Shown here piece after piece: positions 1 through 64,000 of a DNA stretch of 64,000 nucleotides; position 1 is the stretch's first letter, and each line of letters starts with the position of its first letter. The notes under the pieces were generated by a model. It made no database searches, was not told where the DNA came from, and saw only the letters and a program-made list of their open reading frames with translations. Where the stretch lies: contig CAUYUJ010015016.1 of NCBI GenBank assembly GCA_963575745.1, positions 906,244 through 970,243 on the forward strand, in the 5' to 3' direction. The stretch is from Prorocentrum cordatum (lineage: Eukaryota > Sar > Dinophyceae > Prorocentrales > Prorocentraceae). A program made the translations under genes and the position numbers.

Positions 1-1
1 T

Positions 2-1326
2 AATTGCGACAACTGTCGCCCAGTATCTTTGCAGCGCGTCGCAATGAAAATCTGTTCCGCCATGTTGAAGGCAAGGCTGCTGGACGCTGGCATCGACGAC
101 GACGACAAATTGTGACGAACCCAATTTGGCTTCCAGGATGGGCGCAGTACGGAACACGCTATTTACGCAGCGAGGTGGAGCATAGAACTGGCGAGGGCAA
201 AGAAGAATGGCTCTGTAACTCTCGTCGCCCTGGACTGGAAGACAGCGTTCGATCGCATCCATGTTGACAGCTGGCTGGACGCGCTCAGGAGGCTAGGGAT
301 CCCAGAAGGGTCTCGGACAATGATACGCGTGATCATGACTGAGATGGCGTTTGTCGTCAGCGAGTGCGGTAACGATTCTGCTTTGAGGCCGCAGCTGTCT
401 GGCAGCTCTCAAGGGTGCACGCTCAGCCCAGGGCTGTTTGTTCTCGTAAGGACAATGCTAATGCACGACGCTGTCGGTCTCTTTGTAGGTGGAGCGAAGG
501 ATGCTTACATGAAGGGGGACTTGTGCGAGTGCGTCTACGCGGACGACACCCTGCGTATTGGTACAGACGACGACTTCTTAAATGAGCACTTGAAAGCAAT
601 TTCTGAAGCGGGTCGCAGATACGGCCTGGAGTTGCCCTGGGACAAATTCCAGGTCCTTGCTGTGAGAGCGAAAAGAGACGTTTGTGCTCCGGATGGCACA
701 GCGTTCAAACAAGTCAAGCAGCTTCAATTCTTAGGTGCACAGCTGTCAGCCGACGCAGACGCGGGGCCTGAACTAGGGCGCAAGATCGATGAAGCAAAAA
801 GGGTTAGGCGTCGCTTCATAAATTGTTGTCCCACTGCTCTCTGACTTCGAGACGCAAACTATGTATGTTCTCGTCGGCGGTGGAATCGAGTTTGCTCTGG
901 CTCGCTGGAGCATGCTTGAACAAAGCCCAAGCGCGTCGTCTGGACGGCTTCCAAAACAGGTGCATCAGAAAAATCATTGGCATCAAGCCGTAATGGTTGT
1001 CCAGAGTACCAAACGCAGAAATACTGACCCGTGCGCAGCACACGGATGACAGCACCCTGCTACTATACCGGCAGGTGCTTCTGTTCGGCGACGTGCTGCG
1101 CCCAAACGATAACAGTTTGCTTGGCCGTGCTACGTTCGCGCCAAATTCTTTCACGCCGGCGACTGCTGCCAGAGTGCGGCGCAGAGGTGCGCCGAGCAGA
1201 AAGGTCGCCCCCACAATGCTGAAGCAATCTGTAGGCATTTTCAACACTGTTCACGCGACGGTAGACGCAGCGCAGTCTGAATCTAGCTGGAAGCACACGC
1301 TGCGCCATCACATTCTCTCACTGTGA
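2..1326 (+). pseudogene. Decayed LINE reverse transcriptase, 5'-truncated by window edge
   Basis: This is the RT of a non-LTR (LINE) retrotransposon. In the frame of position 2 the RT motifs follow in order: NCRPVSL, QFGFQDGRSTEHA, VALDWKTAFDRI (catalytic Asp), SGSSQGCTLSPGL and CVYADDTLRI (YADD active site at about 535-546). The frame is broken by a TGA at 113-115, where family members usually have Trp before RTQFGF. It ends at 844. The thumb and C-terminal part continues in another frame from 841 (ESSLLWLAGACLNKAQARRLDGF, RCIRKIIGI), with a TAA at 991-993, to about 1326. One frameshift and two stops make this copy dead. The endonuclease would lie left of the window. The LINE RT identity is secure; the clade is not determined. 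Confidence 0.88.
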
Positions 1327-1424
1327 TTATCCACATGCTTTTGCCTATTGTATTACCCGCGCTCTGTCTGTCCACGCACCGCCTGGTGCACGACTCGTAA
1401 GAAAATCACAAGAAGAAGAAAGCT

Positions 1425-1645
1425 CTCACCTTAGCGCCGCGCACATTCGTGTTTAAAACATGCAAGAGTTTCACTGATTGAGGGTGGGTCTTTTTCAACA
1501 TGTGGTTCTCGCCTTAGCGCCGCGTGCATCCGTCTTAAAACATTGCAAGAGATTCACAGATTGAGGGCGGGTGATTTTCAACATGTGGTCCTCGCCTTAG
1601 CGCCGCGCATTCGTCTTCAGAAATTGCAGCATTTTTCAGATTGTA
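1425..1645. repeat. 83-bp tandem repeat, about 2.6 copies
   Basis: The phrase TTAGCGCCGC recurs at 1431, 1514 and 1597, exactly 83 bp apart, each time followed by a related block (CATTCGT..., GCAAGA..., CAGATTG). The third copy decays after about 1645. It lies about 100 bp beyond the last recognisable LINE codon and may be the 3' tail of that LINE, or an independent satellite fragment. Confidence 0.75.
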
Positions 1646-2942
1646 TGAGTTTTCACGGATTCCCACAGGTAACGTACCAGAAATGGAGTTTGGGAACGAT
1701 TCACGATTGTCAGGGAGCTACAATTACGTTTGTTCGCGGTGCTGACGTCCCAGAAACGGCGTTCTGACGTAATCCGAGATCGTGCAGACGCAGCAGTCAA
1801 GTTGATCCCTGGCGTTCTTCCGAGAATGGTGTTTTGGCACGCTTCAGGATCTTCCAACGGTTCTCCCCACGGGGCATTTCCGTGAGTGGAAATGAACCCA
1901 TGTACGGGCCAATGAAGAAGGAACTTGGAGGGATGTTTTATTCCGACATAGTTGGGCAGTCTTGCGTTTACACTAGTCAATCCTCTCCTCCCCTGAAAGT
2001 TCGTCGTCCGTGCGAAAACAATTCGCGCAAGAGCACCGCTCGCTCCAGCGAAGAGCAATAAGTCTGCGCGCGCGAAGAGCCCTTCTTCGTCCTCCTCCGC
2101 CCGCTGCCCCCTCCCAAAGCCGGGCGCGGATCGGACCGAAGCGAACCGAAATCCCAGATCTCGGCGCTGGGAACACGCATTTCGGCGCAAATTCCGGTTC
2201 CTGGCGCTGGCTTGGCCTGGTCCTCCTCCCACCTTCACTCACGTCTTCTTGCGTCTTGTCACCTGCTCCCACCCTATCTGCCCCTCCTCTGGCTTAAGCA
2301 GAGGGCTCTCCGCTCAACTCCCGCGGACGCTAAATATCTATGCGGACATCAGGCGCGGTCAGCCTTGCTAGGTATCGCGGACGGGGTGGTGGCGGTCTTG
2401 GAGCGGCTCGAGGAAACCCTGCACGTGTACCTGGACCTGAGAGCCTCGTGGCGACGCTCAACACGCTTGTGAAGCCCTCGATCATGCCCGTCGCACAAGA
2501 CTTGACGCGCCGTCTGCGACGCCCCCAGCAGGAGCGCCTCCCCGCCTCGCGTCGCAGACCGAAGCGAGGCGGGTGCCAGCTGGCAGCAGGCATCCCTCCG
2601 TGATCGGTGCCTGCTTGTGAAAAGTTTAGTGGACCTTCACACTTAGAGGAAACAGAAGTCGTAACAAAGCTTCCAAGGTGAGCCCCGCCTTGAGCCTTGA
2701 ACCGCTGATCGCGGTGTGGGGCCATGTCCCTCCGCAGTGGGGCGCTAATGGCAGTGGACGCGTTCGTGCCCGACAAGGCTCTCTCTCCAGACCACCTCCC
2801 GCGTCGGCGGTAACGGCAGCTGCAGCGCCATACCCTGCCGTTGTGCTGTCAGTGTCGCCGCAGCGGCATGAGACGCCTTCAGCGTGCACTGCTCCTCATT
2901 TACCTACCGAAACAGGTGAGGAGATAATCCTCCTCACCCCCA
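1646..2942. other. No recognisable gene
   Basis: Open frames here are short, overlap on both strands and carry no motif I recognise. The stretch is GC-rich and looks like ordinary intergenic or decayed sequence. Confidence 0.5.
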
Positions 2943-3031
2943 ATCACCACCACCAATACCACCATCATCATCAACAACAAGATCATCAGCATCATCATGC
3001 TCATCATCATCAACAGCTGCATCAGCATCAG

Positions 3032-3129
<98 letters not shown>

Positions 3130-3509
3130 GCATCATCATCAGCATCATCAGTATCATCATCCTCATCCTCATCCTCATCCTCTACCGCCCCCTCCTCATC
3201 ATCACCATCGTCGTCACTATCATCATAATCATCACCAGCAGCAGCATCAACACCATCATCATCAGCAACAGCAGCACCACCATCACCATCGCCGTCAGTA
3301 TCATCACCATCATCAGCAGCATCATCATATTTGTCTGCATCATGATGATCATCACCATCATCATCATCATACACAGCATCATCGGCAGCATTATTACCAG
3401 TATGATCAGCATACTCATCATCATCATCATCATCATCATCACCATCACCATCACCATCACCATCACCATTATTATCATCATCATCATCAGCATCATCATC
3501 ATCATCATG
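2943..3509. repeat. (CAT)n / (ATC)n imperfect microsatellite, about 570 bp
   Basis: The block is almost entirely CAT triplets, with CAG, CAA and CCT interruptions. It opens long low-complexity frames in all phases: poly-His, poly-Ile and poly-Ser/His on plus, poly-Met and poly-Asp on minus. I treat these as by-products of the repeat. A second short CAT block sits at 3770-3842. Confidence 0.95.
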
Positions 3510-3769
3510 CTCCTTATCCTCCCTTTCCTCCTCAGACTCGCGAAAGCGAGCTGGGGCCATTCGGGCCCGAGGCATGGCCGTGAACGGGGCTGAATGGCCG
3601 CCGCGGCATGCAGTCGCGGAGCGCGCTTCTTCCTTTATGCTCTTTCCTCTCTCTTCTCTCTTCTCTCCTCCTTCTCCTCCTCGTCCTCGTCCCCTCGTCC
3701 TTCCCTCCCGCTGTGGCCGATGGCCTCAGCTGGACAAAAGCAAATCCTCCTCGTCCATCGTCAGCGTTA

Positions 3770-3842
3770 TCATCATCAGCAGCAACCTCATCATCATCAC
3801 CATCATCAACAACATCATCACCACCACAATCATCATGATCCA
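3770..3842. repeat. Short (ATC)n microsatellite
   Basis: Triplet tract of ATC/CAT with CAGCAG interruptions, a satellite of the larger block at 2943-3509. Confidence 0.85.
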
Positions 3843-4104
3843 TCATACATCATCTTCCCCTTACATCATGACCCACTTCCTTCCGCCTCCGCCTCCGCCT
3901 CCTCCTGCTCCGTCCTCTTTTCCCCTAACACCATCCCCCGAGAGGACATCAAGGGCGCTGGACCGTCACCTGATCCGACCCCCATGTGCGGAGGGGGTCC
4001 TGGAGCATGCCAAGCTCAGGCGTTTCCGCCGCGTTGGTCCCGTAAGGGGCCTTGAAGTGGGCGACGTCGTAGGACCGCGTCAGCTTGTCAAAAGCCTCCG
4101 CAAG

Positions 4105-4141
4105 GGGGGAAGGGAGGGAGGGAGGGAGGGAGGGAGGGAAG
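4105..4141. repeat. (GGGA)n microsatellite
   Basis: About eight tandem GGGA units followed by GGA-rich sequence. Confidence 0.9.
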
Positions 4142-4479
4142 GAGGAGGAGGAGGAAAAGAAGGAGGAGGTGTGTGTTCGACGAGGGGCATGGCAGAAGCG
4201 TGCTCCGAGAGTTCTCTGTGCTAAACTCCTATTCAGGAAAATCCTGCTCAACTAGAGAAGAGGACCTGAGACCTGAGCACAGAGCGACAACACAGAGAGG
4301 CGAAGGGGAGCACACGAACGTGAGAACATGCATGGGTATAGGCAGACATACGGATGCTACACACAAGCAGAGACGCACGGGCCTGGAAACTCAAGCTAAT
4401 CTGGAGGACGGCTTTCTCCGCAGCGGATCGGCGTCGGGTGAACTCCGAACTTTTTGCGAAGCTCGAGGAAAAGAAAGTA

Positions 4480-5057
4480 TTATTGGCCCGTGCATTTGCC
4501 AAACAAGCTCTTAGGTGCCCCAGCATGGCAGGGCAGTGCTGCTGCGCAAGATCGGAGATCCCCTGCTTGAGCTCGGCGGCGATATCCCGGCTCGCGCTGT
4601 CGTCGGTCGGCGCTGCAATGCACTTCCCCACCTGGCGGGGCGGTGGGCGCGGCGAAGAACTCACGTCGAAGGAGACGACGCGCTTCTGCACCTCGATCTC
4701 CACGAAGACCGGCCCAAGCGAAGCCTCCGGCATCTGGAAAAAAGGAGCCTCGAGGTTCCACAGAGAAGGCGCGTATAGCGGCTCTGGCTCGCTGACGGGC
4801 GGGGCAACCTTTCGCGAGATGGCGGGCAGCCGAGGGGAAAGAGCCAGCGGCGGCTTCGGCGGCAGAACAGCAAGTCGACCAACGCAGCCCCGCTGATCCC
4901 CACCGAGAGGGCGAGTGCGGTCAAGAGCACGGTTGTGAACGACGTCAGGTAGCTGAGCTGGGCCCGAGCGGCCAAGCCCGCAGGCTTGCGCCAAGCCGCG
5001 GACGTCGGCCGAACGCGGCGCGCGTCCGACTCGGGCCGCATAGCCGAGCCTCCGCAC
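4480..5057 (-). CDS. Possible protein-coding block with one hydrophobic segment, unknown
   Basis: I do not recognise this protein. Read on the minus strand, one frame (from about 4915 down to 4480) gives a balanced, non-repetitive sequence, including LWNLEAPFFQMPEASLG and ELKQGISDLAQQHCPAMLG. Just upstream, a second minus-strand frame (about 5000-4900) encodes a 25-residue hydrophobic stretch beginning LTSFTTVLLTALALS, a good membrane-segment candidate. The two frames differ, so an intron or a frameshift would be needed to join them. The opposite strand also has open frames, but with less natural composition. This could be two exons of a host gene or chance open sequence; confidence is low. 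Confidence 0.27.
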
Positions 5058-5357
5058 AGCGGCGAGGACACTCGGCCTCGCCTGGCAAGGATCATGCCGG
5101 GCGGAAGGGCCTGGTCGCGGTCGCTAAGAGCGGCGCGAGAGCTCGACGCGGCGCGCACGGGCCCGCGCCGCGATGGAGCGAGGGCCTGGCTGGAGAGCAC
5201 AACTGCCGCAACCCAAAAAGCGCCGCCTGGAAATGTCTCCGACGGCTCGGGCCTTGAGCCAGAATGGCTGCGGAGGGGGAGCGGGAATGAATAGGCGCGA
5301 GGGGGCTTCGTCTTGGTCAGCAAGAGCGAATTACACTCCCTCTTCGAAGACGCCATG

Positions 5358-6179
5358 GATCAGATCAAATACTCCATGACAAACGAAACTGACGCGCACA
5401 GCTCGGACATCGCCCCAAGAAGCCGTGAACTTGTCGCTTCCATAGCAGCGCGCGCCCAGGGCGAGGATTTGGAGCTGTGCTCGAAACAGGCACGGGGGTC
5501 CGCGTTCTCCAGAATCAACTGCACCATCAGGACTCACGAGCCGCCTGGGCGCGTCGCACTAGGGGTTCTGCATTGTAGCAGAAGGCGCAAGCACGCAACC
5601 CTGGAAAGTGGACCGTGGCAGAAATCCGCGCCATGCGGCTGCGCGCATAAGAACACGGCGCCCGCGTAAACTCACCGAATCAGATCGCGGCGATCCCCCG
5701 CGACGAATTGACCAACGCAGACATTCAAGATAACTGCGCGCCAGGCACTCTTGCAACGCACGTCGCCTCATTTGCCCCGCCGGTAATTCGAGAAACTGTC
5801 GACGCGGCTGCATGGTGCATTTTGCCAAATAAATTCGCATGATTCGATGGCGATTTGTTCCGCGTCACTCTGGGCAGTGGCGCGGGCTCCTTCTTCACGC
5901 AGGACCGAGCGGGCGCTTCGCTCATCAGAGGAACGCACATCCCAACGCAAATTTGGCACGGCAGGTATGGCATCAATTTCTACGCAAGACTCAGAAATTA
6001 TATTTTCATAATCGCATGCCCTCCAACGGTTGGCTGGTATGCGAGGCCACGCAGTGAGTGGACCCGTTCAGGCAGATTCGCTATTGATGAATGAAAATTA
6101 TGCCCGCGTTCTGCACGTGTCCTGGACGTGTAAATCCGCCGACCCCTTGGGGTTCATCGGCGCGTGACATCATCCCCCT
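5358..6179. other. No recognisable gene
   Basis: Only short overlapping frames without motifs; no repeat structure stands out before the minisatellite that begins near 6180. Confidence 0.45.
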
Positions 6180-7620
6180 CCCCAAACCCCTCCCCCGGGA
6201 GCCCGGTCCGGTCGATTTGGAGAGGGGGGGGTCTGTTCAAATTCCCCTTTTCCCCCGGGGGGGTCATCCGCCCCCGAAAATCCTGCAGAGACTCCTCCGG
6301 TGGCCTCGAATTGGCCCCGGGACGCACCACGACGGCTCAAGAGGACCTCCACGTGGCCTTCGGTGGCTCCAAAATTCCCCAATATGGGCTCAAGACAGCC
6401 CACGATGCCTCCAAGACGCTCCAAGAGGCCCCGGAGGGGCGCTCCAAGAAGGTCCAAGGCCTCCAAGATGCGTCCCAATATGGTTCCTAGACGCAAAAAT
6501 TTGCCCATTCCCTCGGTAAAACGTACATTTTTCACAGTTCGCCTTCTGGGTTTTCCGATGCTCCCAGACGGCCCAAGAGGCCCCCAAGACCGCCCCAAGA
6601 TGGCCCAAGAAGCCTCCAAGAGGGCCCCAAGATAGCCCAAGAGGGCCCCAAGACGGCCCAACAGGCGTCCAAGACGGCCCAAGAGGGCCCCGAAAACGGC
6701 CCCAAGAGCGCTCCAGGAGCGCTCCTAGTGGCCTCCAAGAGAGCTCAACATGGTCCCAGACGGTCCAAGAGCGATCAAAGACACCGAAGATGGCCTCAAG
6801 ACGGCCCCAAGAGGCCCCAAGAGCCATCCAAGATGCGCACCAAGAGGGCCTCTAGACGCAAAAAATTGGCCCGCTCCCTTTGCAAAACGTGTTTTTGTTT
6901 TACACAAATTCGCCTCGTGGGCTTTCCGACGCTCCCAGACGGCCCCAGAGGCCCCCAAGACCGCACCAAGACGGTCCAAGAAACCTCCAAAGAGGGCCCC
7001 AATACAGCCCAAGAGGGCGCCAAGACAGCTCAAGAGGCGCCGAAGACGGCCCAAGAGCCCGAAGACGGCCCCAAGAGCGCTCCAGGAGCGCTCCAAGTGG
7101 CTGCCAAGAGAGCTCAACATGGTCCCACAGGGTCCAAGAGCGATCGAAGACGCCCGATATGGCCTCCAGCTGGCCCAAGACGCCCCCAAGGTGCCTCCAA
7201 GATGCGTCCCAAGAGGGTCCCTAAACGCAGAAAAAATCCTCATGTCCTTCGTAAAACGTATAGTTTTCACACATTCGCCTCTTGGGCTTTCCGACGCTCC
7301 AAGGCGGCCCAAGAGGCCCCGAAGACCGACCCAAGACGGCCCAAGAGCACCCCAAAACGGCCCCACGACAACCCAAACTGGCCCCCAAGACGGCGCAAAA
7401 CGCCCCCAAAACGGCCCGAGAAGGCTTCAAGACGGCACCAGGAGGGGCCCAAGAAGGCAACCAAACATATTAAAATCTAGCTTTCCGCCCCCACGAGCCC
7501 CAGGGGGGCCCAAGAGCGCCCCGAGAGGCGGCCAGAGGCCCACAAGAGGCGGCCAAGACGCCCCAGGGAGCCCCCAAAAAGCCCCCAGGAGGCCTCCAAA
7601 AGACCCCCAGACGCTTCCAC
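6180..7620. repeat. CCAAGANGGCC minisatellite with ~365-bp higher-order period
   Basis: The block consists of degenerate 9-12-bp units around CCCAAGACGGCCCAAGAGG. Superimposed is a longer period: a non-repetitive spacer beginning TAGACGCAAAAA or TAAACGCAGAAAA, running through GTAAAACGT/GCAAAACGT and TTTCCGA(T/C)GCTC, starts at 6489, 6853 and 7222 (364 and 369 bp apart). Long frames on both strands (Pro/Arg/Lys-rich on plus; Leu-Gly-Ala/Trp-rich on minus) follow from the repeat and are not called as genes. Confidence 0.88.
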
Positions 7621-8339
7621 ATTGCGAGCCGCCAAGCCAACTGCAATGCACTCCGCGCGTGCAGCCCTGCTCTTCCTCGCGACGTGCTCGCAATATTGCT
7701 CGGCGCTAATGCGCTACAGCCGCGCGAACTGTTTCGCGCGCGCTGCGAGGGTCAACAGCCTCTGCGCCCGTTTCGACTCATCTGCCACATCTTTCGCGGC
7801 GATGCCTCGCTGATCACAGCTTCCGCGCGCTACTCTTGCCCCCTTCGTCTTCCGGCGGTCCTCCACTTGGTTGCGGGTCGAAAGGCCGACCTCCCAGAAG
7901 GACACCCCGCGCCCGGGCGCACAGCGCGCAAGGCGCTCGCAAAACACGCCCCAGACCACCTGCATCACGCAAACATTTGGACCCCCTACGTATCTGCCAC
8001 CACCCGCGCGCGACACCGCACCCTCACACAAGACGCCGCTGGCCAGAAACTCCTGGCCTCGCAACGCTCACAGAAGGGGTCGGCGGATGCGGCGTAAGCC
8101 TGTAGAATCCGCGCCCGGAAGTGACGTGCTGAGCGGTAGCGTTTTTCGGCGAACGCCTTAATGCAACGTATCCAATGCATCCGAAGATTCCATAATTGCA
8201 ACATATTGTATTGTGATACATTATTATGTCTCCCCCCGACCCCCCCCCCGGGAGCTGCGCCGCACCGCCGGACCAAAATGGCACCCCCTTCTGGTGCCCG
8301 AAAAACCTACAACAACCTATGAACAAACAACAAGTTCGG
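7621..8339. other. Unique spacer between two minisatellite blocks; no gene seen
   Basis: Non-repetitive sequence with only short overlapping open frames. A G/C run occurs near 8225-8250 and a TATTGTATTGTGATACATTATTATG AT-rich island at about 8204-8228 stands out against the GC-rich surroundings. Confidence 0.45.
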
Positions 8340-9115
8340 CCTCTTAGGCCTCTTGGGGTTCCAAGAGGGCCTCAATGCGGCCCAAGATGGCCCTGAGGCG
8401 GCCCAAGACGGCCCCAAGAGGGCACCAAAAGCTCCGAGGCCCAAGAGCGCCCATAACTGCGCCTCCAGAAGCCGAAATCATCGATTTCCCGATGGTTCTT
8501 GTAATATTTTAACGTTTTCGTCTTTTTCGACTTTCAAAAATCCACGACGGCCCAAGCAGCTTCCAGAATCGCCCCAGAACAACCCAAAAAGCCCCCAAGA
8601 GGGCCCCAAGACGGCCCAAGAGGGCCCCAAAACGATCCAAAGAGGCCCCCAAGACGGTCCAAGAGGCAGCGAAGACGGCCCAAGAGGACCACGAGAGGGC
8701 TCCAGAGCGGCCGCGAGAGGCCTCCAAGACAGCCTCCGAGGGGCGAAACGGCGCAAAAGCACCCCAAGACGGCCCAAGACGCCCCCAGGAGGCCCCAAGG
8801 GGCTCCCAACAAGCCTCCAATAAGTCCCCCAGAAGCTTCCAGAAGGCCTCCAACAAGCCCCCCCCCAAGGCCACACAGCGACTGGCGTGTAGTGTTATTT
8901 CCCCCCCTCTGGGCGAACTGCGGCGCAGCGCCAGCCAGGTGGAAGTTGGTCACTGCGGCGCCCATGATTGGAGCTGGCGATGGAAGGGGAGATGGGGGGG
9001 GCGCGTGAAAAGGAGGGAGGGGGGAAAGCCCCCAAATAAGCACCCCAAAAAGCCAAACGAAACTCCCAGGAGGCCTCCAGGAAGCCCCCAAAAGGCTCCC
9101 AAGAAGCCCCGCGAC
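8340..9115. repeat. Second block of the CCAAGANGGCC minisatellite
   Basis: The same degenerate unit as at 6180-7620 resumes at 8340-8880 and briefly at 9040-9115, where the units drift to CCCCCAAAAGGCTCC-like forms. A diverged spacer resembling those of the 365-bp period lies at about 8455-8545. The two blocks are probably one ancestral array split by the 7621-8339 spacer. Confidence 0.8.
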
Positions 9116-9374
9116 GACGTGACTGCGCGCGCTCCGGACGCGCACCCCGCGAAGCGAGAGGAATTTTCAAATGCTCCGATGCGGCAGTCACCCGCAGGCC
9201 CCGGCGGGCCCCGCGGGCGAAGCTCACCAGTCCTGGCGCCCCTCGGCGAAAACGCGCGCCGCCCTTGCAGCGCGCAGAGATGGATGAAACCTGGCGAAAG
9301 AATCTTCTGACCATCATCTGTCTGTTGAAACCAAAGAAACGTTCACTCTTGCACGGGGCGCCGAGAGCCCCGAC

Positions 9375-11110
9375 TAATTTATTTCGGCGCGGCGCTGGTC
9401 GACGCAGCCCTGAGGCCCCCCCCCCCAGCGCGCCCCCTCCGCACCCACTCGCCAAAGCGGCCGCGCCGATGCGACACCTCGGCCCTCCGCGCCCCTGCCC
9501 CGCCAACCAGCGCAGCCAGTCTGCCGGCCAGCGCGCCCCCTCGGCGCTCGCGCCGCAAGCCAGCGCGCCCCCTCCGCTCCGACCGCTTTATGTCGGCACG
9601 GCGCCAGCCCCACCGGCCAGCGCGCCCCCTCCGCCCCGGCCGCTTTATTTCGGCGCGGCGACGGCCCCGCCAGCCAGCGCGCCCCCTCTCCGCGCCGACC
9701 GCTTCATGTCGGCGCGGCGCGGCTCCGCCTGCCAGCGCCCCTCCCCCGCCAACCAGCGCAGCTTCCCCACCAGCCAGCGCGCCCCCTCCGCCCCGACGGC
9801 CCCCCCCCGCCCGCCTCGACCCCGGCGCGCCCCCTCCGCCCCGACCGCTGCATTTCGGCGCGGCGCTGGCCCCGCCAGCCAGCGCGCCCCCTCCGCCCTG
9901 ACTACTTTTTTTCGGCGCGGCACCGCCCCCCCCTCCCGCGCACCCCGCGCAGCCCCCCCCACCGCCTCGACCCCAGCGCGCCCCCTCTGCCCCGACCGCG
10001 CCATTGCAGCACGCCGACCCCGCCAGCCAGCGCCCCCCCCCCCCCGCCGGCCACCGCAGCCAGCCCGCCAGCCAGCGCGGCCCCTCCGCCCGACTTTTCA
10101 TCTCGGCACGGCGCCGCACCCCCCCGCGCAGCCAGCCCCTCCGCCTCGACCCCAGCGCGCCCCCCCGCCCCCGGGCGCCCCATTCCAGCACGGCGCCGGC
10201 CCCGCTCGCCAGCGCGCCCCCCCCGCCCCGACCGCTTTATCTCGGATGTGCACTGCCGGCCAGCGCGACCCCTCCGCCGCGATTTTTTAATTTCGGCGCG
10301 GCGCCGCCCCCCCCCCCCCACGCACCCCCGCGCAGCCGGCCCCGCCGTCTCGACCCCAGCGCGCCCCCCCCGCCTGGGCCACTATATTTCGGCGCGGCAC
10401 CGGCCCCGCCAGCTGGCGCGCACCCCAGGCCCCGACTGCGCCACGTCGGCGCGGCGCCGGCCCCGCGGGCCAGCGCGCCCCCGACTGCGTTACGTCGGAA
10501 CGGCGCCGCCCCCTCCCGCCGCCAGCCAGCGCGCCCCCTCCGCCCCGACTTACCCCCCCACCAACCAGCGCGCCTGCCCCGCCCCGACCGCTTGATTTCG
10601 GCGCGGCACCAGCACCGCAAGCCAGCGCGCCCCCCCCGCCCCGACCGCTTTATCCATGCAAGGCATCGCCCCCCCCCCCGCCAACCAGCGCGCCCCCTCC
10701 GCCCCGACCGCTCAATTTCGGCACGGCGCCGCCCCCCCCCGCGCCCCCCGCGCGGCCGGCCCCGCCGCCTCGACCCTGGCGCGCCCCCTCCGCCCCGACC
10801 GCTTTATTTCGACACGGTACCGGCCCCACCTGCCAGCGCGCCCTCTCCGCCACGACCGCTGCGCGTCGGCGCGGCGCCGGCCCCACCAGTCAGAGCGCCC
10901 CCTCCGCCCCGGCAGCCGCGCGTCGATCTCAGCGCGGCACCGCCCAGGCCCTCATTTCGGCGCGGCACCGCCCCCCCCCCCGCGCCCCCCCCCCGCGCAG
11001 CCAGCCCTACTCTCGGCACGGTGCCACCCCCATCCCGCCCGCCAAGTCCGGGTCACCAAGCGCGGCCCGCCCGCCAGCCAGAGCGCCCCCCCCGACCATT
11101 TCACGTCGGC
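9375..11110. repeat. 57-bp GC-rich minisatellite, about 1.7 kb
   Basis: The phrase CAGCGCGCC followed by CCTCCGCCCCGACCGCTTT recurs throughout. Three successive copies start at 9561, 9618 and 9675, exactly 57 bp apart. Later units are rearranged and carry C-runs. Each unit also contains TTTCGGCGCGGCGCCGG. Because 57 is a multiple of 3, the array opens Pro/Ala/Arg frames of 340-390 codons on plus and Gly/Ala frames on minus. I regard these as repeat by-products. Confidence 0.9.
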
Positions 11111-14100
11111 GCGCCCCCCCCGCTGGCCATGCGGCAGGGGAGATGCGGAAGAGAGCTGCCGCGTTCCTTGGAGGGCGCCCTTTAGCATCGTGCCTCACCA
11201 TCAGGCAAAGCACGGAATCCTTCATCTTTCCAACGAAAGCGCTCGCGGTGATTGCTGGCGCCCCATGGGGCGCTCGCCAAGATACCAAAGCAGCCGCGCA
11301 CTTAAATGGCGAGGGCAAAACTTATCCGATCGCCGGGACCGCGAAAGGTTACGTCGAGCACACACGCGCATTTTTGTTGACAGAGAAGCTGCCGTGGCAA
11401 GAATTGGCGCCACTGGAGAGACAGACGATGGAGTTTCGGAGCTTGGCATACAGTCATAGATCAGCTTCTGACATGTGGGCGTTTGAATCTGTCGCGGGCG
11501 TATTCCGCGGGTTCCCCTTCAGGCTGTTCAGGCTACTCGACGGCCTGCTGAGCCTTGCCATGGAGCCCGTCCCCCATTGCATGCTGGATGAGATTTCACT
11601 GGCACTTTTCAGCAGAATCAGAGATGGGCCAGGCGGCGGCGCCCGCAGGACCCTTGCACACCTTCGTCTTCGCGCTCGTCTTCCGAGGCTCGCATCGCGC
11701 CCGCTGAGGCCACGCGCGCAGCTGCACGCGAACGTTTCGAATCCATGGGGGCCCAGACCCACCCAGCGGGTTTGGAAGAGCTGCTGGCTGAGTTGACCGT
11801 GGACCGCGCCCGCAAGCACGGCGAGCCATTCCAAGCCCAGGTTCGGCGCGAAGAAGACGGGCCCGACCGTGTACATGATGGCGGCCATGGCCCAACTGTC
11901 GCGCGCGAGCCCGGCGGCGCATGGCGGCCATTCGTCGGGCGGGGGGGCGCGGGGAAGACGGGGCTGCGGGATATGGCGGAGATTTCGAGGAGATGCCGCC
12001 GCCCGCCACCAGTTGAGACGGCAGATCTGCGGCACGGAGGGGCGGGAGCGACAAGAGCTGCCAGCGACCCTGGCCGCGGGCGGGGGCAGCTCCGGCCCCG
12101 AGGCCAGGGAAGCGCGCAAGAACCAATTCAAGGCGCCGAGGACTGGAGCTGCACGGCGGGCGGAGACTGCCGCCCAGCCAGCAGCGAGAGCGCGCGATGA
12201 TGGCGCGGGGTGCGATGCAGCGATTGAGCGGGCACTCGCTAATGGCGATCCAGGGCTCGACTTGGTGAAAGCGCCAGGCAGCCAGGTTCCTCAAGCGCGC
12301 TGATGACGAGCGCCTCGCGCGACCCGATGAAGGAGAGGACCGAATCATGAAGAAATGCGCATAAGGAAATTCAATCCAATTTCGGGACGCATGAATTACA
12401 TGGTCCCACAAGTGGCTCAACTTGCACCCGCCCTTGACGCTGTACCGCGCAGTTCTCAAGTTGTTCTTCGAGTTCTACACGGCGCATCTCTATCCGGCGA
12501 CACCGGGGTCGGTATATCTGCAGCGAGGGAAGCGAGCAACGTTGCATCATCATTGTACAATAGTTGGCACGAAATGCACAAGCCTATCACGCACGCCGAA
12601 TGCCAAATAATTCCAGCCAGTACAGCGGCGCCCCCCATTCATCCGTGTTGGCGAGCTGGCATTTGCTTGCGTGGGCCTATGGGGCGGGCAACAGCACGTG
12701 TTCGGAAAACGTTGCATGGCCCCCTGAAGCGTTTCGCTAACAAGAAGATGGCTGGGTACGTGCCCACTCGCAACTTCAGCAGGCACTGGTCTGGCTTTAG
12801 AATGCTGCGCTACATCGGCGAGGTCGAGAACGGCGCCACCACGCAGATCAACCTCATGGCTTAGGGCGTCAAGACCTATGAGGCAGTTAAGCTCTGCATC
12901 CCACGCGCCCCAGGGCGCGAACCAATGAAGCTTTGCGCGCGTTCCGGGTTGCACGTTTGCCTCTTCGTGTGGGTCGCACTTCGGGTTTCGCGGGACGCGC
13001 GGAGCCGCTCCCACCCGCCAGTCAATCAGACCCCGTGCATCAATGAGACGCTTTGGCAAAAGCATCCGGATCACTTTTGGACCCGTGCTTGGTGGTGCAA
13101 CTGCCACTAGTTCTACAAACCCTCCAGGTTACGATGGCGCGCGGCGGAAAAAGGAACGCATCACGACTGTGAGGCACATGCCGCGCAGCTGTCATTTGCG
13201 ATTTGAGCGCTCTCGCTCGGGGCCAAGAGCTGAGAGGGGAGAGCAAACACACTGGCGCATGGACGAGGGATGGGGGAGAGGAGAGGACGAGAAGGGGGCG
13301 GAGGGGAGGGGGAGATAGAAGAGGGAGGGCCAGGGCGAAGGAGTGCAGCATTTGCACCAACTTTCCTTCCTCCAGAGGCCACAGGTGTACCACTGGTTGA
13401 CTGGCGTGCGTTCGCCGAGCTCGATGCTGGTCGGAGGTTGGAAGCGCACTGGTTTGAGATGTTAGAATGTGCGCGCGTGGTCACATTTCGGCCAGCTGAT
13501 GTCACCGCGGTTGCGCTCATGCCTGCAGGGGGTGCAGGTGCGTTCTGGGGTGGGAAAAGGGATCGGCAAGGGTGCCCAGACGATGCCCTCGAGGACGCGG
13601 AGCCACAGAGCGACCTCGGGCCCGAGGGGAACCAGTCCGACGGCGAGGAGGGCGACGGCCACTCTCAGGGGGACGGGGGTCGGGCCACCCTCCGGGGCTC
13701 GGCGGCCGAGCCCGAGACGGAGGGCGAGGTGGCCTCGTGCAGCGCGGATGTCCGGCTGAGTCTACTCGCGCTGCCTCGCGCCCTAAGCGACGCGGGGCGC
13801 GAGCCCCCCCTCGCTGCAGAGCGCCGGGGTCAAGCGCGCAAGCGGGCAGTGGCCGAACACCCATGCAGTCGCGATCCACAGGTGGAACCAGTAGGCGCCG
13901 TCGCTGCAGCCTCCGACCTGGGCGGTGACATCTTTGGCGACGTGGCACCTGGGGATGGCGGCGGCGCTGGAGGCAGACCTGAGCAGCCCGATGACGCGGT
14001 GCCTCGGGACTTCAAGTGCCGCCCCCGGCCCCTGGGCCTGAACCAGAGGCGCCGCCCATGACTCCGCCCCCTCTCCCGCCCCCGCCAGCCCCTCCAGCCA

Positions 14101-14440
14101 GCGGGCCTCGGTCGGAGCGCGCTGGAAGTGCTGCGAGCTCGGTGGGCGAGCGCACGGCTGCCCATGAGAACGTCCATTTTCAGGGGCTGCACGAGTTCGC
14201 ATTGCAAGAACGGCACTCTTGAGGCCACGTGCAGAGTGCGCCACGAATCCCCCATCGGGAAAGCATTGCGGGCTTAGTCGCGCAGGCCGGGGAGGCAAAT
14301 CAGGGCCGCAAGGGCGACCTGTAGGCCTCCTCGCCGCGTGGATTTCGGCCGCCAGGAAATGCAAAGACGATGGGGCCCCACGCAGGGAACCAGTCTTCAT
14401 AAACTTCGGTCTAGATAAACACGCTCGAAGGGCAGCTCGC
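11111..14440. other. 3.3 kb without a recognisable gene
   Basis: Frames of 100-290 codons overlap on both strands, as expected at this GC content, and none shows a family motif. One minus-strand stretch near 11900-11810 reads as a hydrophobic segment (MAAIMYTVGPVFFAPNLG). A plus-strand stretch at 12740-12864 (RNFSRHWSGFRMLRYIG) has natural composition. Either could be an exon, but I cannot support a gene model. Confidence 0.4.
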
Positions 14441-14489
14441 CATGAGCTTCGGGCCGTCGGGGGCGACGAGCTTGAAAAGCATGGGCGCG

Positions 14490-14640
14490 GTCAGCGAAAT
14501 GGGGGGGATTCTGAGCCTGCACGCGCTGCCCAGGGGAAAATGCGCGGACCGGGGGGGGGCCGAGATGGGGGGGGTTCTGAGCCTGAACGCGCTCCCCTGG
14601 GGAAAATGCGCGGACCAGGGGGGGGCGCGGAGGAAGATTG
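14490..14640. repeat. 66-bp direct duplication
   Basis: CTGAGCCTGNACGCGCT with its G-run flank occurs at 14511 and 14577, 66 bp apart, each time followed by GGGGAAAATGCGCGGACC and a run of G. Confidence 0.8.
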
Positions 14641-14729
14641 GGAGAGCGAAACGGAGAAGGACAGGGAGGGCAGCTACTTGACGATGAAAGGGGGGCCGTG
14701 GGACGGGCGAAGTGAAGAGGAGGGAGAGG

Positions 14730-15195
14730 GGGGGGGGGGGGGGGCGAGGAAGGGGGGCGAGGAGGAGGAGGAGGAGGAGGAGGAGGAGGAGGAGGAGGAG
14801 GAGGAGGAGGAGGGAGGGGGAGGAGAGGGGAGGAGGAGGAGGAGGAGGAGGGAGGAGGGAGGAGGAGGAGGAGGGGGGGAGTAGCAGCAGATGCAGGGCG
14901 GCTCACTGATGGAGAGGGTGGGCGCAGCGGCCGGGGGCCGAGGGCGGCGCTCCACCTCGCTGGCCCGTCGCACGGGAGCCCCCTGGACCAGCCGGCCCTG
15001 CCGCGCCGTCCACTCGGGCGCCCCCGTGGGGCTCTCGGCTCGTGCCTCGCAGTCCAGCGAGTACAAGGATGAAGAGGAGGCCGACGACGAGGGCGAGGAG
15101 GAAAAGGAGGGGGGACGAAGGGGGACGACGAGAATGGAGGGAGGAGGAGGAGGAGGAGGAGGAGGAGGAGGAGGAGGAGGAGGAGGAAGACGACG
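14730..15195. repeat. G-run and (GGA)n microsatellite blocks
   Basis: A G-run at about 14730-14744 is followed by (GGA)n at about 14760-14880, with a second (GGA)n block at about 15131-15190. The intervening 240 bp is GC-rich with no recognisable gene. Confidence 0.9.
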
Positions 15196-15269
15196 GAAAG
15201 GAGGAGGGGGGAGGATCGGGATGGGGAGGATGAAGAGGAGGAGCGCTCCCTGGACCTCTCCAGCGCCAG

Positions 15270-15665
15270 CGCCCCCTCCCCCGAGAGCTCACAGAGAGCC
15301 CCCCCCAGAGACCCTTCGGACTGCTCTTGGAGAGCCTCGGGCGTCCGAGGGGTGCTCGCGGGAGTGGCCCAGGGATCGCGCGAGCGCCTGGGCTGTGGAG
15401 GACTGCTTCCTGGCGCCCCAGAAAGCCCCAGAGAGCCCCCGGAGAGCTCCCAGAGAGCAACCCAGAGAGCCCCCAGAGAGCCCCCAAGGAGCCTCCAGAG
15501 AGCCTACAGAGAGCCCCCACCCCCCAGGAGCCCCCAGAGAGCCTCCAGAGAGCCCCCAGAGAGCATCCAGAGAGCATCCAGAGAGCCCCCAGAGAGTCTC
15601 CAGGGAGCACCCAGAGAGCCCCCAGAGAGCCTCCAGAGAGCCCTCATAGAGCTCCAGGAGGGCCG
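15270..15665. repeat. CAGAGAGCCC(CC) minisatellite
   Basis: From about 15290, and densely from 15420, the sequence is a degenerate 9-12-bp repeat alternating CCCAGAGAGC and CTCCAGAGAGC. It opens Ser/Pro/Glu frames on plus and Leu/Ser/Gly frames on minus. It ends about 130 bp before the outer LTR. Confidence 0.85.
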
Positions 15666-15790
15666 AGAGCGCTGCTGGCACGCTCGCTGGCGGGGATCAC
15701 CTGCAGGGGGGGAAGGGGGGCGCCAATCGAGGCGCGAGCTCCTGCCGCCGCGGGCTCATCCCGCTCATCCGCCTCCTCCTCCTCCCCCAT

Positions 15791-16008
15791 TGTCAATATC
15801 ACCCACGTTTCATCGAGTTTTCATGTGTGTATGCAGTGTTAGTTGCATTGTTTATTAGCACAGTGTTTGATTATGGTTGGACCGCTGCCGTTTGATGTTC
15901 AGGAGCCCCTGAGTCACAGGATAAGGTTGCGTGTTCTTTCCCAGATTATCAAGATAATCAGATCACGTACATCCCGAGACAGACCTAGTGTGCTGCCATC
16001 GGTTGAGA
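15791..16008 (+). repeat. 5' LTR of outer copia element
   Basis: Matches 50530-50745 almost base for base. TG start; the end GGTTGAGA is shared exactly and similarity stops there in both copies, which fixes the boundary. It contains a TTATCAAGATAATCAGATCA stretch shared by both copies. Confidence 0.9.
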
Positions 16009-16009
16009 T

Positions 16010-16022
16010 TGGTAGCGGAGCC
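16010..16022 (+). other. Putative primer-binding site
   Basis: TGGTAGCGGAGCC lies 1 bp after the LTR end. It resembles the TGGTATCAGAGC class used by many copia elements, which pairs with the 3' end of initiator tRNA-Met. The match is partial, so the primer identity is inference. Confidence 0.55.
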
Positions 16023-16063
16023 AGAGATCCACACCCATCTCCGGCATCCCCGTCGCCGCCGCC

Positions 16064-18427
16064 ATGCCCGCTGGCGCGACGCCGCCCCGCGGACCGGCGA
16101 AGCCGCCAGGACCGCCGCCGGCGAAGCCGCCGGGCACCCCGCCCCCTGCCGCCGCTGCCGCTTCGGCTGCCAGCGGCGTGGACCCTGCTGCCGCGACCAC
16201 CCGGGTCCCTGGCAGCGAGGGCGACGAGGCAGCCTACGCCGAGGAGTGGGCTGGCTGGACGGGCGGAGGCTGGTGGCGCCAGGAGAGTTCAACCTGGGAC
16301 GGGGGAAGAGGACTCGATGCTGGCCTGTCTAAGACGGCGCCAAGCTACGAGCTGCTGAAGACCGACGGCTACCGAGTTTTCAGACGAAAGCTAGAGGTCT
16401 TCGAGAGGTGCTGCCGCAAGCGCGGCACGACCGCCATCAGCGAGGGAGCGTTTCTGGTCATGAACTCGCTGCAAGGAGAGGCGGCCGAGGCTACGTGGGA
16501 GATCGACCTGGACCTGCTAGAGACAGACGAGGCCTTCAGGCCGCTGTTCAAGGTCCTGGACGAGTACTGCAAGTACGACAACCAGACTGAGCTGCCAGCC
16601 CGGACGGATCAGTTCCTCGGCAGGTTCGCCCGTCAGGAGAAGGAGTCCATGAAGTTGTACTGCCTACGCCATCAGCGCGACATCAGGAAGCTGAAGGAAG
16701 TGGGCATGGAGATTCCAGATATGCTAGCGGGCTGGCACCTCCTCACGAGAGCGGCGATCCCACCGTCAGGCGCCGCCCAGGTTCGGAGTCAATGCGTAGA
16801 CGGCCTCAGCTGGCAGAAGGTGAAGAAGGCTTTGCTCGACACGTACGGAGCCGAGGGTCTGCCCGACAAGCGCGACACCAAACGAGTGGAGAAGATGCTG
16901 CTCGGGCAGAACGCCAAGGACGACGCTCACTACACAAACGACTACGAGTGGGAGCGAGGCCTGAGCTACGAAGACACGTACCTGGAGGAGGAAGAGTATG
17001 AAGACGAAGATGAGTACGAATATGAAGACGTAGACGAGGAGGCCGAGATCGCGGAGGAGCTGCCGCAGGATGTCGAGGACGCTCAGCTCGCGTGCGACGA
17101 GGCCTACCTGAGTTTCGTGGATGCAAAGAAGCGCGTGGCTGAGATCGCGAAGTCCAGGGGCTTCTACCCGATCGTCGCCGTGGCGCCCGACAACAACTAC
17201 CGTGAAGCACGACCGGCCCGAGCCCCAGGCAAAGGCAAGGGACGTGGACGCGGCAAAGGTAAAGGCAAAGGCAAGGGATCTAATCAGCCACGACGAGATC
17301 CATCAGCGTTCAAGTTCCCGAAGGCCCCGTTCGCCCGCTCGCCGGCTGCATCGAGTGCGGGATCGACCGGGACGGGCTCGACGCAGCAGCACGGCCCGAG
17401 GTTCAAGAGGTTCCGTCACGGCGGGTTCACCAGGACGGAGACCGAGTCAGGCGATATGGTCGAGGACGTCGAGACGTTGGAGTACGCGAATTCGACCGAG
17501 GAGGTGTTCCTGCTGACAGTCGGCAAGGGCATCAGCGACGGAGGCGCAACGCGGCCCGTCATGGGCGACGAGGTCTGGGCGCAGTGGGAAGAGCTGCTGC
17601 GCGTGAAGCAGTTGCTGCACGAGGTCAAGTATGAGAAGAGTGATCGACGGTTCAGGTTCGGAGACGGTAAGACGCTGGAGGCAAAGAAGGCAGTGACGTT
17701 GTCGGTGTGGCCGTTCGGAATCAAGAAGCAAGTCACCATCCACCTCGTCGAGGGGTGGGCGCCGCTGCTCATCGCCAGGCCCTGCATGGAGGAGTGGGGT
17801 CTCATTCAGGACTATCGAGCAGGAACGTTCATGATGAAGGACCTTCCCAACAAAGGTTGGATGAAGTCCGAGCGTGATGAGAAAGGCCACTTCATCATTG
17901 ACTTGTTGGGCAGCGCCGGGAAGGAGGCAGACGACGCCATGAACGAGGGCGCTCCCACGGACGGCGAGGAGAGCAGCGACGACTCGACGGACAAGGACTC
18001 GGAGGGGAGCTCGGTGGAGGGAGAGACCGACGATGGCAGCGACTCGTCGGTGCCCGACGCCGATGCCTACTACCTCGAGACCGTCCCGGAGTTCTACGAC
18101 ATCGGTAGCGACGACGAGGCGCTGACGACCGAGGGGTTCTCAGACATGGACGCGGACACCTGCTCAGACCTGATCTTGGCCCTGGAGCAAGCGGAGACCG
18201 ACATGAAGGATACGCTCAGAGGACCCCGCGAACGCGTGGTCTGGGAGGTCTTCGTGGACCAAGGGGCTTTGTCGGAGGAGCTGCTGGAGTTCCCGCAGGT
18301 CAAGGTGATCCAGTTCAGGCTGGCTGACGGCTGGGACTTTTCCAAGCTCAGCGTGATTCGTAGCTTCCTGAGTAAGATCGATGAGGAGAAGCCCGATGAC
18401 ATCTTCTTCGCACCAACATGTCAATGA
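16064..18427 (+). CDS. Outer element Gag-protease polyprotein with start of a methyltransferase-like domain (787 aa)
   Basis: The ATG at 16064 lies in a GCCGCCGCCATG context 55 bp after the LTR. Residues 1-45 are Pro/Ala-rich. Residues about 100-290 form a globular Gag-like region (LLKTDGYRVFRRKLEVFERC). Residues about 305-335 are acidic, and a KGKGRGRGKGKG basic tract near 390 replaces a zinc knuckle. A retropepsin-like region follows (VFLLTVGKGISDGGATRPVMG near 485-500). Its catalytic triad reads Asp-Gly-Gly instead of Asp-Thr/Ser-Gly, so activity is uncertain. After an acidic linker the C terminus (VWEVFVDQGALSEELLE, GWDFSKLSVIR, DDIFFAPTC) looks like the first half of a Rossmann methyltransferase-like domain. 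That domain continues in another frame downstream, so a small deletion or frameshift lies near 18420. Confidence 0.8.
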   Translation: MPAGATPPRGPAKPPGPPPAKPPGTPPPAAAAASAASGVDPAAATTRVPGSEGDEAAYAEEWAGWTGGGWWRQESSTWDGGRGLDAGLSKTAPSYELLKTDGYRVFRRKLEVFERCCRKRGTTAISEGAFLVMNSLQGEAAEATWEIDLDLLETDEAFRPLFKVLDEYCKYDNQTELPARTDQFLGRFARQEKESMKLYCLRHQRDIRKLKEVGMEIPDMLAGWHLLTRAAIPPSGAAQVRSQCVDGLSWQKVKKALLDTYGAEGLPDKRDTKRVEKMLLGQNAKDDAHYTNDYEWERGLSYEDTYLEEEEYEDEDEYEYEDVDEEAEIAEELPQDVEDAQLACDEAYLSFVDAKKRVAEIAKSRGFYPIVAVAPDNNYREARPARAPGKGKGRGRGKGKGKGKGSNQPRRDPSAFKFPKAPFARSPAASSAGSTGTGSTQQHGPRFKRFRHGGFTRTETESGDMVEDVETLEYANSTEEVFLLTVGKGISDGGATRPVMGDEVWAQWEELLRVKQLLHEVKYEKSDRRFRFGDGKTLEAKKAVTLSVWPFGIKKQVTIHLVEGWAPLLIARPCMEEWGLIQDYRAGTFMMKDLPNKGWMKSERDEKGHFIIDLLGSAGKEADDAMNEGAPTDGEESSDDSTDKDSEGSSVEGETDDGSDSSVPDADAYYLETVPEFYDIGSDDEALTTEGFSDMDADTCSDLILALEQAETDMKDTLRGPRERVVWEVFVDQGALSEELLEFPQVKVIQFRLADGWDFSKLSVIRSFLSKIDEEKPDDIFFAPTCQ

Positions 18428-18429
18428 GA

Positions 18430-20120
18430 AGCTGTCGGAGGAACACGCGAAGGAGATCAACCTCACCAGACAGAGAGAGGAAAAGACGTTCCTCAAGATG
18501 GTTCGGGATTCTTTTGTGAAGCAGCAAAACGGTGGACGTCATGCGTATGTAGAAGGCCCATGGCAAGGGCTACACTGGCAGACCAAGACCTGGCAGAAGC
18601 TACCTGGATTCCACTGCCGGCTCGACCAGTGCAGGCTGGGCGCGAACTTCGAGATCAAGGGTGAGTTCATGCCGTACAAGAAGCCCATGCGACTCCAGTC
18701 CACGAACAAGGAGTTTGTTCACCACATGAACATGAAATGCAGCTGCACCGAGGAGCACGTGGTCTTACGCGGCAAGCTTGCCCAGCAGGCTCAGAACTAC
18801 CCGAGACCGATGGCGCGAAGGATGGCCTACTTGATCGCCTATCAGGGCATGGCCGACGACATTGAGGATATCAACACCGCCGAGGAGGTCTCCAAGGACA
18901 TCGACGCCATCGAGTACACCGACGTGATGCAGGAGCTGATGAAGCGTTTCAATGTGTCGACGATCAGGGCGGTCAAGCGCGCTCACATCAGCCTGGGCCA
19001 CCCCTCCAACGCGGCGCTGGCGACCGCCATGAAGCACGCGAAGGCCCCGGCCGAGTGGCTTCAGTGCGCCAAGCTCTTCCAGTGTGAAGTTTGCCTGAGC
19101 AGGCAACGACCTCGAGCAGTGCGCGTAGCTGTACTGCCGAAAGCTAAACGGTTCAACGAGGTCGTGAACACCGACGTCTACTACGCCACCTGGAAGAACA
19201 AGGAGCGACAAATCTTGGCTATGATGGATGAGGTCACGCGCTACGAAGTGGATTACCCGATCGCGAAGGAGACTGTCAAGAAGGAGGTGAAGCTGTTTCA
19301 GAAATTGTGGATCAGCTGGGCTGGCAAGCCCGACACCATGAGGATGGACATGGCAGGCTCGCACACGTCAAGAAAGATGCACCAGTGGATGAGCAAGCAC
19401 AACATCACCCTCGACCTGATCCCGGAGGGCGCGCACCACAAGCTCGAACTCATGGAGCGCAACCATGCGGTCAGGAGGGGGCAGCTCAGCAAGTACCATC
19501 TGCAATTTCCCGACGACTCGCTCAAAACCGCGCTCAGGATGACCGCCAGCCAGCGGAACATCTTACGCGACGTGCACGGGTATTCGCCCGCGACGCTGGT
19601 GCTGGGCACACAGCCCAAGGTGCCTGGCGCGTTGTGCGACGAGGACTTCGGCCTGGCGGAGCAGGCCGCGCTGGTCGATCCCAAGAGCGAGGTGCACGAG
19701 ATGATGGTCAGGCGCGCTGCGGCGGGGACGGCTTTCATCGAGGCCAACTGCTCTCGCGCCGTGCGAGCTGCGCTGTTGGCGCGCAGCAGGCCGACGCGCC
19801 GCGAGTACCAGATCGGCGAGTCGGTCTACTTCTGGCGACCCGAGATGTCGACGGGCCTGGAGAAGCGCCACTGGCATGGCCCGGCGCTGGTGGTGGCGGA
19901 GGAGTCGAAGGTCAACGAGGACGACGTGATGCACACGTCCGTGGTGTGGGTCACGCACGGGTGCACGATCTACCGATGCACGGTGGAGCAGCTCCCTCCC
20001 GAGCTGTCCAGTGAGACCCGAGAGCGAGAAGGACGACGCGAGGATCCCGACAGCCCACTCAGCACCATCGAGAAGCTGAGGAGGGCGCTCACGCGGACCA
20101 AGGGAACCTGCAGCTTCAGT
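18430..20120 (+). CDS. Outer element methyltransferase-like C-terminal half and integrase
   Basis: The frame opens at 18381. Coding that continues the upstream domain starts around 18420: KLSEEHAKEINLTRQREEK, GGRHAYVEGPWQGLHW, LDQCRLGANF, YKKPMRLQSTNKEF, KCSCTEEHVVLRG. Then comes the pre-integrase/zinc region (HISLGHPSNAAL, CAKLFQCEVCLSRQR). The catalytic core has VNTDVYYATW (Asp), RMDMAGSHTS (Asp) and LELMERNHA (Glu), with 35 residues between the last Asp and the Glu, the copia D35E spacing. An SH3-like tail follows (YQIGESVYFWRPEMS, HWHGPALVV, VVWVTHGCTIYRC). The frame stays open to 20378, but from about 20120 its composition turns Arg/Gly-rich, and the next frame takes over there. Integrase identity is strong; the upstream domain's activity is inference. 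Confidence 0.8.
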
Positions 20121-21756
20121 GGCCTCGCCGATGGGGGGCCAGCGGCCCCAGTACGACGACGCCCTGGACGACATGGGCGCGCAGCAGCCCGGCGCCCAGG
20201 GACAACGCGATGGAGATCGAGTTGGACAAGAACGAGAGGAGCCGAGTGGAGCGGCTGCCACGGCAACTCCCGAGGCCCACCAGCCAGCCGAGGCTGGCGA
20301 GGAGGCGGCTCCAGACCCCGCACCTGCGGGGGCCAGCGCTGCGCGAGAGCGTGGCAACGCTGCGAGGGAGCCGAGTAGAGTCCACATCGAGGCGATGGCC
20401 AAGAGGAGCATCGAGGAGGCCGAGAAGCTGGACGGCATCCCCTTGGCAAAACGCGCCCGCATGTCGTGGGCCAGGCTCGCGCCGCAGCAGGAGGAGTGCT
20501 GTCTCATCGAGGAGGTGGACGACGAGATGATGTTGTTGGAGGAATCCACCGAGACAATCTACATGCTGGCTTTCAAGAGGAAAGTCTCCACCATCGTGGA
20601 GGGGAGGCTCACACCCGAGGAGCGGGAGCAGTTCTACGCAGCCAAGCTGGAGGCCCTCGAGGTGTTCAACAAGAACGACGGCTGGGAACCCATCGACGAG
20701 GCGGAGGTGGACCAAGCGGCGCGTTGCCCGTTACGCTTCCTGCTGAAGTGGAAGGTGAAGGACGGGCAGCGAGTGGCCAACGCGGGAGTGCTCTACCAGG
20801 GTTTCAAGCACCGCGACGTGGCCGAGGGCCAGCTCGACAAGGAGGCGCCCACTTTGAGCAGGCTTGGCCGACATACGGTCATGCTGTGGGCAGCCTTGAG
20901 GAAGTGGAGGCTGTTCGCTGCGGATGTGAAGTCCGCGTTCCTGCAGGCCGAGGACGCCAGTGCTCACGGCATCAAGCTGTACGCGAGCCTGACGAAGGAG
21001 ATGAGGGACATGCTTGTACACCAGATCGGCCTGAAGCCAGGACAGTTGCTCAAGATGATCAAGCCGTGCTTTGGGGACCCGCGGTCACCCAAGCTCTGGC
21101 ACTACCGCTCCGACGAAGTCGCGAGGGAGATCGGGTTCAAGAACAGCTGGCTCGAGGATTGCTTGCTGCTGTCCTTGCGGGCCGCGCGACCCTCGGACGA
21201 CCCGTTCGACGCGTGTAGCTTCGACGGCCAGACGTTCGTGGTGGACGGGCTGATCGGCAAGCACGTGGACGACTTCATCGGCTGCGGCGAGAACGTGAGT
21301 TGCGAGGATGACCTGCACGCCAAGCTGGACGACACCGAGTGCTGCCAGGCGCGGCTGGGCATGCTCAACGAGAAGTTCAAGTTCGGCAAGTGGGAGTTCG
21401 GGCCGAGCCTAGTCTTCACCGGCGGCGAGGTGGAGCAGTCCCTGAGCACCCACGCGATCACCATCAAGTTCGAGAAGTACCTGCACGCGGTGAAGCCCAT
21501 CACCGTGGAGAAGCACGGGCGGGCAGATCCCACCAGTGCGCTGTCGCCGAAGGAGCTCACCAGTTTCAGGACCCTGAACGGCCAGCTGCAGTGGCCGGCA
21601 GCCCAGGGGGTTATCATTGCGGCGGCGACCGTATCGTTCAAAGCCGCAGCGACTGGACATGCGACGGTGCAAGACTTGCTGGACGCGAACAAAGATCTAC
21701 GGCTCCTGAAGGCCAACGCGGACATGGGACTGTACTTCGGCTTCGACAGGCCGTAA
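20119..21756 (+). CDS. Outer element reverse transcriptase (Ty1/copia type)
   Basis: A variable acidic/Gln-rich linker (residues 1-100) leads into the copia RT. The motifs are RCPLRFLLKWKVKDG, GFKHRDVAEGQLDKEAPTLSR, KWRLFAADVKSAFLQAE (catalytic Asp), LLKMIKPCFGDPRSPKLWHY and LIGKHVDDFIG, the last being the active-site box read as H-V-D-D. The connection region reads FTGGEVEQS and TSALSPKELTSFRTLNGQLQW. The frame closes at a TAA (21754-21756), just before sequence that reads SYALEATQMLAGKFPRRLSD in the next frame, so the stop reflects a small indel. Both catalytic aspartates are intact. Confidence 0.88.
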   Translation: MASPMGGQRPQYDDALDDMGAQQPGAQGQRDGDRVGQEREEPSGAAATATPEAHQPAEAGEEAAPDPAPAGASAARERGNAAREPSRVHIEAMAKRSIEEAEKLDGIPLAKRARMSWARLAPQQEECCLIEEVDDEMMLLEESTETIYMLAFKRKVSTIVEGRLTPEEREQFYAAKLEALEVFNKNDGWEPIDEAEVDQAARCPLRFLLKWKVKDGQRVANAGVLYQGFKHRDVAEGQLDKEAPTLSRLGRHTVMLWAALRKWRLFAADVKSAFLQAEDASAHGIKLYASLTKEMRDMLVHQIGLKPGQLLKMIKPCFGDPRSPKLWHYRSDEVAREIGFKNSWLEDCLLLSLRAARPSDDPFDACSFDGQTFVVDGLIGKHVDDFIGCGENVSCEDDLHAKLDDTECCQARLGMLNEKFKFGKWEFGPSLVFTGGEVEQSLSTHAITIKFEKYLHAVKPITVEKHGRADPTSALSPKELTSFRTLNGQLQWPAAQGVIIAAATVSFKAAATGHATVQDLLDANKDLRLLKANADMGLYFGFDRP

Positions 21757-21757
21757 A

Positions 21758-22644
21758 GTGAGTTACGCGTTGGAGGCTACTCAAATGCTAGCTGGTAAGT
21801 TCCCAAGGAGGCTATCAGATCTTCGTCGGACCCGAGGACGAGCTCAACGCCGGCACCCCGACACCGTTCGTGGCCATGGAGTGGGCCTCGAAGAAACTGG
21901 TGCGGTTGTGCAGGAGCTCGCTGTCCGCCGAGGCACAAGCCGCGGCGACGGGAGCCGACTCGCTGATGTGGGTGAAGGTCTTTTTGGCCCTGAGTCTGAG
22001 GCCCGACCTCGGACATGACGCCGCCATGACATCCCTCGGAAAGTCACCGTTCATCACGGACGCGAAGTGCCTCTACGACGCCTCGCGGTCAGCTACGGCG
22101 GGGTTGGGCATCGCAGAGAAGAGGACGGCCATCGAGGTGAAGATCGTGAACGAGCAGCTGGCGGAGGTCAACGCTAGGTGGAAGTGGGTGAACACCCAGC
22201 AGCATATGGCGGACGGACTCACCATACTTTCGGCGCGCCAGATGATGGCGGATGTCTTACGCCGTGGAGTTCATGCCTTGCGCTACGACCCCGACTTCGT
22301 GGCCGGCAAGAAGCCCACCAAGCGCGCGATGGAGCAACGCGAGAAGGAGCTGGACCAGGCAGGAGAAGAGTTGCTCGACACCTTCGAGGAAGAGCCCGTG
22401 GCGAAGGCGAAGGCTAAGGCCAGGACGCGCCATTTTGGCGCGAGTGGAGCTCGTTTGGCAGCTACGTTGGCGGCTACGAGGGCGACTGGCTCTGGAGCTG
22501 AGGTGGTGCAGTATGCGCCCAGCGGCGTCGAGCTGTTCCACCCGCCGACCAACGACGGCTGGGACAACCTGCTGGTGAGGCTGGCCATGTTCGGATTCAT
22601 GATGGCGATGCTCTTGGCTTTCTGCTGTGGATTATTGGTCGGCA
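21758..22644 (+). CDS. Outer element RNase H and C-terminal membrane segment (interrupted)
   Basis: After a frame change near 21810, the sequence GYQIFVGPEDELNAG, WASKKLVRLCRSSLSAEAQA, PFITDAKCLYDASRS and NTQQHMADGLT matches copia RNase H. It carries the Glu and two Asp expected of the active site. A Lys/Arg-rich linker (AKAKAKARTRHFG) and a 20-residue hydrophobic segment (LAMFGFMMAMLLAFCCGLLV) end the protein, and coding is cut at 22645 by the inner element's repeat. The open frame continues by chance to 22781. Coding seems to resume at 49902 beyond the insertion. A terminal membrane segment behind RNase H is unusual for copia elements generally. Confidence 0.8.
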
Positions 22645-22808
22645 CCCGCGCGCCCCAGCGCGCTCCTTTTCTCTCCTGCCAGCCGAGGTCGGCTGGTTTG
22701 AGCAGTTATACAGCTGCAGAAACGCAGCATCAGTTCACGTGGACAGTTCATTGCATGCAATCTAAGTTATGTTCTAATTGAGTATGATGCGGAGAGGAGC
22801 ATATTTAC
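22645..22808 (-). repeat. 164-bp terminal direct repeat, left copy (3' LTR-like)
   Basis: Runs from CCCGCGCGCCCC to GAGCATATTTAC on plus. It differs from the right copy at about 8 positions. It contains CCAGCCGAGGTCGGCTGG (8-bp arms) and ATTGCATGCAAT palindromes. Confidence 0.85.
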
Positions 22809-22816
22809 CCCCCCCG
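22809..22816 (-). other. Putative polypurine tract (G8 on minus)
   Basis: An uninterrupted C8 on plus, read G8 on minus, abuts the inner side of the left 164-bp repeat. Position and orientation fit plus-strand priming of a minus-oriented LTR element. It has no counterpart beside the right copy. Confidence 0.5.
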
Positions 22817-23032
22817 CGGCGGGCCGCGTAGAGCCCATCCAGCCACAGCACCCCCGGCCTGTACATGTGCACAACCACCGGAGCCAACCCGAAAAAATGC
22901 TTTTACTGCTCAGCGGTGGCTGCCAGGGGGCCAAGGGCCGAAGAGGCTCGACGTTTCCTACCATAGATATAAATAGTTTCTCTCCGCTGGACCGGCTTGG
23001 CCGACCAGTAGAGAGGTCCGCGCCCAGCACGC

Positions 23033-24586
23033 TTAGCGCGCGGGTAAAGTGTTTGGTGTGCGCATGCCGCGGACGGAGTCACGCGGGCCGCGCTCAGTTG
23101 AGGTCCCCCCACGGATTCCACGAACTCTCTCGCCTTGGCGGCGCCAGAGGCGGCGGTTTGAAGTCGCCGATCCTCCCGACTGTACGTCCATGCCACGAGG
23201 CGTGCGAGACCGCCCCCTCTCTCTGTCATTATTTCCAACCTGTGCCGCCTCTCTCGGCGGGAAATGACGATTATGCTCCCACTTTGACAGCCAGGTCCAG
23301 TAAGGCAAATTGTACCATTCATCATTATTAAGCCACGCGATCCTGTTCCGATGGAGGCGATATCCAACAGGGATTCCATTCACGTGGGTGGGGTAGGACT
23401 GGTCAGGGTCGTATGCGGAGCCGTGTCCTGCGGCGCTGCTGGCAGCATCCGAGGCAGCGCCTGCGGCGGCGCCCGCCGCCGCGGGCAGCGCAAGGCCGGC
23501 GGCGTCATCGGCGGCCGCGACAGAGGCATCATCCATGGCTGCATCGCGCGCGCGTCGCAAATCCGACCGATCCCTCGTGTTGGGATCTAGTAGGTTAGCG
23601 TCTCTGGTCGGCGCGGCTGAGCCGGCGACAGAACGTGGGGAACCAGTGGCCTCCTCAGACGCCTGAGCATCTGAGATGCCAGGTCGAAGAGACGGCGTGC
23701 GAGACAAAGGTCTTGCCTCTGGTCCAGCAGGCACACGTGGCCCCACGATCTCGGCTTCGCCGTCGTGCTCAGGGTCATTATCCCTGCCGTTCATAAATTG
23801 CAATATAGTTCTGGCAGCAGTTGCTGCAGCGACACCATATAGTCCGCATGCAGTGCGGAAAGGGCAATTTTCCTTGTCCTGAAGATCGGTACCGGGGTCA
23901 GGATACTTATCCTGTAGCCAAGTTATGGCTTCTTGTATTATAGCACCGTGGCGACGGACGTCACTCTGCACTTTCCTGCCCATCTTGTGGGCCCATGTTT
24001 CTATAATGTCGTCCGTCTCAACAGCCGCGCGAATTCGGCAGTCCAACGCATATGCGTCGGTTCGCTTCTTTGATTCAATTTCATCCGTGCCCATCATTTC
24101 GCGGCGAATGATTCGCCCCGGGTAACCAATAATGTGGTCCTCCGATATGAAATAGCTGATTATCTCACGAATAATTGCGAAAATCCTTATGGGTCGAAGG
24201 CCCAGTTTCATGTTTTGTGTTGTTACTAACCAATTGTCATCCACTATTTTCTTGATGATCGCCGGGATCGCATAGTCTGCCGTTCCAGTCAGGGTAACCC
24301 TGTCGGGTGTAGTAGGGTTTATTCCCGTGTGTTCAATTATGTAATGAGCGGCAACCTCTCGAACTTCGTCCCCGAACAATCATATTTTAATCAAACGGTC
24401 CTCATGATGAAAGTACACGTGTCCCCCAGGTTCGTCAAGCGTGAGGAGTCCGTCAGTTATCGACGCGGCCTTAGGCCCGCTGATTACTTTGAGGTCCAGA
24501 TTCATTTGTGTCTGCTCCCGTGCCCTCGCGGCTGAGCCGGAGGCATGTCGCAACATGGGAACTATAAGACGATGGTCCCGACACAT
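23033..24586 (-). CDS. Inner element last accessory ORF (unknown)
   Basis: This is the ORF nearest the 3' repeat. An ATG at 24586 starts a frame interrupted only by TGA at 24380-24382 (context HEDRLIKI-stop-LFGDEVREV, where Trp would read naturally), then open to 23033. About residues 60-230 look globular (EVREVAAHYIIEHTG, IPAIIKKIVDDNWLV, IRIFAIIREIISYFI). The C-terminal half is low-complexity Ala/Asp and Arg/Gly/Ser with the motif DEWYNLPYWTWLSKWEH near the end. Three CTNAG palindromes lie inside (24529, 23667, 23614), and 24467 also falls within it; those at 24529 and 23614 encode Gly-Ser-Ala. I recognise no family. About 220 bp without features separates it from the 3' repeat. Confidence 0.6.
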
Positions 24587-24599
24587 GCCGACCCGTCTT

Positions 24600-26045
24600 G
24601 CAACGGAGTGAGAACTGCGAGTCGGTCACGCTGTAAAATTGTTCTCCCAGGCGACCGGTAACCTCGCAGGAGGGTTGTCGTTGTTGGCGTTGTTTCCAGT
24701 ATCTTCAGGAAATACGCCGAACCATGACAATGTCAAACTGTATGCCATCATCTACTGTGGCAAGTGTAGGAACAAAGAGGTTCGCTCTCCTCATGTTGTT
24801 GAACCATTGTGCCCAGCCAATCCTACGTGTGATCAAGTCAATTGGTTCATCAGCCCATTGAAATGCTTGTAGTGCTGGGCAAGATCTGGGGCGAGCGTAC
24901 TGATCAAAACCAGTCGCCCACAATTTTGGCCACCATTTGTTACTAGGCGGGGTTCGCCTGTGTACATTTGCGGCCGAAATTTCTAGCCACGATATAAATC
25001 TCTTGACCAAAAACCTGAATTATTCAAAGGAAGGAGCATGTCGCGCCGGAGGCTGAGCCTCGGCGTTCTCTGGGATCCAAGCTGGAAAGTTCCCCTGCTG
25101 ACTGTTGCCAAATATTGTGCCAGCAACCGCCATTGTGGCAAGGCTGGTTTCCCATTTTCGCTCCTGCTGATTGTTGTTGGCGAAATTTTTCGCAACGTTA
25201 GCAGAAGCTCCCCCTTGTCTCCTTATCCGCGCCTCCATGTATACACGACGATCCCATGACAGAGATCCTTCGTCCTCCACAATTATCCAAATACCATGTG
25301 CCTCAAGGGATTGCGGGATAGTTTTGTACTTCCATGTCTGGGTCATGTAATCATGCGAGACCCTATATTTATATCGGATTGGGCAATTACAGACGGGACA
25401 GTTGGCAAAACCCGTCCTCACCCAGTGGCAACGGAAGCAAAGGAACCTCCCATCGTCATCCCACGGGGTAGATATAATTCGATCTTAAATCGAGGTATCC
25501 AATCTTGATTCGCGGTCCCAAATAATAATCAGTCTCTCGTCTGTATTAACCCAAGCAATTATCGACGCGTTGTCGAAGATGACCTCGTGCGAAGAAAATT
25601 CGCGGTCAAAGAGCACCGTCCAGCGCATCTGATTCATCTGCCTCACGAGCGAGACGGCTTTGTCGATGTCTGTGAATCTCGGTACCTCCCGGGACATCAA
25701 TGTCCCGTCTGGACATACTCTGTACGAGAAGCGGGTGAGTACTCTGCCGGTGAAAACCAGGATAATATCCCATTGCTCATGATGCTTGAGGTTGGAGAGA
25801 CATGGCCAGAGGTGGCGTATGTCTTCCAAGTTCAAGGTACCCACCTTCGGCGGCTCCCCATTCCGAGCCTGGTTGCCCATAGATGCTACGGTTTTATGGT
25901 GGGCGCTTGTCCATATCTCCTTTGGCTTAGCCACGGAGGAAAATCCGAGGGGACAGGCATGGTTGGGCAATTGTGTGCCGGAAGCAAACGCAATAAATCG
26001 CAATCTGCGGCATGACACAGCCCAGAACTGCCCTTTGGAAAGCAA
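24600..26045 (-). CDS. Inner element accessory ORF with zinc ribbon (unknown)
   Basis: One minus-strand frame runs about 1.4 kb, broken only by TAA at 25485-25487 (DTSI-stop-DRIIS), TAA at 25020-25022 (PSFE-stop-FRFLVKRF) and TGA at 24705-24707 (RRIS-stop-RYW). Gln, Gln and Trp would read naturally there. A zinc-ribbon-like motif, CFRC...CPVC, with CNCPIRYKY following, sits near 25430-25380. Other stretches are Trp-rich and globular (QWDIILVFTGRVL, ERLIIIWDRESRL, KWWPKLWATGFDQY). A frame change near 26045 connects it with the ORF upstream. Palindromes at 25923 and 25049 fall in linkers (Val-Ala-Lys-Pro, Glu-Ala-Gln-Pro). Function unknown. Confidence 0.6.
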
Positions 26046-27654
26046 GCATTTCCACTCGTAGACTCCAAATATGCCTGTAGGCTCGTGGTATGTGGAAGAG
26101 ATCCGCGACTCCTGACTTGGCCAGGGTCGCGCGGGACATGCGTTCTTTCAGTCGAAGCGGTAAACGTTGAATGTCCCTGACATGCCCTATAGAATATCGG
26201 CGTGGGCATCTCTCTTCCATTGATCTCTTGTAGAGATATTTTATTGTGTTTGCCCCACAGAGCGTGGATTAGTGCCCCAGCAATATTGGGGCTGTCTTTG
26301 GGGGAAATCCCCAGAACATCGATTGTCCCTGCCGGCAACACAGCTAAGCTGTGTGCAGCCAAGGCGTACGACTGGAAAGTAAAACCGTCATCATATCACT
26401 TCTGCACCAGGTCCCCAAAATAGACCCAGCCTCCTGACGATCTAGCATAGTCCGAACAGTGCCTCGCGATGTATACGGCACATTGGCCTATTATTTTGGC
26501 CAAATCATCCGCTCGGAAACTCAGGCCACTCCAGGTGTCCGAACTGCCTAAGGCAGCCGGGTTTTCACCGTCATCTTCTCCAACTATAAGTGGCCGCAAA
26601 CACGCATAGGCGCCTGGAGAAAATCCATCAGGACAATCATCGGAATGAAATTCGGCTCTCATATAATCCCTTGCATACGCGAAAGGTCCGTCGTCTTGAT
26701 TGAGACCTGCCAATATTGCAAAGATTGGATATTCCACAAATTCTGCCATGCATCTAAGCGTACTTCCCGATTGTGCACGGATGGCTTCGACGCTAGGTGG
26801 CACAGGGCCCGTAATATGGGCGTCCTGGAGCATCTGCTTTAGAGGTCCAGGCGTAGCCTGAAGTATGCGATGGCGTTCATCTGTTGTCACATACAATCGT
26901 TTCTCTTTAAATTCAGCAGCGTGCCCCACCGTTACATCTCGGTCCCCATCGCAAGGGCCCCTGTACTGCGGCCGCCCCTGCCTTTTATCTGGAGTAGGCG
27001 GAAGGCACAATCTTCGGAACATATTCGTAGACGCCGGTCCACGTGGAAAAGTCCCATCATCCATTGACTCCAGAAATTGGGGATCTTTCTCGCGCGGATA
27101 CTTTGAGCAAGAGTCCTCCGATTCTAAGTCCATTTCTTGTACTTCCGGGTGGCCTGAGGCCCCCGGTGGCGACGGGGCTCGGCCTTTAGGAACGTGTTTT
27201 GTCCCATCATCGTGAATGTGTGATGCCCCCTCGTCCGACGGCACTTGTGTCGGACTCGATTGCTCATCTTGTGCATCACGGCGGCTCTCTTGTTCCGCTC
27301 CGGCTGAGCCGGGCGGATGGGCAGGGGGAGTAGGCACTCTGACCATGCTCCCAGAACCTTCTGCCTTTTTACGTCGTGGCCATCGAGGTCCGCCCGCTAT
27401 CATCGGAACGCGCGCAAAATCTCTGTCTACCTTCAAAATTTGTTCGACGATAGCATTGGCAAAGTCATTCCACGCGGGGGAATCTGTGTTTAGCTGCTCC
27501 AGCTCGTCTGGTATACTTATTTCGTTAATGCTTTTCGCTGCCCCGATGTACGATGCAGCAGCAACTCTGAACCTTTTCATCAGAGCAGTGTTGTCCTGGG
27601 CGTCATCTGCTCTCGATTGTAGCCCTCGCAAGTGGTAAAAGAAGTCTTTTTCCC
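25886..27654 (-). CDS. Inner element accessory ORF, downstream of the helicase insert (unknown)
   Basis: The frame reads from the edge of the 4.4-kb insert (KDFFYHLRGLQSRADDAQD) to TGA at 26396-26398 (GDLVQK-stop-YDDGFTFQSYALA, Trp-compatible). It stays open to 25886, though from about 26150 other frames look more natural. Residues about 25-90 are helical (RFRVAAASYIGAAKSINEI). A long Pro/Gly/Ser linker with palindromes (27301 PGSAG, 27151) follows, then a globular part (LKQMLQDAHITGPVPPSVEA, MAEFVEYPIFAILAGLNQD, LAKIIGQCAVYIARHCSDY). Upstream across the insert the same frame continues at 32012, suggesting one ORF split by the insertion. I recognise no family. Confidence 0.6.
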
Positions 27655-27704
27655 CACATCCAAAGTGGGGTTCTTGTTCCCCACATCCAAAGTGGGGTTC
27701 TTGT
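27651..27704. repeat. 27-bp tandem duplication with hairpin
   Basis: TCCCCACATCCAAAGTGGGG plus TTCTTGT is present twice in a row. Each copy contains a CCCCAC/GTGGGG hairpin with a 7-nt loop. On minus it reads as a 9-residue repeat, QEPHFGCGE, but it lies at the edge of the insert. Confidence 0.85.
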
Positions 27705-27769
27705 TTTCTCTGCACACCCCCGCGCAGGAGAGAGATCTCACTCACCCCCTCTTCTCCTCGCACTCATTC

Positions 27770-27955
27770 ACACACACACATCATCATCACTCGCACTCTC
27801 TCACACGCTCACGAACATCATCGTCATCATCGGTATCGGCATCATCCTCATTCAAACATCATCATCGCCACCACCACCCACAATCAATCATCATCCTCTT
27901 CACCACTCATCTTCACCACCACTCATCATCCTCATCCTCATCATCGTTGAGTAAA
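27770..27955. repeat. CA/ATC microsatellite, first unit
   Basis: Mixed (CA)n and (ATC)n tract between the insert edge and the first 160-bp array. The matching tract of the second unit is at 30010-30298. Confidence 0.85.
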
Positions 27956-27958
27956 GTG

Positions 27959-28985
27959 TGAGGAAGTCTCAGGCGGGAGCCCCCTCCCTATGGGGCCCGC
28001 AGATCATGTTGGTAATCCGAGCGGGTCATCGGAACCCTGTAACTGTCGTCACTTTTGGGCTCCCCAGGCCTGAAAATGGAGGAAGTCTCAGGCGGGAGCC
28101 TCGTCTGTGAGTGAATTGGGAGGAAGTCTCAGGCGGGAGCTCCCTCCCTATGGGGCCCGCAGATTATGTTGGTAATCCGAGCGGGTCATCGGAACCCTGT
28201 AACTGTCGTCACTTTTGGGCTCCTCAAGCCTGAATATGGAGGAAGTCTCAGGCGGGAGCCTCGTCTGTGAGTGAATTCTGAGGAAGGCTCAAGCGGGAGC
28301 CCCCTCCCTATGGGGCCCGCAGATCATGTTGGTAATCCGAGCGGGTCATCGGAACCCTGTAACTGTCGTCACTTTTGGGCTCGTCAAGCCTGAATTTGGA
28401 GGAAGTCTCTGGCGGGAGCCTCGTCTTTGAGTGAATTGTGAGGAAGTCTCAGGCGGGAGCCCCCTCCCTATGGGGCCCGCAGATCATGTTGGTAATCCGA
28501 GCGGGTCATCGGAACCCTGTAACTGTCGTCACTTTTGGGCTCCTCAAGCCTGAATATGGAGGAAGTCTCAGGCGGGAGCCTCGTCTGTGAGTGAACTGCG
28601 AGGAAGTCTCAGGCGGGAGCCCCCTCCTTATGGGGCCCGCAGATCATGTTGGTAATCCGAGCGGGTCATCGGAACCCTGTAAGTGTCGTCACTTTTGGGC
28701 TCATCAAGCCTGAATTTGGAGGAAGTCTATGGCGGGAGCCTCGTCTTTGAGTGAATTGTGAAGAAGTCTCAGGCGGGAGCACCCTCCCTATGGGGCCCGC
28801 AGATCATGTTGGTAATCCGAGCGGGTCATCGGAACCCTGTAACTGTCGTCACTTTTGGGCTCCTCAAGCCTGAATATGGAGGAAGTCTCAGGCGGGAGCC
28901 TCGTCTGTGAGTGAACTGCGAGGAAGTCTCAGGCGGGAGCCCCCTCCCTATGGGGCCCGCAGATCATGTTGGTAATCCGAGCAGG
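27959..28985 (+). repeat. Array of 160-bp tandem repeats, first copy
   Basis: AGGAAGTCTCAGGCGGGAGC starts at 27961, 28121, 28281, 28441, 28601, 28761 and 28921, spaced exactly 160 bp with no length drift. The unit holds the phrase GGAGGAAGTCTCAGGCGGGAG twice (about 97 and 63 bp apart). The seventh unit runs into the helicase exon and changes after TCATCCAAAACC. Confidence 0.95.
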
Positions 28986-29090
28986 TCATCCAAAACCTGT
29001 AACTGTCGTCAATGTTGGGTTCTCGCGCTGCCAGAACGCAGTTCCCAGGCCACACTTTGGATGCAACAAGGAAGTTTTTGGGCTCCTCAG

Positions 29091-29573
29091 GTCGCCGAGG
29101 TGCTGCGACAGGGCGCCGAAGGCGCCGACGACGACGGCCAGGCCGAGGCGCGGGCGCGGAGCTTGCTGATGTTCAGGCCCAGCGAAAGGGAGTTCACATG
29201 GCAGAGCTCGGGGGCGCACAGCGTGCGCCGCTCGGGGTTCACCCTGACGCACGCGTCCTACCTGACCTCCACGCTGTCGCAGGGCCAGACGCTGCGCAAG
29301 GGCGTCACCATCGACTGCGCGAGAGACGAGGACGCTGGCCGCACGGGCATGTCGGACGAGCAGTGGTGGCTGCACCTCTACGTCATGTTCTCCCGCGCCA
29401 CGTGCATGCGGAACATGCTGATCCTGCGGCCGCCGCCGCGAGAGTTCCTGGAGTGCGGGCCGCCGGCGTCCCTGCGGAAGGCGCTCCTGGAGTTCGACAA
29501 GAGAACGGTTTTGTCCAGGGCGGAGGCGAAGCAGCTCGCGGCAGAGCTGGGCTTCGTGCTGCCTTCCGCCTGA
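29091..29573 (+). CDS. Helicase C-terminal exon (SF1, PIF1-like), copy 1
   Basis: The encoded protein ends with superfamily-1 helicase motifs: FTLTHASYLTSTLSQGQTL (motif V type, S-x-QGQTL) and WWLHLYVMFSRAT (motif VI type, Y-V-x-x-S-R), then MLILRPPPREFLE and a basic/helical tail to the TGA at 29573. The ATP-binding half is absent. I start it at 29091 because TTTTTGGGCTCCTCAG immediately before is a convincing 3' splice site. The open frame extends left to 28911, but only through the 160-bp repeat and with a GTG start. Alone it cannot be an active helicase. Copy 2 lies 2023 bp downstream and encodes nearly the same protein. Confidence 0.75.
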   Translation, partial: VAEVLRQGAEGADDDGQAEARARSLLMFRPSEREFTWQSSGAHSVRRSGFTLTHASYLTSTLSQGQTLRKGVTIDCARDEDAGRTGMSDEQWWLHLYVMFSRATCMRNMLILRPPPREFLECGPPASLRKALLEFDKRTVLSRAEAKQLAAELGFVLPSA

Positions 29574-30009
29574 GCGCGGCTGCGCCTCGCTCGAAGCCCG
29601 CGGGGTTGTCCCAACGGCTTGGTCTTGCGCGCCAACGGCTCGCGGGGTTGTCCCGACAGCCTGGCCCGCGGGGTTGTCCCAACGGCTGCGCGACGTGACC
29701 TGTAGAGAACGCGCCTGTGCTGGCCGTGGCGGCGACGGCGCCGAGGAACATCGACATGCGCGCTCATGCAACAGGAAGGGGAGGAGGTGGCGGGGCGCGG
29801 AACAAACAGGGGGGCGAGGATGGGGACAACGTAAGGAGTGGAAGGGGGGCCCGCGCCAAGGCGAGAGGAAATATACGCAGAAGAGACAGCCAGGACGCCT
29901 CACCAACCACGAGGACGACGGTGATGGCTTTTTCCAGATTCGCCCAGAGGATTCTTATGTGGGGTTCTTCCGTCGGAGTAATTTTCTCTGGACACCCCGC
30001 GCAGGAACA

Positions 30010-30298
30010 GGAACACACACACACACTCACACTCACTCACACTCTCTCATCATCAACCTCATCAGCATCATCGATGATGCTCTCTCACATGCTTAGTCAC
30101 TCACATACTCTCATCATCATCATCACTCGCACTCTCTCACACGCTCACGAACATCATCATCATCATCATCATCATCGGCATCGGCATCATCCTCATTCAA
30201 ACATCATCATCGCCACCACCACTCACAATCAATCATCATCCTCTTCACCACTCATCTTCACCACCACTCATCATCCTCATCCTCATCATCGTTGAGTA
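30010..30298. repeat. CA/ATC microsatellite, second unit
   Basis: (AC)n followed by (ATC/CAT)n, equivalent to 27770-27955 in the first unit. Confidence 0.85.
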
Positions 30299-30304
30299 AA
30301 TTGT

Positions 30305-31015
30305 GAGGAAGTCTCAGGCGGGAGCCCCCTCCCTATGGGGCCCGCAGATCATGTTGGTAATCCGAGCGGGTCATCGGAACCCTGAACTGTCGTCACTTTT
30401 GGGCTCGTCAAGCCTGAATTTGGAGGAAGTCTCAGGCGGGAGCCTCGTCTGTGAGTGAATTGCGAGGAAGTCTCAGGCGGGAGCTCCCTCCCTATGGGGC
30501 CCGCAGATCATGTTGGCAATCCGAGCGGGTCATCGGAACCCTGTAACTGTCGTCACTTTTGGGCTCCTCAAGCTTGAATTTGGAGGAAGTCTCAGGCGGG
30601 AGCCTCGTCTGTGAGTGAATTCTGAGGAAGGCTCAGGCGGGAGCCCCCTCCCTATGGGGCCCGCAGATCATGTTGGTAATCCGAGCGGGTCATCGGAACC
30701 CTGTAACTGTCGTCACTTTTGGGCTCGTCAAGCCTGAATTTGGAGGAAGTCTCAGGCGGGAGCCTCGTCTCTGAGTGAATTGTGAGGAAGTCTCAGGCGG
30801 GAGCCCCTCCCTATGGGGCCCGCAGATCATGTTGGTAATCCGAGCGGGTCATCGGAACCCTGTAACTGTCGTCACTTTTGGGCTCCTCAAGCCTGAATTT
30901 GGAGGAAGTCTCAGGCGGGAGCCTCGTCTGTGAGTGAACTGCGAGGAAGTCTCAGGCGGGAGCCCCCTCCCTATGGGGCCCGCAGATCATGTTGGTAATC
31001 CGAGCGGGTCATCCA
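30305..31015 (+). repeat. Array of 160-bp tandem repeats, second copy
   Basis: Unit starts at 30306, 30465, 30625, 30785 and 30944 (159, 160, 160 and 159 bp). Two units fewer than the first array. The third unit of each array shares an AGGAAGGCTC variant, so the arrays were duplicated as a block and then changed copy number. Confidence 0.95.
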
Positions 31016-31113
31016 AAACCTGTAACTGTCGTCAATTTTGGGTTCTCGCGCTGCCAGAACGCAGCTCCCAGGCCACATTTTGGACGCAACAAGGAAGTTT
31101 TTGGGCTCCTCAG

Positions 31114-31596
31114 GTCGCCGAGGTGCTGCGACAGGGCGCCGAAGGCGCCGACGACGACGGCCAGGCCGAGGCGCGGGCGCGGAGCTTGCTGATGTTCAGG
31201 CCCAGCGAAAGGGAGTTCACATGGCAGAGCTCGGGGGCGCACAGCGTGCGCCGCTCGGGGTTCACCCTGACGCACGCGTCCTACCTGACCTCCACGCTGT
31301 CGCAGGGCCAGACGCTGCGCAAGGGCGTCACCATCGACTGCGCGAGAGACGAGGACGCTGGCCGCACGGGCATGTCGGACGAGCAGTGGTGGCTGCACCT
31401 CTACGTCATGTTCTCCCGCGCCACGCGCATGCGGAACATGCTGATCCTGCGGCCGCCGCCGCGAGAGTTCCTGGAGCGCGGGCCGCCGGCGCCCCTGCGG
31501 AAGGCGCTCCTGGAGTTCGACAAGAGAGCGGTTTTGTCCAGGGCGGAGGCGAAGCAGCTCGCGGCAGAGCTGGGCTTCGTGCTGCCTTCCGCCTGA
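31114..31596 (+). CDS. Helicase C-terminal exon (SF1, PIF1-like), copy 2
   Basis: Duplicate of the exon at 29091-29573, with the same THASYLTSTLSQGQTL and WWLHLYVMFSRAT motifs. Within the exon it differs at a handful of codons: Arg for Cys twice, Pro for Ser, Ala for Thr. The nucleotide changes are C/T or G/A, with copy 2 holding the C or G, so copy 2 looks closer to the ancestor. Again the nucleotide-binding motifs are missing and a 3' splice-like CTCCTCAG precedes the exon. Whether either copy is expressed cannot be judged. Confidence 0.74.
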   Translation, partial: VAEVLRQGAEGADDDGQAEARARSLLMFRPSEREFTWQSSGAHSVRRSGFTLTHASYLTSTLSQGQTLRKGVTIDCARDEDAGRTGMSDEQWWLHLYVMFSRATRMRNMLILRPPPREFLERGPPAPLRKALLEFDKRAVLSRAEAKQLAAELGFVLPSA

Positions 31597-32011
31597 GCGC
31601 GGCTGCGCCTCGCTCGAAGCCCGCGGGGTTGCCCCAACGGCTTGGTCTTGCGCGCCAACGGCTCGCGGGGTTGCCCCGACAGCCTGGCCCGCGGGGTTGC
31701 CCCAACGGCTGCGCGACGTGACCAGTAGAGAACGCGCCTGTGCTGGCCGTGGCGGCGACGGCGCCGAGGAACATCGACATGCGCGCTCATGCAACAGGAA
31801 GGGGAGGAGGTGGCGGGGCGCGGAACAAACAGGGGGGCGAGGATGGGGACAACGCAAGGAGTGGAAGGGGGGCCCGCGCCAAGGCGAGAGGAAATATACG
31901 CAGAAGAGACAGCCAGGACGCCTCACCAACCACGAGGACGACGGTGATGGCTTTTTTCCACATTCGCCCAGAGGATTCTTATGTGGGGTTCTTCCGTCGG
32001 AGTAATTTTCA

Positions 32012-32990
32012 TTTCCCAACACTGAACTAGACACGAGACATCACGACGCGACACATTTCCCCCCGTGGGTATTCAGAATGCAAACACGAGACATCTTTAA
32101 TTGTCATTATGATGGTAGTAAAATCAGCATCTCCTTCCAAATCAGGCGAATGCAGAAATTAATGACCCCCGTCCGAGTGAGCCGTGGGGCGAACGTCGCA
32201 CTTGTTCGGTGCATCGTCGTTTCCATCTCTTTCAGGAACATCAGCATCGTCAGAGGCCGCCTTCGCCTCTGTAGGTGTAGCATGCGCAGACCGGGATCGT
32301 TCACCCGCGGGACCGCCGTCGCCACGAGGCGGGTCGCCCCAGTGTCTGGTCCAACTGGGTGCCTGCTTGGAAGGTGCTTGCTTAGAGCAAAGCTCATTTT
32401 TCTGAGGGCTCCGAGTAACAGACGAGGAGCCAGAAACGTTGGTCCCGGCGAATATACTCAATTCTGACGGAGGATCAGGAACGCTCGGCCTCCAAGGTCT
32501 GCTACCAACTGCATCTGAGCCACTCGACTTAGCCGGTGGCTGGGCAGTCATAGAAGTAGCGGGATCTCCATCATGCCGAGGCATCTTCGCTGGCGGTTGA
32601 CCTAAGTTCTCCGGCCTGGGATCGGCCCTCGGGGGAGGAGCCGTTTTGGTAGAAACCTCTTTCGCAGGTGGAGCATGCGTCTGCCTAGTAACATTCGGCC
32701 GTTGTTCCGGAGGACTCGACGGAGTACGAATCGCTGACGGGGCCTTCTCGGCAGGAATCTCTTTCGGTCCACCAGGGGGGGGAGGAGCAGGGGGCCGACT
32801 AGCAGCCCTCGGGGGCGGTGCCTTGTAGGCCCTCTCGGGCTTCGCAAGCGCCCTTCCAAGATCAAAGAAGTCCTTTTTATCAATTGAAAACGGAATGCCG
32901 GGCGGCTTAGCCGCCGGCAGCTCCTTCTCGCTGCTCGACCAACTGAACTGATCTATCCGAGGCCTCGTCCCTATGTACGGGGTGAATCTT
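32012..32990 (-). CDS. Inner element accessory ORF, Pro-rich then globular (unknown)
   Basis: From about 32975 the frame reads TPYIGTRPRIDQFSW, a palindrome-containing linker (32901-32915, PAAKPPG), then FSIDKKDFFDLGRALAKPE and a long Pro/Ala/Arg linker. TAA at 32159-32161 (SDGGH-stop-FLHSPDLEG) interrupts a frame that continues with natural composition (DADFTTIIMTIKDVSC, EYPRGEMCRVVMSRV), a TAG near 32030, and the insert edge at 32012. Beyond the insert the same frame resumes at 27654. The frame upstream (32907-33425) differs, and the change falls at or near the palindrome. Likely a linker between two globular parts of a larger protein; no family recognised. Confidence 0.5.
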
Positions 32991-34200
32991 GGTCAGCCTG
33001 ACTCCTTTGTCTTGGAGCCACGGCCAAATATCATCATATGTTTCTTCGTCTGTTTCGCCTTCCCCCCTCAAATAGGGGCGCGCCCCCTTTTGCCATTCGA
33101 AGGAAGTCAAGCCAGGGGCCCAAGCCTTTTGAGCATCGCGGACTTTGTCCGCGTGCTCGGTCCGTTCTGGGGCTCGGTACCTTTCAAAGTCAAAGTCCAC
33201 CTCCAGGTTCCATCCTTTATCTCTGGCAATATGCAGCAAATTCGTTCATGCTTGAGTAACGCACACGGCTGCTGCAGTCCAATGATAGAGTCTCAACTCA
33301 TATAAAACGTCAGTCTCTGGATTGCTCACGCATTGAGTCGGCGATCCTCTAATGGATTTGGTCGTCTTGGCATAATAGACAATCTCGGCCGTGACCCAAA
33401 TGCCGTCTCCAAAGGTCTCCTCCGCAATGGAGTAGGTGGTGTGAGTGCTGGAATGTCAGTACATGGGAACGAATACACCCCAACCGCATGTTTCTTCACG
33501 CTTCCGCCGTATTGAGGATTTGACGGAAGCAATTGATGTCCCTCCAAAATAGCATGAAGTGTTGACACTGACGTACCATGCGACTGCTTTGTCCAGCTGG
33601 TGGATGGGTCTGAGACCTCCGCAAGCCTATCTTTTGTCAGGGAGAAAGGCAACGCTAATTCGACGCAATGGGCTTTGCCCGCGTTGTGGGATGTCAACCT
33701 CAAATCTGCCCACTTCAAGCGATCGGCCACGGTGGCATTCAACGTTCGTATCGACCTGTCCGCTTTGATCCTGAAGAAGCGAGCCCAGTTCGGCACTAGA
33801 TAGTTCTTGGTCGTCGGTGGAACTCTCGTCGTTGGCTGGAGCATCTGGCGGGGCAGCCACTGGGCTGCTCGCATCTTTTAGGACCGTTTTCCGTTCCGAG
33901 CTGCGAGGTGGATCTCTTCCCTCGGCGACCTCCGCAGCTCGCCCCTCTTCGCCTGGGCATGCATTGGACGGCATCATGCCCCGGTGAAGTTTGCCGCTGG
34001 CGACCGTGAATGGGCAGAGGACGTTATGGCGAGCGACCTCACCCGTCTTTGCATCTTTCATCGGCAGATGCTTTATCTGCTGATACTCCTTATGGATCGG
34101 CCGCAAACATTCTCCCTCTCCAGGGCATCCTTCTTTCGGCCTCCTTGGAAACTTGCTCTTTTGCCTCTTACTAATCAAAGACAACCTACCCTCGGGGCAG
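32907..34200 (-). CDS. Inner element accessory ORF with HGT...GVY motifs (ART-like?)
   Basis: Three frames join into one plausible protein. 34200-33627 starts CPEGRLSLISKRQKSKF with a Cys-rich KEGCPGEGECLRPIH. About 33830-33430 reads PNWARFFRIKADRSIRTL, SHGTSVSTLHAILEGHQLLPS and KHAVGVYSFPCTDIPAL. About 33425-32907 reads GDGIWVTAEIVYYAKTTKS and, after TGA 33246-33248 (Trp-compatible), LLHIARDKGWNLEVDFDFERY. The spacing HGT, helix, GxxPS, GVY, GDGI resembles ADP-ribosyltransferase-fold proteins (PARP or KptA: HG-T/S, GxY). That is inference from motif shape only. The frame changes could be introns or decay. Confidence 0.45.
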
Positions 34201-34390
34201 TTCTCACGAATGGTCCTTTTCAGCTGTTTCCCCAGGGGCTTCGATATCCTCGATATTGGTCGCAGGAGCCAACGGAGGGGCGCGCGGCGACTGAGCCGTC
34301 ATTGCGCTAGAACCAGAGCCCATTCCGGCTGAGCCGACGGATTTGGCCTTGTCAGTTGCGGCAACAATGCCGGGCTGGCCGGTCAAAACT

Positions 34391-35863
34391 TTAGTATATA
34401 CAAGGGGCCGCAATGTCACCTGGCGTTGCACTGCTCGCCGCAACGGCTAAGCCGTTCGGCATCGCCGTTGGTGCTGCTTTGCTGAGTTCCTTGAGTGCGG
34501 CACGCATTGGCTCATCATTCTGAACCCCCTCGGTCGCCGGTCTCTGGGTCTTCCCCCTCGGCGGCATTCCAGGACAGAAGACTTCTCCTCGGGGCAAAAA
34601 GTAAGCATCATCTTTCCATGGGGAGAAGTCCTCATAGACTCCTCCTCTTTTAAGGAAGTCTTTAAATTCATCTGAATAGAACGAATATCTAGCACTGCCT
34701 CCACTTCCGTTCGAAACGACAGGGAAGCGTTCGTCGGTCAGTCTTTCCTTAAACGGGGGCGCGCCAAGTATCGACCTGGGAATGTTACCTTCTGTGGGGG
34801 ACCAGTCCTGCCAATGCATGATAAGATCTTGGACTTTCGCCTCCTGTTGGGCGTGCTTGTCCCCCCTCGCCGGACAGGTTACGCGGCCTTCCCCGACGGG
34901 TGAGCCGCCGGCAGGTTGACAGAAAAATAGCACAGCCAGTTTGGCAGATTTAATCATGTATTCGACACACAATTCCGCGGCAAGGACCTTTCGGGATTTT
35001 CCCCCGTCAAACACTTGATAGTCATCATGGGAAGCACAGAAATGGAAAGCATCCTCATTGCGGTGCCTAAGCTGGCGGTATAGGCTGACACCGTCGAGGA
35101 TCATTACTCTGGGGAACAATCCTACCGTTTTAAAGTGTTCAATCCGACGGTTCATTCGGGCTCGGAACATACTGGCAACATCGTCCCACATCGGGCCGAC
35201 GCCGTCCTCACCGATTTGCCAGCACGTCGAGTCCCCGCCGACATACATTATGTCAATAGTCCCCTGTTGGGACCGTTCCATTATGTCGTCGATCAAATCC
35301 ACTGCGTCCTTTATCATCTGCCTGAGGCCCCCTGCGAAAGTAAACGGGTTCTCAGTTCTTTTAACTCCACTGCCTACTCCGTTCAATTTGCCCGATTGGT
35401 CAACAATGTCGTTGAGATTCCAGAAAGTGAAGCGAATTGGGGTGTGGGTCCCTTCATTATAATACCATTGTTTGCCCCGCTGAAAATTCGCGGAGTCGGC
35501 GGCAATACCGTTGAGTAGTGCTCCACTCTTAGCCGACTGTGCGCTTCCAAATACCGAATTTCGCAAGTGGTATTCAGGCATAAGGCTCGGCTTCGGCGCC
35601 CCTGATGCGTCCTTGAACGTAATTGTGGAGTCAGACACAATATGTACGGAACATGACCAACTACGATAAGACCCATTCTTCATCTGGGTCAGAGGCCGGA
35701 AGAAGTCCGTCACAAATTTCCCCGTGGACGACATAGTGGCGAGGTCTTCTCCGGTGAATGGAATCCACGAGTGACAATGAACCTCGGCGATCTTTGTAAT
35801 CGCCTGACATTTCTCGGCGAAATCCAGGTTACCTGACCAGAATCTCAATTTTGGGTCCGTGAC
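34391..35863 (-). CDS. Inner element large accessory ORF (unknown, GDST motif)
   Basis: A 490-codon frame continues directly from the upstream ORF across TAA at 35864-35866. It is globular and non-repetitive: FWSGNLDFAEKCQAITK, GKFVTDFFRPLTQM, SWSCSVHIVSDSTITF, TFWNLNDIVDQSG, GTIDIMYVGGDSTCWQIG, FPRVMILDGVSLYRQL, EYMIKSAKLAVLFFCQP. The GDS tripeptide after a hydrophobic strand recalls SGNH hydrolases, but no matching Asp/His block at the end is evident, so I do not assign it. The frame changes at the palindrome 34442-34456; a 34443-34204 frame continues with an Ala/Ser/Pro linker. Size and composition argue for a real protein. Confidence 0.6.
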   Translation of the reverse strand, partial: VTDPKLRFWSGNLDFAEKCQAITKIAEVHCHSWIPFTGEDLATMSSTGKFVTDFFRPLTQMKNGSYRSWSCSVHIVSDSTITFKDASGAPKPSLMPEYHLRNSVFGSAQSAKSGALLNGIAADSANFQRGKQWYYNEGTHTPIRFTFWNLNDIVDQSGKLNGVGSGVKRTENPFTFAGGLRQMIKDAVDLIDDIMERSQQGTIDIMYVGGDSTCWQIGEDGVGPMWDDVASMFRARMNRRIEHFKTVGLFPRVMILDGVSLYRQLRHRNEDAFHFCASHDDYQVFDGGKSRKVLAAELCVEYMIKSAKLAVLFFCQPAGGSPVGEGRVTCPARGDKHAQQEAKVQDLIMHWQDWSPTEGNIPRSILGAPPFKERLTDERFPVVSNGSGGSARYSFYSDEFKDFLKRGGVYEDFSPWKDDAYFLPRGEVFCPGMPPRGKTQRPATEGVQNDEPMRAALKELSKAAPTAMPNGLAVAASSATPGDIAAPCIY

Positions 35864-37146
35864 TTACATATAAAGGTCCAGGATTTCGTCCACTATTACT
35901 CGCCATTCATCCCGGGAGGGCGGAACACGCCCAAAGCTCCCTCTCATACGAAGATACTCAAGGACGTTCCACGGGCCGCGACCGATGTAAGGTTTGTCTT
36001 CGGGCTCGGGTTCTGACGCTGCGGGCCCCGAGTCCGGCGGTCCATCTTCCCCCGCCCCCCCCTGAGGGGGGGTCGTCTCGCGAGGGGAACCCGCCAGATG
36101 GTGGTTGATCCCCATCATCGCCGGCTGAGCCGTGAGGGGGAGCGCCACCATTGCCTCCACTGGCTAAGCCAGGAGGATTCTCAATGTTGGGAGGTTGGCC
36201 GGCAGGTGTCCCGCTGGCCGCCTGTTTCCCAGTCCCATGGTCATCCAATGATGGCTGATATTGGCCCTCGACTGCTGGTTGGCATTCCTCGGCGATCACG
36301 TCGTCGGGCGCCTCCGTTGCAGTCTTCGGCTTCTTCTGCGGTGAGTCCTCATCAGCATCCGGGTTGAGTCCGTCTTCGGCAAGCCATTTCTCAAAAATTA
36401 TGTGGCCTCTTCCAGGGGCGTTGTCTTTTCCTCCAGTGCACTGCCTGCTTGGGCGCGTCCTCGAAGCACGCCGCCTTTGCAGCGGCAGTGCGGGCTTCCT
36501 CGACCACGTGCACGGGTACACTGTATTTTCCTTTGACCACTGGAAAAGCGAACATCGTTCCCCATCCTTCCCCAACGGCTGAGCCGTGGGGAGGCTTTCG
36601 AGGGGAAGGCCTCCAAATATCAATCCAGACCTTCTGGGGGCCTTTTTCCCGGTGACCGCCACTGGTGCACTCACATAACTGCCCCAGTGGGTCTCGTGCC
36701 GAACGGCTGGGCAGACGGTGGGACCAAACACTTCTCCCGGCTCTAGCGTCCGTATTATACCACGAACGCTCTCTTCCGGGGTTTCCGTGTACACCCTGCT
36801 GATCAGCTTCGTCTTTTCATCAGGGTACGTTTGGAGGAACGTTCACACGGGGATTTTGTCGACGTCAGGAGGGGCACAATCGAAACGGCAAGTGTCCTTC
36901 CGCTCAAACATAATCCAATGTACGGTCCACGGGTCTTGGGAGATCTGGGAGTATAAACGCTGGAATATCGTCTGAGACGTTGTTTCCAGGTCCGCCCTCA
37001 ATGCAGTCACGACGGCGTCATTTCTCGTGTAAAGTATGTCGTTCTTCCACATCGTGCAGTGCCTACCCCAGCCCTTTGACGGCGCAAATATGATGGTTCC
37101 GTCTTTGGGTCCCGCACGGGACCGCTCCCTCAGTTTATCAGGGAGG
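35864..37146 (-). CDS. Inner element accessory ORF (unknown, Trp-rich)
   Basis: Starting after an AAAA slip near 37146, the frame reads PDKLRERSRAGPKDGTI, FAPSKGWGRHCTMWKND and IFQRLYSQISQDPWTVHWI. TGA at 36843-36845 (DVDKIPV-stop-TFLQTYPDE) is an excellent Trp position. Next comes YTETPEESVRGIIRTLEPGE. At the palindrome 36576-36586 the natural frame shifts (GWGTMFAFPVVKGKYSVPV, AAKAACFEDAPKQAVHW), then returns at a TTTTT run near 36400 (EKWLAEDGLNPDADE). A Gly/Pro/Asp linker with palindromes at 36160, 36122 and 36056 ends in RGPWNVLEYLRMRG and EWRVIVDEILDLYM before TAA 35864-35866. No family recognised. Confidence 0.55.
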
Positions 37147-39136
37147 CACTTTTGAAGACTTCTCTATTTCTCCATGACTCGACGTCTTCTACATTGGGAT
37201 CAATCACTTTCTTTGAGCGAGAATTGTTTTGAGGGGCAATTTCCATTTCAGCATCATTTTCAAATATAATGTAATTTGGGCTGAAATGCTCATGCCCTGT
37301 CCCATCCGGCTGAGCCGGTGGGCAAGCCATCCCGCTCGGCTGAGCCGGCGCTGAGGCTTGTCGAATTGTGGCGAGGAGAGCACTATTGTAATCCTCTTCC
37401 TCTCTGCCCTTGTCAACAACAACGTCGGAATCAATTTCTTCCACGATGTCGTCAGAATGGATTGAGATCGCGTCATCACCCAGTGGTCCGTCCGCCTTCT
37501 TCCTCAGCGGACGACGCATGGGTTCAGTCGTCGGTATCTCCGGCACGCGGGAACCGCGGCGAGCGAGATTCGAGCAGTCGCGGCAAGGCAACCGCTCGCC
37601 TCTACGGGGGGCCGGTCGCGGGGCAGCCCGCGCAGGCTGTTGAGCCGAAACGGCAGCGGCGCATATAGGATTGGGAAAGGAGGTAGGACGACGACGAGAC
37701 GACCCAACTCTCTCTGCGGCGTTGGCGACGGCAAAATGAACTTGCTTGGCAAAATCATCGGTATAATCTTCAGCGCTCTTACACTCTCGTCCCCTAGCCT
37801 CAACATGCTCATGTGTGCCATCACATCTACGCTCTACCCCCTCCGCAACACTGGGAGAGGTGGTGGCTATCGTCCAAAACTTTTTCATGAAATTGCCCTT
37901 GCTATCCTTCAATCCGCACACGCACCCGTGCAATGCCGTCTTGGCAAATCCCAACTCCCGAAGAAAACTCTTTACCTGAGGGTCTCTCCAATAACTAAAT
38001 TGGGTAGGCCATTCGATACATGCAACGCCCCCCGCTTTGCGCGCAGCACGGGCAATCTCACGGAAATTCCAAAATAGATAACGGAAATCAGTTCGAATGC
38101 CCCGAAGTCCGCGCATGGCCCTGTGGCTTCAGGCACGGAAATAATGCGCCTCGTTCACGCACTGCCAAGGGGGGCCTCCTGTACACGGCATGGAGCCCCA
38201 CAGCGTGATATGTTTTCCCTTAAACGCAGCTGTGTCGTTAAGCGCTATTTTGAGTCCCTCATCCGTCCTCATGTCTTCTTCCTCGGTGTATCGAATCACT
38301 TTACATGAGTTGTCAACGAAATTCTTCGGGTCTCCTATTCTACTTTGGGGGCTGCAACAGTACTCTGATAAAAATCTGTCCCCGGTCCACTGAGCGGCCG
38401 GGGCGCAATCTTCTCGGATTTTACATTCTGTGTAACCCGTCCACTTGCTGAGGCAATAATCACCGTCGCTAGAATCGCCATCTGAGTCATATTCAAATGG
38501 GCGATGATATCTGCTTTCTTCATCACGCCAATTATCGATGCGATCTATCGTCAAACCTTGCTGGGAGTTGACGGCGCATGTGCGACGTTTATCATCGAGC
38601 TTATCAAGCTCGACGGGACAATCCCCGATTGTCTGCATAAATGTGACAAGTCTCGGAACATAGTGATGTCGTGTCAAATTCTGTCCTTGTCTCATCCATT
38701 CATCCCTTTTGTCAGAGAAGTTGGCAGCCACCGCGGAGTGCGGATTGTGAAGCGGGCGATCATCGTTAGAAGCAGCCTCCCTGTTTTCAGGTCTCTTGGA
38801 AAGCTCTGACTCGCTTTCGCTGTCCGATATTCCAAACATGGTTTTCATCTCACGATCGGAGCTTCTTTCTGTTGCGTTTTCAATCGCTCTCGTTTTCTCT
38901 GAGCTTCTGCTGCAACACTCTTTGCCCATTCGAGGAGTGACATTACCTGCAACATCAGCTGAGCTGACTGCATTCTTCGTCTTTAATAATCCCTCGGCTT
39001 GGCCGGGGGCAGCCACAACGGGTTTGCCTTTGTTGGGGCGCTTTTTTCTTTTTGTTTGACTTTTTGCTAGGTATGGCAGCTCCTCTCCGCAAGGCCGAAC
39101 GAAGGCCCAGGCGGGGCTTGAGAATCCCCCCGGGTT
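37130..39136 (-). CDS. Inner element methyltransferase-like accessory ORF
   Basis: This ORF follows RNase H in the same frame after TGA 39137-39139. The N-terminal 150 residues are Lys-rich then acidic (GISDSESESELSK). The core has KHITLWGSMPCTGGPPWQ, TGA at 38129-38131 (HYFRA-stop-SHRAM), FRYLFWNFREIARAARKAGG, VACIEWPTQFSYWRD, TALHGCVCGLKDSKGNFMKKF and RCDGTHEHVEARG. The Pro-Cys dipeptide followed by a Glu-bearing IEWP strand recalls motifs IV (PC) and VI (ENV) of C5-type methyltransferase folds. The outer element has a related domain (FFAPTC, VEGPW, KKPMRLQST, KCSCTEEH). The C-terminal 150 residues are a linker with two palindromes (37337, 37306, each Ala-Gln-Pro). Catalytic activity is inference. 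Confidence 0.6.
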
Positions 39137-39853
39137 TCAGGGAAGTCCGTCAGAAAACGTTGAATCAAGATAATCTTGGCGCCGCTTAGCGGCCCAGAAT
39201 TTAGGCGTCACTATGTTGACGAAGTATAATACTTTGACCCATGCCATTGGGTCAACGAATCGTTTTGCTCCTAGATCTGCAGCCTCGTTTTGTGCTCTTT
39301 CGTATTGAAATTGAACAAGGCCACGAGAAAATTGTTCGGACACAGCTGCTGCATCGATTATATGCGTTCTTGGCAGGTGCATCAGCTTCATTGACCCGCC
39401 TGCCTCGATGACTTTGCAAACTGCTTGGTTATCTTCCAAGAACAAACATCGCACAGGCCTGTCCAGCAGGATCTCCCACAGCGGTAATGCCGCAATCAGC
39501 TCCTCGCGCAACACAAGGTCGGCCGCAACGATCTCGGCCTCAAGTGTACTATGAGATACGCATGTTTGTCTTTGCGAACTCATCGACTGTCCTGCCCGTG
39601 TATATGGGCCCCATATTGCTTGGTAGCTAGCGCTCGTGCTCCTGTGTGTTCGGATGTCACTCGCCAGATCTGCAGAGTATTGCTTTAACAGAACATCCTC
39701 CTTTTTATCATCCACCACGAGGTCATACGATAATGAGATGTACATTTTCTGTAACATATGAGGCGGAAGAGGTCCATGTCTTGTTGTTCTGTCCATTTTG
39801 TGATGCAACTGGCAGTTCGACACACGGCACGGAGTAAGTCGCATCTTGCCATT
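39137..39853 (-). CDS. Inner element RNase H (copia type)
   Basis: The frame continues from RT through TAG 39854-39856 (KILRG-stop-NGKMRLTPC). Motifs: GQSMSSQRQTCVSHSTLEAE with the catalytic Glu, IVAADLVLREELIAALPLWE, RCLFLEDNQAVCKVIE with Asp, LPRTHIIDAAAVSEQF, and NEAADLGAKRFVDPMAW with the final Asp. This arrangement is the standard C-terminal domain of copia Pol, and the SQRQTCVSHST phrase is one I know from dinoflagellate elements. In an ordinary copia element the 3' LTR would follow directly. Here about 15 kb of coding sequence follows instead. Confidence 0.88.
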   Translation of the reverse strand, partial: NGKMRLTPCRVSNCQLHHKMDRTTRHGPLPPHMLQKMYISLSYDLVVDDKKEDVLLKQYSADLASDIRTHRSTSASYQAIWGPYTRAGQSMSSQRQTCVSHSTLEAEIVAADLVLREELIAALPLWEILLDRPVRCLFLEDNQAVCKVIEAGGSMKLMHLPRTHIIDAAAVSEQFSRGLVQFQYERAQNEAADLGAKRFVDPMAWVKVLYFVNIVTPKFWAAKRRQDYLDSTFSDGLP

Positions 39854-40432
39854 CTAGCCCCGTAAAATTTTGTTCATCAGCACTTTTGCTGCAATTGGCT
39901 GAAGCACTCCCGACTGAGTCGGTGGCTCAGGGTCATCAGGGCTAGCTGCTGCTGCATCGAGGCCAATCACCTCTATTTCTTGATCAGGAGGGCCGGTGTC
40001 AACGTTGCTCTGTAACGCTGATGCTATAGCCTCCTCAGCTGGGGAATAAATCTCTCCTCTGGGGCCGCCCTGTCCATCTTCTAAATCAGTAAGTTCTGGG
40101 CCGAACGGGGTACCCGCGGCCGGATATGTGGCCGGGTCTGCGTCCGTCAATTGAGCGTATAAGGTAGCGCAGGAATCGAAAAACTCTGTCATATCGTATT
40201 CGATGACTTTTACTAGTTTCGGTTCTCTCGGCTGGTATGGCTCGGTCATCTGAGATGCCGAGTCACCCCCCGTTTCCCCCTCACTACTATCGTCTGTGAC
40301 GGAGGCGTTTTTCTTAACTTTTGGAGGGGGCGGGTCGAGTACTGCAGGTAACTCTCCGTGCCACTCAATTGTCTGAATTGATAATCTATGCTCGCATCCT
40401 AAATATCGCCCAACAGCTGTTGGAGGATCTAT
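39854..40432 (-). CDS. Inner element RT connection / linker
   Basis: In frame with the RT after TAA 40433-40435. It opens PTAVGRYLGCEHRLS, the usual LGC box after the copia RT active site, then an acidic linker (VTDDSSEGETGGDSA) and REPKLVKVIEYDMTEFFDS. A second acidic/Pro linker with palindromes at 40247 and 39910 leads to QPIAAKVLMNKILRG and the TAG. The continuity of the frame across the TAA argues that the stop is a point change, not a gene end. Confidence 0.65.
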   Translation of the reverse strand: MDPPTAVGRYLGCEHRLSIQTIEWHGELPAVLDPPPPKVKKNASVTDDSSEGETGGDSASQMTEPYQPREPKLVKVIEYDMTEFFDSCATLYAQLTDADPATYPAAGTPFGPELTDLEDGQGGPRGEIYSPAEEAIASALQSNVDTGPPDQEIEVIGLDAAAASPDDPEPPTQSGVLQPIAAKVLMNKILRG

Positions 40433-41443
40433 TTATATGCCCTTAGGGCAATTTTCCGAAGGTTCTTGAAGTAACTTCCATCCCTGGGCCAGCTTGTCGG
40501 CAGGTCCTGACAATTTGAAATCATCGACATAAATGATCAAGAAAATTTGCAATTCTTTGTGGAAGTAACAGCTTCGCCACGGACTACATTTCACAAAACC
40601 TTTCGCCGTGACATGTCCCTCGCAATGCTGTTCCCAGTACCCGCCCGAATCGGTATGTCCGTACAGAGATAAGTACAGATGACACACGGGGTTTCTCATG
40701 TTGGACCATGCTTTGGGCCATTCGTCACGAGGCAAGAAAACCCAAGTAGGAGCGCCTCCCAACTTTGACTGTGTGTAAGCTTGTCGAGCGTCAGCTTGTT
40801 CGATGCTATGGCCTTCAAACAGCCCGTAAGTATCGGCTGCTTTGCTGGCCTGCATTGTCGCGGGACTGATGGACAATTCCTGAAATAGTGCCGCGTCTTT
40901 GTTTTGATCTCTAACACTCGAACCGTCAAAGACCACCCGACCTTTGTACTTGCGGTCATTGTGTCCGAATGGTAACTCTGAATTCTTTTCAACAAGGATC
41001 GCAAATAAGCTGCCAAAATGAGCCGTCTTCCCTGTGAGTTCGGCAACAACGTCGGAATATTCCCTAACACCATCTTCTATCCACGTGCCAATGTCGCGTA
41101 GTCTGTCCCAGAATTTTCTCAAGGCAGCTTGAGCGTCTTTGTTTGCCTTTGCCTCGTCTTTCGAGACAGATCTGGCTACGGCGGCATCTGCGCGATTGCA
41201 GCGCCTGCAGTGCCAGTCGTTGGAAAGTTGGAAAGGCTCATCGATGACGGATATTACATCTGTACATGGATTATAGAAGTATTGCAAATCAAACCTTTCT
41301 TTGTCACGATGATTGATATCTGTGTCTGAGCTGTCTCGTAGCGGCATTCGAGGCACGCTTCGCCGCGACGCGGCGGCCGCCGGACTCGAGGTCAGGCTTG
41401 CCTCGCCGTTGTCCTCAGATTTTCCGTTATCATTGTCAGACAA
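40433..41443 (-). CDS. Inner element reverse transcriptase (Ty1/copia type)
   Basis: RT palm and fingers motifs are clear: KYKGRVVFDGSSVRDQN, ATMQASKAADTYGLFEGHS, EQADARQAYTQSKLGG (catalytic Asp), TWVFLPRDEWPKAW, CHLYLSLYGHTDSGGYWEQH and FLIIYVDDFKLSG (YVDD box). A zinc-finger-like HCRRCNRADAAVA and a helical region precede it. The N-terminal 60 residues are an acidic/Ser linker. Confidence 0.9.
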   Translation of the reverse strand: MSDNDNGKSEDNGEASLTSSPAAAASRRSVPRMPLRDSSDTDINHRDKERFDLQYFYNPCTDVISVIDEPFQLSNDWHCRRCNRADAAVARSVSKDEAKANKDAQAALRKFWDRLRDIGTWIEDGVREYSDVVAELTGKTAHFGSLFAILVEKNSELPFGHNDRKYKGRVVFDGSSVRDQNKDAALFQELSISPATMQASKAADTYGLFEGHSIEQADARQAYTQSKLGGAPTWVFLPRDEWPKAWSNMRNPVCHLYLSLYGHTDSGGYWEQHCEGHVTAKGFVKCSPWRSCYFHKELQIFLIIYVDDFKLSGPADKLAQGWKLLQEPSENCPKGI

Positions 41444-41546
41444 GGGGCCCCTGTCGGCTGAGTCGGAGGGTAGCCCGTCTCTTGCTATAGTGCCTCCATA
41501 CCATGTTTGTTTCCACTAAATGTCTTCGTCATCTGACAGGTGTCCG

Positions 41547-42182
41547 TCAGGAACGTCTCTGATGAATCGTCAGTTCGAGATGTGGTTTGATAGACCTGGG
41601 TGCGTCGCGACGCCGCCCCTCGCCCACTGCAAGGAGTGTAGCACAGGCTGCCGTTTGTATTCGACGTAGCTGCTCAGCAGCCTTAGGTGCAGTTAGCCTG
41701 GCTTCGGGGAGAGCCGCAAGCGGCTGAGCCACTGCGGGATCGGGCGGAGTCGGTGGGTCATCCACATCTAGACCAATATCACGCAGAAGGCCTAGGCAAG
41801 GACCGGGATCCTCTATACCGAAGAACCCTCTCTTTTCAGCCTTGTATTGTTCTACGGTCTGTCGACGCTGCGCTTGGGTCATGTTAAACCATCGTCCAGG
41901 GTGTATCCCGGGATTGGTAGACTCGGGTAGCTTCTTTAACCATTGGGCACTGTATTTTGGGTCTGGGTCTGTGACCCACACTCGGGTTATAGGCACATAA
42001 TCAGGGTCATAATAAAGAACAACTCGTGTGCTACATGTCTTTCGACGACCTGACAACGGGAGTTTCTGAACTAATTCGTCTTTTGAAATCCAGCAACAAT
42101 CCGTCTGTCTTCGAAATGTTACATTGTATCCAAATTTTGATTGTTCGGGCAAGAAGCTGCCATTTCCCTGGGACTTTCTCAC
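41547..42182 (-). CDS. Inner element Pol linker between integrase and RT
   Basis: Reading continues from the integrase after a frame change at the palindrome 42183-42195. It reads RQTDCCWISKDELVQKLPLSG, VVLYYDPDYVPITRVWVTDPD and PGRWFNMTQAQRRQTVEQYKA, a conserved-looking insert I associate with dinoflagellate copia polyproteins but cannot name. The tail is Pro/Ala-rich and carries a weak palindrome near 41722. Confidence 0.55.
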   Translation of the reverse strand: MRKSQGNGSFLPEQSKFGYNVTFRRQTDCCWISKDELVQKLPLSGRRKTCSTRVVLYYDPDYVPITRVWVTDPDPKYSAQWLKKLPESTNPGIHPGRWFNMTQAQRRQTVEQYKAEKRGFFGIEDPGPCLGLLRDIGLDVDDPPTPPDPAVAQPLAALPEARLTAPKAAEQLRRIQTAACATLLAVGEGRRRDAPRSIKPHLELTIHQRRS

Positions 42183-43293
42183 GCGGCTTAGCCGCTGAGA
42201 AGTTGGACTGTCGGTCCAAACGATACTCGAATTGTGCGAGTCCTAGTTTTTGGTTTTTGTCTGCAGGATGGGAGTCGCGCTGAGGGCCCCTGCCGTCAAC
42301 TAACAGAGGCACATCATCCACAGACAAACCCCCAGGACCGTCGTCATCAAGATCGGCCACGGAGTCAATGCGTGGTGCGTCCTCGCCTTCCTGGGGAGGC
42401 GGTGGCACCGGAATGGCAGGATCATCAGCATTAAACATGTTGTCCGGTCTTATCCCTGTGGCTGGTTGCGGTCCGTCTGAGACGGCCGCGCCTTCTCCTG
42501 TTTCTGTAGGGATTGTGACGGAACGTACCTCCGTCGCCGCTTTCTCGTATGCTTGTCGCAAAGGAAACTGAGGCGACTGGTCGTCAGCAGTACCATCTAA
42601 GATGTTGCTGTACACTTGGTCAGACTTCTCGATCGTGGGTCGTTTCCCCTCTGGAGTGCGCCCTGACCCCGTATTCAGTCCGTCCAATTGTCTCAGAGGT
42701 ATTACGTAACTATCAGGTCCAACCAATCCCCCCGCTTTGTGCACATACCCCAAATATATCCCTGGAACCATCGTTGCTCCAGTCTTGGCAGTGCGGAAAC
42801 GGGATTCAGGCGGAGGCACACAACGGATAAGTGATCCGAAGGGAAGAAGCGGAGCATTGAACTGGCATCCGAAGCGTCTTTCCCAGCTGGGCTGCCCTTC
42901 AGCAGGGGTCCTTGCATTGTAGCATAAGCATAAATATCGAACTGCATAGGTCCAATATGGTGGTGGAAGACCAGCCTGCATGAGTAAGGCTCTAGCACCC
43001 ATCTGCACCGCGCCGTTCGCACGCTCGGCGACAGCATTTTGTTTCTTGTTTCCTGGGATGGTAAGATCATGGGCAACATTGAGCTCGTAACATGCCCTAG
43101 CGAGCTCTCTTGCACCATCTGTATAACAGTCTTCTAACTTTCCCTCCGGGGCTCTAAGGTTTACTAAAAAGTTACAACCGTGAACCGCAGACTTGTCGTG
43201 TACACCCTGAGCGGCGAGAAAATCTGTAGCTCGGTCGCGAAAAGTCAAACGCGGTCTCGTCGTGGAGTCCCCGCGAGAGTTCATCCATCGCAA
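42031..43293 (-). CDS. Inner element integrase core
   Basis: RATDFLAAQGVHDKSAVHGC, CYTDGARELARACYELNVAHD, LTIPGNKKQNAVAERANG, GARALLMQAGLPPPYW and YLCLCYNARTPAEGQPSWERRFG match the retroviral-type integrase core of copia elements. The second Asp is in YTDG and the Glu is in VAERANG, 30 residues apart. The first Asp is probably in TTMDHW of the preceding frame; the two frames exchange near 43235. The C-terminal half (KFR-type tail, GYVHKAGGLVGPDSY) ends in an acidic linker with a perfect CCGTCTGAGACGG palindrome (42473). D-x30-E is shorter than the canonical 35. Confidence 0.82.
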   Translation of the reverse strand: MRWMNSRGDSTTRPRLTFRDRATDFLAAQGVHDKSAVHGCNFLVNLRAPEGKLEDCYTDGARELARACYELNVAHDLTIPGNKKQNAVAERANGAVQMGARALLMQAGLPPPYWTYAVRYLCLCYNARTPAEGQPSWERRFGCQFNAPLLPFGSLIRCVPPPESRFRTAKTGATMVPGIYLGYVHKAGGLVGPDSYVIPLRQLDGLNTGSGRTPEGKRPTIEKSDQVYSNILDGTADDQSPQFPLRQAYEKAATEVRSVTIPTETGEGAAVSDGPQPATGIRPDNMFNADDPAIPVPPPPQEGEDAPRIDSVADLDDDGPGGLSVDDVPLLVDGRGPQRDSHPADKNQKLGLAQFEYRLDRQSNFSAAKPREKVPGKWQLLARTIKIWIQCNISKTDGLLLDFKRRISSETPVVRSSKDM

Positions 43294-44806
43294 ACCAATG
43301 ATCCATCGTCGTCAGTTGTCCGAACGAAGTGGGGTTAGCGCATGGGCGAGGAACATTTAGCCCTTTGTTCTGCGCTTTGCGCTGTTGTTTTCTGATGGCT
43401 TTGGCCCAATTGCGCACTGGGCAATATGGGTTCTTAGGAGTATGAGTTAGAAGGCGCGGTAGGGAGGCTGCAGCCTTTTTGAGCCGCTCGGCAAGAGTCT
43501 CCGACACCTCAACCTCCGCAACGTCTGGGTCTAAATCTGGCGGTGCGTCGACGTCGACCAAGTCGACACCGTCAGCGTCTCCAGCTTCACCCTCCTCGGG
43601 TCCTGGGGCCGCGTTGCACGCATCGGAGTCCAGTCCTCTACTTGCTTCGTACGGGAGGTATCCTGAAACTCCACATCCAAAATGGCATCTATATGCGGCA
43701 GCACAAGCCTCGGCTTTGCCGGGCTGCTCGTCGAATGAACCGACGGCTTGACCGTGGTCGGGCAAAGCTGAGAGACTATTGGAGGCAGCAATACCGGTTG
43801 GCGTCCGATTCCAACCGCATTCGCTGGCCAACTGAAGCGAATAGTAGAAGTAGGTGATGGTATCCGCAGAGTCTATCGAAGACGGGAAATAGGGCGCGAT
43901 CTCGGTCGGCCGCCCATCAGCGTAGCTGTGGGTACCAATCAGCTCATGTGTGTGCAGGTCTATGGTTACGCGAGTCTGGACAGCGTGGGGCGGAGGGCCT
44001 CCCGCAGATTCCACGTTGTCCAGGAATGCCTTGGCGCCCAGCGTCACGCAACACCACCGCTCGAGGGGCTCGCTCCTTCTGGCGGCAGCTGCGCACATCC
44101 ACTGACCCAGCGCCTCTTTGCCTGATAGGGTCAAGTATGGTATCTTGCCCTCAACGGCTAGGTCCACTCTTTGGCCGTTGGGCAACAGTAGGTAGGGCCT
44201 TTGGCCAGCTGGCCAAAAGAAACTAAAGCCGCGATCCATGCACCGCTCTCCTACCGAGATCACGCACGGGGTCTCCGGCATGACTAGAGCGTTAAAACTA
44301 CCACCCTTAAATTTGGGACACGCGATGCGAACTGAACCTAGAGCCTTGGATTCTCCCCCGGCAGTGTTCAGGAGTGATCGATTGCGGAAGCTTTCGTAGC
44401 AATATCATTGCACCTGCGCTCCTAATGTATTTCTCCGCAATTAGGTTGTACCCGCACCCAGTATCTATAATGAAGCTCAATGCCCCCGGATACGCAGCGT
44501 CTTTGTCTGTGCATCCAGCAGCGGCTGAGCCGTGCGGGCTTTCTTTCCCCTCTTCGTCTATCAACCAGAGATGCCAGACGTGATCTTGCAGGTCTGATGA
44601 TCTGATCAAAGCCTCTGCGACAGACGCCCTCGACTGTATCGACATATGTCGGCGTATCTTCCTGGGAACTTCCATCTGTCTTTGCTACTTGAAAGCAACT
44701 CTTTCAAGTCGTGGCGACGCGCCGTTCTCCAAATGATAGTCGGCCCCTCAGTAGAGGGGTGAAAACGGACACGGAGATTGCATCGGTTGCTATCCCGATG
44801 TCTCAT
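43172..44806 (-). CDS. Inner element protease and pre-integrase region
   Basis: About 44675-44370 reads WHLWLIDEEGKESPHGS, then GALSFIIDTGCGYNLIAEKYI, a retropepsin-type D-T-G active site. The frame changes near 44365 and continues NTAGGESKALGSVRIA, MPETPCVISVGERCMDRGFSF, WPAGQRPYLLLPNGQRVDL, the usual second half of such proteases. A 200-residue acidic linker follows, then LLTHTPKNPYCPVRNWAKAIRKQQRK, a pre-integrase zinc-region remnant, and FGQLTTMDHWFAMDELSRG, the start of the integrase core. The palindrome at 44522 sits in the protease N-terminal linker (HGSAAAG). Confidence 0.78.
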
Positions 44807-45220
44807 GCAACTCTTACCAGGGGGAACGCACCAGTACTTTTTGATCGCGCCCCGAGAAAGAGGGCACAGGAAATTCGCAAGGACATTGACGAGACTCTCG
44901 ACCTGTTTCCTGCCGTCCTGTTGAAACTCACCTTTGGAGGTATCCCAATAGTCTCCTCCATCGGCACTAGAGGCAATAGCCCAAAATTTAAGGCTGATTT
45001 ATTTTTGCCCTGGGAAGCCCCGGAATAATGGGGCGGGGCACGCGACGGCACCCAAGCTGATTGAATCAGTGGGTCTTTCCCAGACCCCCCGTTTTCTGCT
45101 CAACCGACGCAGGCTTCGCCACGTCGGCCGAACGAGGACGACAAGAAAGAAGACCATTAACAAAATTATGTCTGTCATCCCTCCAGCACTGACGGCTGAG
45201 CCGCCAGTGTGGAGCCATTG
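44807..45220 (-). other. Degenerate region between Gag and protease
   Basis: Three short frames alternate (CRPRSADVAKPASVEQK, KSALNFGLLPLVPMEETIG, FNRTAGNRSRVSSMSLR). It is probably coding sequence broken by small indels; no motif assigned. Confidence 0.35.
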
Positions 45221-46721
45221 TCACGTAGCTGGATGACCTGGGGTGGTCTTGGCGAAGCAGCATTCTTTCCCGCGTGAGCACTTTCCCGTTTCTCTGTAAG
45301 AGCGACAGACCATGTCTTTGCCTTTGCCACCGCCTTTGTTTTTCCCTCCATCCTTTTTGCGTTTGTCGGAATCAGCACTAGTGGCTCTGGAGCCACCGTT
45401 ACTTCCCGTCGAAGATATATCGGCAGCAGCAGCATTGGCCTGTTTGGATGTACGCTCATATCCCAAAGATTGTCCAGCGTCAAGTCTCGCTTGTTCCCAC
45501 TTGTCACGCTTCAATTTCTCGGCATCGGTTAGCCTTCTATGGGCCTTGTGGCATCCGTCTTCGGATCCTCGACAATTCGCGGGGTCTCGGGAGTATGCGT
45601 AACACGGAATATTACTGTCTTTCCCACGCGACTGACTTCTATTCTTCTGCTGTCCTCCTTTCCCTCGGTTTCCAGTCGGGGTCTGGGATCGGCCCTGCCC
45701 CTTTCGGCCCCTGTCCTTCGATCTACCTCTAGGGTTCTTATCCTGGGCAGGGGCGGCGCTGGACTTCCGTCCCGCACTCGGCTGAGCCGGCGCGGCGTTC
45801 TTGGGCTTCTTGCGGTTGAAGGGACAGCCTTTTCCTGCATGCGGGCAAGTTTCGCCGTTGGTAACGTATCTGCACATGGTTTCGCCCTTGGTTTTCCCGC
45901 TTTTCATGACATCCGAGGATTGCCCCAACTTAGTGGCAATCTCTGCCGGGGCGGCTTTGCTGCCTGCATTCCTCCGATTGTCATTGCCTCCGCCTCCGCC
46001 GAATCGTGCTTGTCTGGCTAAGGTTTCCCCATGCGCGCTGATGTTCCATTATCCTTTTTCTCGCAACATCATTTCTTCAATCTGCTCCATCAGCCATTCG
46101 TAAGTTTTGACACCTTGTCCCGTTCTGTCTTTCGACAACTCATAACTTACATATAAACTCCAGTTTGCTCGGCTTTCTGCATTGTTCAAGAAAGTGCGCA
46201 TGAATCGAGGCCCTCATCTCATCGGACGGAGGCTTGGCGCCATAAAGCTGTTGATACACATCTGTCCATTCATTGTAGAAATTATACAGGTCAGCATCAG
46301 GCTTGTGCGGGTCTATCTTCACTTTGAAGAGGTCACGCGAAATGCGATGTTGTCCCAACTCCGACCTTACCGAACACCAGTGACAAATAGCCCGCGCCAT
46401 CTCGCGTCCAGTGATAAGCCTTCCCTCGGTCTGGGCGCTGAATTCCATGCGAGTAACCTGTTGAAGGAGATGAGTATGATGAGGAGGCTGATATCGACTC
46501 TTTCGCATCTTGTTGAACTTCTCGATAATATGCGTTGCGGTCATAAGGTCGAGACGCTGGAATCGCCCAGCATCTTTGAGTTGCTCATCCTCCACGGCTG
46601 GATCCATAGCCTCGGCAATCCAGTGCTGCGCTGCCTGGCTCTCTGGCGATGACCCAGCGATGGCGCGTATTGCGTGCATTTTCCACTCGCGAATGTTCGT
46701 AACATCTGGGATGTCCAACAA
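45221..46721 (-). CDS. Inner element Gag with CCCH zinc fingers
   Basis: 46721-46140 encodes a helical capsid-like region (DVTNIREWKMHAIRAI, HRISRDLFKVKIDPHKPDA, DLYNFYNEWTDVYQQLYG). A frame slip at GAGTTTATATG near 46145 leads to YELSKDRTGQGVKTYEWLME, TAA 46049-46051 (MMLREKG-stop-WNISAHG, Gln-compatible), and a basic nucleocapsid (45928-45221). The latter has CCCH-like clusters: CRYVTNGETCPHAGKGCPF, CYAYSRDPANCRGSEDGCHKAH and CRSYRETGKCSRGKECCF. The last lacks the expected His three residues after the third Cys. CCCH fingers replacing the usual CCHC knuckle fit RNA binding by Gag. The palindrome at 45779 encodes Ala-Gln-Pro between clusters. Confidence 0.75.
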
Positions 46722-46783
46722 ATCAGTTTTCTGGTTGTTACCAACCTGTCTCCACTGATCTAACGGCGTGCTCTCGTCAATTA

Positions 46784-47712
46784 CTATCGAGTCGTGCGGT
46801 CCGCCGGGGCCTTGAGGCCCCCTGCGTCCACCCCCACTATCAGAGGGGTCTGACCCCCTGGGCTCCCCGGAAGCGATCCTCGTGGTCCTCTACCACGATC
46901 ATCTTCGTGCGAAGACACGATCTCAGTGTTGGGAGCATCGCTCTTGTCGTCATCTTCTCCTCCGTTTCCTGCATGGCCCGACGACTTAGTCGCCGTCGCT
47001 CCCTCAGGACCATCTCCATAGGTTGCGCGGAGATTGGCAAGAGTGTTATTTTCGTCAAGCCCAGTTAGCCTCATCCCTGCAGGGAGTCCACTTTCAGCAG
47101 TGCTCGGCTTAGCCGGACCTCCAAGGGCAGGTCCTGGGACATAATAATGTTGATGCAACAACGGCCCCACGGGGGTTCTTGCGAAAGCAACGGAAATCCG
47201 AACGACTTCGATGTGAGTCCGACTTCACGTTTAGTTTCAGTATACGGATTCGGGTCGGCGATGATAACCTTAAGCCTCATCTTTCCTATCTCTCTGTTAA
47301 CCGCGTTCGATGCAATCTCTTCTTCTCGCATGTTAGCCGCTGACCTTTCACCCTTCCACAGGTCGCATCTAGAGCATCTCCTCGTACTCGCATCGATATG
47401 CTCGTCGCAAGCCGAGTTGCCACATCAGACGCAATTGTCTGTCTTTGGACGACAACAAACGGCACAACACTGGTCCACGGGAAGCGTGATTCCATTGCCA
47501 TCAGGAGGAGGGCGCGTTGCACCTCCTACCAGCATGGTCGATACTCCCGCATTTGCCACGGTCGTCTGGTCGAATTGCGTAGGGGCAGATGCAATGCTCG
47601 ACGACTGGGCCCTCGATAGCTGGTGTATGTTCGACCCGAACGGCTTAGCCGGCGGGCATTTAGTGTTGCTCGACCTTATACGCTGAAGAGACGATCTGGC
47701 TTCCTCATGCGA
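46784..47712 (-). CDS. Inner element zinc-finger ORF (unknown)
   Basis: It follows the preceding ORF in frame after TAA 47713-47715 (NLYLEEL-stop-SHEEARSSLQ). A Pro/Ser/Thr N terminus with a palindrome (47641, PPAKPFG) leads to a Cys/His cluster (CCAVCC, then CV-stop-CGNSACDEHID and RRCSRCDLW), broken only by TGA 47425-47427 at a Trp-compatible site. The pattern of Cys pairs with DEH resembles RING/B-box-like cross-braced fingers. After MREEEIASNAVNREIGKMRLK and VIIADPNPYTETKREVG, the frame changes near the palindrome 47105 to an acidic/Gly tail. Family unknown. Confidence 0.55.
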
Positions 47713-49651
47713 TTAAAGCTCTTCCAGATAGAGATTGCTCTGGTTGGTTATCTTCGCAGCTACAGCTTGGGCGTCGTTTGCTTTCAGCCTGGCGGCTTTG
47801 AGCTCTTCTTGTGATCCCTGCTTTTCTCGTTCAGCCACGGCTGTCGCGATTTGTTCTCCTTCTATCTTGGCCGCTGCAACGGCAGCGGCAGCCGCGTGGG
47901 CGTCCGCAGATTCTTCGTTCGCCATCATAACGGCCCGTCTCTCCGAAGTCAATAATTCTCTGTATTTGTCTTCTGCCCCCCTCTCCACTTGCCATTTCAC
48001 GGCCTCAGTCTGGTTGCACAGGTGTTCTACCAGCGCTTGTTCACGCTCTCTAGCGGCCATGGCTAGGGCGATCCGCTCAGCCTCAAACGTTTTCCTGGCT
48101 TCGATCATGGGTTTCAATTTATTCTTCTCTGTCCAATCGAGCCCTTTCAGCCAGATTCGCCTCATTAGTCAGAAACTCTCTCTGAGTGCTAGCCTCTGCT
48201 AGCCTGGCCTGGTCTTGAATAGACTGCAAGAAGAGGTATGCGCAGTTGTGCTCGTCCATTGGGTAGCACTCCGCGCATAGCCATTGCATGTTGCACTTGT
48301 TGCAAACGCCCGAGCAATTCCTGCGCACTGTCGGGCTTGCTGGCACTTCCCGGGGCATCTGTTCTCCGCCTGAGGCGCGCAGCCAGGATTGGGATTCCAA
48401 CATACCTCCATCATAGAAACTGCACTGTTGCTCCTAGAGGTAGACCTCGCCCCTGATCTTGGTATTTTGGGTCTTCCCCTGCTCGAAGAATTCGATCTGG
48501 GGCGAGCAAAAAAACTTTCTGGTGGTTTGGGCGCATTTAAGAGCTCCTCATCCTTCTCGTCTTGTTTGATTAGCTGAGAGTATATATCTTGTTGTCCGAC
48601 CATTTCTTCGTGCTCAGCAACAGCCGGAATGGTAGGTTGCCCCTCGCCTGAGGTGGTGGCGTTACGGAAGAAGCCTCCCTGCAAAGGCGAGACGTTTAGC
48701 TCATAGTCCTCATTCCGTTGTTTCCTGAGGTTAGGCGCAGGAGTTCGCCCAGTGGACTCCCTCTCATGCTTCGTTTGAGTCTCCGTCCTGTCCGCCTGAG
48801 GCGCCAGAATACTAGCGTCTTCGTCGGATCCATCTGGGGGCCAACTTTTGTCTCGAGCAGGGATGCCTGCATCCATCATCACGGACAACGCTCGGCTCAG
48901 GGAAGTTTCATTATTGATACTATCAAAATTTTCTTCCATGCAATATATTTCGTGATCTTTGTCTATCGGATCATCGCTATCCTGACCGAATTGTCCGTTA
49001 AGTGCCATAGGGATTGGGGCAGTAACATGCATGCCCACCCAATCTACGGGGACATTAGGATACGCATTCGGATTCCCTTGGGCCCCCCCTGGCCGGCTGG
49101 CTTCGCCAGCGGCAATGGAGGTAGCTTGTGGAGCATTCTGGATGGGACTTATCGACTCCGTCGAGTTGGCACTCAACCTTGAAGAGAATGCACCTCGTCT
49201 GGGCCTTGGCGCGACGCCTTCTCGCCCGCGAGGGTCGGGGGTTTGCTCACGATCACATATCGGAGCCCCTGCTGTGGGTATATCTACCGGCATTTCGGTT
49301 ATCCCATCAATACTTCTCCCCCTCATGACCCGATCGGCGATAGTTGAAGGAGGGGTTCGGTCTTGAATAGGACCGATTATATCTGTATCGTGTCCATCAT
49401 GTTGTTCAACGCGCCAATCTGCGCTTCTCGAGATATTAAACACGATATTAGTCTTATCATAGCTCTCTCCCGCAGCGACTGAATCGCGGGGCACGACTGA
49501 AAGATTCTTTTGTATCTAATGGCCCCGCGTCGACTGAGTCGCGCGTTTCGGCTGATAACCAGTCTTTCATCTGAGAATCGGGGTAAGATGACAAAGGAAT
49601 TAAGATCTCATGTTCACTCTGCTCAGGGAGAACGGAGGCGGGATGAGACAT
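47713..49651 (-). CDS. Inner element first ORF: acidic linker, zinc finger, coiled coil
   Basis: An ATG at 49651 (MSHPASVLPEQSEHEIL) starts the most 5' ORF of the minus-oriented element. The frame changes at the imperfect palindrome 49475-49487, continues as a 400-residue acidic, disordered region, and changes again at the palindrome 48367-48377. There it becomes a Cys/His finger (CSGVCNKCNMQWLCAECYPMDEHNC). A last change near 48150 gives a heptad-like Ala/Glu/Lys coiled coil (KPMIEARKTFEAERIALAMAAR) ending at TAA 47713-47715. The order disordered-finger-coiled coil suggests an assembly or RNA-binding protein, possibly an extra Gag module. Confidence 0.55.
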
Positions 49652-49737
49652 TGATAAGACAGATATCCGTTAAGCTAAACCACTCTATCAGGAATAGGAA
49701 GGGAGGAGGAAGGCCGAGGACGGACGACGACGAATCG

Positions 49738-49901
49738 CCCGCGCGCCCAAGCGCGCTCCTTTTCTCTCCTGCCAGCCGAGGTCGGCTGGTTCGAGCAGTT
49801 ATACAGCTGCAGAGACGCAGCATCAGTTCACGCGGACAGTTCCTTGCATGCAATCTAAGTTATGTTCTAATTCAGTATGAGGCGGAGGGGAGCATATTTA
49901 C
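49738..49901 (-). repeat. 164-bp terminal direct repeat, right copy (5' LTR-like)
   Basis: Same 164 bp as 22645-22808, from CCCGCGCGCCCA to GAGCATATTTAC. Similarity ends abruptly on both sides. The next base begins the resumed outer element. Confidence 0.85.
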
Positions 49902-50281
49902 TAGAAGAGCATCAGGCCGCGTGAGCCTGAGACCGAGCCGAACCCCAGCAAGACGGAGAAGCATTACGTCGAGGGGACCGAGAGGATGACGACAAGTGTG
50001 AACACCAAGCAGCCACGCCAGAAGAGGGTGCGCCACATGATGTGCCAGGCGCAATGCCGCTACAACCAGGATGCGCAGACGCCGAGGTTCCAGCCGCTGC
50101 CCGAGTACGCACACGGAGCTTTCATCGGATAGAGGACGACGACGGGGACCCAGCCTACGGCTACGTGGCGGCGGTGCCGCAGGAGCTGATGTGCATCGTG
50201 CTGCACACCTACGTGAGCGCCCACGAGGCGCGGACTTGCTTGCCTGGCGAGATCGACCGATCGCCCGGCGTGCTGAAATAA
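49902..50281 (+). CDS. Outer element C-terminal tail beyond the insertion
   Basis: The frame from 49905 reads KSIRPREPETEPNPSKTEKH, then MMCQAQCRYNQDAQTPRF and LPEYAHGAF to a TAG. Shifting one frame gives IEDDDGDPAYGYVAAVPQEL and VLHTYVSAHEARTCLPGEID to TAA 50279-50281. It has the composition of real coding sequence and lies between the inner element's repeat and the 3' LTR, where the outer Pol must end. It would sit on the far side of the membrane segment that closes the RNase H part at 22640. Function unknown. Confidence 0.55.
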
Positions 50282-50529
50282 TTAAGGAGATGTATGTCGC
50301 TGACGCGACCGCCGGTATGTTTCACATTCGGGTTTGACTGGCTTGTGCAGGGGACCTGCGGTGACAGTGATGCTTATCTGTGGTTTTGATTCGGTCTCGT
50401 TCCCGAAAGCTTGGAGTTTTCAGCCTTAGTTTGAGTTTGCCGTTTCAGTCTCCTGGTAAACGTCCGGGGAACCCTGAGTTTAGGCAATGTGGTTTGTAAT
50501 GTATCTGTGCTAACTCGTTTTTCCGCCCG
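50282..50529 (+). other. Outer element 3' untranslated region
   Basis: No open frame; AT content rises. A polypurine tract next to the 3' LTR is not evident (the sequence before 50530 is TTTTTCCGCCCG). Confidence 0.5.
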
Positions 50530-50745
50530 TGTCAATATCACCCACGTTTCATTGAGTTGTCATGTGTATGCAGTGTTAGTTGCATTGTTTATTAGCACAG
50601 TGTTTGATTATGATTGGACCGCTGCCGTTTGATGTTCAGGGGCCCCTGAGTCACAGGAAAAGGTTGCGTATTCTTTCCCAGATTATCAAGATAATCAGAT
50701 CACGTACATCCCGAGACAGACCTAGTGTGCTGTCATCGGTTGAGA
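50530..50745 (+). repeat. 3' LTR of outer copia element
   Basis: Matches 15791-16008 with about seven substitutions, most of them transitions, and one 2-bp deletion (TGTGTGTATG versus TGTGTATG). Followed by CCCAC. Confidence 0.9.
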
Positions 50746-51110
50746 CCCACCACCCTTCCCCTCCCCCCCCACTCCTCCTTCTCTCCTCATCCCCCCCCCC
50801 ATCCTCGAGGGCTGGTGCGAGGCTGATCAGAGGGCGCAGCAACAATCCCGTCGGGATATGTGCTCCGCGACGCCCCATGGTGTTCTACACCAATCTTGCA
50901 TCGGCTGCCTCATGCCCGCGGTCGCCCTTCCCCCCTTGTTTCCGTGCCCTGTCGCATGATTAGAGGGCGCGTGATCCACCGCCGCTTCTGGAACCCAGGC
51001 CGCCCCCGCTCCACGATTTCTGCTGCCTGCAGAGCTACCTGTGTTTTCAACTCGTTCCGAATATGTTCCTCCCCCCCCCCGAAAATCTCACACACACACA
51101 CAACACACAC
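50746..51110. other. No recognisable gene
   Basis: C-rich sequence to about 50810, then unique sequence with short frames and an (AC)n tract at 51090-51115. Confidence 0.5.
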
Positions 51111-51114
51111 ACAC

Positions 51115-52262
51115 ACCCTGCTGGACCCCCCCCCATCCCCCCCTTCCCCCCGCAACCCCCATCCCCCCCCTACCCCCCCCCCTGGAAAACCTATGGGGGG
51201 CCACTACCGGCTCGAACCCCCCCCCCTCCAGAAAACCGATGGGGGGCCACTGGTTCGACCCCCCCCTCTCCCTCCAGAAAACTAGGGGGCCACTACTGGT
51301 TCGAACCCCCAACCTCCTCCCACTCACCGACAGCAAACGACTCCCGGGTCCCCACCACAGTCCGCACCACATCCATTGTCCCACCAGCGTCCTCGCCACC
51401 GCCCTCACCACTGCCCTCGCCACTGCCCCACTGTCCCCACCACTGTCGCACTGTCCCCACACCCCTGTCCCCACACCACCGTCCCCACCACCACCGTCCC
51501 CACCACTGTCCCAGTCCCCACCACCGTCCCACTGTCCCCACTGTTCCCACCATTGTTCCCGCTGTCCCCACCAGTGCCCCCACCAGTGTCTCACTGTCCC
51601 CACTCTCCCCGCCATTGTCCCAGCACGGTCCCACTGTCTCCACTTTCCCCACGGTCCCCATCAATGTCCCACTGTCCCCACTGTTCCCACCACTGTCCCA
51701 CTGTCCCCACTGTCCCCGCCGCTGTCCCATTATGCTGTCCCACTATCTCCATTATCCCCACCACTGTCCCACTGTCTCCTCTGTCCCCGCCACTCTCCCC
51801 ACTGCGCTACTGTCCCACCACGGTTCTCACCGCCACTTTCGCCATTGACCCCAACACTACCGCCCCCACCACTGTCCCACTGTCCCCACCACTGCCCCGC
51901 TGTACCCACACCACTGTCCCCGCCACCACCGTCCCCACCACTGTCAGCACCAGTCCCACTGTCCCCACACCACTGTCCCCACCACCACCGCCCCCACCAC
52001 TGACCCAGTATCTCCACCACTGTCCATCTGTCCCGAGGAGCGGGAATCGTTTACTGACGGCGAGGGGGGGTGGGTCGAACCGGTAGCACCCCCCCCCCCC
52101 GGTTTTCGAGGAGGGGGGGGTTCGAACCGGTAGTGCCCCCCACCCTCCCTCCTTTTCATGATGGACCGGGAGGGGGGGGGTTCGAACCGTAATTACCCTC
52201 CTGGTTTTCGAGGAGAGGGGCGGGTTGGGAACCCCCAGTGACCCCCCCCCTCCGGTTTTCCG
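51115..52262. repeat. CCACTGTCC minisatellite flanked by inverted subrepeats
   Basis: The centre (about 51360-52030) is a degenerate 9-10-bp repeat, CCCCACCACTGTC. The left flank (51180-51320) has three units of the form CCAGAAAAC...GGGGGCCACTACCGG-TTCGAACCCCC. The right flank (52060-52262) has the reverse complement in about four units, GGTTTTCGAGGA...GGTTCGAACCGGTAGTGCCCCC. The block is therefore an inverted-repeat structure about 1.1 kb long. Long frames in it are repeat by-products. Confidence 0.8.
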
Positions 52263-53289
52263 CCAGCAGCGGCACAGTGAAAAAAAAAAGCAAGGACGCG
52301 TGGTAAGGACGCAAGACCCTTGGGGGCCGAAGTTGAAGTATTCTAGGCGGCAGGCAGCCAAACCCCCAAGGAACCTGAGAAACTGGCCTGCGAAAATTGC
52401 TAGGGACGGGCCGCAGAGGCTGAGGCAGGCAAGGACCCAAGGGTACCCTTGAAAAAGTCGTTTGTCCTTACTATGCGCGTTGACTGTAGAACACGCTCTT
52501 TCCATGATTACGTCTGAGCGCATGTCAACTGGCAATAACGCCTGAACGTCAACGCCCAGGGCCCGCGCCCGGAAGCAGCGCAAAGTTCAAATGACAACGT
52601 TGGTGGGGGAACGCAGGCATCAGCATCGCATATTCAGCTCCAGCACGCCGCAATCCAACGCCCACAATTCAGATAGGGGATGCGCAAGCGCCAACATCCA
52701 AGACCCCCAATATTGGATTGGGCGATAAGCAATACATGAACAACAGTGGCACGCCGACCCGATGCACGTGGAATACAACACTAAGGACGTAGGCGATGGG
52801 GAGAAACACATGGCGCATATCGGGGATGCATATACAAACCAACGCCAATTGCTCATTAGCAGGGCCAGCAGGAGCTGGGAGAAGCGACGCATAGGCCCAA
52901 GGAACATGATAGTCTCGTCTCGATCGGGGGGAACGGCGTCTCCCACCGCCTCATTCCCCCAACCCCCCCGCTCACTAGTGCGCACTGCCAGCCTCTGCGC
53001 GGCCCAAGCCCCGCTGCAATATGCATCGCGCTGGCCCGTGCGCCCTCCGACAAGCTAACTTGCACCCCCACGATGGCCGCGAGGGGAGCCCGCTCCGGCA
53101 GAGAGTCTTCTGGCGGCCGTGGCCGCCCCCCAAGGATGATCAGCCCAAGAAGCGCAGTCGTCTGGCTGCGCCGCCTGCCCACGATGGAGACAGCTGCTGC
53201 ATTTGCTTCGATCGCGGAGCCTCGGTTCAAAAATACAAGACCAAGTCGAACTGACCAGGGTGAGTTCTTCCATCGCCTAAGGTTTCTGT
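52263..53289. other. No recognisable gene
   Basis: Unique sequence with short overlapping frames and no motif seen. Confidence 0.45.
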
Positions 53290-53480
53290 CGTGCCCTGGG
53301 GGGTCTATCTAGGGGCAGCAGGCCTTCTTGGGCCTGGACTGGGGCCCTCTACAGGGGGGGAAAGGGGGGGGGGCATGGTGAATCGTTTACCCTTGGGGCC
53401 TTCTTTGGGCCCTCTTGGGGACATCATGGGGCCTTCCTGGGGACCGTTTGGGGCCGCCTGTGGCCTCCCCGGGGGGCTTT
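53290..53480. repeat. GGGGCCTTCNTGGG degenerate repeat
   Basis: About ten imperfect 10-15-bp G-rich units (GGGGCCTTCTTTGGG, GGGGCCTTCCTGGGG and similar). Confidence 0.65.
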
Positions 53481-53519
53481 GTGAGAAGGAGGGGGCATGC
53501 ATATTGCGCGCTTGTTGCG

Positions 53520-53864
53520 AGCCGAAAGGTTAAGACGCTGTTTGTCGAGTTCTACACTGCTGACGAAGAGGCGCTCCTCGCGTGCGCGGACGACGCTGGC
53601 GTTTTCGTCGACTGTTTCAGCTGCGTGGACGTGGCCCAGGCCGCCGAGAACTGCGCGGACCCGGCATTCAAAGAGAAGTGAGACAGGGCCAAGGAAGCGC
53701 GCGCGAAGCCAGACTACGTGGATTTGGCGAAACAAGAAAATTCGGCAATCACGCGTCTACACGGTCAAGGTCCACCGCAAATGGACCGCGATGAATGCCT
53801 CAGAATACGCATCAATATTCGGCACGCAGCCGCTGAAAAAAAAAAAAAAAAAAAAAAAAAAAAA

Positions 53865-53926
<62 letters not shown>

Positions 53927-54154
53927 GCGAAGAACCTCCCCACCAGCCGCGTCCCGAGCGACGCCGACCCCGCTGGCCCTCAGGAGGTGGTCGACTTGTT
54001 CACTTTGGAGGTGAACGGCCCTCTTCGGACGGCGGAGGTCGGTTACTCATTGGATAGCAGCATGGCGACCATTGCGATGGACATCGAGAAGCAGTTCTAC
54101 GCGGAGCAGGCGGGCGACACGCACAACTGGTCAATCGAAGCTACGAAGGACCAA
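53520..54154 (+). CDS. Probable exons of an intron-containing gene (unknown), 5' part
   Basis: 53525-53735 reads VKTLFVEFYTADEEALLACA, DAGVFVDCFSCVDVAQAAEN, then TGA 53679-53681 (FKEK-stop-DRAKEARAKPDYVDL). 53930-54154 reads KNLPTSRVPSDADPAG, QEVVDLFTLEVNGPLRTAEV, MATIAMDIEKQFYAEQAGD and NWSIEATKDQ. Both have natural composition in one strand sense, but a 90-bp A tract lies between them, so that interval is probably an intron or an insertion. The second block ends at 54154 just before GTTTCA, a plausible 5' splice site. I recognise no protein family. The downstream exon is at 54716. Confidence 0.5.
53836..53925 (+). repeat. Poly(A) tract, about 90 bp
   Basis: Near-pure A on plus with a single C. 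It is not followed by a target duplication that I can see and sits between two probable exons. It could be a microsatellite or a retroposed tail. Confidence 0.9.
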
Positions 54155-54715
54155 GTTTCAAGTGATTTCGACATGACAGAAAACCGGCCGCGCCAACGCA
54201 AGCGAAATCATTGCGACATTTTCCTCCTGACCCGTTCGAGGATATCGCCGAGAGGCCTCAGAGTCAGCACCTGCGACCTTCATGGAACCTGCCCCTTGGG
54301 TCGGGCACGCGGCAAAACGATCAACCCACGGCGCAGGCGCCAGTCCGCGCGGCCGAAAACCAAGCCACACCTGGCGCGTCTCCCTGGCCCAGGTGAGCAA
54401 TTCTTCGCGCGGGCCCCCCAGCGCCCCGAGGTGCTCCGCGCCCCGGGCAGGCGTGTCTCGGCAACGCCGACCTGGCCGGGCACCGCGGGCGGCCCTCCTG
54501 CCAACCGCCCCGCCCCCCGGCGGCCCCAGAATTGTTCGGGGGGGGCGCGCCGGGCCAGCCCCTCTCCCAGCTGCGCCTCGGCTCTCCCCCAGGGGGGGCA
54601 AAGCCGCCCCGTGCCCCGGGCCCTCCAGAGGCGCCCTGGGGGGAGGGCCCAGGCGCTGGCTGCGCGGATTGAAGCGGGGACCCAGTCGCCCCATCTCTGA
54701 ATTTTCCGCGCGCAG

Positions 54716-54986
54716 GCAGCGCGTGCCACGATCATTCGGGACACGCCTATCGGGTCATTCATACTTCCCTCGTGCAAGCAAAAGCTTTGGATTGCGATCC
54801 AGACCGTTGCCCTTGAAACGTTTGGGCACCGCTGGCCCTGCTCATCGGCCCAGAGCATCCGCGCGTTCGCACGACACTGCTCGTTCTGGACCACCGAGCT
54901 CGACATCGAGGAGACCCCCATCTTGGACGGCCCACTTCCACGGCGAGGTTGCAGACCTTCCTGGATCCAGCAGCGAAGCAGCAGCT
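54716..54986 (+). CDS. Probable next exon of the same gene (unknown)
   Basis: TTTTCCGCGCGCAG ends at 54715, a good 3' splice site, and the frame of the upstream exon continues in phase 0 after a 561-bp intron (54155-54715). It reads ARATIIRDTPIGSFILPSCK, KLWIAIQTVALETFGHRWP and SIRAFARHCSFWTTELDIEE. The open frame reaches TAA near 54986, but a splice donor (CGAG/GTTGCA near 54947) could end the exon earlier. Regular composition and the phase match support a real exon. The protein family is unknown. Confidence 0.48.
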
Positions 54987-56017
54987 GCTAAACACGCGCC
55001 CCGAACTTTACTCCAGCGGCGCCCAGGCTTCCCAATAGCTGCCCATGCTCTGCGCCAAGCCAGCTCAACGGCTCGCCTTCAGGCGCTGGCCAAGATCGGC
55101 ACCGCGGCAGCCCAGTCCTTGAAAAGCCGGGCCCCGCCCCCGAAACCATCGGATCCGGTTGAGCCGCGCGGCAGATTGTTCGGGAGATGGTCGTCGGGCC
55201 CCCCCCCCCTGCCGGGGGCGCCGCTCACCTGTCCGCGCGCGCGGGGAAGGGCCGTCGGCCGTCGGGGCCAGGCCTCGCCCCTCCAGCGCCCGCGCAACCT
55301 GGGGAAGAAAACCTGCCCGAACTAAACAAGTTGAGTCAAATGTCTCCGCGACAACTTGCGCAGTCTGCCCGCGGACCAAGCTTGCCTGTCTCCGTTTCTT
55401 CGAAATTCCTGCGTTGGGCCTGCGAGAGGAACCGCCAGCCCCTTGGTCCTGGCTGGGCGTCCGCGCCGGCGGTCGGAGGCCGCGCGCGGACTGCCGCGAC
55501 CGCCCCAGGAGGGTTGGAGCTGACCATGCTGTTTGACGAAATTCTCAAGCCCAGGGCGCCGCACCGTCGCGCGCAGCGCCGCGCCGCGGCGGCAATGCCT
55601 TGCGCGACTGAGCATTATTGCTCGATCGCGCGCGGGGAAATGTCATCGATGCATCTCTGTGCACCTGCGCGTTTCCCAAACAAGTGCAATCCACGAACCG
55701 CCGGCCAGAGAACAAGCCCGTCGATGTCCACGCTCCGGGGGCGTCCTGCAAGGAGCTCGCCGGCGGCGCGAAGGCCCCGAGACAAATCCAGCCCCTCGGA
55801 CCCCCCAGGGCCGTGACGCAGGCAGAGCCCAATAAAGAAATGACTCACAGCGTGGAGCTCCCCACATGCGCATCCTCTCCCGCCCGGATCGTCTAGGCGC
55901 GAGGCATTCGAACATAAGCGGGCTTGAATATTGGCAGGCCCGGATTGAATCTAAGCGCGCATGAATATGTACGCGAATGAGCCTCAGTAGTTCGAGTGAG
56001 TCTCCGCGCGAGTCTGA
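54987..56017. other. No gene model; may contain further exons or intron
   Basis: GC-rich sequence with overlapping frames on both strands. A plus-strand stretch at 55330-55430 (ATTCAVCPRTKLACLRFFE) might be an exon; not supported further. Confidence 0.35.
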
Positions 56018-57252
56018 TTATGTCCAAGCGTAGGATGTGCGCACAAACGCGTCGGCGGCCCGATCATGACTGAGCGGGGCTGCGCGACCCCTCCCTCCAT
56101 GATGAAGCAAGGAATTGGGATGCTCGCGCATCGCATGGCGGATCGGCAAGTTTCCCATGGCCCGCTGCAGAGCGACAGCGTTCGTGGCGACGCGGCGCTG
56201 GGCGAGCAGAGCGCAGGCTGCTGCTCTCAGGAGGGAGACAAAGAAATCTGGCAGTTGACCTCCTGCCAGCTCGTCCGCATTCGCCGTTACTAGGTCGACG
56301 TATCTGATCGGCGTCAGGCCGTCGATGTACTCGTCCTGGTCAAGCGCCACGGCGCCGCCACGGCGCCGCCGGCATTGCGGTGCCGGCGCACCCCGCAAAT
56401 AAGTGAACTCGTCGCAGTCACCATTTTCACCTCGCGCGGTGCTTCACCTTGCTGCTGCATCTCAGTAGTGGTCCTGCCCTGCAGAAGGCCCCCCCCACGT
56501 CCACGGCGACGCAGACCCAGTCTGGGCGACGCGCCGCCTCCGAGGACAGCGCGCGCTGTGACGCGCGTTTCGCTGCCCCCGCGAACGTCTCCAAGGCCCC
56601 GGCGCCCATGTCGCGGAAGCCTCTGAGCGCCGCGTGGCGCCAGATGATCCTCGCGGTCTCGCTGTCGGGCCCCTTCCAGTTTTTCCACCTGACGACGCGC
56701 CTGGAGTCCACGACACCTCGGGCGCCCTGGAGCGGTCGCGTCTCGAAGCGTTTGAACTTGACCCAGATGGTGAGATCCTTGAGGATGGCCGCTGCTACCT
56801 TCGACAACCTGGACACTTCTTTGTTGGTCAGGAGGTCGGCGTCGCGCTTGATGACCGCCGTCTTGACGGCGGAGTGCACTTCGCGCCGTTTTCCAAGAAT
56901 ATTTGGCAACATGGTTGCCGGACGATTCCTCGTTGAAGCTCAGGGATGCTTCGCGCACCCTTGGGTCCAGGTACAACTCCACATGTCATCCTCCTTCGTC
57001 CTCCTCCTCTAGCGTGGCTTACTTATCCAAAGCGGCACCGCGCAGGTAATAGCGGTACTGCGCGCGCGTGCCCTGACGCTGGCGCTGCGTCTCGAGGCGC
57101 TGGGGCCACTCGCGTGGCCGGCGGCCAAATCGGGCCGCAGCGAGATCGACAGCAGCGTAGATCATCAGCTGGCTGTCGTCGCTCTCCAATTCCTCCATCT
57201 CCTGGGTCAAGTCCTCTGCCCCTTCGACTTCGCGCCAATCTGCCAATGTCAC
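56018..57252 (-). pseudogene. Decayed copia-type Pol fragment (RT)
   Basis: 57252-57019 reads ADWREVEGAEDLTQEMEELE and RFGRRPREWPQRLETQRQRQ. Across TAA 57019-57021 and a TGA near 56988 comes YLDPRVREASLSFNEESSGN. Then 56912-56427 reads REVHSAVKTAVIKRDADLLT, TIWVKFKRFETRPLQGARGV, ARIIWRHAALRGFRDM and AVDVGGAFC, the start of a dinoflagellate-type copia RT with the first catalytic Asp. The middle, including any YVDD box, is deleted. 56398-56018 resumes with DQDEYIDGLTPIRYVDL and RRVATNAVALQRAMGNLP, the connection region. Frameshifts and the deletion make it non-functional. It is a different lineage from the two elements at 16-50 kb. Confidence 0.75.
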
Positions 57253-58260
57253 CTGCTGGATGTGGCCAGGAACGTCGCTGCCGGCGGTGTCCTCGGGTAT
57301 AGCCGACAGTGCTGGTTGGGGATCCTCCCTCAGCGGTGCCTGGGTGCGTCCTCTGGAACGTCGGTGACATAGTCATCGAGCGCCCCATCTGGACATTGTC
57401 CTGCGTCTGCTGCCGTACCCGAAGGTCCCATGGATCGGTTTTTGGAGCCATGATATCAGGGATCCAAAATGATTTAACGGATCCATGCTTCATTTACGAA
57501 TCCATTTTCATCGATGGATCAATTTCACAATGTTCCAATTGAGGTAAATGTCCTTGCTTTTGTTGAGATCCATCGTGTTTGATTTTGCAATTCGGGCACG
57601 TCTGCGAGCGGGGCAGTCTTATACTATCGCATGTCACATGTGCCGCGTGAATCATTCAAATTCCCTCCTCCTTTCCCTTCCTCCTCCTCCTCCTCCTCCT
57701 CCTCTTCCTCCTCCTCCTGCAGTCCCTATATCCTACTCCTCCGCCTCCCTTTGATACCCCATTCGGCGACGGGGCTCGCGTTCTTGGCCTGGTGCACGCC
57801 CCCCTCTCCCAGCGCGGCGGGAGAGGCAAAATCCTAACTAGATCAACGGGGCATGGGGGAAGGGATCTAAGATTGGTTCGGGGATTGCCTTCAAAGGGTT
57901 CCTCTCACCTCAGGGGCAACGTGAGGGGGGATTAGGCATAGAGGGGGGTGCATCGACCAATCGCCCACCGATCGCCGATACGGGCCCGATAGCCCCAACC
58001 TGCCCAGGAACGCTCTGATTCACTGTCGAGGGCCTATCGCCGATGTATCGGCGATGCATGGTCAATTCCAGGTCGATGTGACCACCCTTATGCCAGTTCC
58101 CCCCGATCGTTGCCCCTCAGAACCAGTCTTTGGCTCGGTATCGGATTTGCTTCTCCTCGCCAGCAGCGGCAACGATGCCCCTCGGAAACGAGGACGAAGA
58201 CGACGGCTCGCGCTGGGAAGGCGGCCCGGCTGGGATCACCAAGGCGCTAAGCAATGCCGG
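57253..58260. other. No recognisable gene; (CTC)n tract and a 20-bp inverted repeat
   Basis: A (CTC)n microsatellite lies at about 57680-57720. ATCGCCGATGTATCGGCGAT (9-bp arms) is at about 58037-58056. No convincing coding sequence. Confidence 0.5.
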
Positions 58261-58269
58261 GGGAATGGT

Positions 58270-58700
58270 GGGAAATACTCAAAAGGGAATGAGCAGGGGG
58301 AGGGGGATGATGCGGAGGATGCCGATGTGGATGGGTTTAAAAGGGGTGAGGTGAGGAGGAAGGGCGACAGGAGGAGGAGGAGCAGCAGGAACAGGAGAAG
58401 CAGGAGGAGCGGATGAGTTGGAGCAGAGCGAGTTCCCCCCCTTCCTGCCGCGTCAGGCGCTACTACCACATGTGAATAAGGGAAGGGCGGGGAAAAACAG
58501 GGAATGAGCAGGGGGAGGGGGATGACGCGGAGGATGCCAAAGAGGATGGGTGAAAAGGCGGTGGGGCGAGGAGGAAGGGTGCAAGGAGGATGAAAAGGAG
58601 GAAGAGCAGGAGCAGGAGGAGCAGGAAGAGGGGGAGGAGCTGGATCTGAGAGAGTTCCTCCCGTCGCGTCAGGCGCTACTACCATATGTGAGTATATCCA
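58270..58700. repeat. About 215-bp tandem duplication
   Basis: GAATGAGCAGGGGGAGGGGG and GCGTCAGGCGCTACTACCA each occur twice, 214-216 bp apart (58287/58502 and 58451/58666 approximately), with GGA-rich sequence between. Confidence 0.75.
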
Positions 58701-59079
58701 GAAAATGGCTCGTGTACCCCACGAACCTACGCATGGGCAGCGTCAGCGTCGAGAGTTTAGCTGAAGTGGGGTGAAGGGAGTGGAGGTGGCATGAGTGCCC
58801 TTTGTTGCCTCGCCCCTTCCCGCTGTCCCCTTCCCCCCCATGAGGTGTGCATGTGGTTTACATGTGCACATGTGCATGCACACGCTTGTCTACGTCTACA
58901 TATACATATATACATCTGCAACAGGCCGCCGCACAGGGCGATGCTGCCGAAAGACGTGACTCGACAGATGAGCCAACCACCTGGGGGTGCCCATCCCCCT
59001 CGTCACTCCTGGTCGCCACGGCTGGGCCCTCGCCGCCACGTGAAAAAAACGGCATGGGGAAGAGATAACTGGACTGCGC
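58701..59079. other. No recognisable gene
   Basis: Contains an alternating ACATGTGCACATGTGCATGC tract near 58860. Otherwise unremarkable. Confidence 0.5.
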
Positions 59080-61403
59080 GTCATCCGGTACCCCAATGAA
59101 TGTGCACAGGAGTGCCCCTGAATGTTTCCTGGGAAACGTCCTGCGTCGGCCATTCGCTGCTTCGCTGCGAAGCAGCACCCAAAATCGAACCACTGGCCCA
59201 GTGGCCTGTCGAGCGCACCTGGTGACGGCTGTCACGGGGAGGCTCAGTGGGCCCGCGTCCAGAAGCAGGAGCAAGATCAATCACCGCACTAGACAGAGAA
59301 GGAGGAGAGGATGGGAAAAACACTGCAGCTGAACGCCGCCACGCACATGCAACAAACGCATGTATCCGAGAGGTGGTGCGGAGACGAACTTCAAAGTGCT
59401 GCTCGGGACTGGCCGGGGTGCCCAGACGGCGGGAGCTGTGAAGCAAAACAAAACAGCACCACAAGCTAAGAACAATACGCTAGACAACACTGGCGACGGT
59501 GAGGGCAGGAAGGAGAGGAGCCAGGGATAATCCTCAGGAAGCCAAGCCGACGAAATAAATAAATGACCGAGTCAGCATTTGAATAGAGAAGCGAGACGGG
59601 GACAACAAGAGCAGTGTTCAACAGAGTCAAGATCTTCATCACCATCGTCTGGACATCCCATGACACAGCCTGCGGGACGGGACTTAATTTTCCTGGACGC
59701 ATAAAGTCCCCGGCACCAGAAGCGCAAAGTTCCTACTATGAGGCACGGTTGTGCTTTCGAGATGACAGCAAACGAATTCGAAAAGAAACGGTCCATGCAT
59801 TCAAAAATCACGCTTGGGAACCATGCGACAACGCGACGGAAGAGACTATGGCGCGGGTTTTCTCGGGACGACAGCGCGAGAGTAGCCACTCGTAAAAACA
59901 TTGAGAGACGAAGGGATGCCGTGGAACCAGCAATACAAGGAACGCGTTTAAAACAGAAAATTCGTCTTCCACCACCCACACCGCACACGATACATGATAT
60001 GAACATCATCGTGCTCAAGATTCTGAAGATGCTCAAGCACCGCCCCCATCGTATGATTCATAAGCATGTATCGTAAATATGTCGCACGAGAGAAGCATGC
60101 GAGGTATTGGAACCCGATGGGGAGGTGAAGTTGGCGAAGTTGGGTACAGAGGACATAGCTGAGTGCATTGCGCGGCCCTGCCGTGAGGAACATGACCGAC
60201 TCACGATAGCAGCTCATCAACGTTTTCGACGCAGGGTGCAGCTGGAGAATGAAACCGAAGACCGAAAAACAAATAACCCGTAACGCAACAATAGATCTCG
60301 TAACCCCAAATCCTAGGTGACGAGTAACACCCGCACGAGCACGAAACTTCACGCGCGCCTCACTCCACGCATTCTGTTGCGCAAGTGGGCCAATGGAGAT
60401 GCCAAAGTACTTCGCACTCTCGACTACCTGCAGGTGCTTAGAGTCGCCGTCGAGAACAGCAACAGATGCGCGAACGAAGCCGCGGTCGATCTCACCAACG
60501 AGCAGGATCTGGCATTTCTCGCAGCGCAGACTGAGGCCCGCGATTTTCTCAAGCAAACACAGTTCTTGCCAAATGGGTCACAGAGACGAGAACATACGCA
60601 CCATGCCGAAATAGAAATCGCCCGCGCAGGCCAAAGTCCGATCGACGTGCCGAGGCAGAGATGCATCGGCCAAACGAAAAAAAAAATCGGCCGCAAGAAC
60701 GAATGACAGCAAACTGGACAGACGGCCCTGCTTCACCCCACTCCCCGTCGGGATAGCCGCACGCCCCCCCCCCCCCCCCCCCCCGGAACAATCGCGGCAG
60801 GTTGCCCCTGGCACCATAAAATGAGGGGGGAAAAAGAAAAAGAAAAAAAGAAGCATATTAGGACAAAGCCCCACGGCATGCAAGACACGCAACAGCCAGG
60901 AGATGCCCAAGGAGGGGGGAGCAACATTGAAATCTGCGAGCAACAGGCCTGCGCCCCCGTTTGCACGGGCGCGTCCTTCGAGGGCCCACGCTTCAGTACC
61001 GACGATGTTCGTGATCGCGTCCCGCCCTTTATGCATGTTTGAGCTGATTCAACAGAACGCGATGAGTTAACAGCGACAAGAATCGACGTCGCACCTGCCA
61101 ATATGTTGATGTTCGCGCCGCCCATGCTCAACAGGCGGGCGTCTTCCGGACTTCGAACAACCGGAAACCCACAATCCCGATCGCTCGAACCTTCGGGGGG
61201 GGGGGGGGCATCAAGCCGCGGCGCATCGATGGCAGAAAGCTTGAAACAATACCATCAAAGAAGCAAATATAAACGCCGCACAGAGCACGAGCAGCAGCAG
61301 GTGCCTTCCACGCACCATAAGGAATGTCGTCAGGCCCAGGCATCCTATGGCAGCGAGCACAGACATATTCGCAAGATTGAGGATGCGAAACTTGCCTATC
61401 CAT
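59080..61403 (-). pseudogene. LINE reverse transcriptase and C-terminal Cys/His region, decayed
   Basis: Reading leftward: MPGPDDIPYGAWKAPAAARA (61350-61290, the pre-RT block) and GLLLADFNVAPPSLGISW (RT motif A, degraded around the Asp). Then TGSGVKQGRLSSLLSFVLA (motif B) and CEKCQILLVGEIDRG with VVESAKYFGISIGPLAQQNAW (thumb), VALRVICFSVFGFILQL, and AGCVMGCPDDGDEDLDSVEHCSCCP (Cys/His knuckle near 59640). The YADD box is not readable (DFYFGMVRM in its place). C- and G-runs at 60764-60784 and 61196-61209, and several frame changes, add to the damage. Coding similarity fades below about 59250. Same general family as the LINE at 2-1326, but not the same copy. Confidence 0.78.
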
Positions 61404-62377
61404 CGAAGGGCCTCAGTGAGCTTCTGGACATGGCTGGGCGCCTCAAACAACAGGGTACGATCAAGTTCCTCGGGGGCAAAAACACGGGGCCAGCGCGCCT
61501 GCAGAACCTCCGCGGAGCGCGCGAGAGACTCCCAGGGCGGCCCCGTCTCATCGCAGATGCAGGAAGTGCATGAGCGGCTCCGATAGCGCCTCCAGAGGGC
61601 TCGATAACGCTGAACAATCGCAGGCAAGTTTTTCTCGGCGGCCTCAGAGGCAACGGAGCGTTCAATCTCCATCGCTTCTGCTCTAGAAGTTGAGACTGGA
61701 TAGATCGAACCATTGAGCGGAGGCCATTCAGGTTCGCGCATGCACAAGGAGCCACGAAAGTAAACGCGCAGCGCAGGGCACGACTTATGAACAGCAGCCA
61801 CCACCCACCCCCTCCTCATCCTCACCCCCCGCAGAGCACACATTGCCCAAAGGCGCGCGAGTTCCAGAGACTCGGCCGGCAGCAGCGACTTCAAAACATA
61901 ACGAATAAATTGCGCGGAGACAAACATAAGCGCCTTGACCGCCTCGAGACGGCCACGCTCAGAAATGCTCGGTGCATTCGCGTCAAACTTAACAATGGGG
62001 GCTCGAGATGGGGGGCAAAAGCAAGATGACAAGCAACGCGCCCGGGGATCGCGGGGTGCTCGGCGGGGGGAGGAACGGCGAAGAGTTAGCAAAGACGGGG
62101 ACGCGGTCGCTCGAAGCTTTGGCCGCGAGGCGGCCCGCAACGCCGCCTCGGACATCAGAAACCTTCGAACAGGCCCGGGGCAAGGTAGAGTAGATACGGC
62201 CCAGCCGCGACGCGCACTTAATAACCCCATCCCTGACCTCCCTCCGCGCGTGGTCTTCCTGATCAAGCTCGGCAGCCGCGAGGGGGGGGGCGCCGCGGGG
62301 TGCCCCGGGGCGCGCGCGATCCCCGGGAAGCCAGCTGCCGTCACCTTGCACCCCCCCTCTTCCTCAATGGCGAATTT
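61404..62377 (-). pseudogene. LINE linker between endonuclease and RT
   Basis: An open minus frame (KALMFVSAQFIRYVLKSLLP, AVHKSCPALRVYFRGSLCMR, PPLNGSIYPVSTSRAEAMEI, WPRVFAPEELDRTLLFEAP) continues into the pre-RT block after a frame change near 61400. The length fits the usual helical linker of LINE ORF2 proteins; no catalytic motif is expected. Confidence 0.6.
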
Positions 62378-62974
62378 TCATTCCCCAGGCAACAAACAAT
62401 GGGGGGCTCGCGACGCCTCCACAGCAGCGCGCGCTGACTTCAGAGAGACAAAGTAGGTCGCGATCGCGTCACTCGCGTTCGGCAAGTGAAGATTGAAAGC
62501 CGCCAGGTTACCCGAAGGGCGAACGCAGGTAATCCGTAGAACACGACCGGCGCGAATTTCTCGACGAACGCTAGAAAGGAGTAACTCAATAATGCTCGGT
62601 CCCAAGACAGTGACCACACCACCTTCTCTCTGATAGTCCTCAAATACAGAGAGACCGACGTTGTGCCCCGGGCGGGGCCCATCCAGCCCCCTGAGGAGCT
62701 CTCCGATATCACCGCAATGACCGCGCGTCCCCTGGGCACAAGCGATCTGGAACTTACGCGAAAGAGATAGGAGGGACTGGCATCTAGCGCGCAAGCACCA
62801 AGAGGAATTGCAAACGCTGCCAGGGAGACCACGGGCGTTCCAACAGCAGACTGAGAAGGGCGCGCACGGGGAGAAAGGAAGAACATCGGGGGGGAAGGAA
62901 GACTCATAATCGCCATTGTCGTCGACCTTGCAAACGGGAAGATCAGATGGAAAAGTGATCTTGACATCGCACAA
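62378..62974 (-). pseudogene. LINE AP-endonuclease domain, decayed
   Basis: FSVCCWNARGLPG (the N-terminal Asn box), FQIACAQGTRGHCGDI (the strand that normally ends QE-T; the catalytic Glu is replaced by Gly here), NVGLSVFEDYQREGGVVTVLG, and LRITCVRPSGNLAAFNLHLP (the N-x-H-L box) mark an exonuclease-endonuclease-phosphatase domain. The Glu loss and the absent final SDH box imply inactivity. Confidence 0.72.
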
Positions 62975-62985
62975 CAGACTGCAAG

Positions 62986-63830
62986 CTACAGCCGCGAAAA
63001 AGGCGATTTCATCTGAACAGCGGCCTGCTCGCGAAAAGAATCAACGCGCTGATGGATGCAAAATTCCTGCAGCGCGTCGAGCTTTAGGTCGAGGTATGCG
63101 CTCGAGGCATCTTCACTAAGCCGCAGGTTAGCCAGAGGGACGGGGTCATCTGGCTCCTTCAGAATATAGATGCAGCCGCCCAGCCCATTACTGTTGACCG
63201 CGTAACCCCGCGGCTGCAGGAGTTGAGACATGGAAGAGCGACGGCGACCCATGCCTAGAAAGAGGAGGCGGGCCTTGGAATCCGCATCTCTGCGGACGCG
63301 AAGTTGTGGTTCAGCCGCAAGAGGGCCAAGGTGAATGAACTCGCCATCAGCCTCGTACTGGGTCAGAAAGTTGCTGGCGTCAGACGCGGACTCAAACTGC
63401 AACGCAACGTTCCGCGCGAGGTCGAAAACCTTGATCGTGATGAGTTTCTGCATGCTGATGGGTCATATTTCGTCCGAATGGCCTCCCCAGCGCTCCGAAG
63501 TGTACTCGCTAACATACGACGTGGAAAGCCGAGGATCATAAATTTGGTCGTGCTATCTTGCCCACGTGCAGCGCGAGCAGCACGTGCATGAAGGGGGACA
63601 TGAGGAACACTGGGGGCAGAAATGATCCGTGCAAGCTTCGATTCAATATCAACAATCTTTTGCTGCAAACTCGAAGTGCTAGATGATCCAGACTCCGACA
63701 TCGAACATGGTGGGGGAGTACTCTCGAGCGAACATAAACGGGACTGCAGGAACTCGACCGAATTCGTCAGATCAGCGAACGCTGCGGCGTGCTCTTCCTC
63801 CAGCTGCGTGACCGTAGGGCGAATCTAATT
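62986..63830 (-). pseudogene. LINE N-terminal ORF region, decayed
   Basis: Two overlapping frames read as one protein. 63701-63470 has LQQKIVDIESKLARI (coiled coil) and TTKFMILGFPRRML. 63453-62986 has FDLARNVALQFESASDASNF, RDADSKARLLFLGMGRRRSS and SAYLDLKLDALQEFCIH. Coiled coil followed by a KFMILGF-type strand resembles the RNA-binding N-terminal ORFs of LINEs. The element's 5' end is probably outside the window. Confidence 0.55.
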
Positions 63831-64000
63831 TCGCATGGTCTGCAACGTCGTCGTGAATTGGGCACAGCGCAATTGAGTGATATCCATATGCGTCTTGATC
63901 GTTGCTACATCAGTGGCGGAGGCAGCTACCTGCGAAGAGAGGCCCTGGAGCGAACTGAGGATGAGGTCAGTATTATTCGTTGGGGCCGTCTTCGGTGATG

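What the first reader, a model, noticed from the sequence alone, without database searches (positions are those of the whole stretch)
22645..49901. A giant copia-like element with about 15 kb of accessory ORFs behind RNase H
Seen: 164-bp direct repeats enclose a minus-strand Gag-protease-integrase-RT-RNase H set, but instead of ending after RNase H (39137) coding sequence goes on to about 23033, through at least six accessory ORFs of natural composition (methyltransferase-like, Trp-rich unknown, GDST-containing unknown, HGT/GVY, zinc ribbon, terminal ORF). Known: copia elements are normally 5-10 kb. Even without the 4.4-kb insert this one is about 22.9 kb. Inference: a large cargo-bearing retroelement lineage, possibly undescribed.
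Basis: partly seen in the sequence, partly recalled or inferred. Interest (0 to 1): 0.88.

Follow-up and report, generated by a model that had tools for sequence, protein, structure and literature searches.

The report
Giant copia retrotransposon with constrained cargo
A copia-type jumping gene of about 23,000 bases, instead of the usual 5,000 to 10,000, recurs in a 4.1-billion-base genome (probably of a dinoflagellate alga) and carries about 11,700 bases of extra protein-coding sequence that selection has preserved as well as its copying enzymes.

Summary
Confirmed and corrected. The window holds a decayed, nested copy of a ~23.1-kb copia-type LTR retrotransposon. The 164-bp repeats are part of a 342-bp LTR (AGT...ACT); the window's 3' LTR is truncated. 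Among 40 scored LTR hits in the host genome are twelve pairs; five are 22.68-22.78 kb apart. The six copies fetched from LTR to LTR share the gag-pol-cargo order and have 5-bp target duplications (one with a mismatch). None of the 12 pairs ends after RNase H. Pooled pN/pS is 0.38 (gag), 0.37 (pol) and 0.39 (cargo) against about 0.70 in permutations, so cargo is as constrained as pol. Ten uninterrupted ORFs from six copies overlap in one frame from protease to the 3' end: ORF2 looks like one polyprotein of about 5,900 codons, some 3,900 of them cargo. Gag ends in UGA with a 15-bp hairpin behind it (8 of 8 copies) and pol in the same frame (5 of 7), suggesting readthrough. Cargo has no significant Pfam or PDB match; one module is homologous to a module of the ordinary copia next door. 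Literature searches showed giant gypsy, not giant copia, elements. Cargo function is unknown; cargo outside the element could not be searched.

The parts
49561..49902 (-). 5' LTR, full, 342 bp, AGT...ACT termini
   Evidence: defined by comparing 5' and 3' LTRs of six other copies
49550..49560 (-). primer-binding-site-like sequence GGTTATCAGCC directly after the 5' LTR; tRNA not identified
   Evidence: complement resembles an anticodon arm (recalled), not tested
45221..49651 (-). Gag region (decayed in this copy); in the other copies it starts at an ATG inside the LTR; Cys/His-rich block and CCCH fingers; ends at an in-frame TGA (45221-45223)
45181..45214 (-). 15-bp hairpin six bases after the Gag UGA (candidate readthrough signal)
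   Evidence: predicted in 8 of 8 copies; rank 5 of 3,024 45-nt windows of this element
44200..44560 (-). aspartic protease region (DTG at about 44465); limits approximate
   Evidence: motif; Pfam gag-asp_proteas E 0.1 in copy C18410
42031..43450 (-). integrase (HHCC at 43444-43423, core D at 43125, E at 43041); limits approximate
   Evidence: motifs by eye; no Pfam hit
40433..41443 (-). copia-type reverse transcriptase (YVDD)
   Evidence: RVT_2 E 1.7e-4
39137..39844 (-). RNase H, copia-like motifs by eye (recalled)
   Evidence: no Pfam hit
37130..39136 (-). cargo A: lysine-rich linker and the methyltransferase-like module, homologous to a module upstream of integrase in the ordinary copia next door
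   Evidence: 29% identity over 106 columns, E 4e-7 (C7825 copy)
34391..37129 (-). cargo A/B: Trp-rich part and the SDST/GDST module (34391-35848)
   Evidence: no significant database relative
32067..34390 (-). cargo B: HGT/GVY module (33326-33874) and a Pro-rich linker
   Evidence: no significant database relative
27638..32066 (.). 4.4-kb later insert, not in the other six copies
23033..27637 (-). cargo C: the 3' part of ORF2, with a CxxC ribbon-like motif, to the ORF2 stop
22809..22820 (-). polypurine (G-rich) tract directly before the 3' LTR
22645..22808 (-). 3' LTR, truncated to its first 164 bp or so

Best explanation
This is a nested, decayed copy of a giant LTR retrotransposon family of the copia superfamily (about 23.1 kb, 342-bp LTRs). 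Shown: LTRs, 5-bp target duplications, polypurine tract, PR-IN-RT-RH order by motifs, recurrence of the whole unit, and coding constraint over its length. Inferred: the RNA is transcribed from the LTR; Gag (about 1,480 codons) is made from an ATG inside the LTR; a minority of ribosomes read through the Gag UGA, helped by the hairpin behind it, and make a Gag-Pol-cargo fusion whose second part is one frame of about 5,900 codons; the protease would release Pol enzymes and about 3,900 residues of cargo inside the particle. Because the cargo lies in the same frame as Pol, it should be made in enzyme-like amounts and be packaged with Pol, so the likeliest role is a replication or host-manipulation enzyme set that arrives with the cDNA (a methyltransferase-like module is the clearest member), not an envelope.
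For: Five LTR pairs with 22.68-22.78 kb spacing; 342-bp LTRs and 5-bp duplications at 6 of 6 fetched copies, one with a mismatch; G-rich tract before the 3' LTR; pol and cargo in the same order in 7 of 7 copies compared; pN/pS gag 0.380, pol 0.374, cargo 0.392 against permutation means of 0.70, none of 300 permutations as low; ten unmodified ORFs from six copies overlap in one frame at 81-94% identity, one of 1,701 aa joining RNase H to cargo; similar GC3 of 0.50-0.55 in gag, pol and cargo of copy C18410; UGA plus predicted hairpin in 8 of 8 copies, pol in the same frame in 5 of 7; no transmembrane-like stretch in the cargo ORFs scanned apart from one borderline one.
Against: None of the seven copies mapped has ORF2 open throughout, so the polyprotein is inferred from overlapping pieces. 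PR, IN and RNase H have no significant Pfam hit and rest on motifs and order; RVT_2 is below Pfam's cut-off; giant gag and pol gave no blastp match to the ordinary copia's gag and pol at E 0.01. Several target duplications lie in simple GGA/CCT-like repeats, where a 5-bp match is weak. A UGA shared by close copies can be shared by descent, and readthrough was not measured. One pair (C18991) has lost pol while keeping gag and 3' cargo. In the frame-free test 6 of 19 cargo windows, 3 of 10 pol and 2 of 8 gag windows were not below all permutations. Comparisons share one reference copy, so the strength is overstated. LTR divergence of 2-7% in six copies shows no very recent insertion. Cargo function rests on one remote homology and on motifs seen by eye.
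Confidence: 0.83

Rival explanations
1. The cargo is not part of the element: an ordinary copia was joined to unrelated genes or other elements, and segmental duplication or assembly multiplied the composite.
For: The window is full of nested repeats: the element itself sits in an ordinary copia and holds a 4.4-kb insert; one other LTR (C7566) appears to share its flank with C18991.
Against: Six full copies have different flanks and their own 5-bp duplications, so they look like independent insertions of the whole unit; the cargo is in frame with RNase H and under equal constraint.
Confidence: 0.04
2. The cargo is expressed as several separate proteins from subgenomic or spliced mRNAs, or pol is reached by reinitiation or splicing instead of UGA readthrough.
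For: A Met codon and a strongly hydrophobic stretch follow the UGA; in the Candida element Tca2, which also has gag-UGA-pol, flanking sequence did not direct readthrough in yeast (PMC2194720, abstract and passages).
Against: Overlapping ORFs share one frame from PR to the end, with no stop or boundary common to the copies; a strong hairpin close behind the stop is a usual readthrough layout (recalled).
Confidence: 0.3
3. It is an endogenous virus of dinoflagellates (a giant pseudovirus with horizontal transfer), not merely a cell-bound retrotransposon.
For: GC3 is 0.50-0.55 throughout, while the ordinary copia next door has 0.79-0.84; virus-like size; a hydrophobic stretch at the start of ORF2.
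Against: No envelope-like or transmembrane-rich cargo in the ORFs scanned; no relative in IMG/VR by three scans, which reach close relatives only; GC3 was compared with one ordinary copia only.
Confidence: 0.15

Closest known systems
Burro giant LTR retrotransposons of planarians (Ty3/gypsy)
   Same: Internal region up to 25 kb, one enormous polyprotein (ORF1 4,873 aa) with extra domains besides Gag-Pol, many copies (PMC6431247, passages).
   Different: Burro is gypsy-type with PR-RT-RH-IN order, and several extra domains lie between Gag and PR as far as the passages tell; here the order is PR-IN-RT-RH (copia) and the cargo is a block after RNase H.
Ogre (16-25 kb, plants, gypsy)
   Same: Very large LTR retrotransposon with extra ORFs.
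   Different: Its size is mostly owed to LTRs of 1.9-6.5 kb, with an 11-13 kb internal region and 1-2 extra ORFs (PMC6431247, passages); here LTRs are 342 bp and the bulk is coding.
Tca2 of Candida albicans
   Same: gag and pol in the same frame separated by UGA, with potential structure behind it (PMC2194720, abstract and passages); copia-type (recalled).
   Different: Ordinary size, no cargo after RNase H (recalled).
Ordinary copia in the same window (15826-22644 plus 49903-50745)
   Same: LTR element with integrase before RT (rve and weak RVT_2) and a homologous module.
   Different: About 7.7 kb; the module lies before integrase, not after RNase H; GC3 0.79-0.84 against 0.50-0.55; no other blastp match at E 0.01.
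SymbioLINE-Dnmt and SymbioDIRS-Dnmt3 of Symbiodinium
   Same: Dinoflagellate retroelements with methyltransferases in their coding region (PMC5890265, passages).
   Different: LINE and DIRS, with recognisable DNMT domains; that paper states that Symbiodinium Copia lacks any DNMT domain; here no Pfam methylase hit.
Vesta/Juno LTR elements and Terminons of bdelloid rotifers
   Same: Captured enzymatic ORFs, among them GDSL esterases (PMC5408684, passages; PMC6431247, passages).
   Different: Separate ORF3, not copia-type (recalled); the SDST/GDST resemblance here is by eye and unproven.

Membership tests
copia superfamily (Pseudoviridae-type LTR retrotransposons) | integrase upstream of RT-RNase H | tested here: met
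   order PR-IN-RT-RH by motifs (by eye) and one RVT_2 hit
copia superfamily (Pseudoviridae-type LTR retrotransposons) | RT of the RVT_2 family | tested here: inconclusive
   RVT_2 E 1.7e-4 in the window, 0.0036 in C15513, both below Pfam's cut-off; no other RT family was hit
LTR retrotransposons | direct LTRs and short target duplications | tested here: met
   342-bp LTRs, 5-bp duplications in 6 of 6 full copies, one with a mismatch, plus C18991; several lie in simple repeats
LTR retrotransposons | polypurine tract and tRNA primer site | tested here: inconclusive
   G-rich tract present; primer-like site adjacent to the LTR but tRNA not identified (no tRNA in the window)
LTR retrotransposons | TG...CA LTR termini (usual, not universal) | tested here: not met
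   AGT...ACT; exceptions such as TARE1 are known (PMC3701649, start of abstract in listing)
Burro-type giant gypsy elements | PR-RT-RH-IN order | tested here: not met
   integrase motifs lie upstream of RT
DNMT-carrying retrotransposons | C5-methyltransferase domain (PF00145) | tested here: not met
   no Pfam methylase hit for the module in the window or in C7825; AlphaFold model too poor to help
stop-codon readthrough retroelements | measured readthrough of the gag stop | not testable with these tools
   only layout and predicted hairpin seen
env-carrying retroelements | fusion protein or transmembrane region behind pol | tested here: not met
   one borderline hydrophobic stretch only in the cargo ORFs scanned

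The most novel reading that the evidence does not exclude
An undescribed lineage of giant copia elements, foreign to the host in codon use, that makes a roughly 7,400-codon Gag-UGA-Pol-cargo fusion and ships about 3,900 residues of unknown enzymes inside its particles: a virus-like 'giant pseudovirus' of dinoflagellates.
Probability: 0.25. Interest if true: 0.9.

Novelty: new variant of a known kind. Interest (0 to 1): 0.72.

Why it matters
The review of giant transposons seen here describes giant LTR elements of the gypsy type and does not contain the word copia. A copia-type element of the same coding size, whose extra half is under the same selection as RT, would show that limits on RNA length, reverse transcription and packaging can be exceeded in a second superfamily, and that gigantism need not be hitch-hiking DNA. 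It makes a question testable, what some 3,900 selected residues do for a retrotransposon, and offers a candidate UGA readthrough signal.

Tried and rejected
Rejected: (a) tandem or nested composite, by separate target duplications around the whole unit. (b) The 164-bp repeat as the complete LTR: it is a truncation. (c) Separate accessory genes: no boundary is common to the copies apart from the Gag UGA and the 3' end. (d) Envelope: no clear transmembrane cargo. (e) A conserved frameshift near element position 2645: 4 of 7 copies read on in frame at that site, so it is decay of some copies. (f) The idea that this family makes up much of the genome: 483 candidate LTR places at 23 kb each would be under 0.3%.

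Led nowhere: Pfam, NCBIfam, PHROGs and PDB searches of cargo (best are Pfam E 0.036, PHROG of unknown function E 0.0077, PDB E 0.061, read as chance); AlphaFold of the SDST/GDST module, pLDDT 29, and of the methyltransferase-like module, pLDDT 42, so no fold search was made; three IMG/VR scans; blastp of giant gag, pol and RNase H-cargo ORFs against the ordinary copia, no hit at E 0.01 except the shared module; the second fold was of a wrongly chosen interval and is ignored.

Full report
Where it is. The window lies in a 4.13-Gb, 21,875-contig genome without a name.

Boundaries. Other copies show that the sequence continues past the 164 bp; comparing 5' and 3' LTRs of six copies gives a 342-bp LTR from AGT to ACT. 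The window's right LTR is full (49561-49902), the left one is cut at 22645, where an ordinary plus-strand copia is met. That copia has terminal repeats at 15826-16008 and 50563-50745 (97%), so the giant element sits inside it.

A family. One search gave 483 candidate places for the 164-bp bait, of which 40 were scored; all 40 matched. They include 12 pairs on one contig and strand. Five are 22,679 to 22,783 bp apart; the others are 15.3, 21.4, 21.7, 24.5, 27.1 (the window), 30.6 and 38.0 kb. I fetched six pairs from LTR to LTR. Target duplications of 5 bp are exact in 5 of 6 (GGACG, GAAGA, CCACC, GGAGG, CCTCC) and differ at one base in the sixth (CTCCG/CTCCT); three or four of these sites are GGA/CCT-like simple repeats, where such a match means less. 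A G-rich tract precedes the 3' LTR. LTR divergence (K2P) in the six is 0.021 to 0.067.

Does the cargo travel? In the window and the six fetched copies the cargo ORF pieces align in the same order at about 64-97% amino-acid identity; C7825 lacks about 1.3 kb of cargo (element 15.1-16.4 kb). For four further pairs I took two 1.2-kb probes each: cargo matched in 4 of 4, pol in 4 of 4, one (C2665) by 96 bp only. The twelfth pair, C18991, keeps gag and the last 8.8 kb but has lost the stretch from protease through the methyltransferase-like module, with a duplication AGCAT at its ends, in a CATAG-like repeat. None of the 12 ends after RNase H.

Is it coding and selected? With frames fixed by the ORFs of copy C18410 (stretches without a long ORF there left out), and six other copies, the window's included, compared with it, pN/pS is 0.380 for gag, 0.374 for pol and 0.392 for cargo; 300 permutations of substitution positions give 0.695, 0.706 and 0.705 on average, with minima of 0.602, 0.608 and 0.638. 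Thirds of the cargo give 0.419, 0.389 and 0.378. An earlier test that let the frame be chosen per 600-bp window found 13 of 19 cargo windows, 7 of 10 pol windows and 6 of 8 gag windows below all 60 permutations; two cargo windows (starting at 12300 and 18300) show no signal, nor do the end windows starting at 300 (one of the 8 gag windows) and at 22500. The comparisons share one reference, so they are not independent. GC3 in C18410 is 0.53 in gag, 0.52 in pol and 0.55, 0.55, 0.50 in the thirds of the cargo, against 0.79 to 0.84 in the ordinary copia: the giant is rather uniform in itself and unlike its neighbour.

One frame. Each copy is broken at different places. At steps of 50 bp from 400 to 22400 I asked whether an ORF of at least 200 aa spans the point by 100 bp on each side: apart from piece edges and alignment breaks, which longer ORFs bridge, only the end of Gag has none. 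Ten unmodified ORFs from six copies (the window's included) overlap pairwise at 81-94% identity over 52 to 463 residues and so share one frame from 4761 to 22448; I compared them pairwise and made no joined sequence. The longest, 1,701 aa in C7825, runs from RNase H into cargo. The last ORF ends at 22448 in four copies and at 22509 in two. ORF2 is thus about 5,900 codons, of which about 3,900 follow RNase H.

Gag to pol. Gag can begin at an ATG inside the LTR (element position 252 or 254) in 6 of 6 fetched copies (one of them has a stop soon after) and ends with a UGA in 7 of 7. Pol continues in the same frame in 5 of 7; the other two have local insertions or deletions. Six bases after the UGA a 15-bp hairpin with one bulge is predicted in 8 of 8 copies (C18991 added); four stem positions differ between copies, three changes keep pairing and one breaks it (read off). 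It ranks 5th of 3,024 45-nt windows in the window's element, and the 120 nt from the UGA have z -3.8, 1 of 200 shuffles being as stable. The candidate mechanism is readthrough. Tca2 of Candida has the same gag-UGA-pol layout, but its flanks did not direct readthrough in yeast (PMC2194720, abstract and passages), so this is inference. A hydrophobic stretch right after the UGA is unexplained.

What the cargo is. Pfam, NCBIfam, PHROGs and PDB give no significant hit for the cargo ORFs scanned. One module (C7825 residues 586-688) is homologous, 29% and E 4e-7, to a module just upstream of integrase in the ordinary copia of the window (E 1.4e-6). Its PC-like and acidic motifs suggest a methyltransferase, by eye; the fold is not shown. 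The SDST/GDST module recalls SGNH hydrolases and the HGT/GVY module recalls ADP-ribosyltransferases, both only by eye and from memory. Captured GDSL esterases are known in rotifer LTR elements (PMC5408684, passages).

Known relatives. Giant LTR retrotransposons in the review seen are gypsy-type: Burro, with an internal region of up to 25 kb and a 4,873-aa ORF, and Ogre, large mainly through its LTRs; 'copia' and 'dinoflagellate' do not occur in it (PMC6431247, passages). Ectocarpus LTR elements span 3.9-14.5 kb (PMC12477816, passages). Searches for giant copia or dinoflagellate copia, judged by their listings and the passages cited, showed no comparable element; they cover open-licence papers only. 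This is therefore rated a new variant of a known kind: a giant LTR retrotransposon, of the copia type, with its extra half as a constrained extension of Pol.

Noticed in passing
window 15826-22644 and 49903-50745: An ordinary copia of about 7.7 kb, split by the giant element, with 183-bp terminal repeats (97%), a methyltransferase-like module before integrase, and a transmembrane-like stretch behind RNase H.
   Followed up: partly
L047, L048 (C18991:37700-53300): A copy that lost protease through methyltransferase-like module but kept gag, 3' cargo and LTRs, either mobilised in trans or deleted later; a roughly 790-bp repeat sits between polypurine tract and 3' LTR.
   Followed up: partly
window 27638-32066: Insert with two direct copies of a roughly 2.3-kb unit, 160-bp tandem repeats, and plus-strand ORFs that resemble a PIF1-type helicase end by eye (recalled); Pfam finds nothing at E 0.1.
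   Followed up: partly
window 45131-45178: Just behind the Gag UGA hairpin, ORF2 has a Met followed by a very hydrophobic stretch (IILLMVFFLVVLV).
   Followed up: partly
5' flanks of copies C240, C18410, C18421, C7825, C18991: Several copies lie in simple repeats such as GGA/CCT runs or CATAG repeats, perhaps a target preference.
   Followed up: no
window 49550-49560: The primer-site-like GGTTATCAGCC resembles the complement of an anticodon arm, like the half-tRNA primer of Drosophila copia (recalled), rather than a tRNA 3' end.
   Followed up: no
window 2856-3440: Long CAC-rich tandem repeat that reads as a His-rich ORF.
   Followed up: no
window 9503-11048: GC-rich minisatellite of about 57-bp units reading as repeated QRAP-like peptides.
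   Followed up: no
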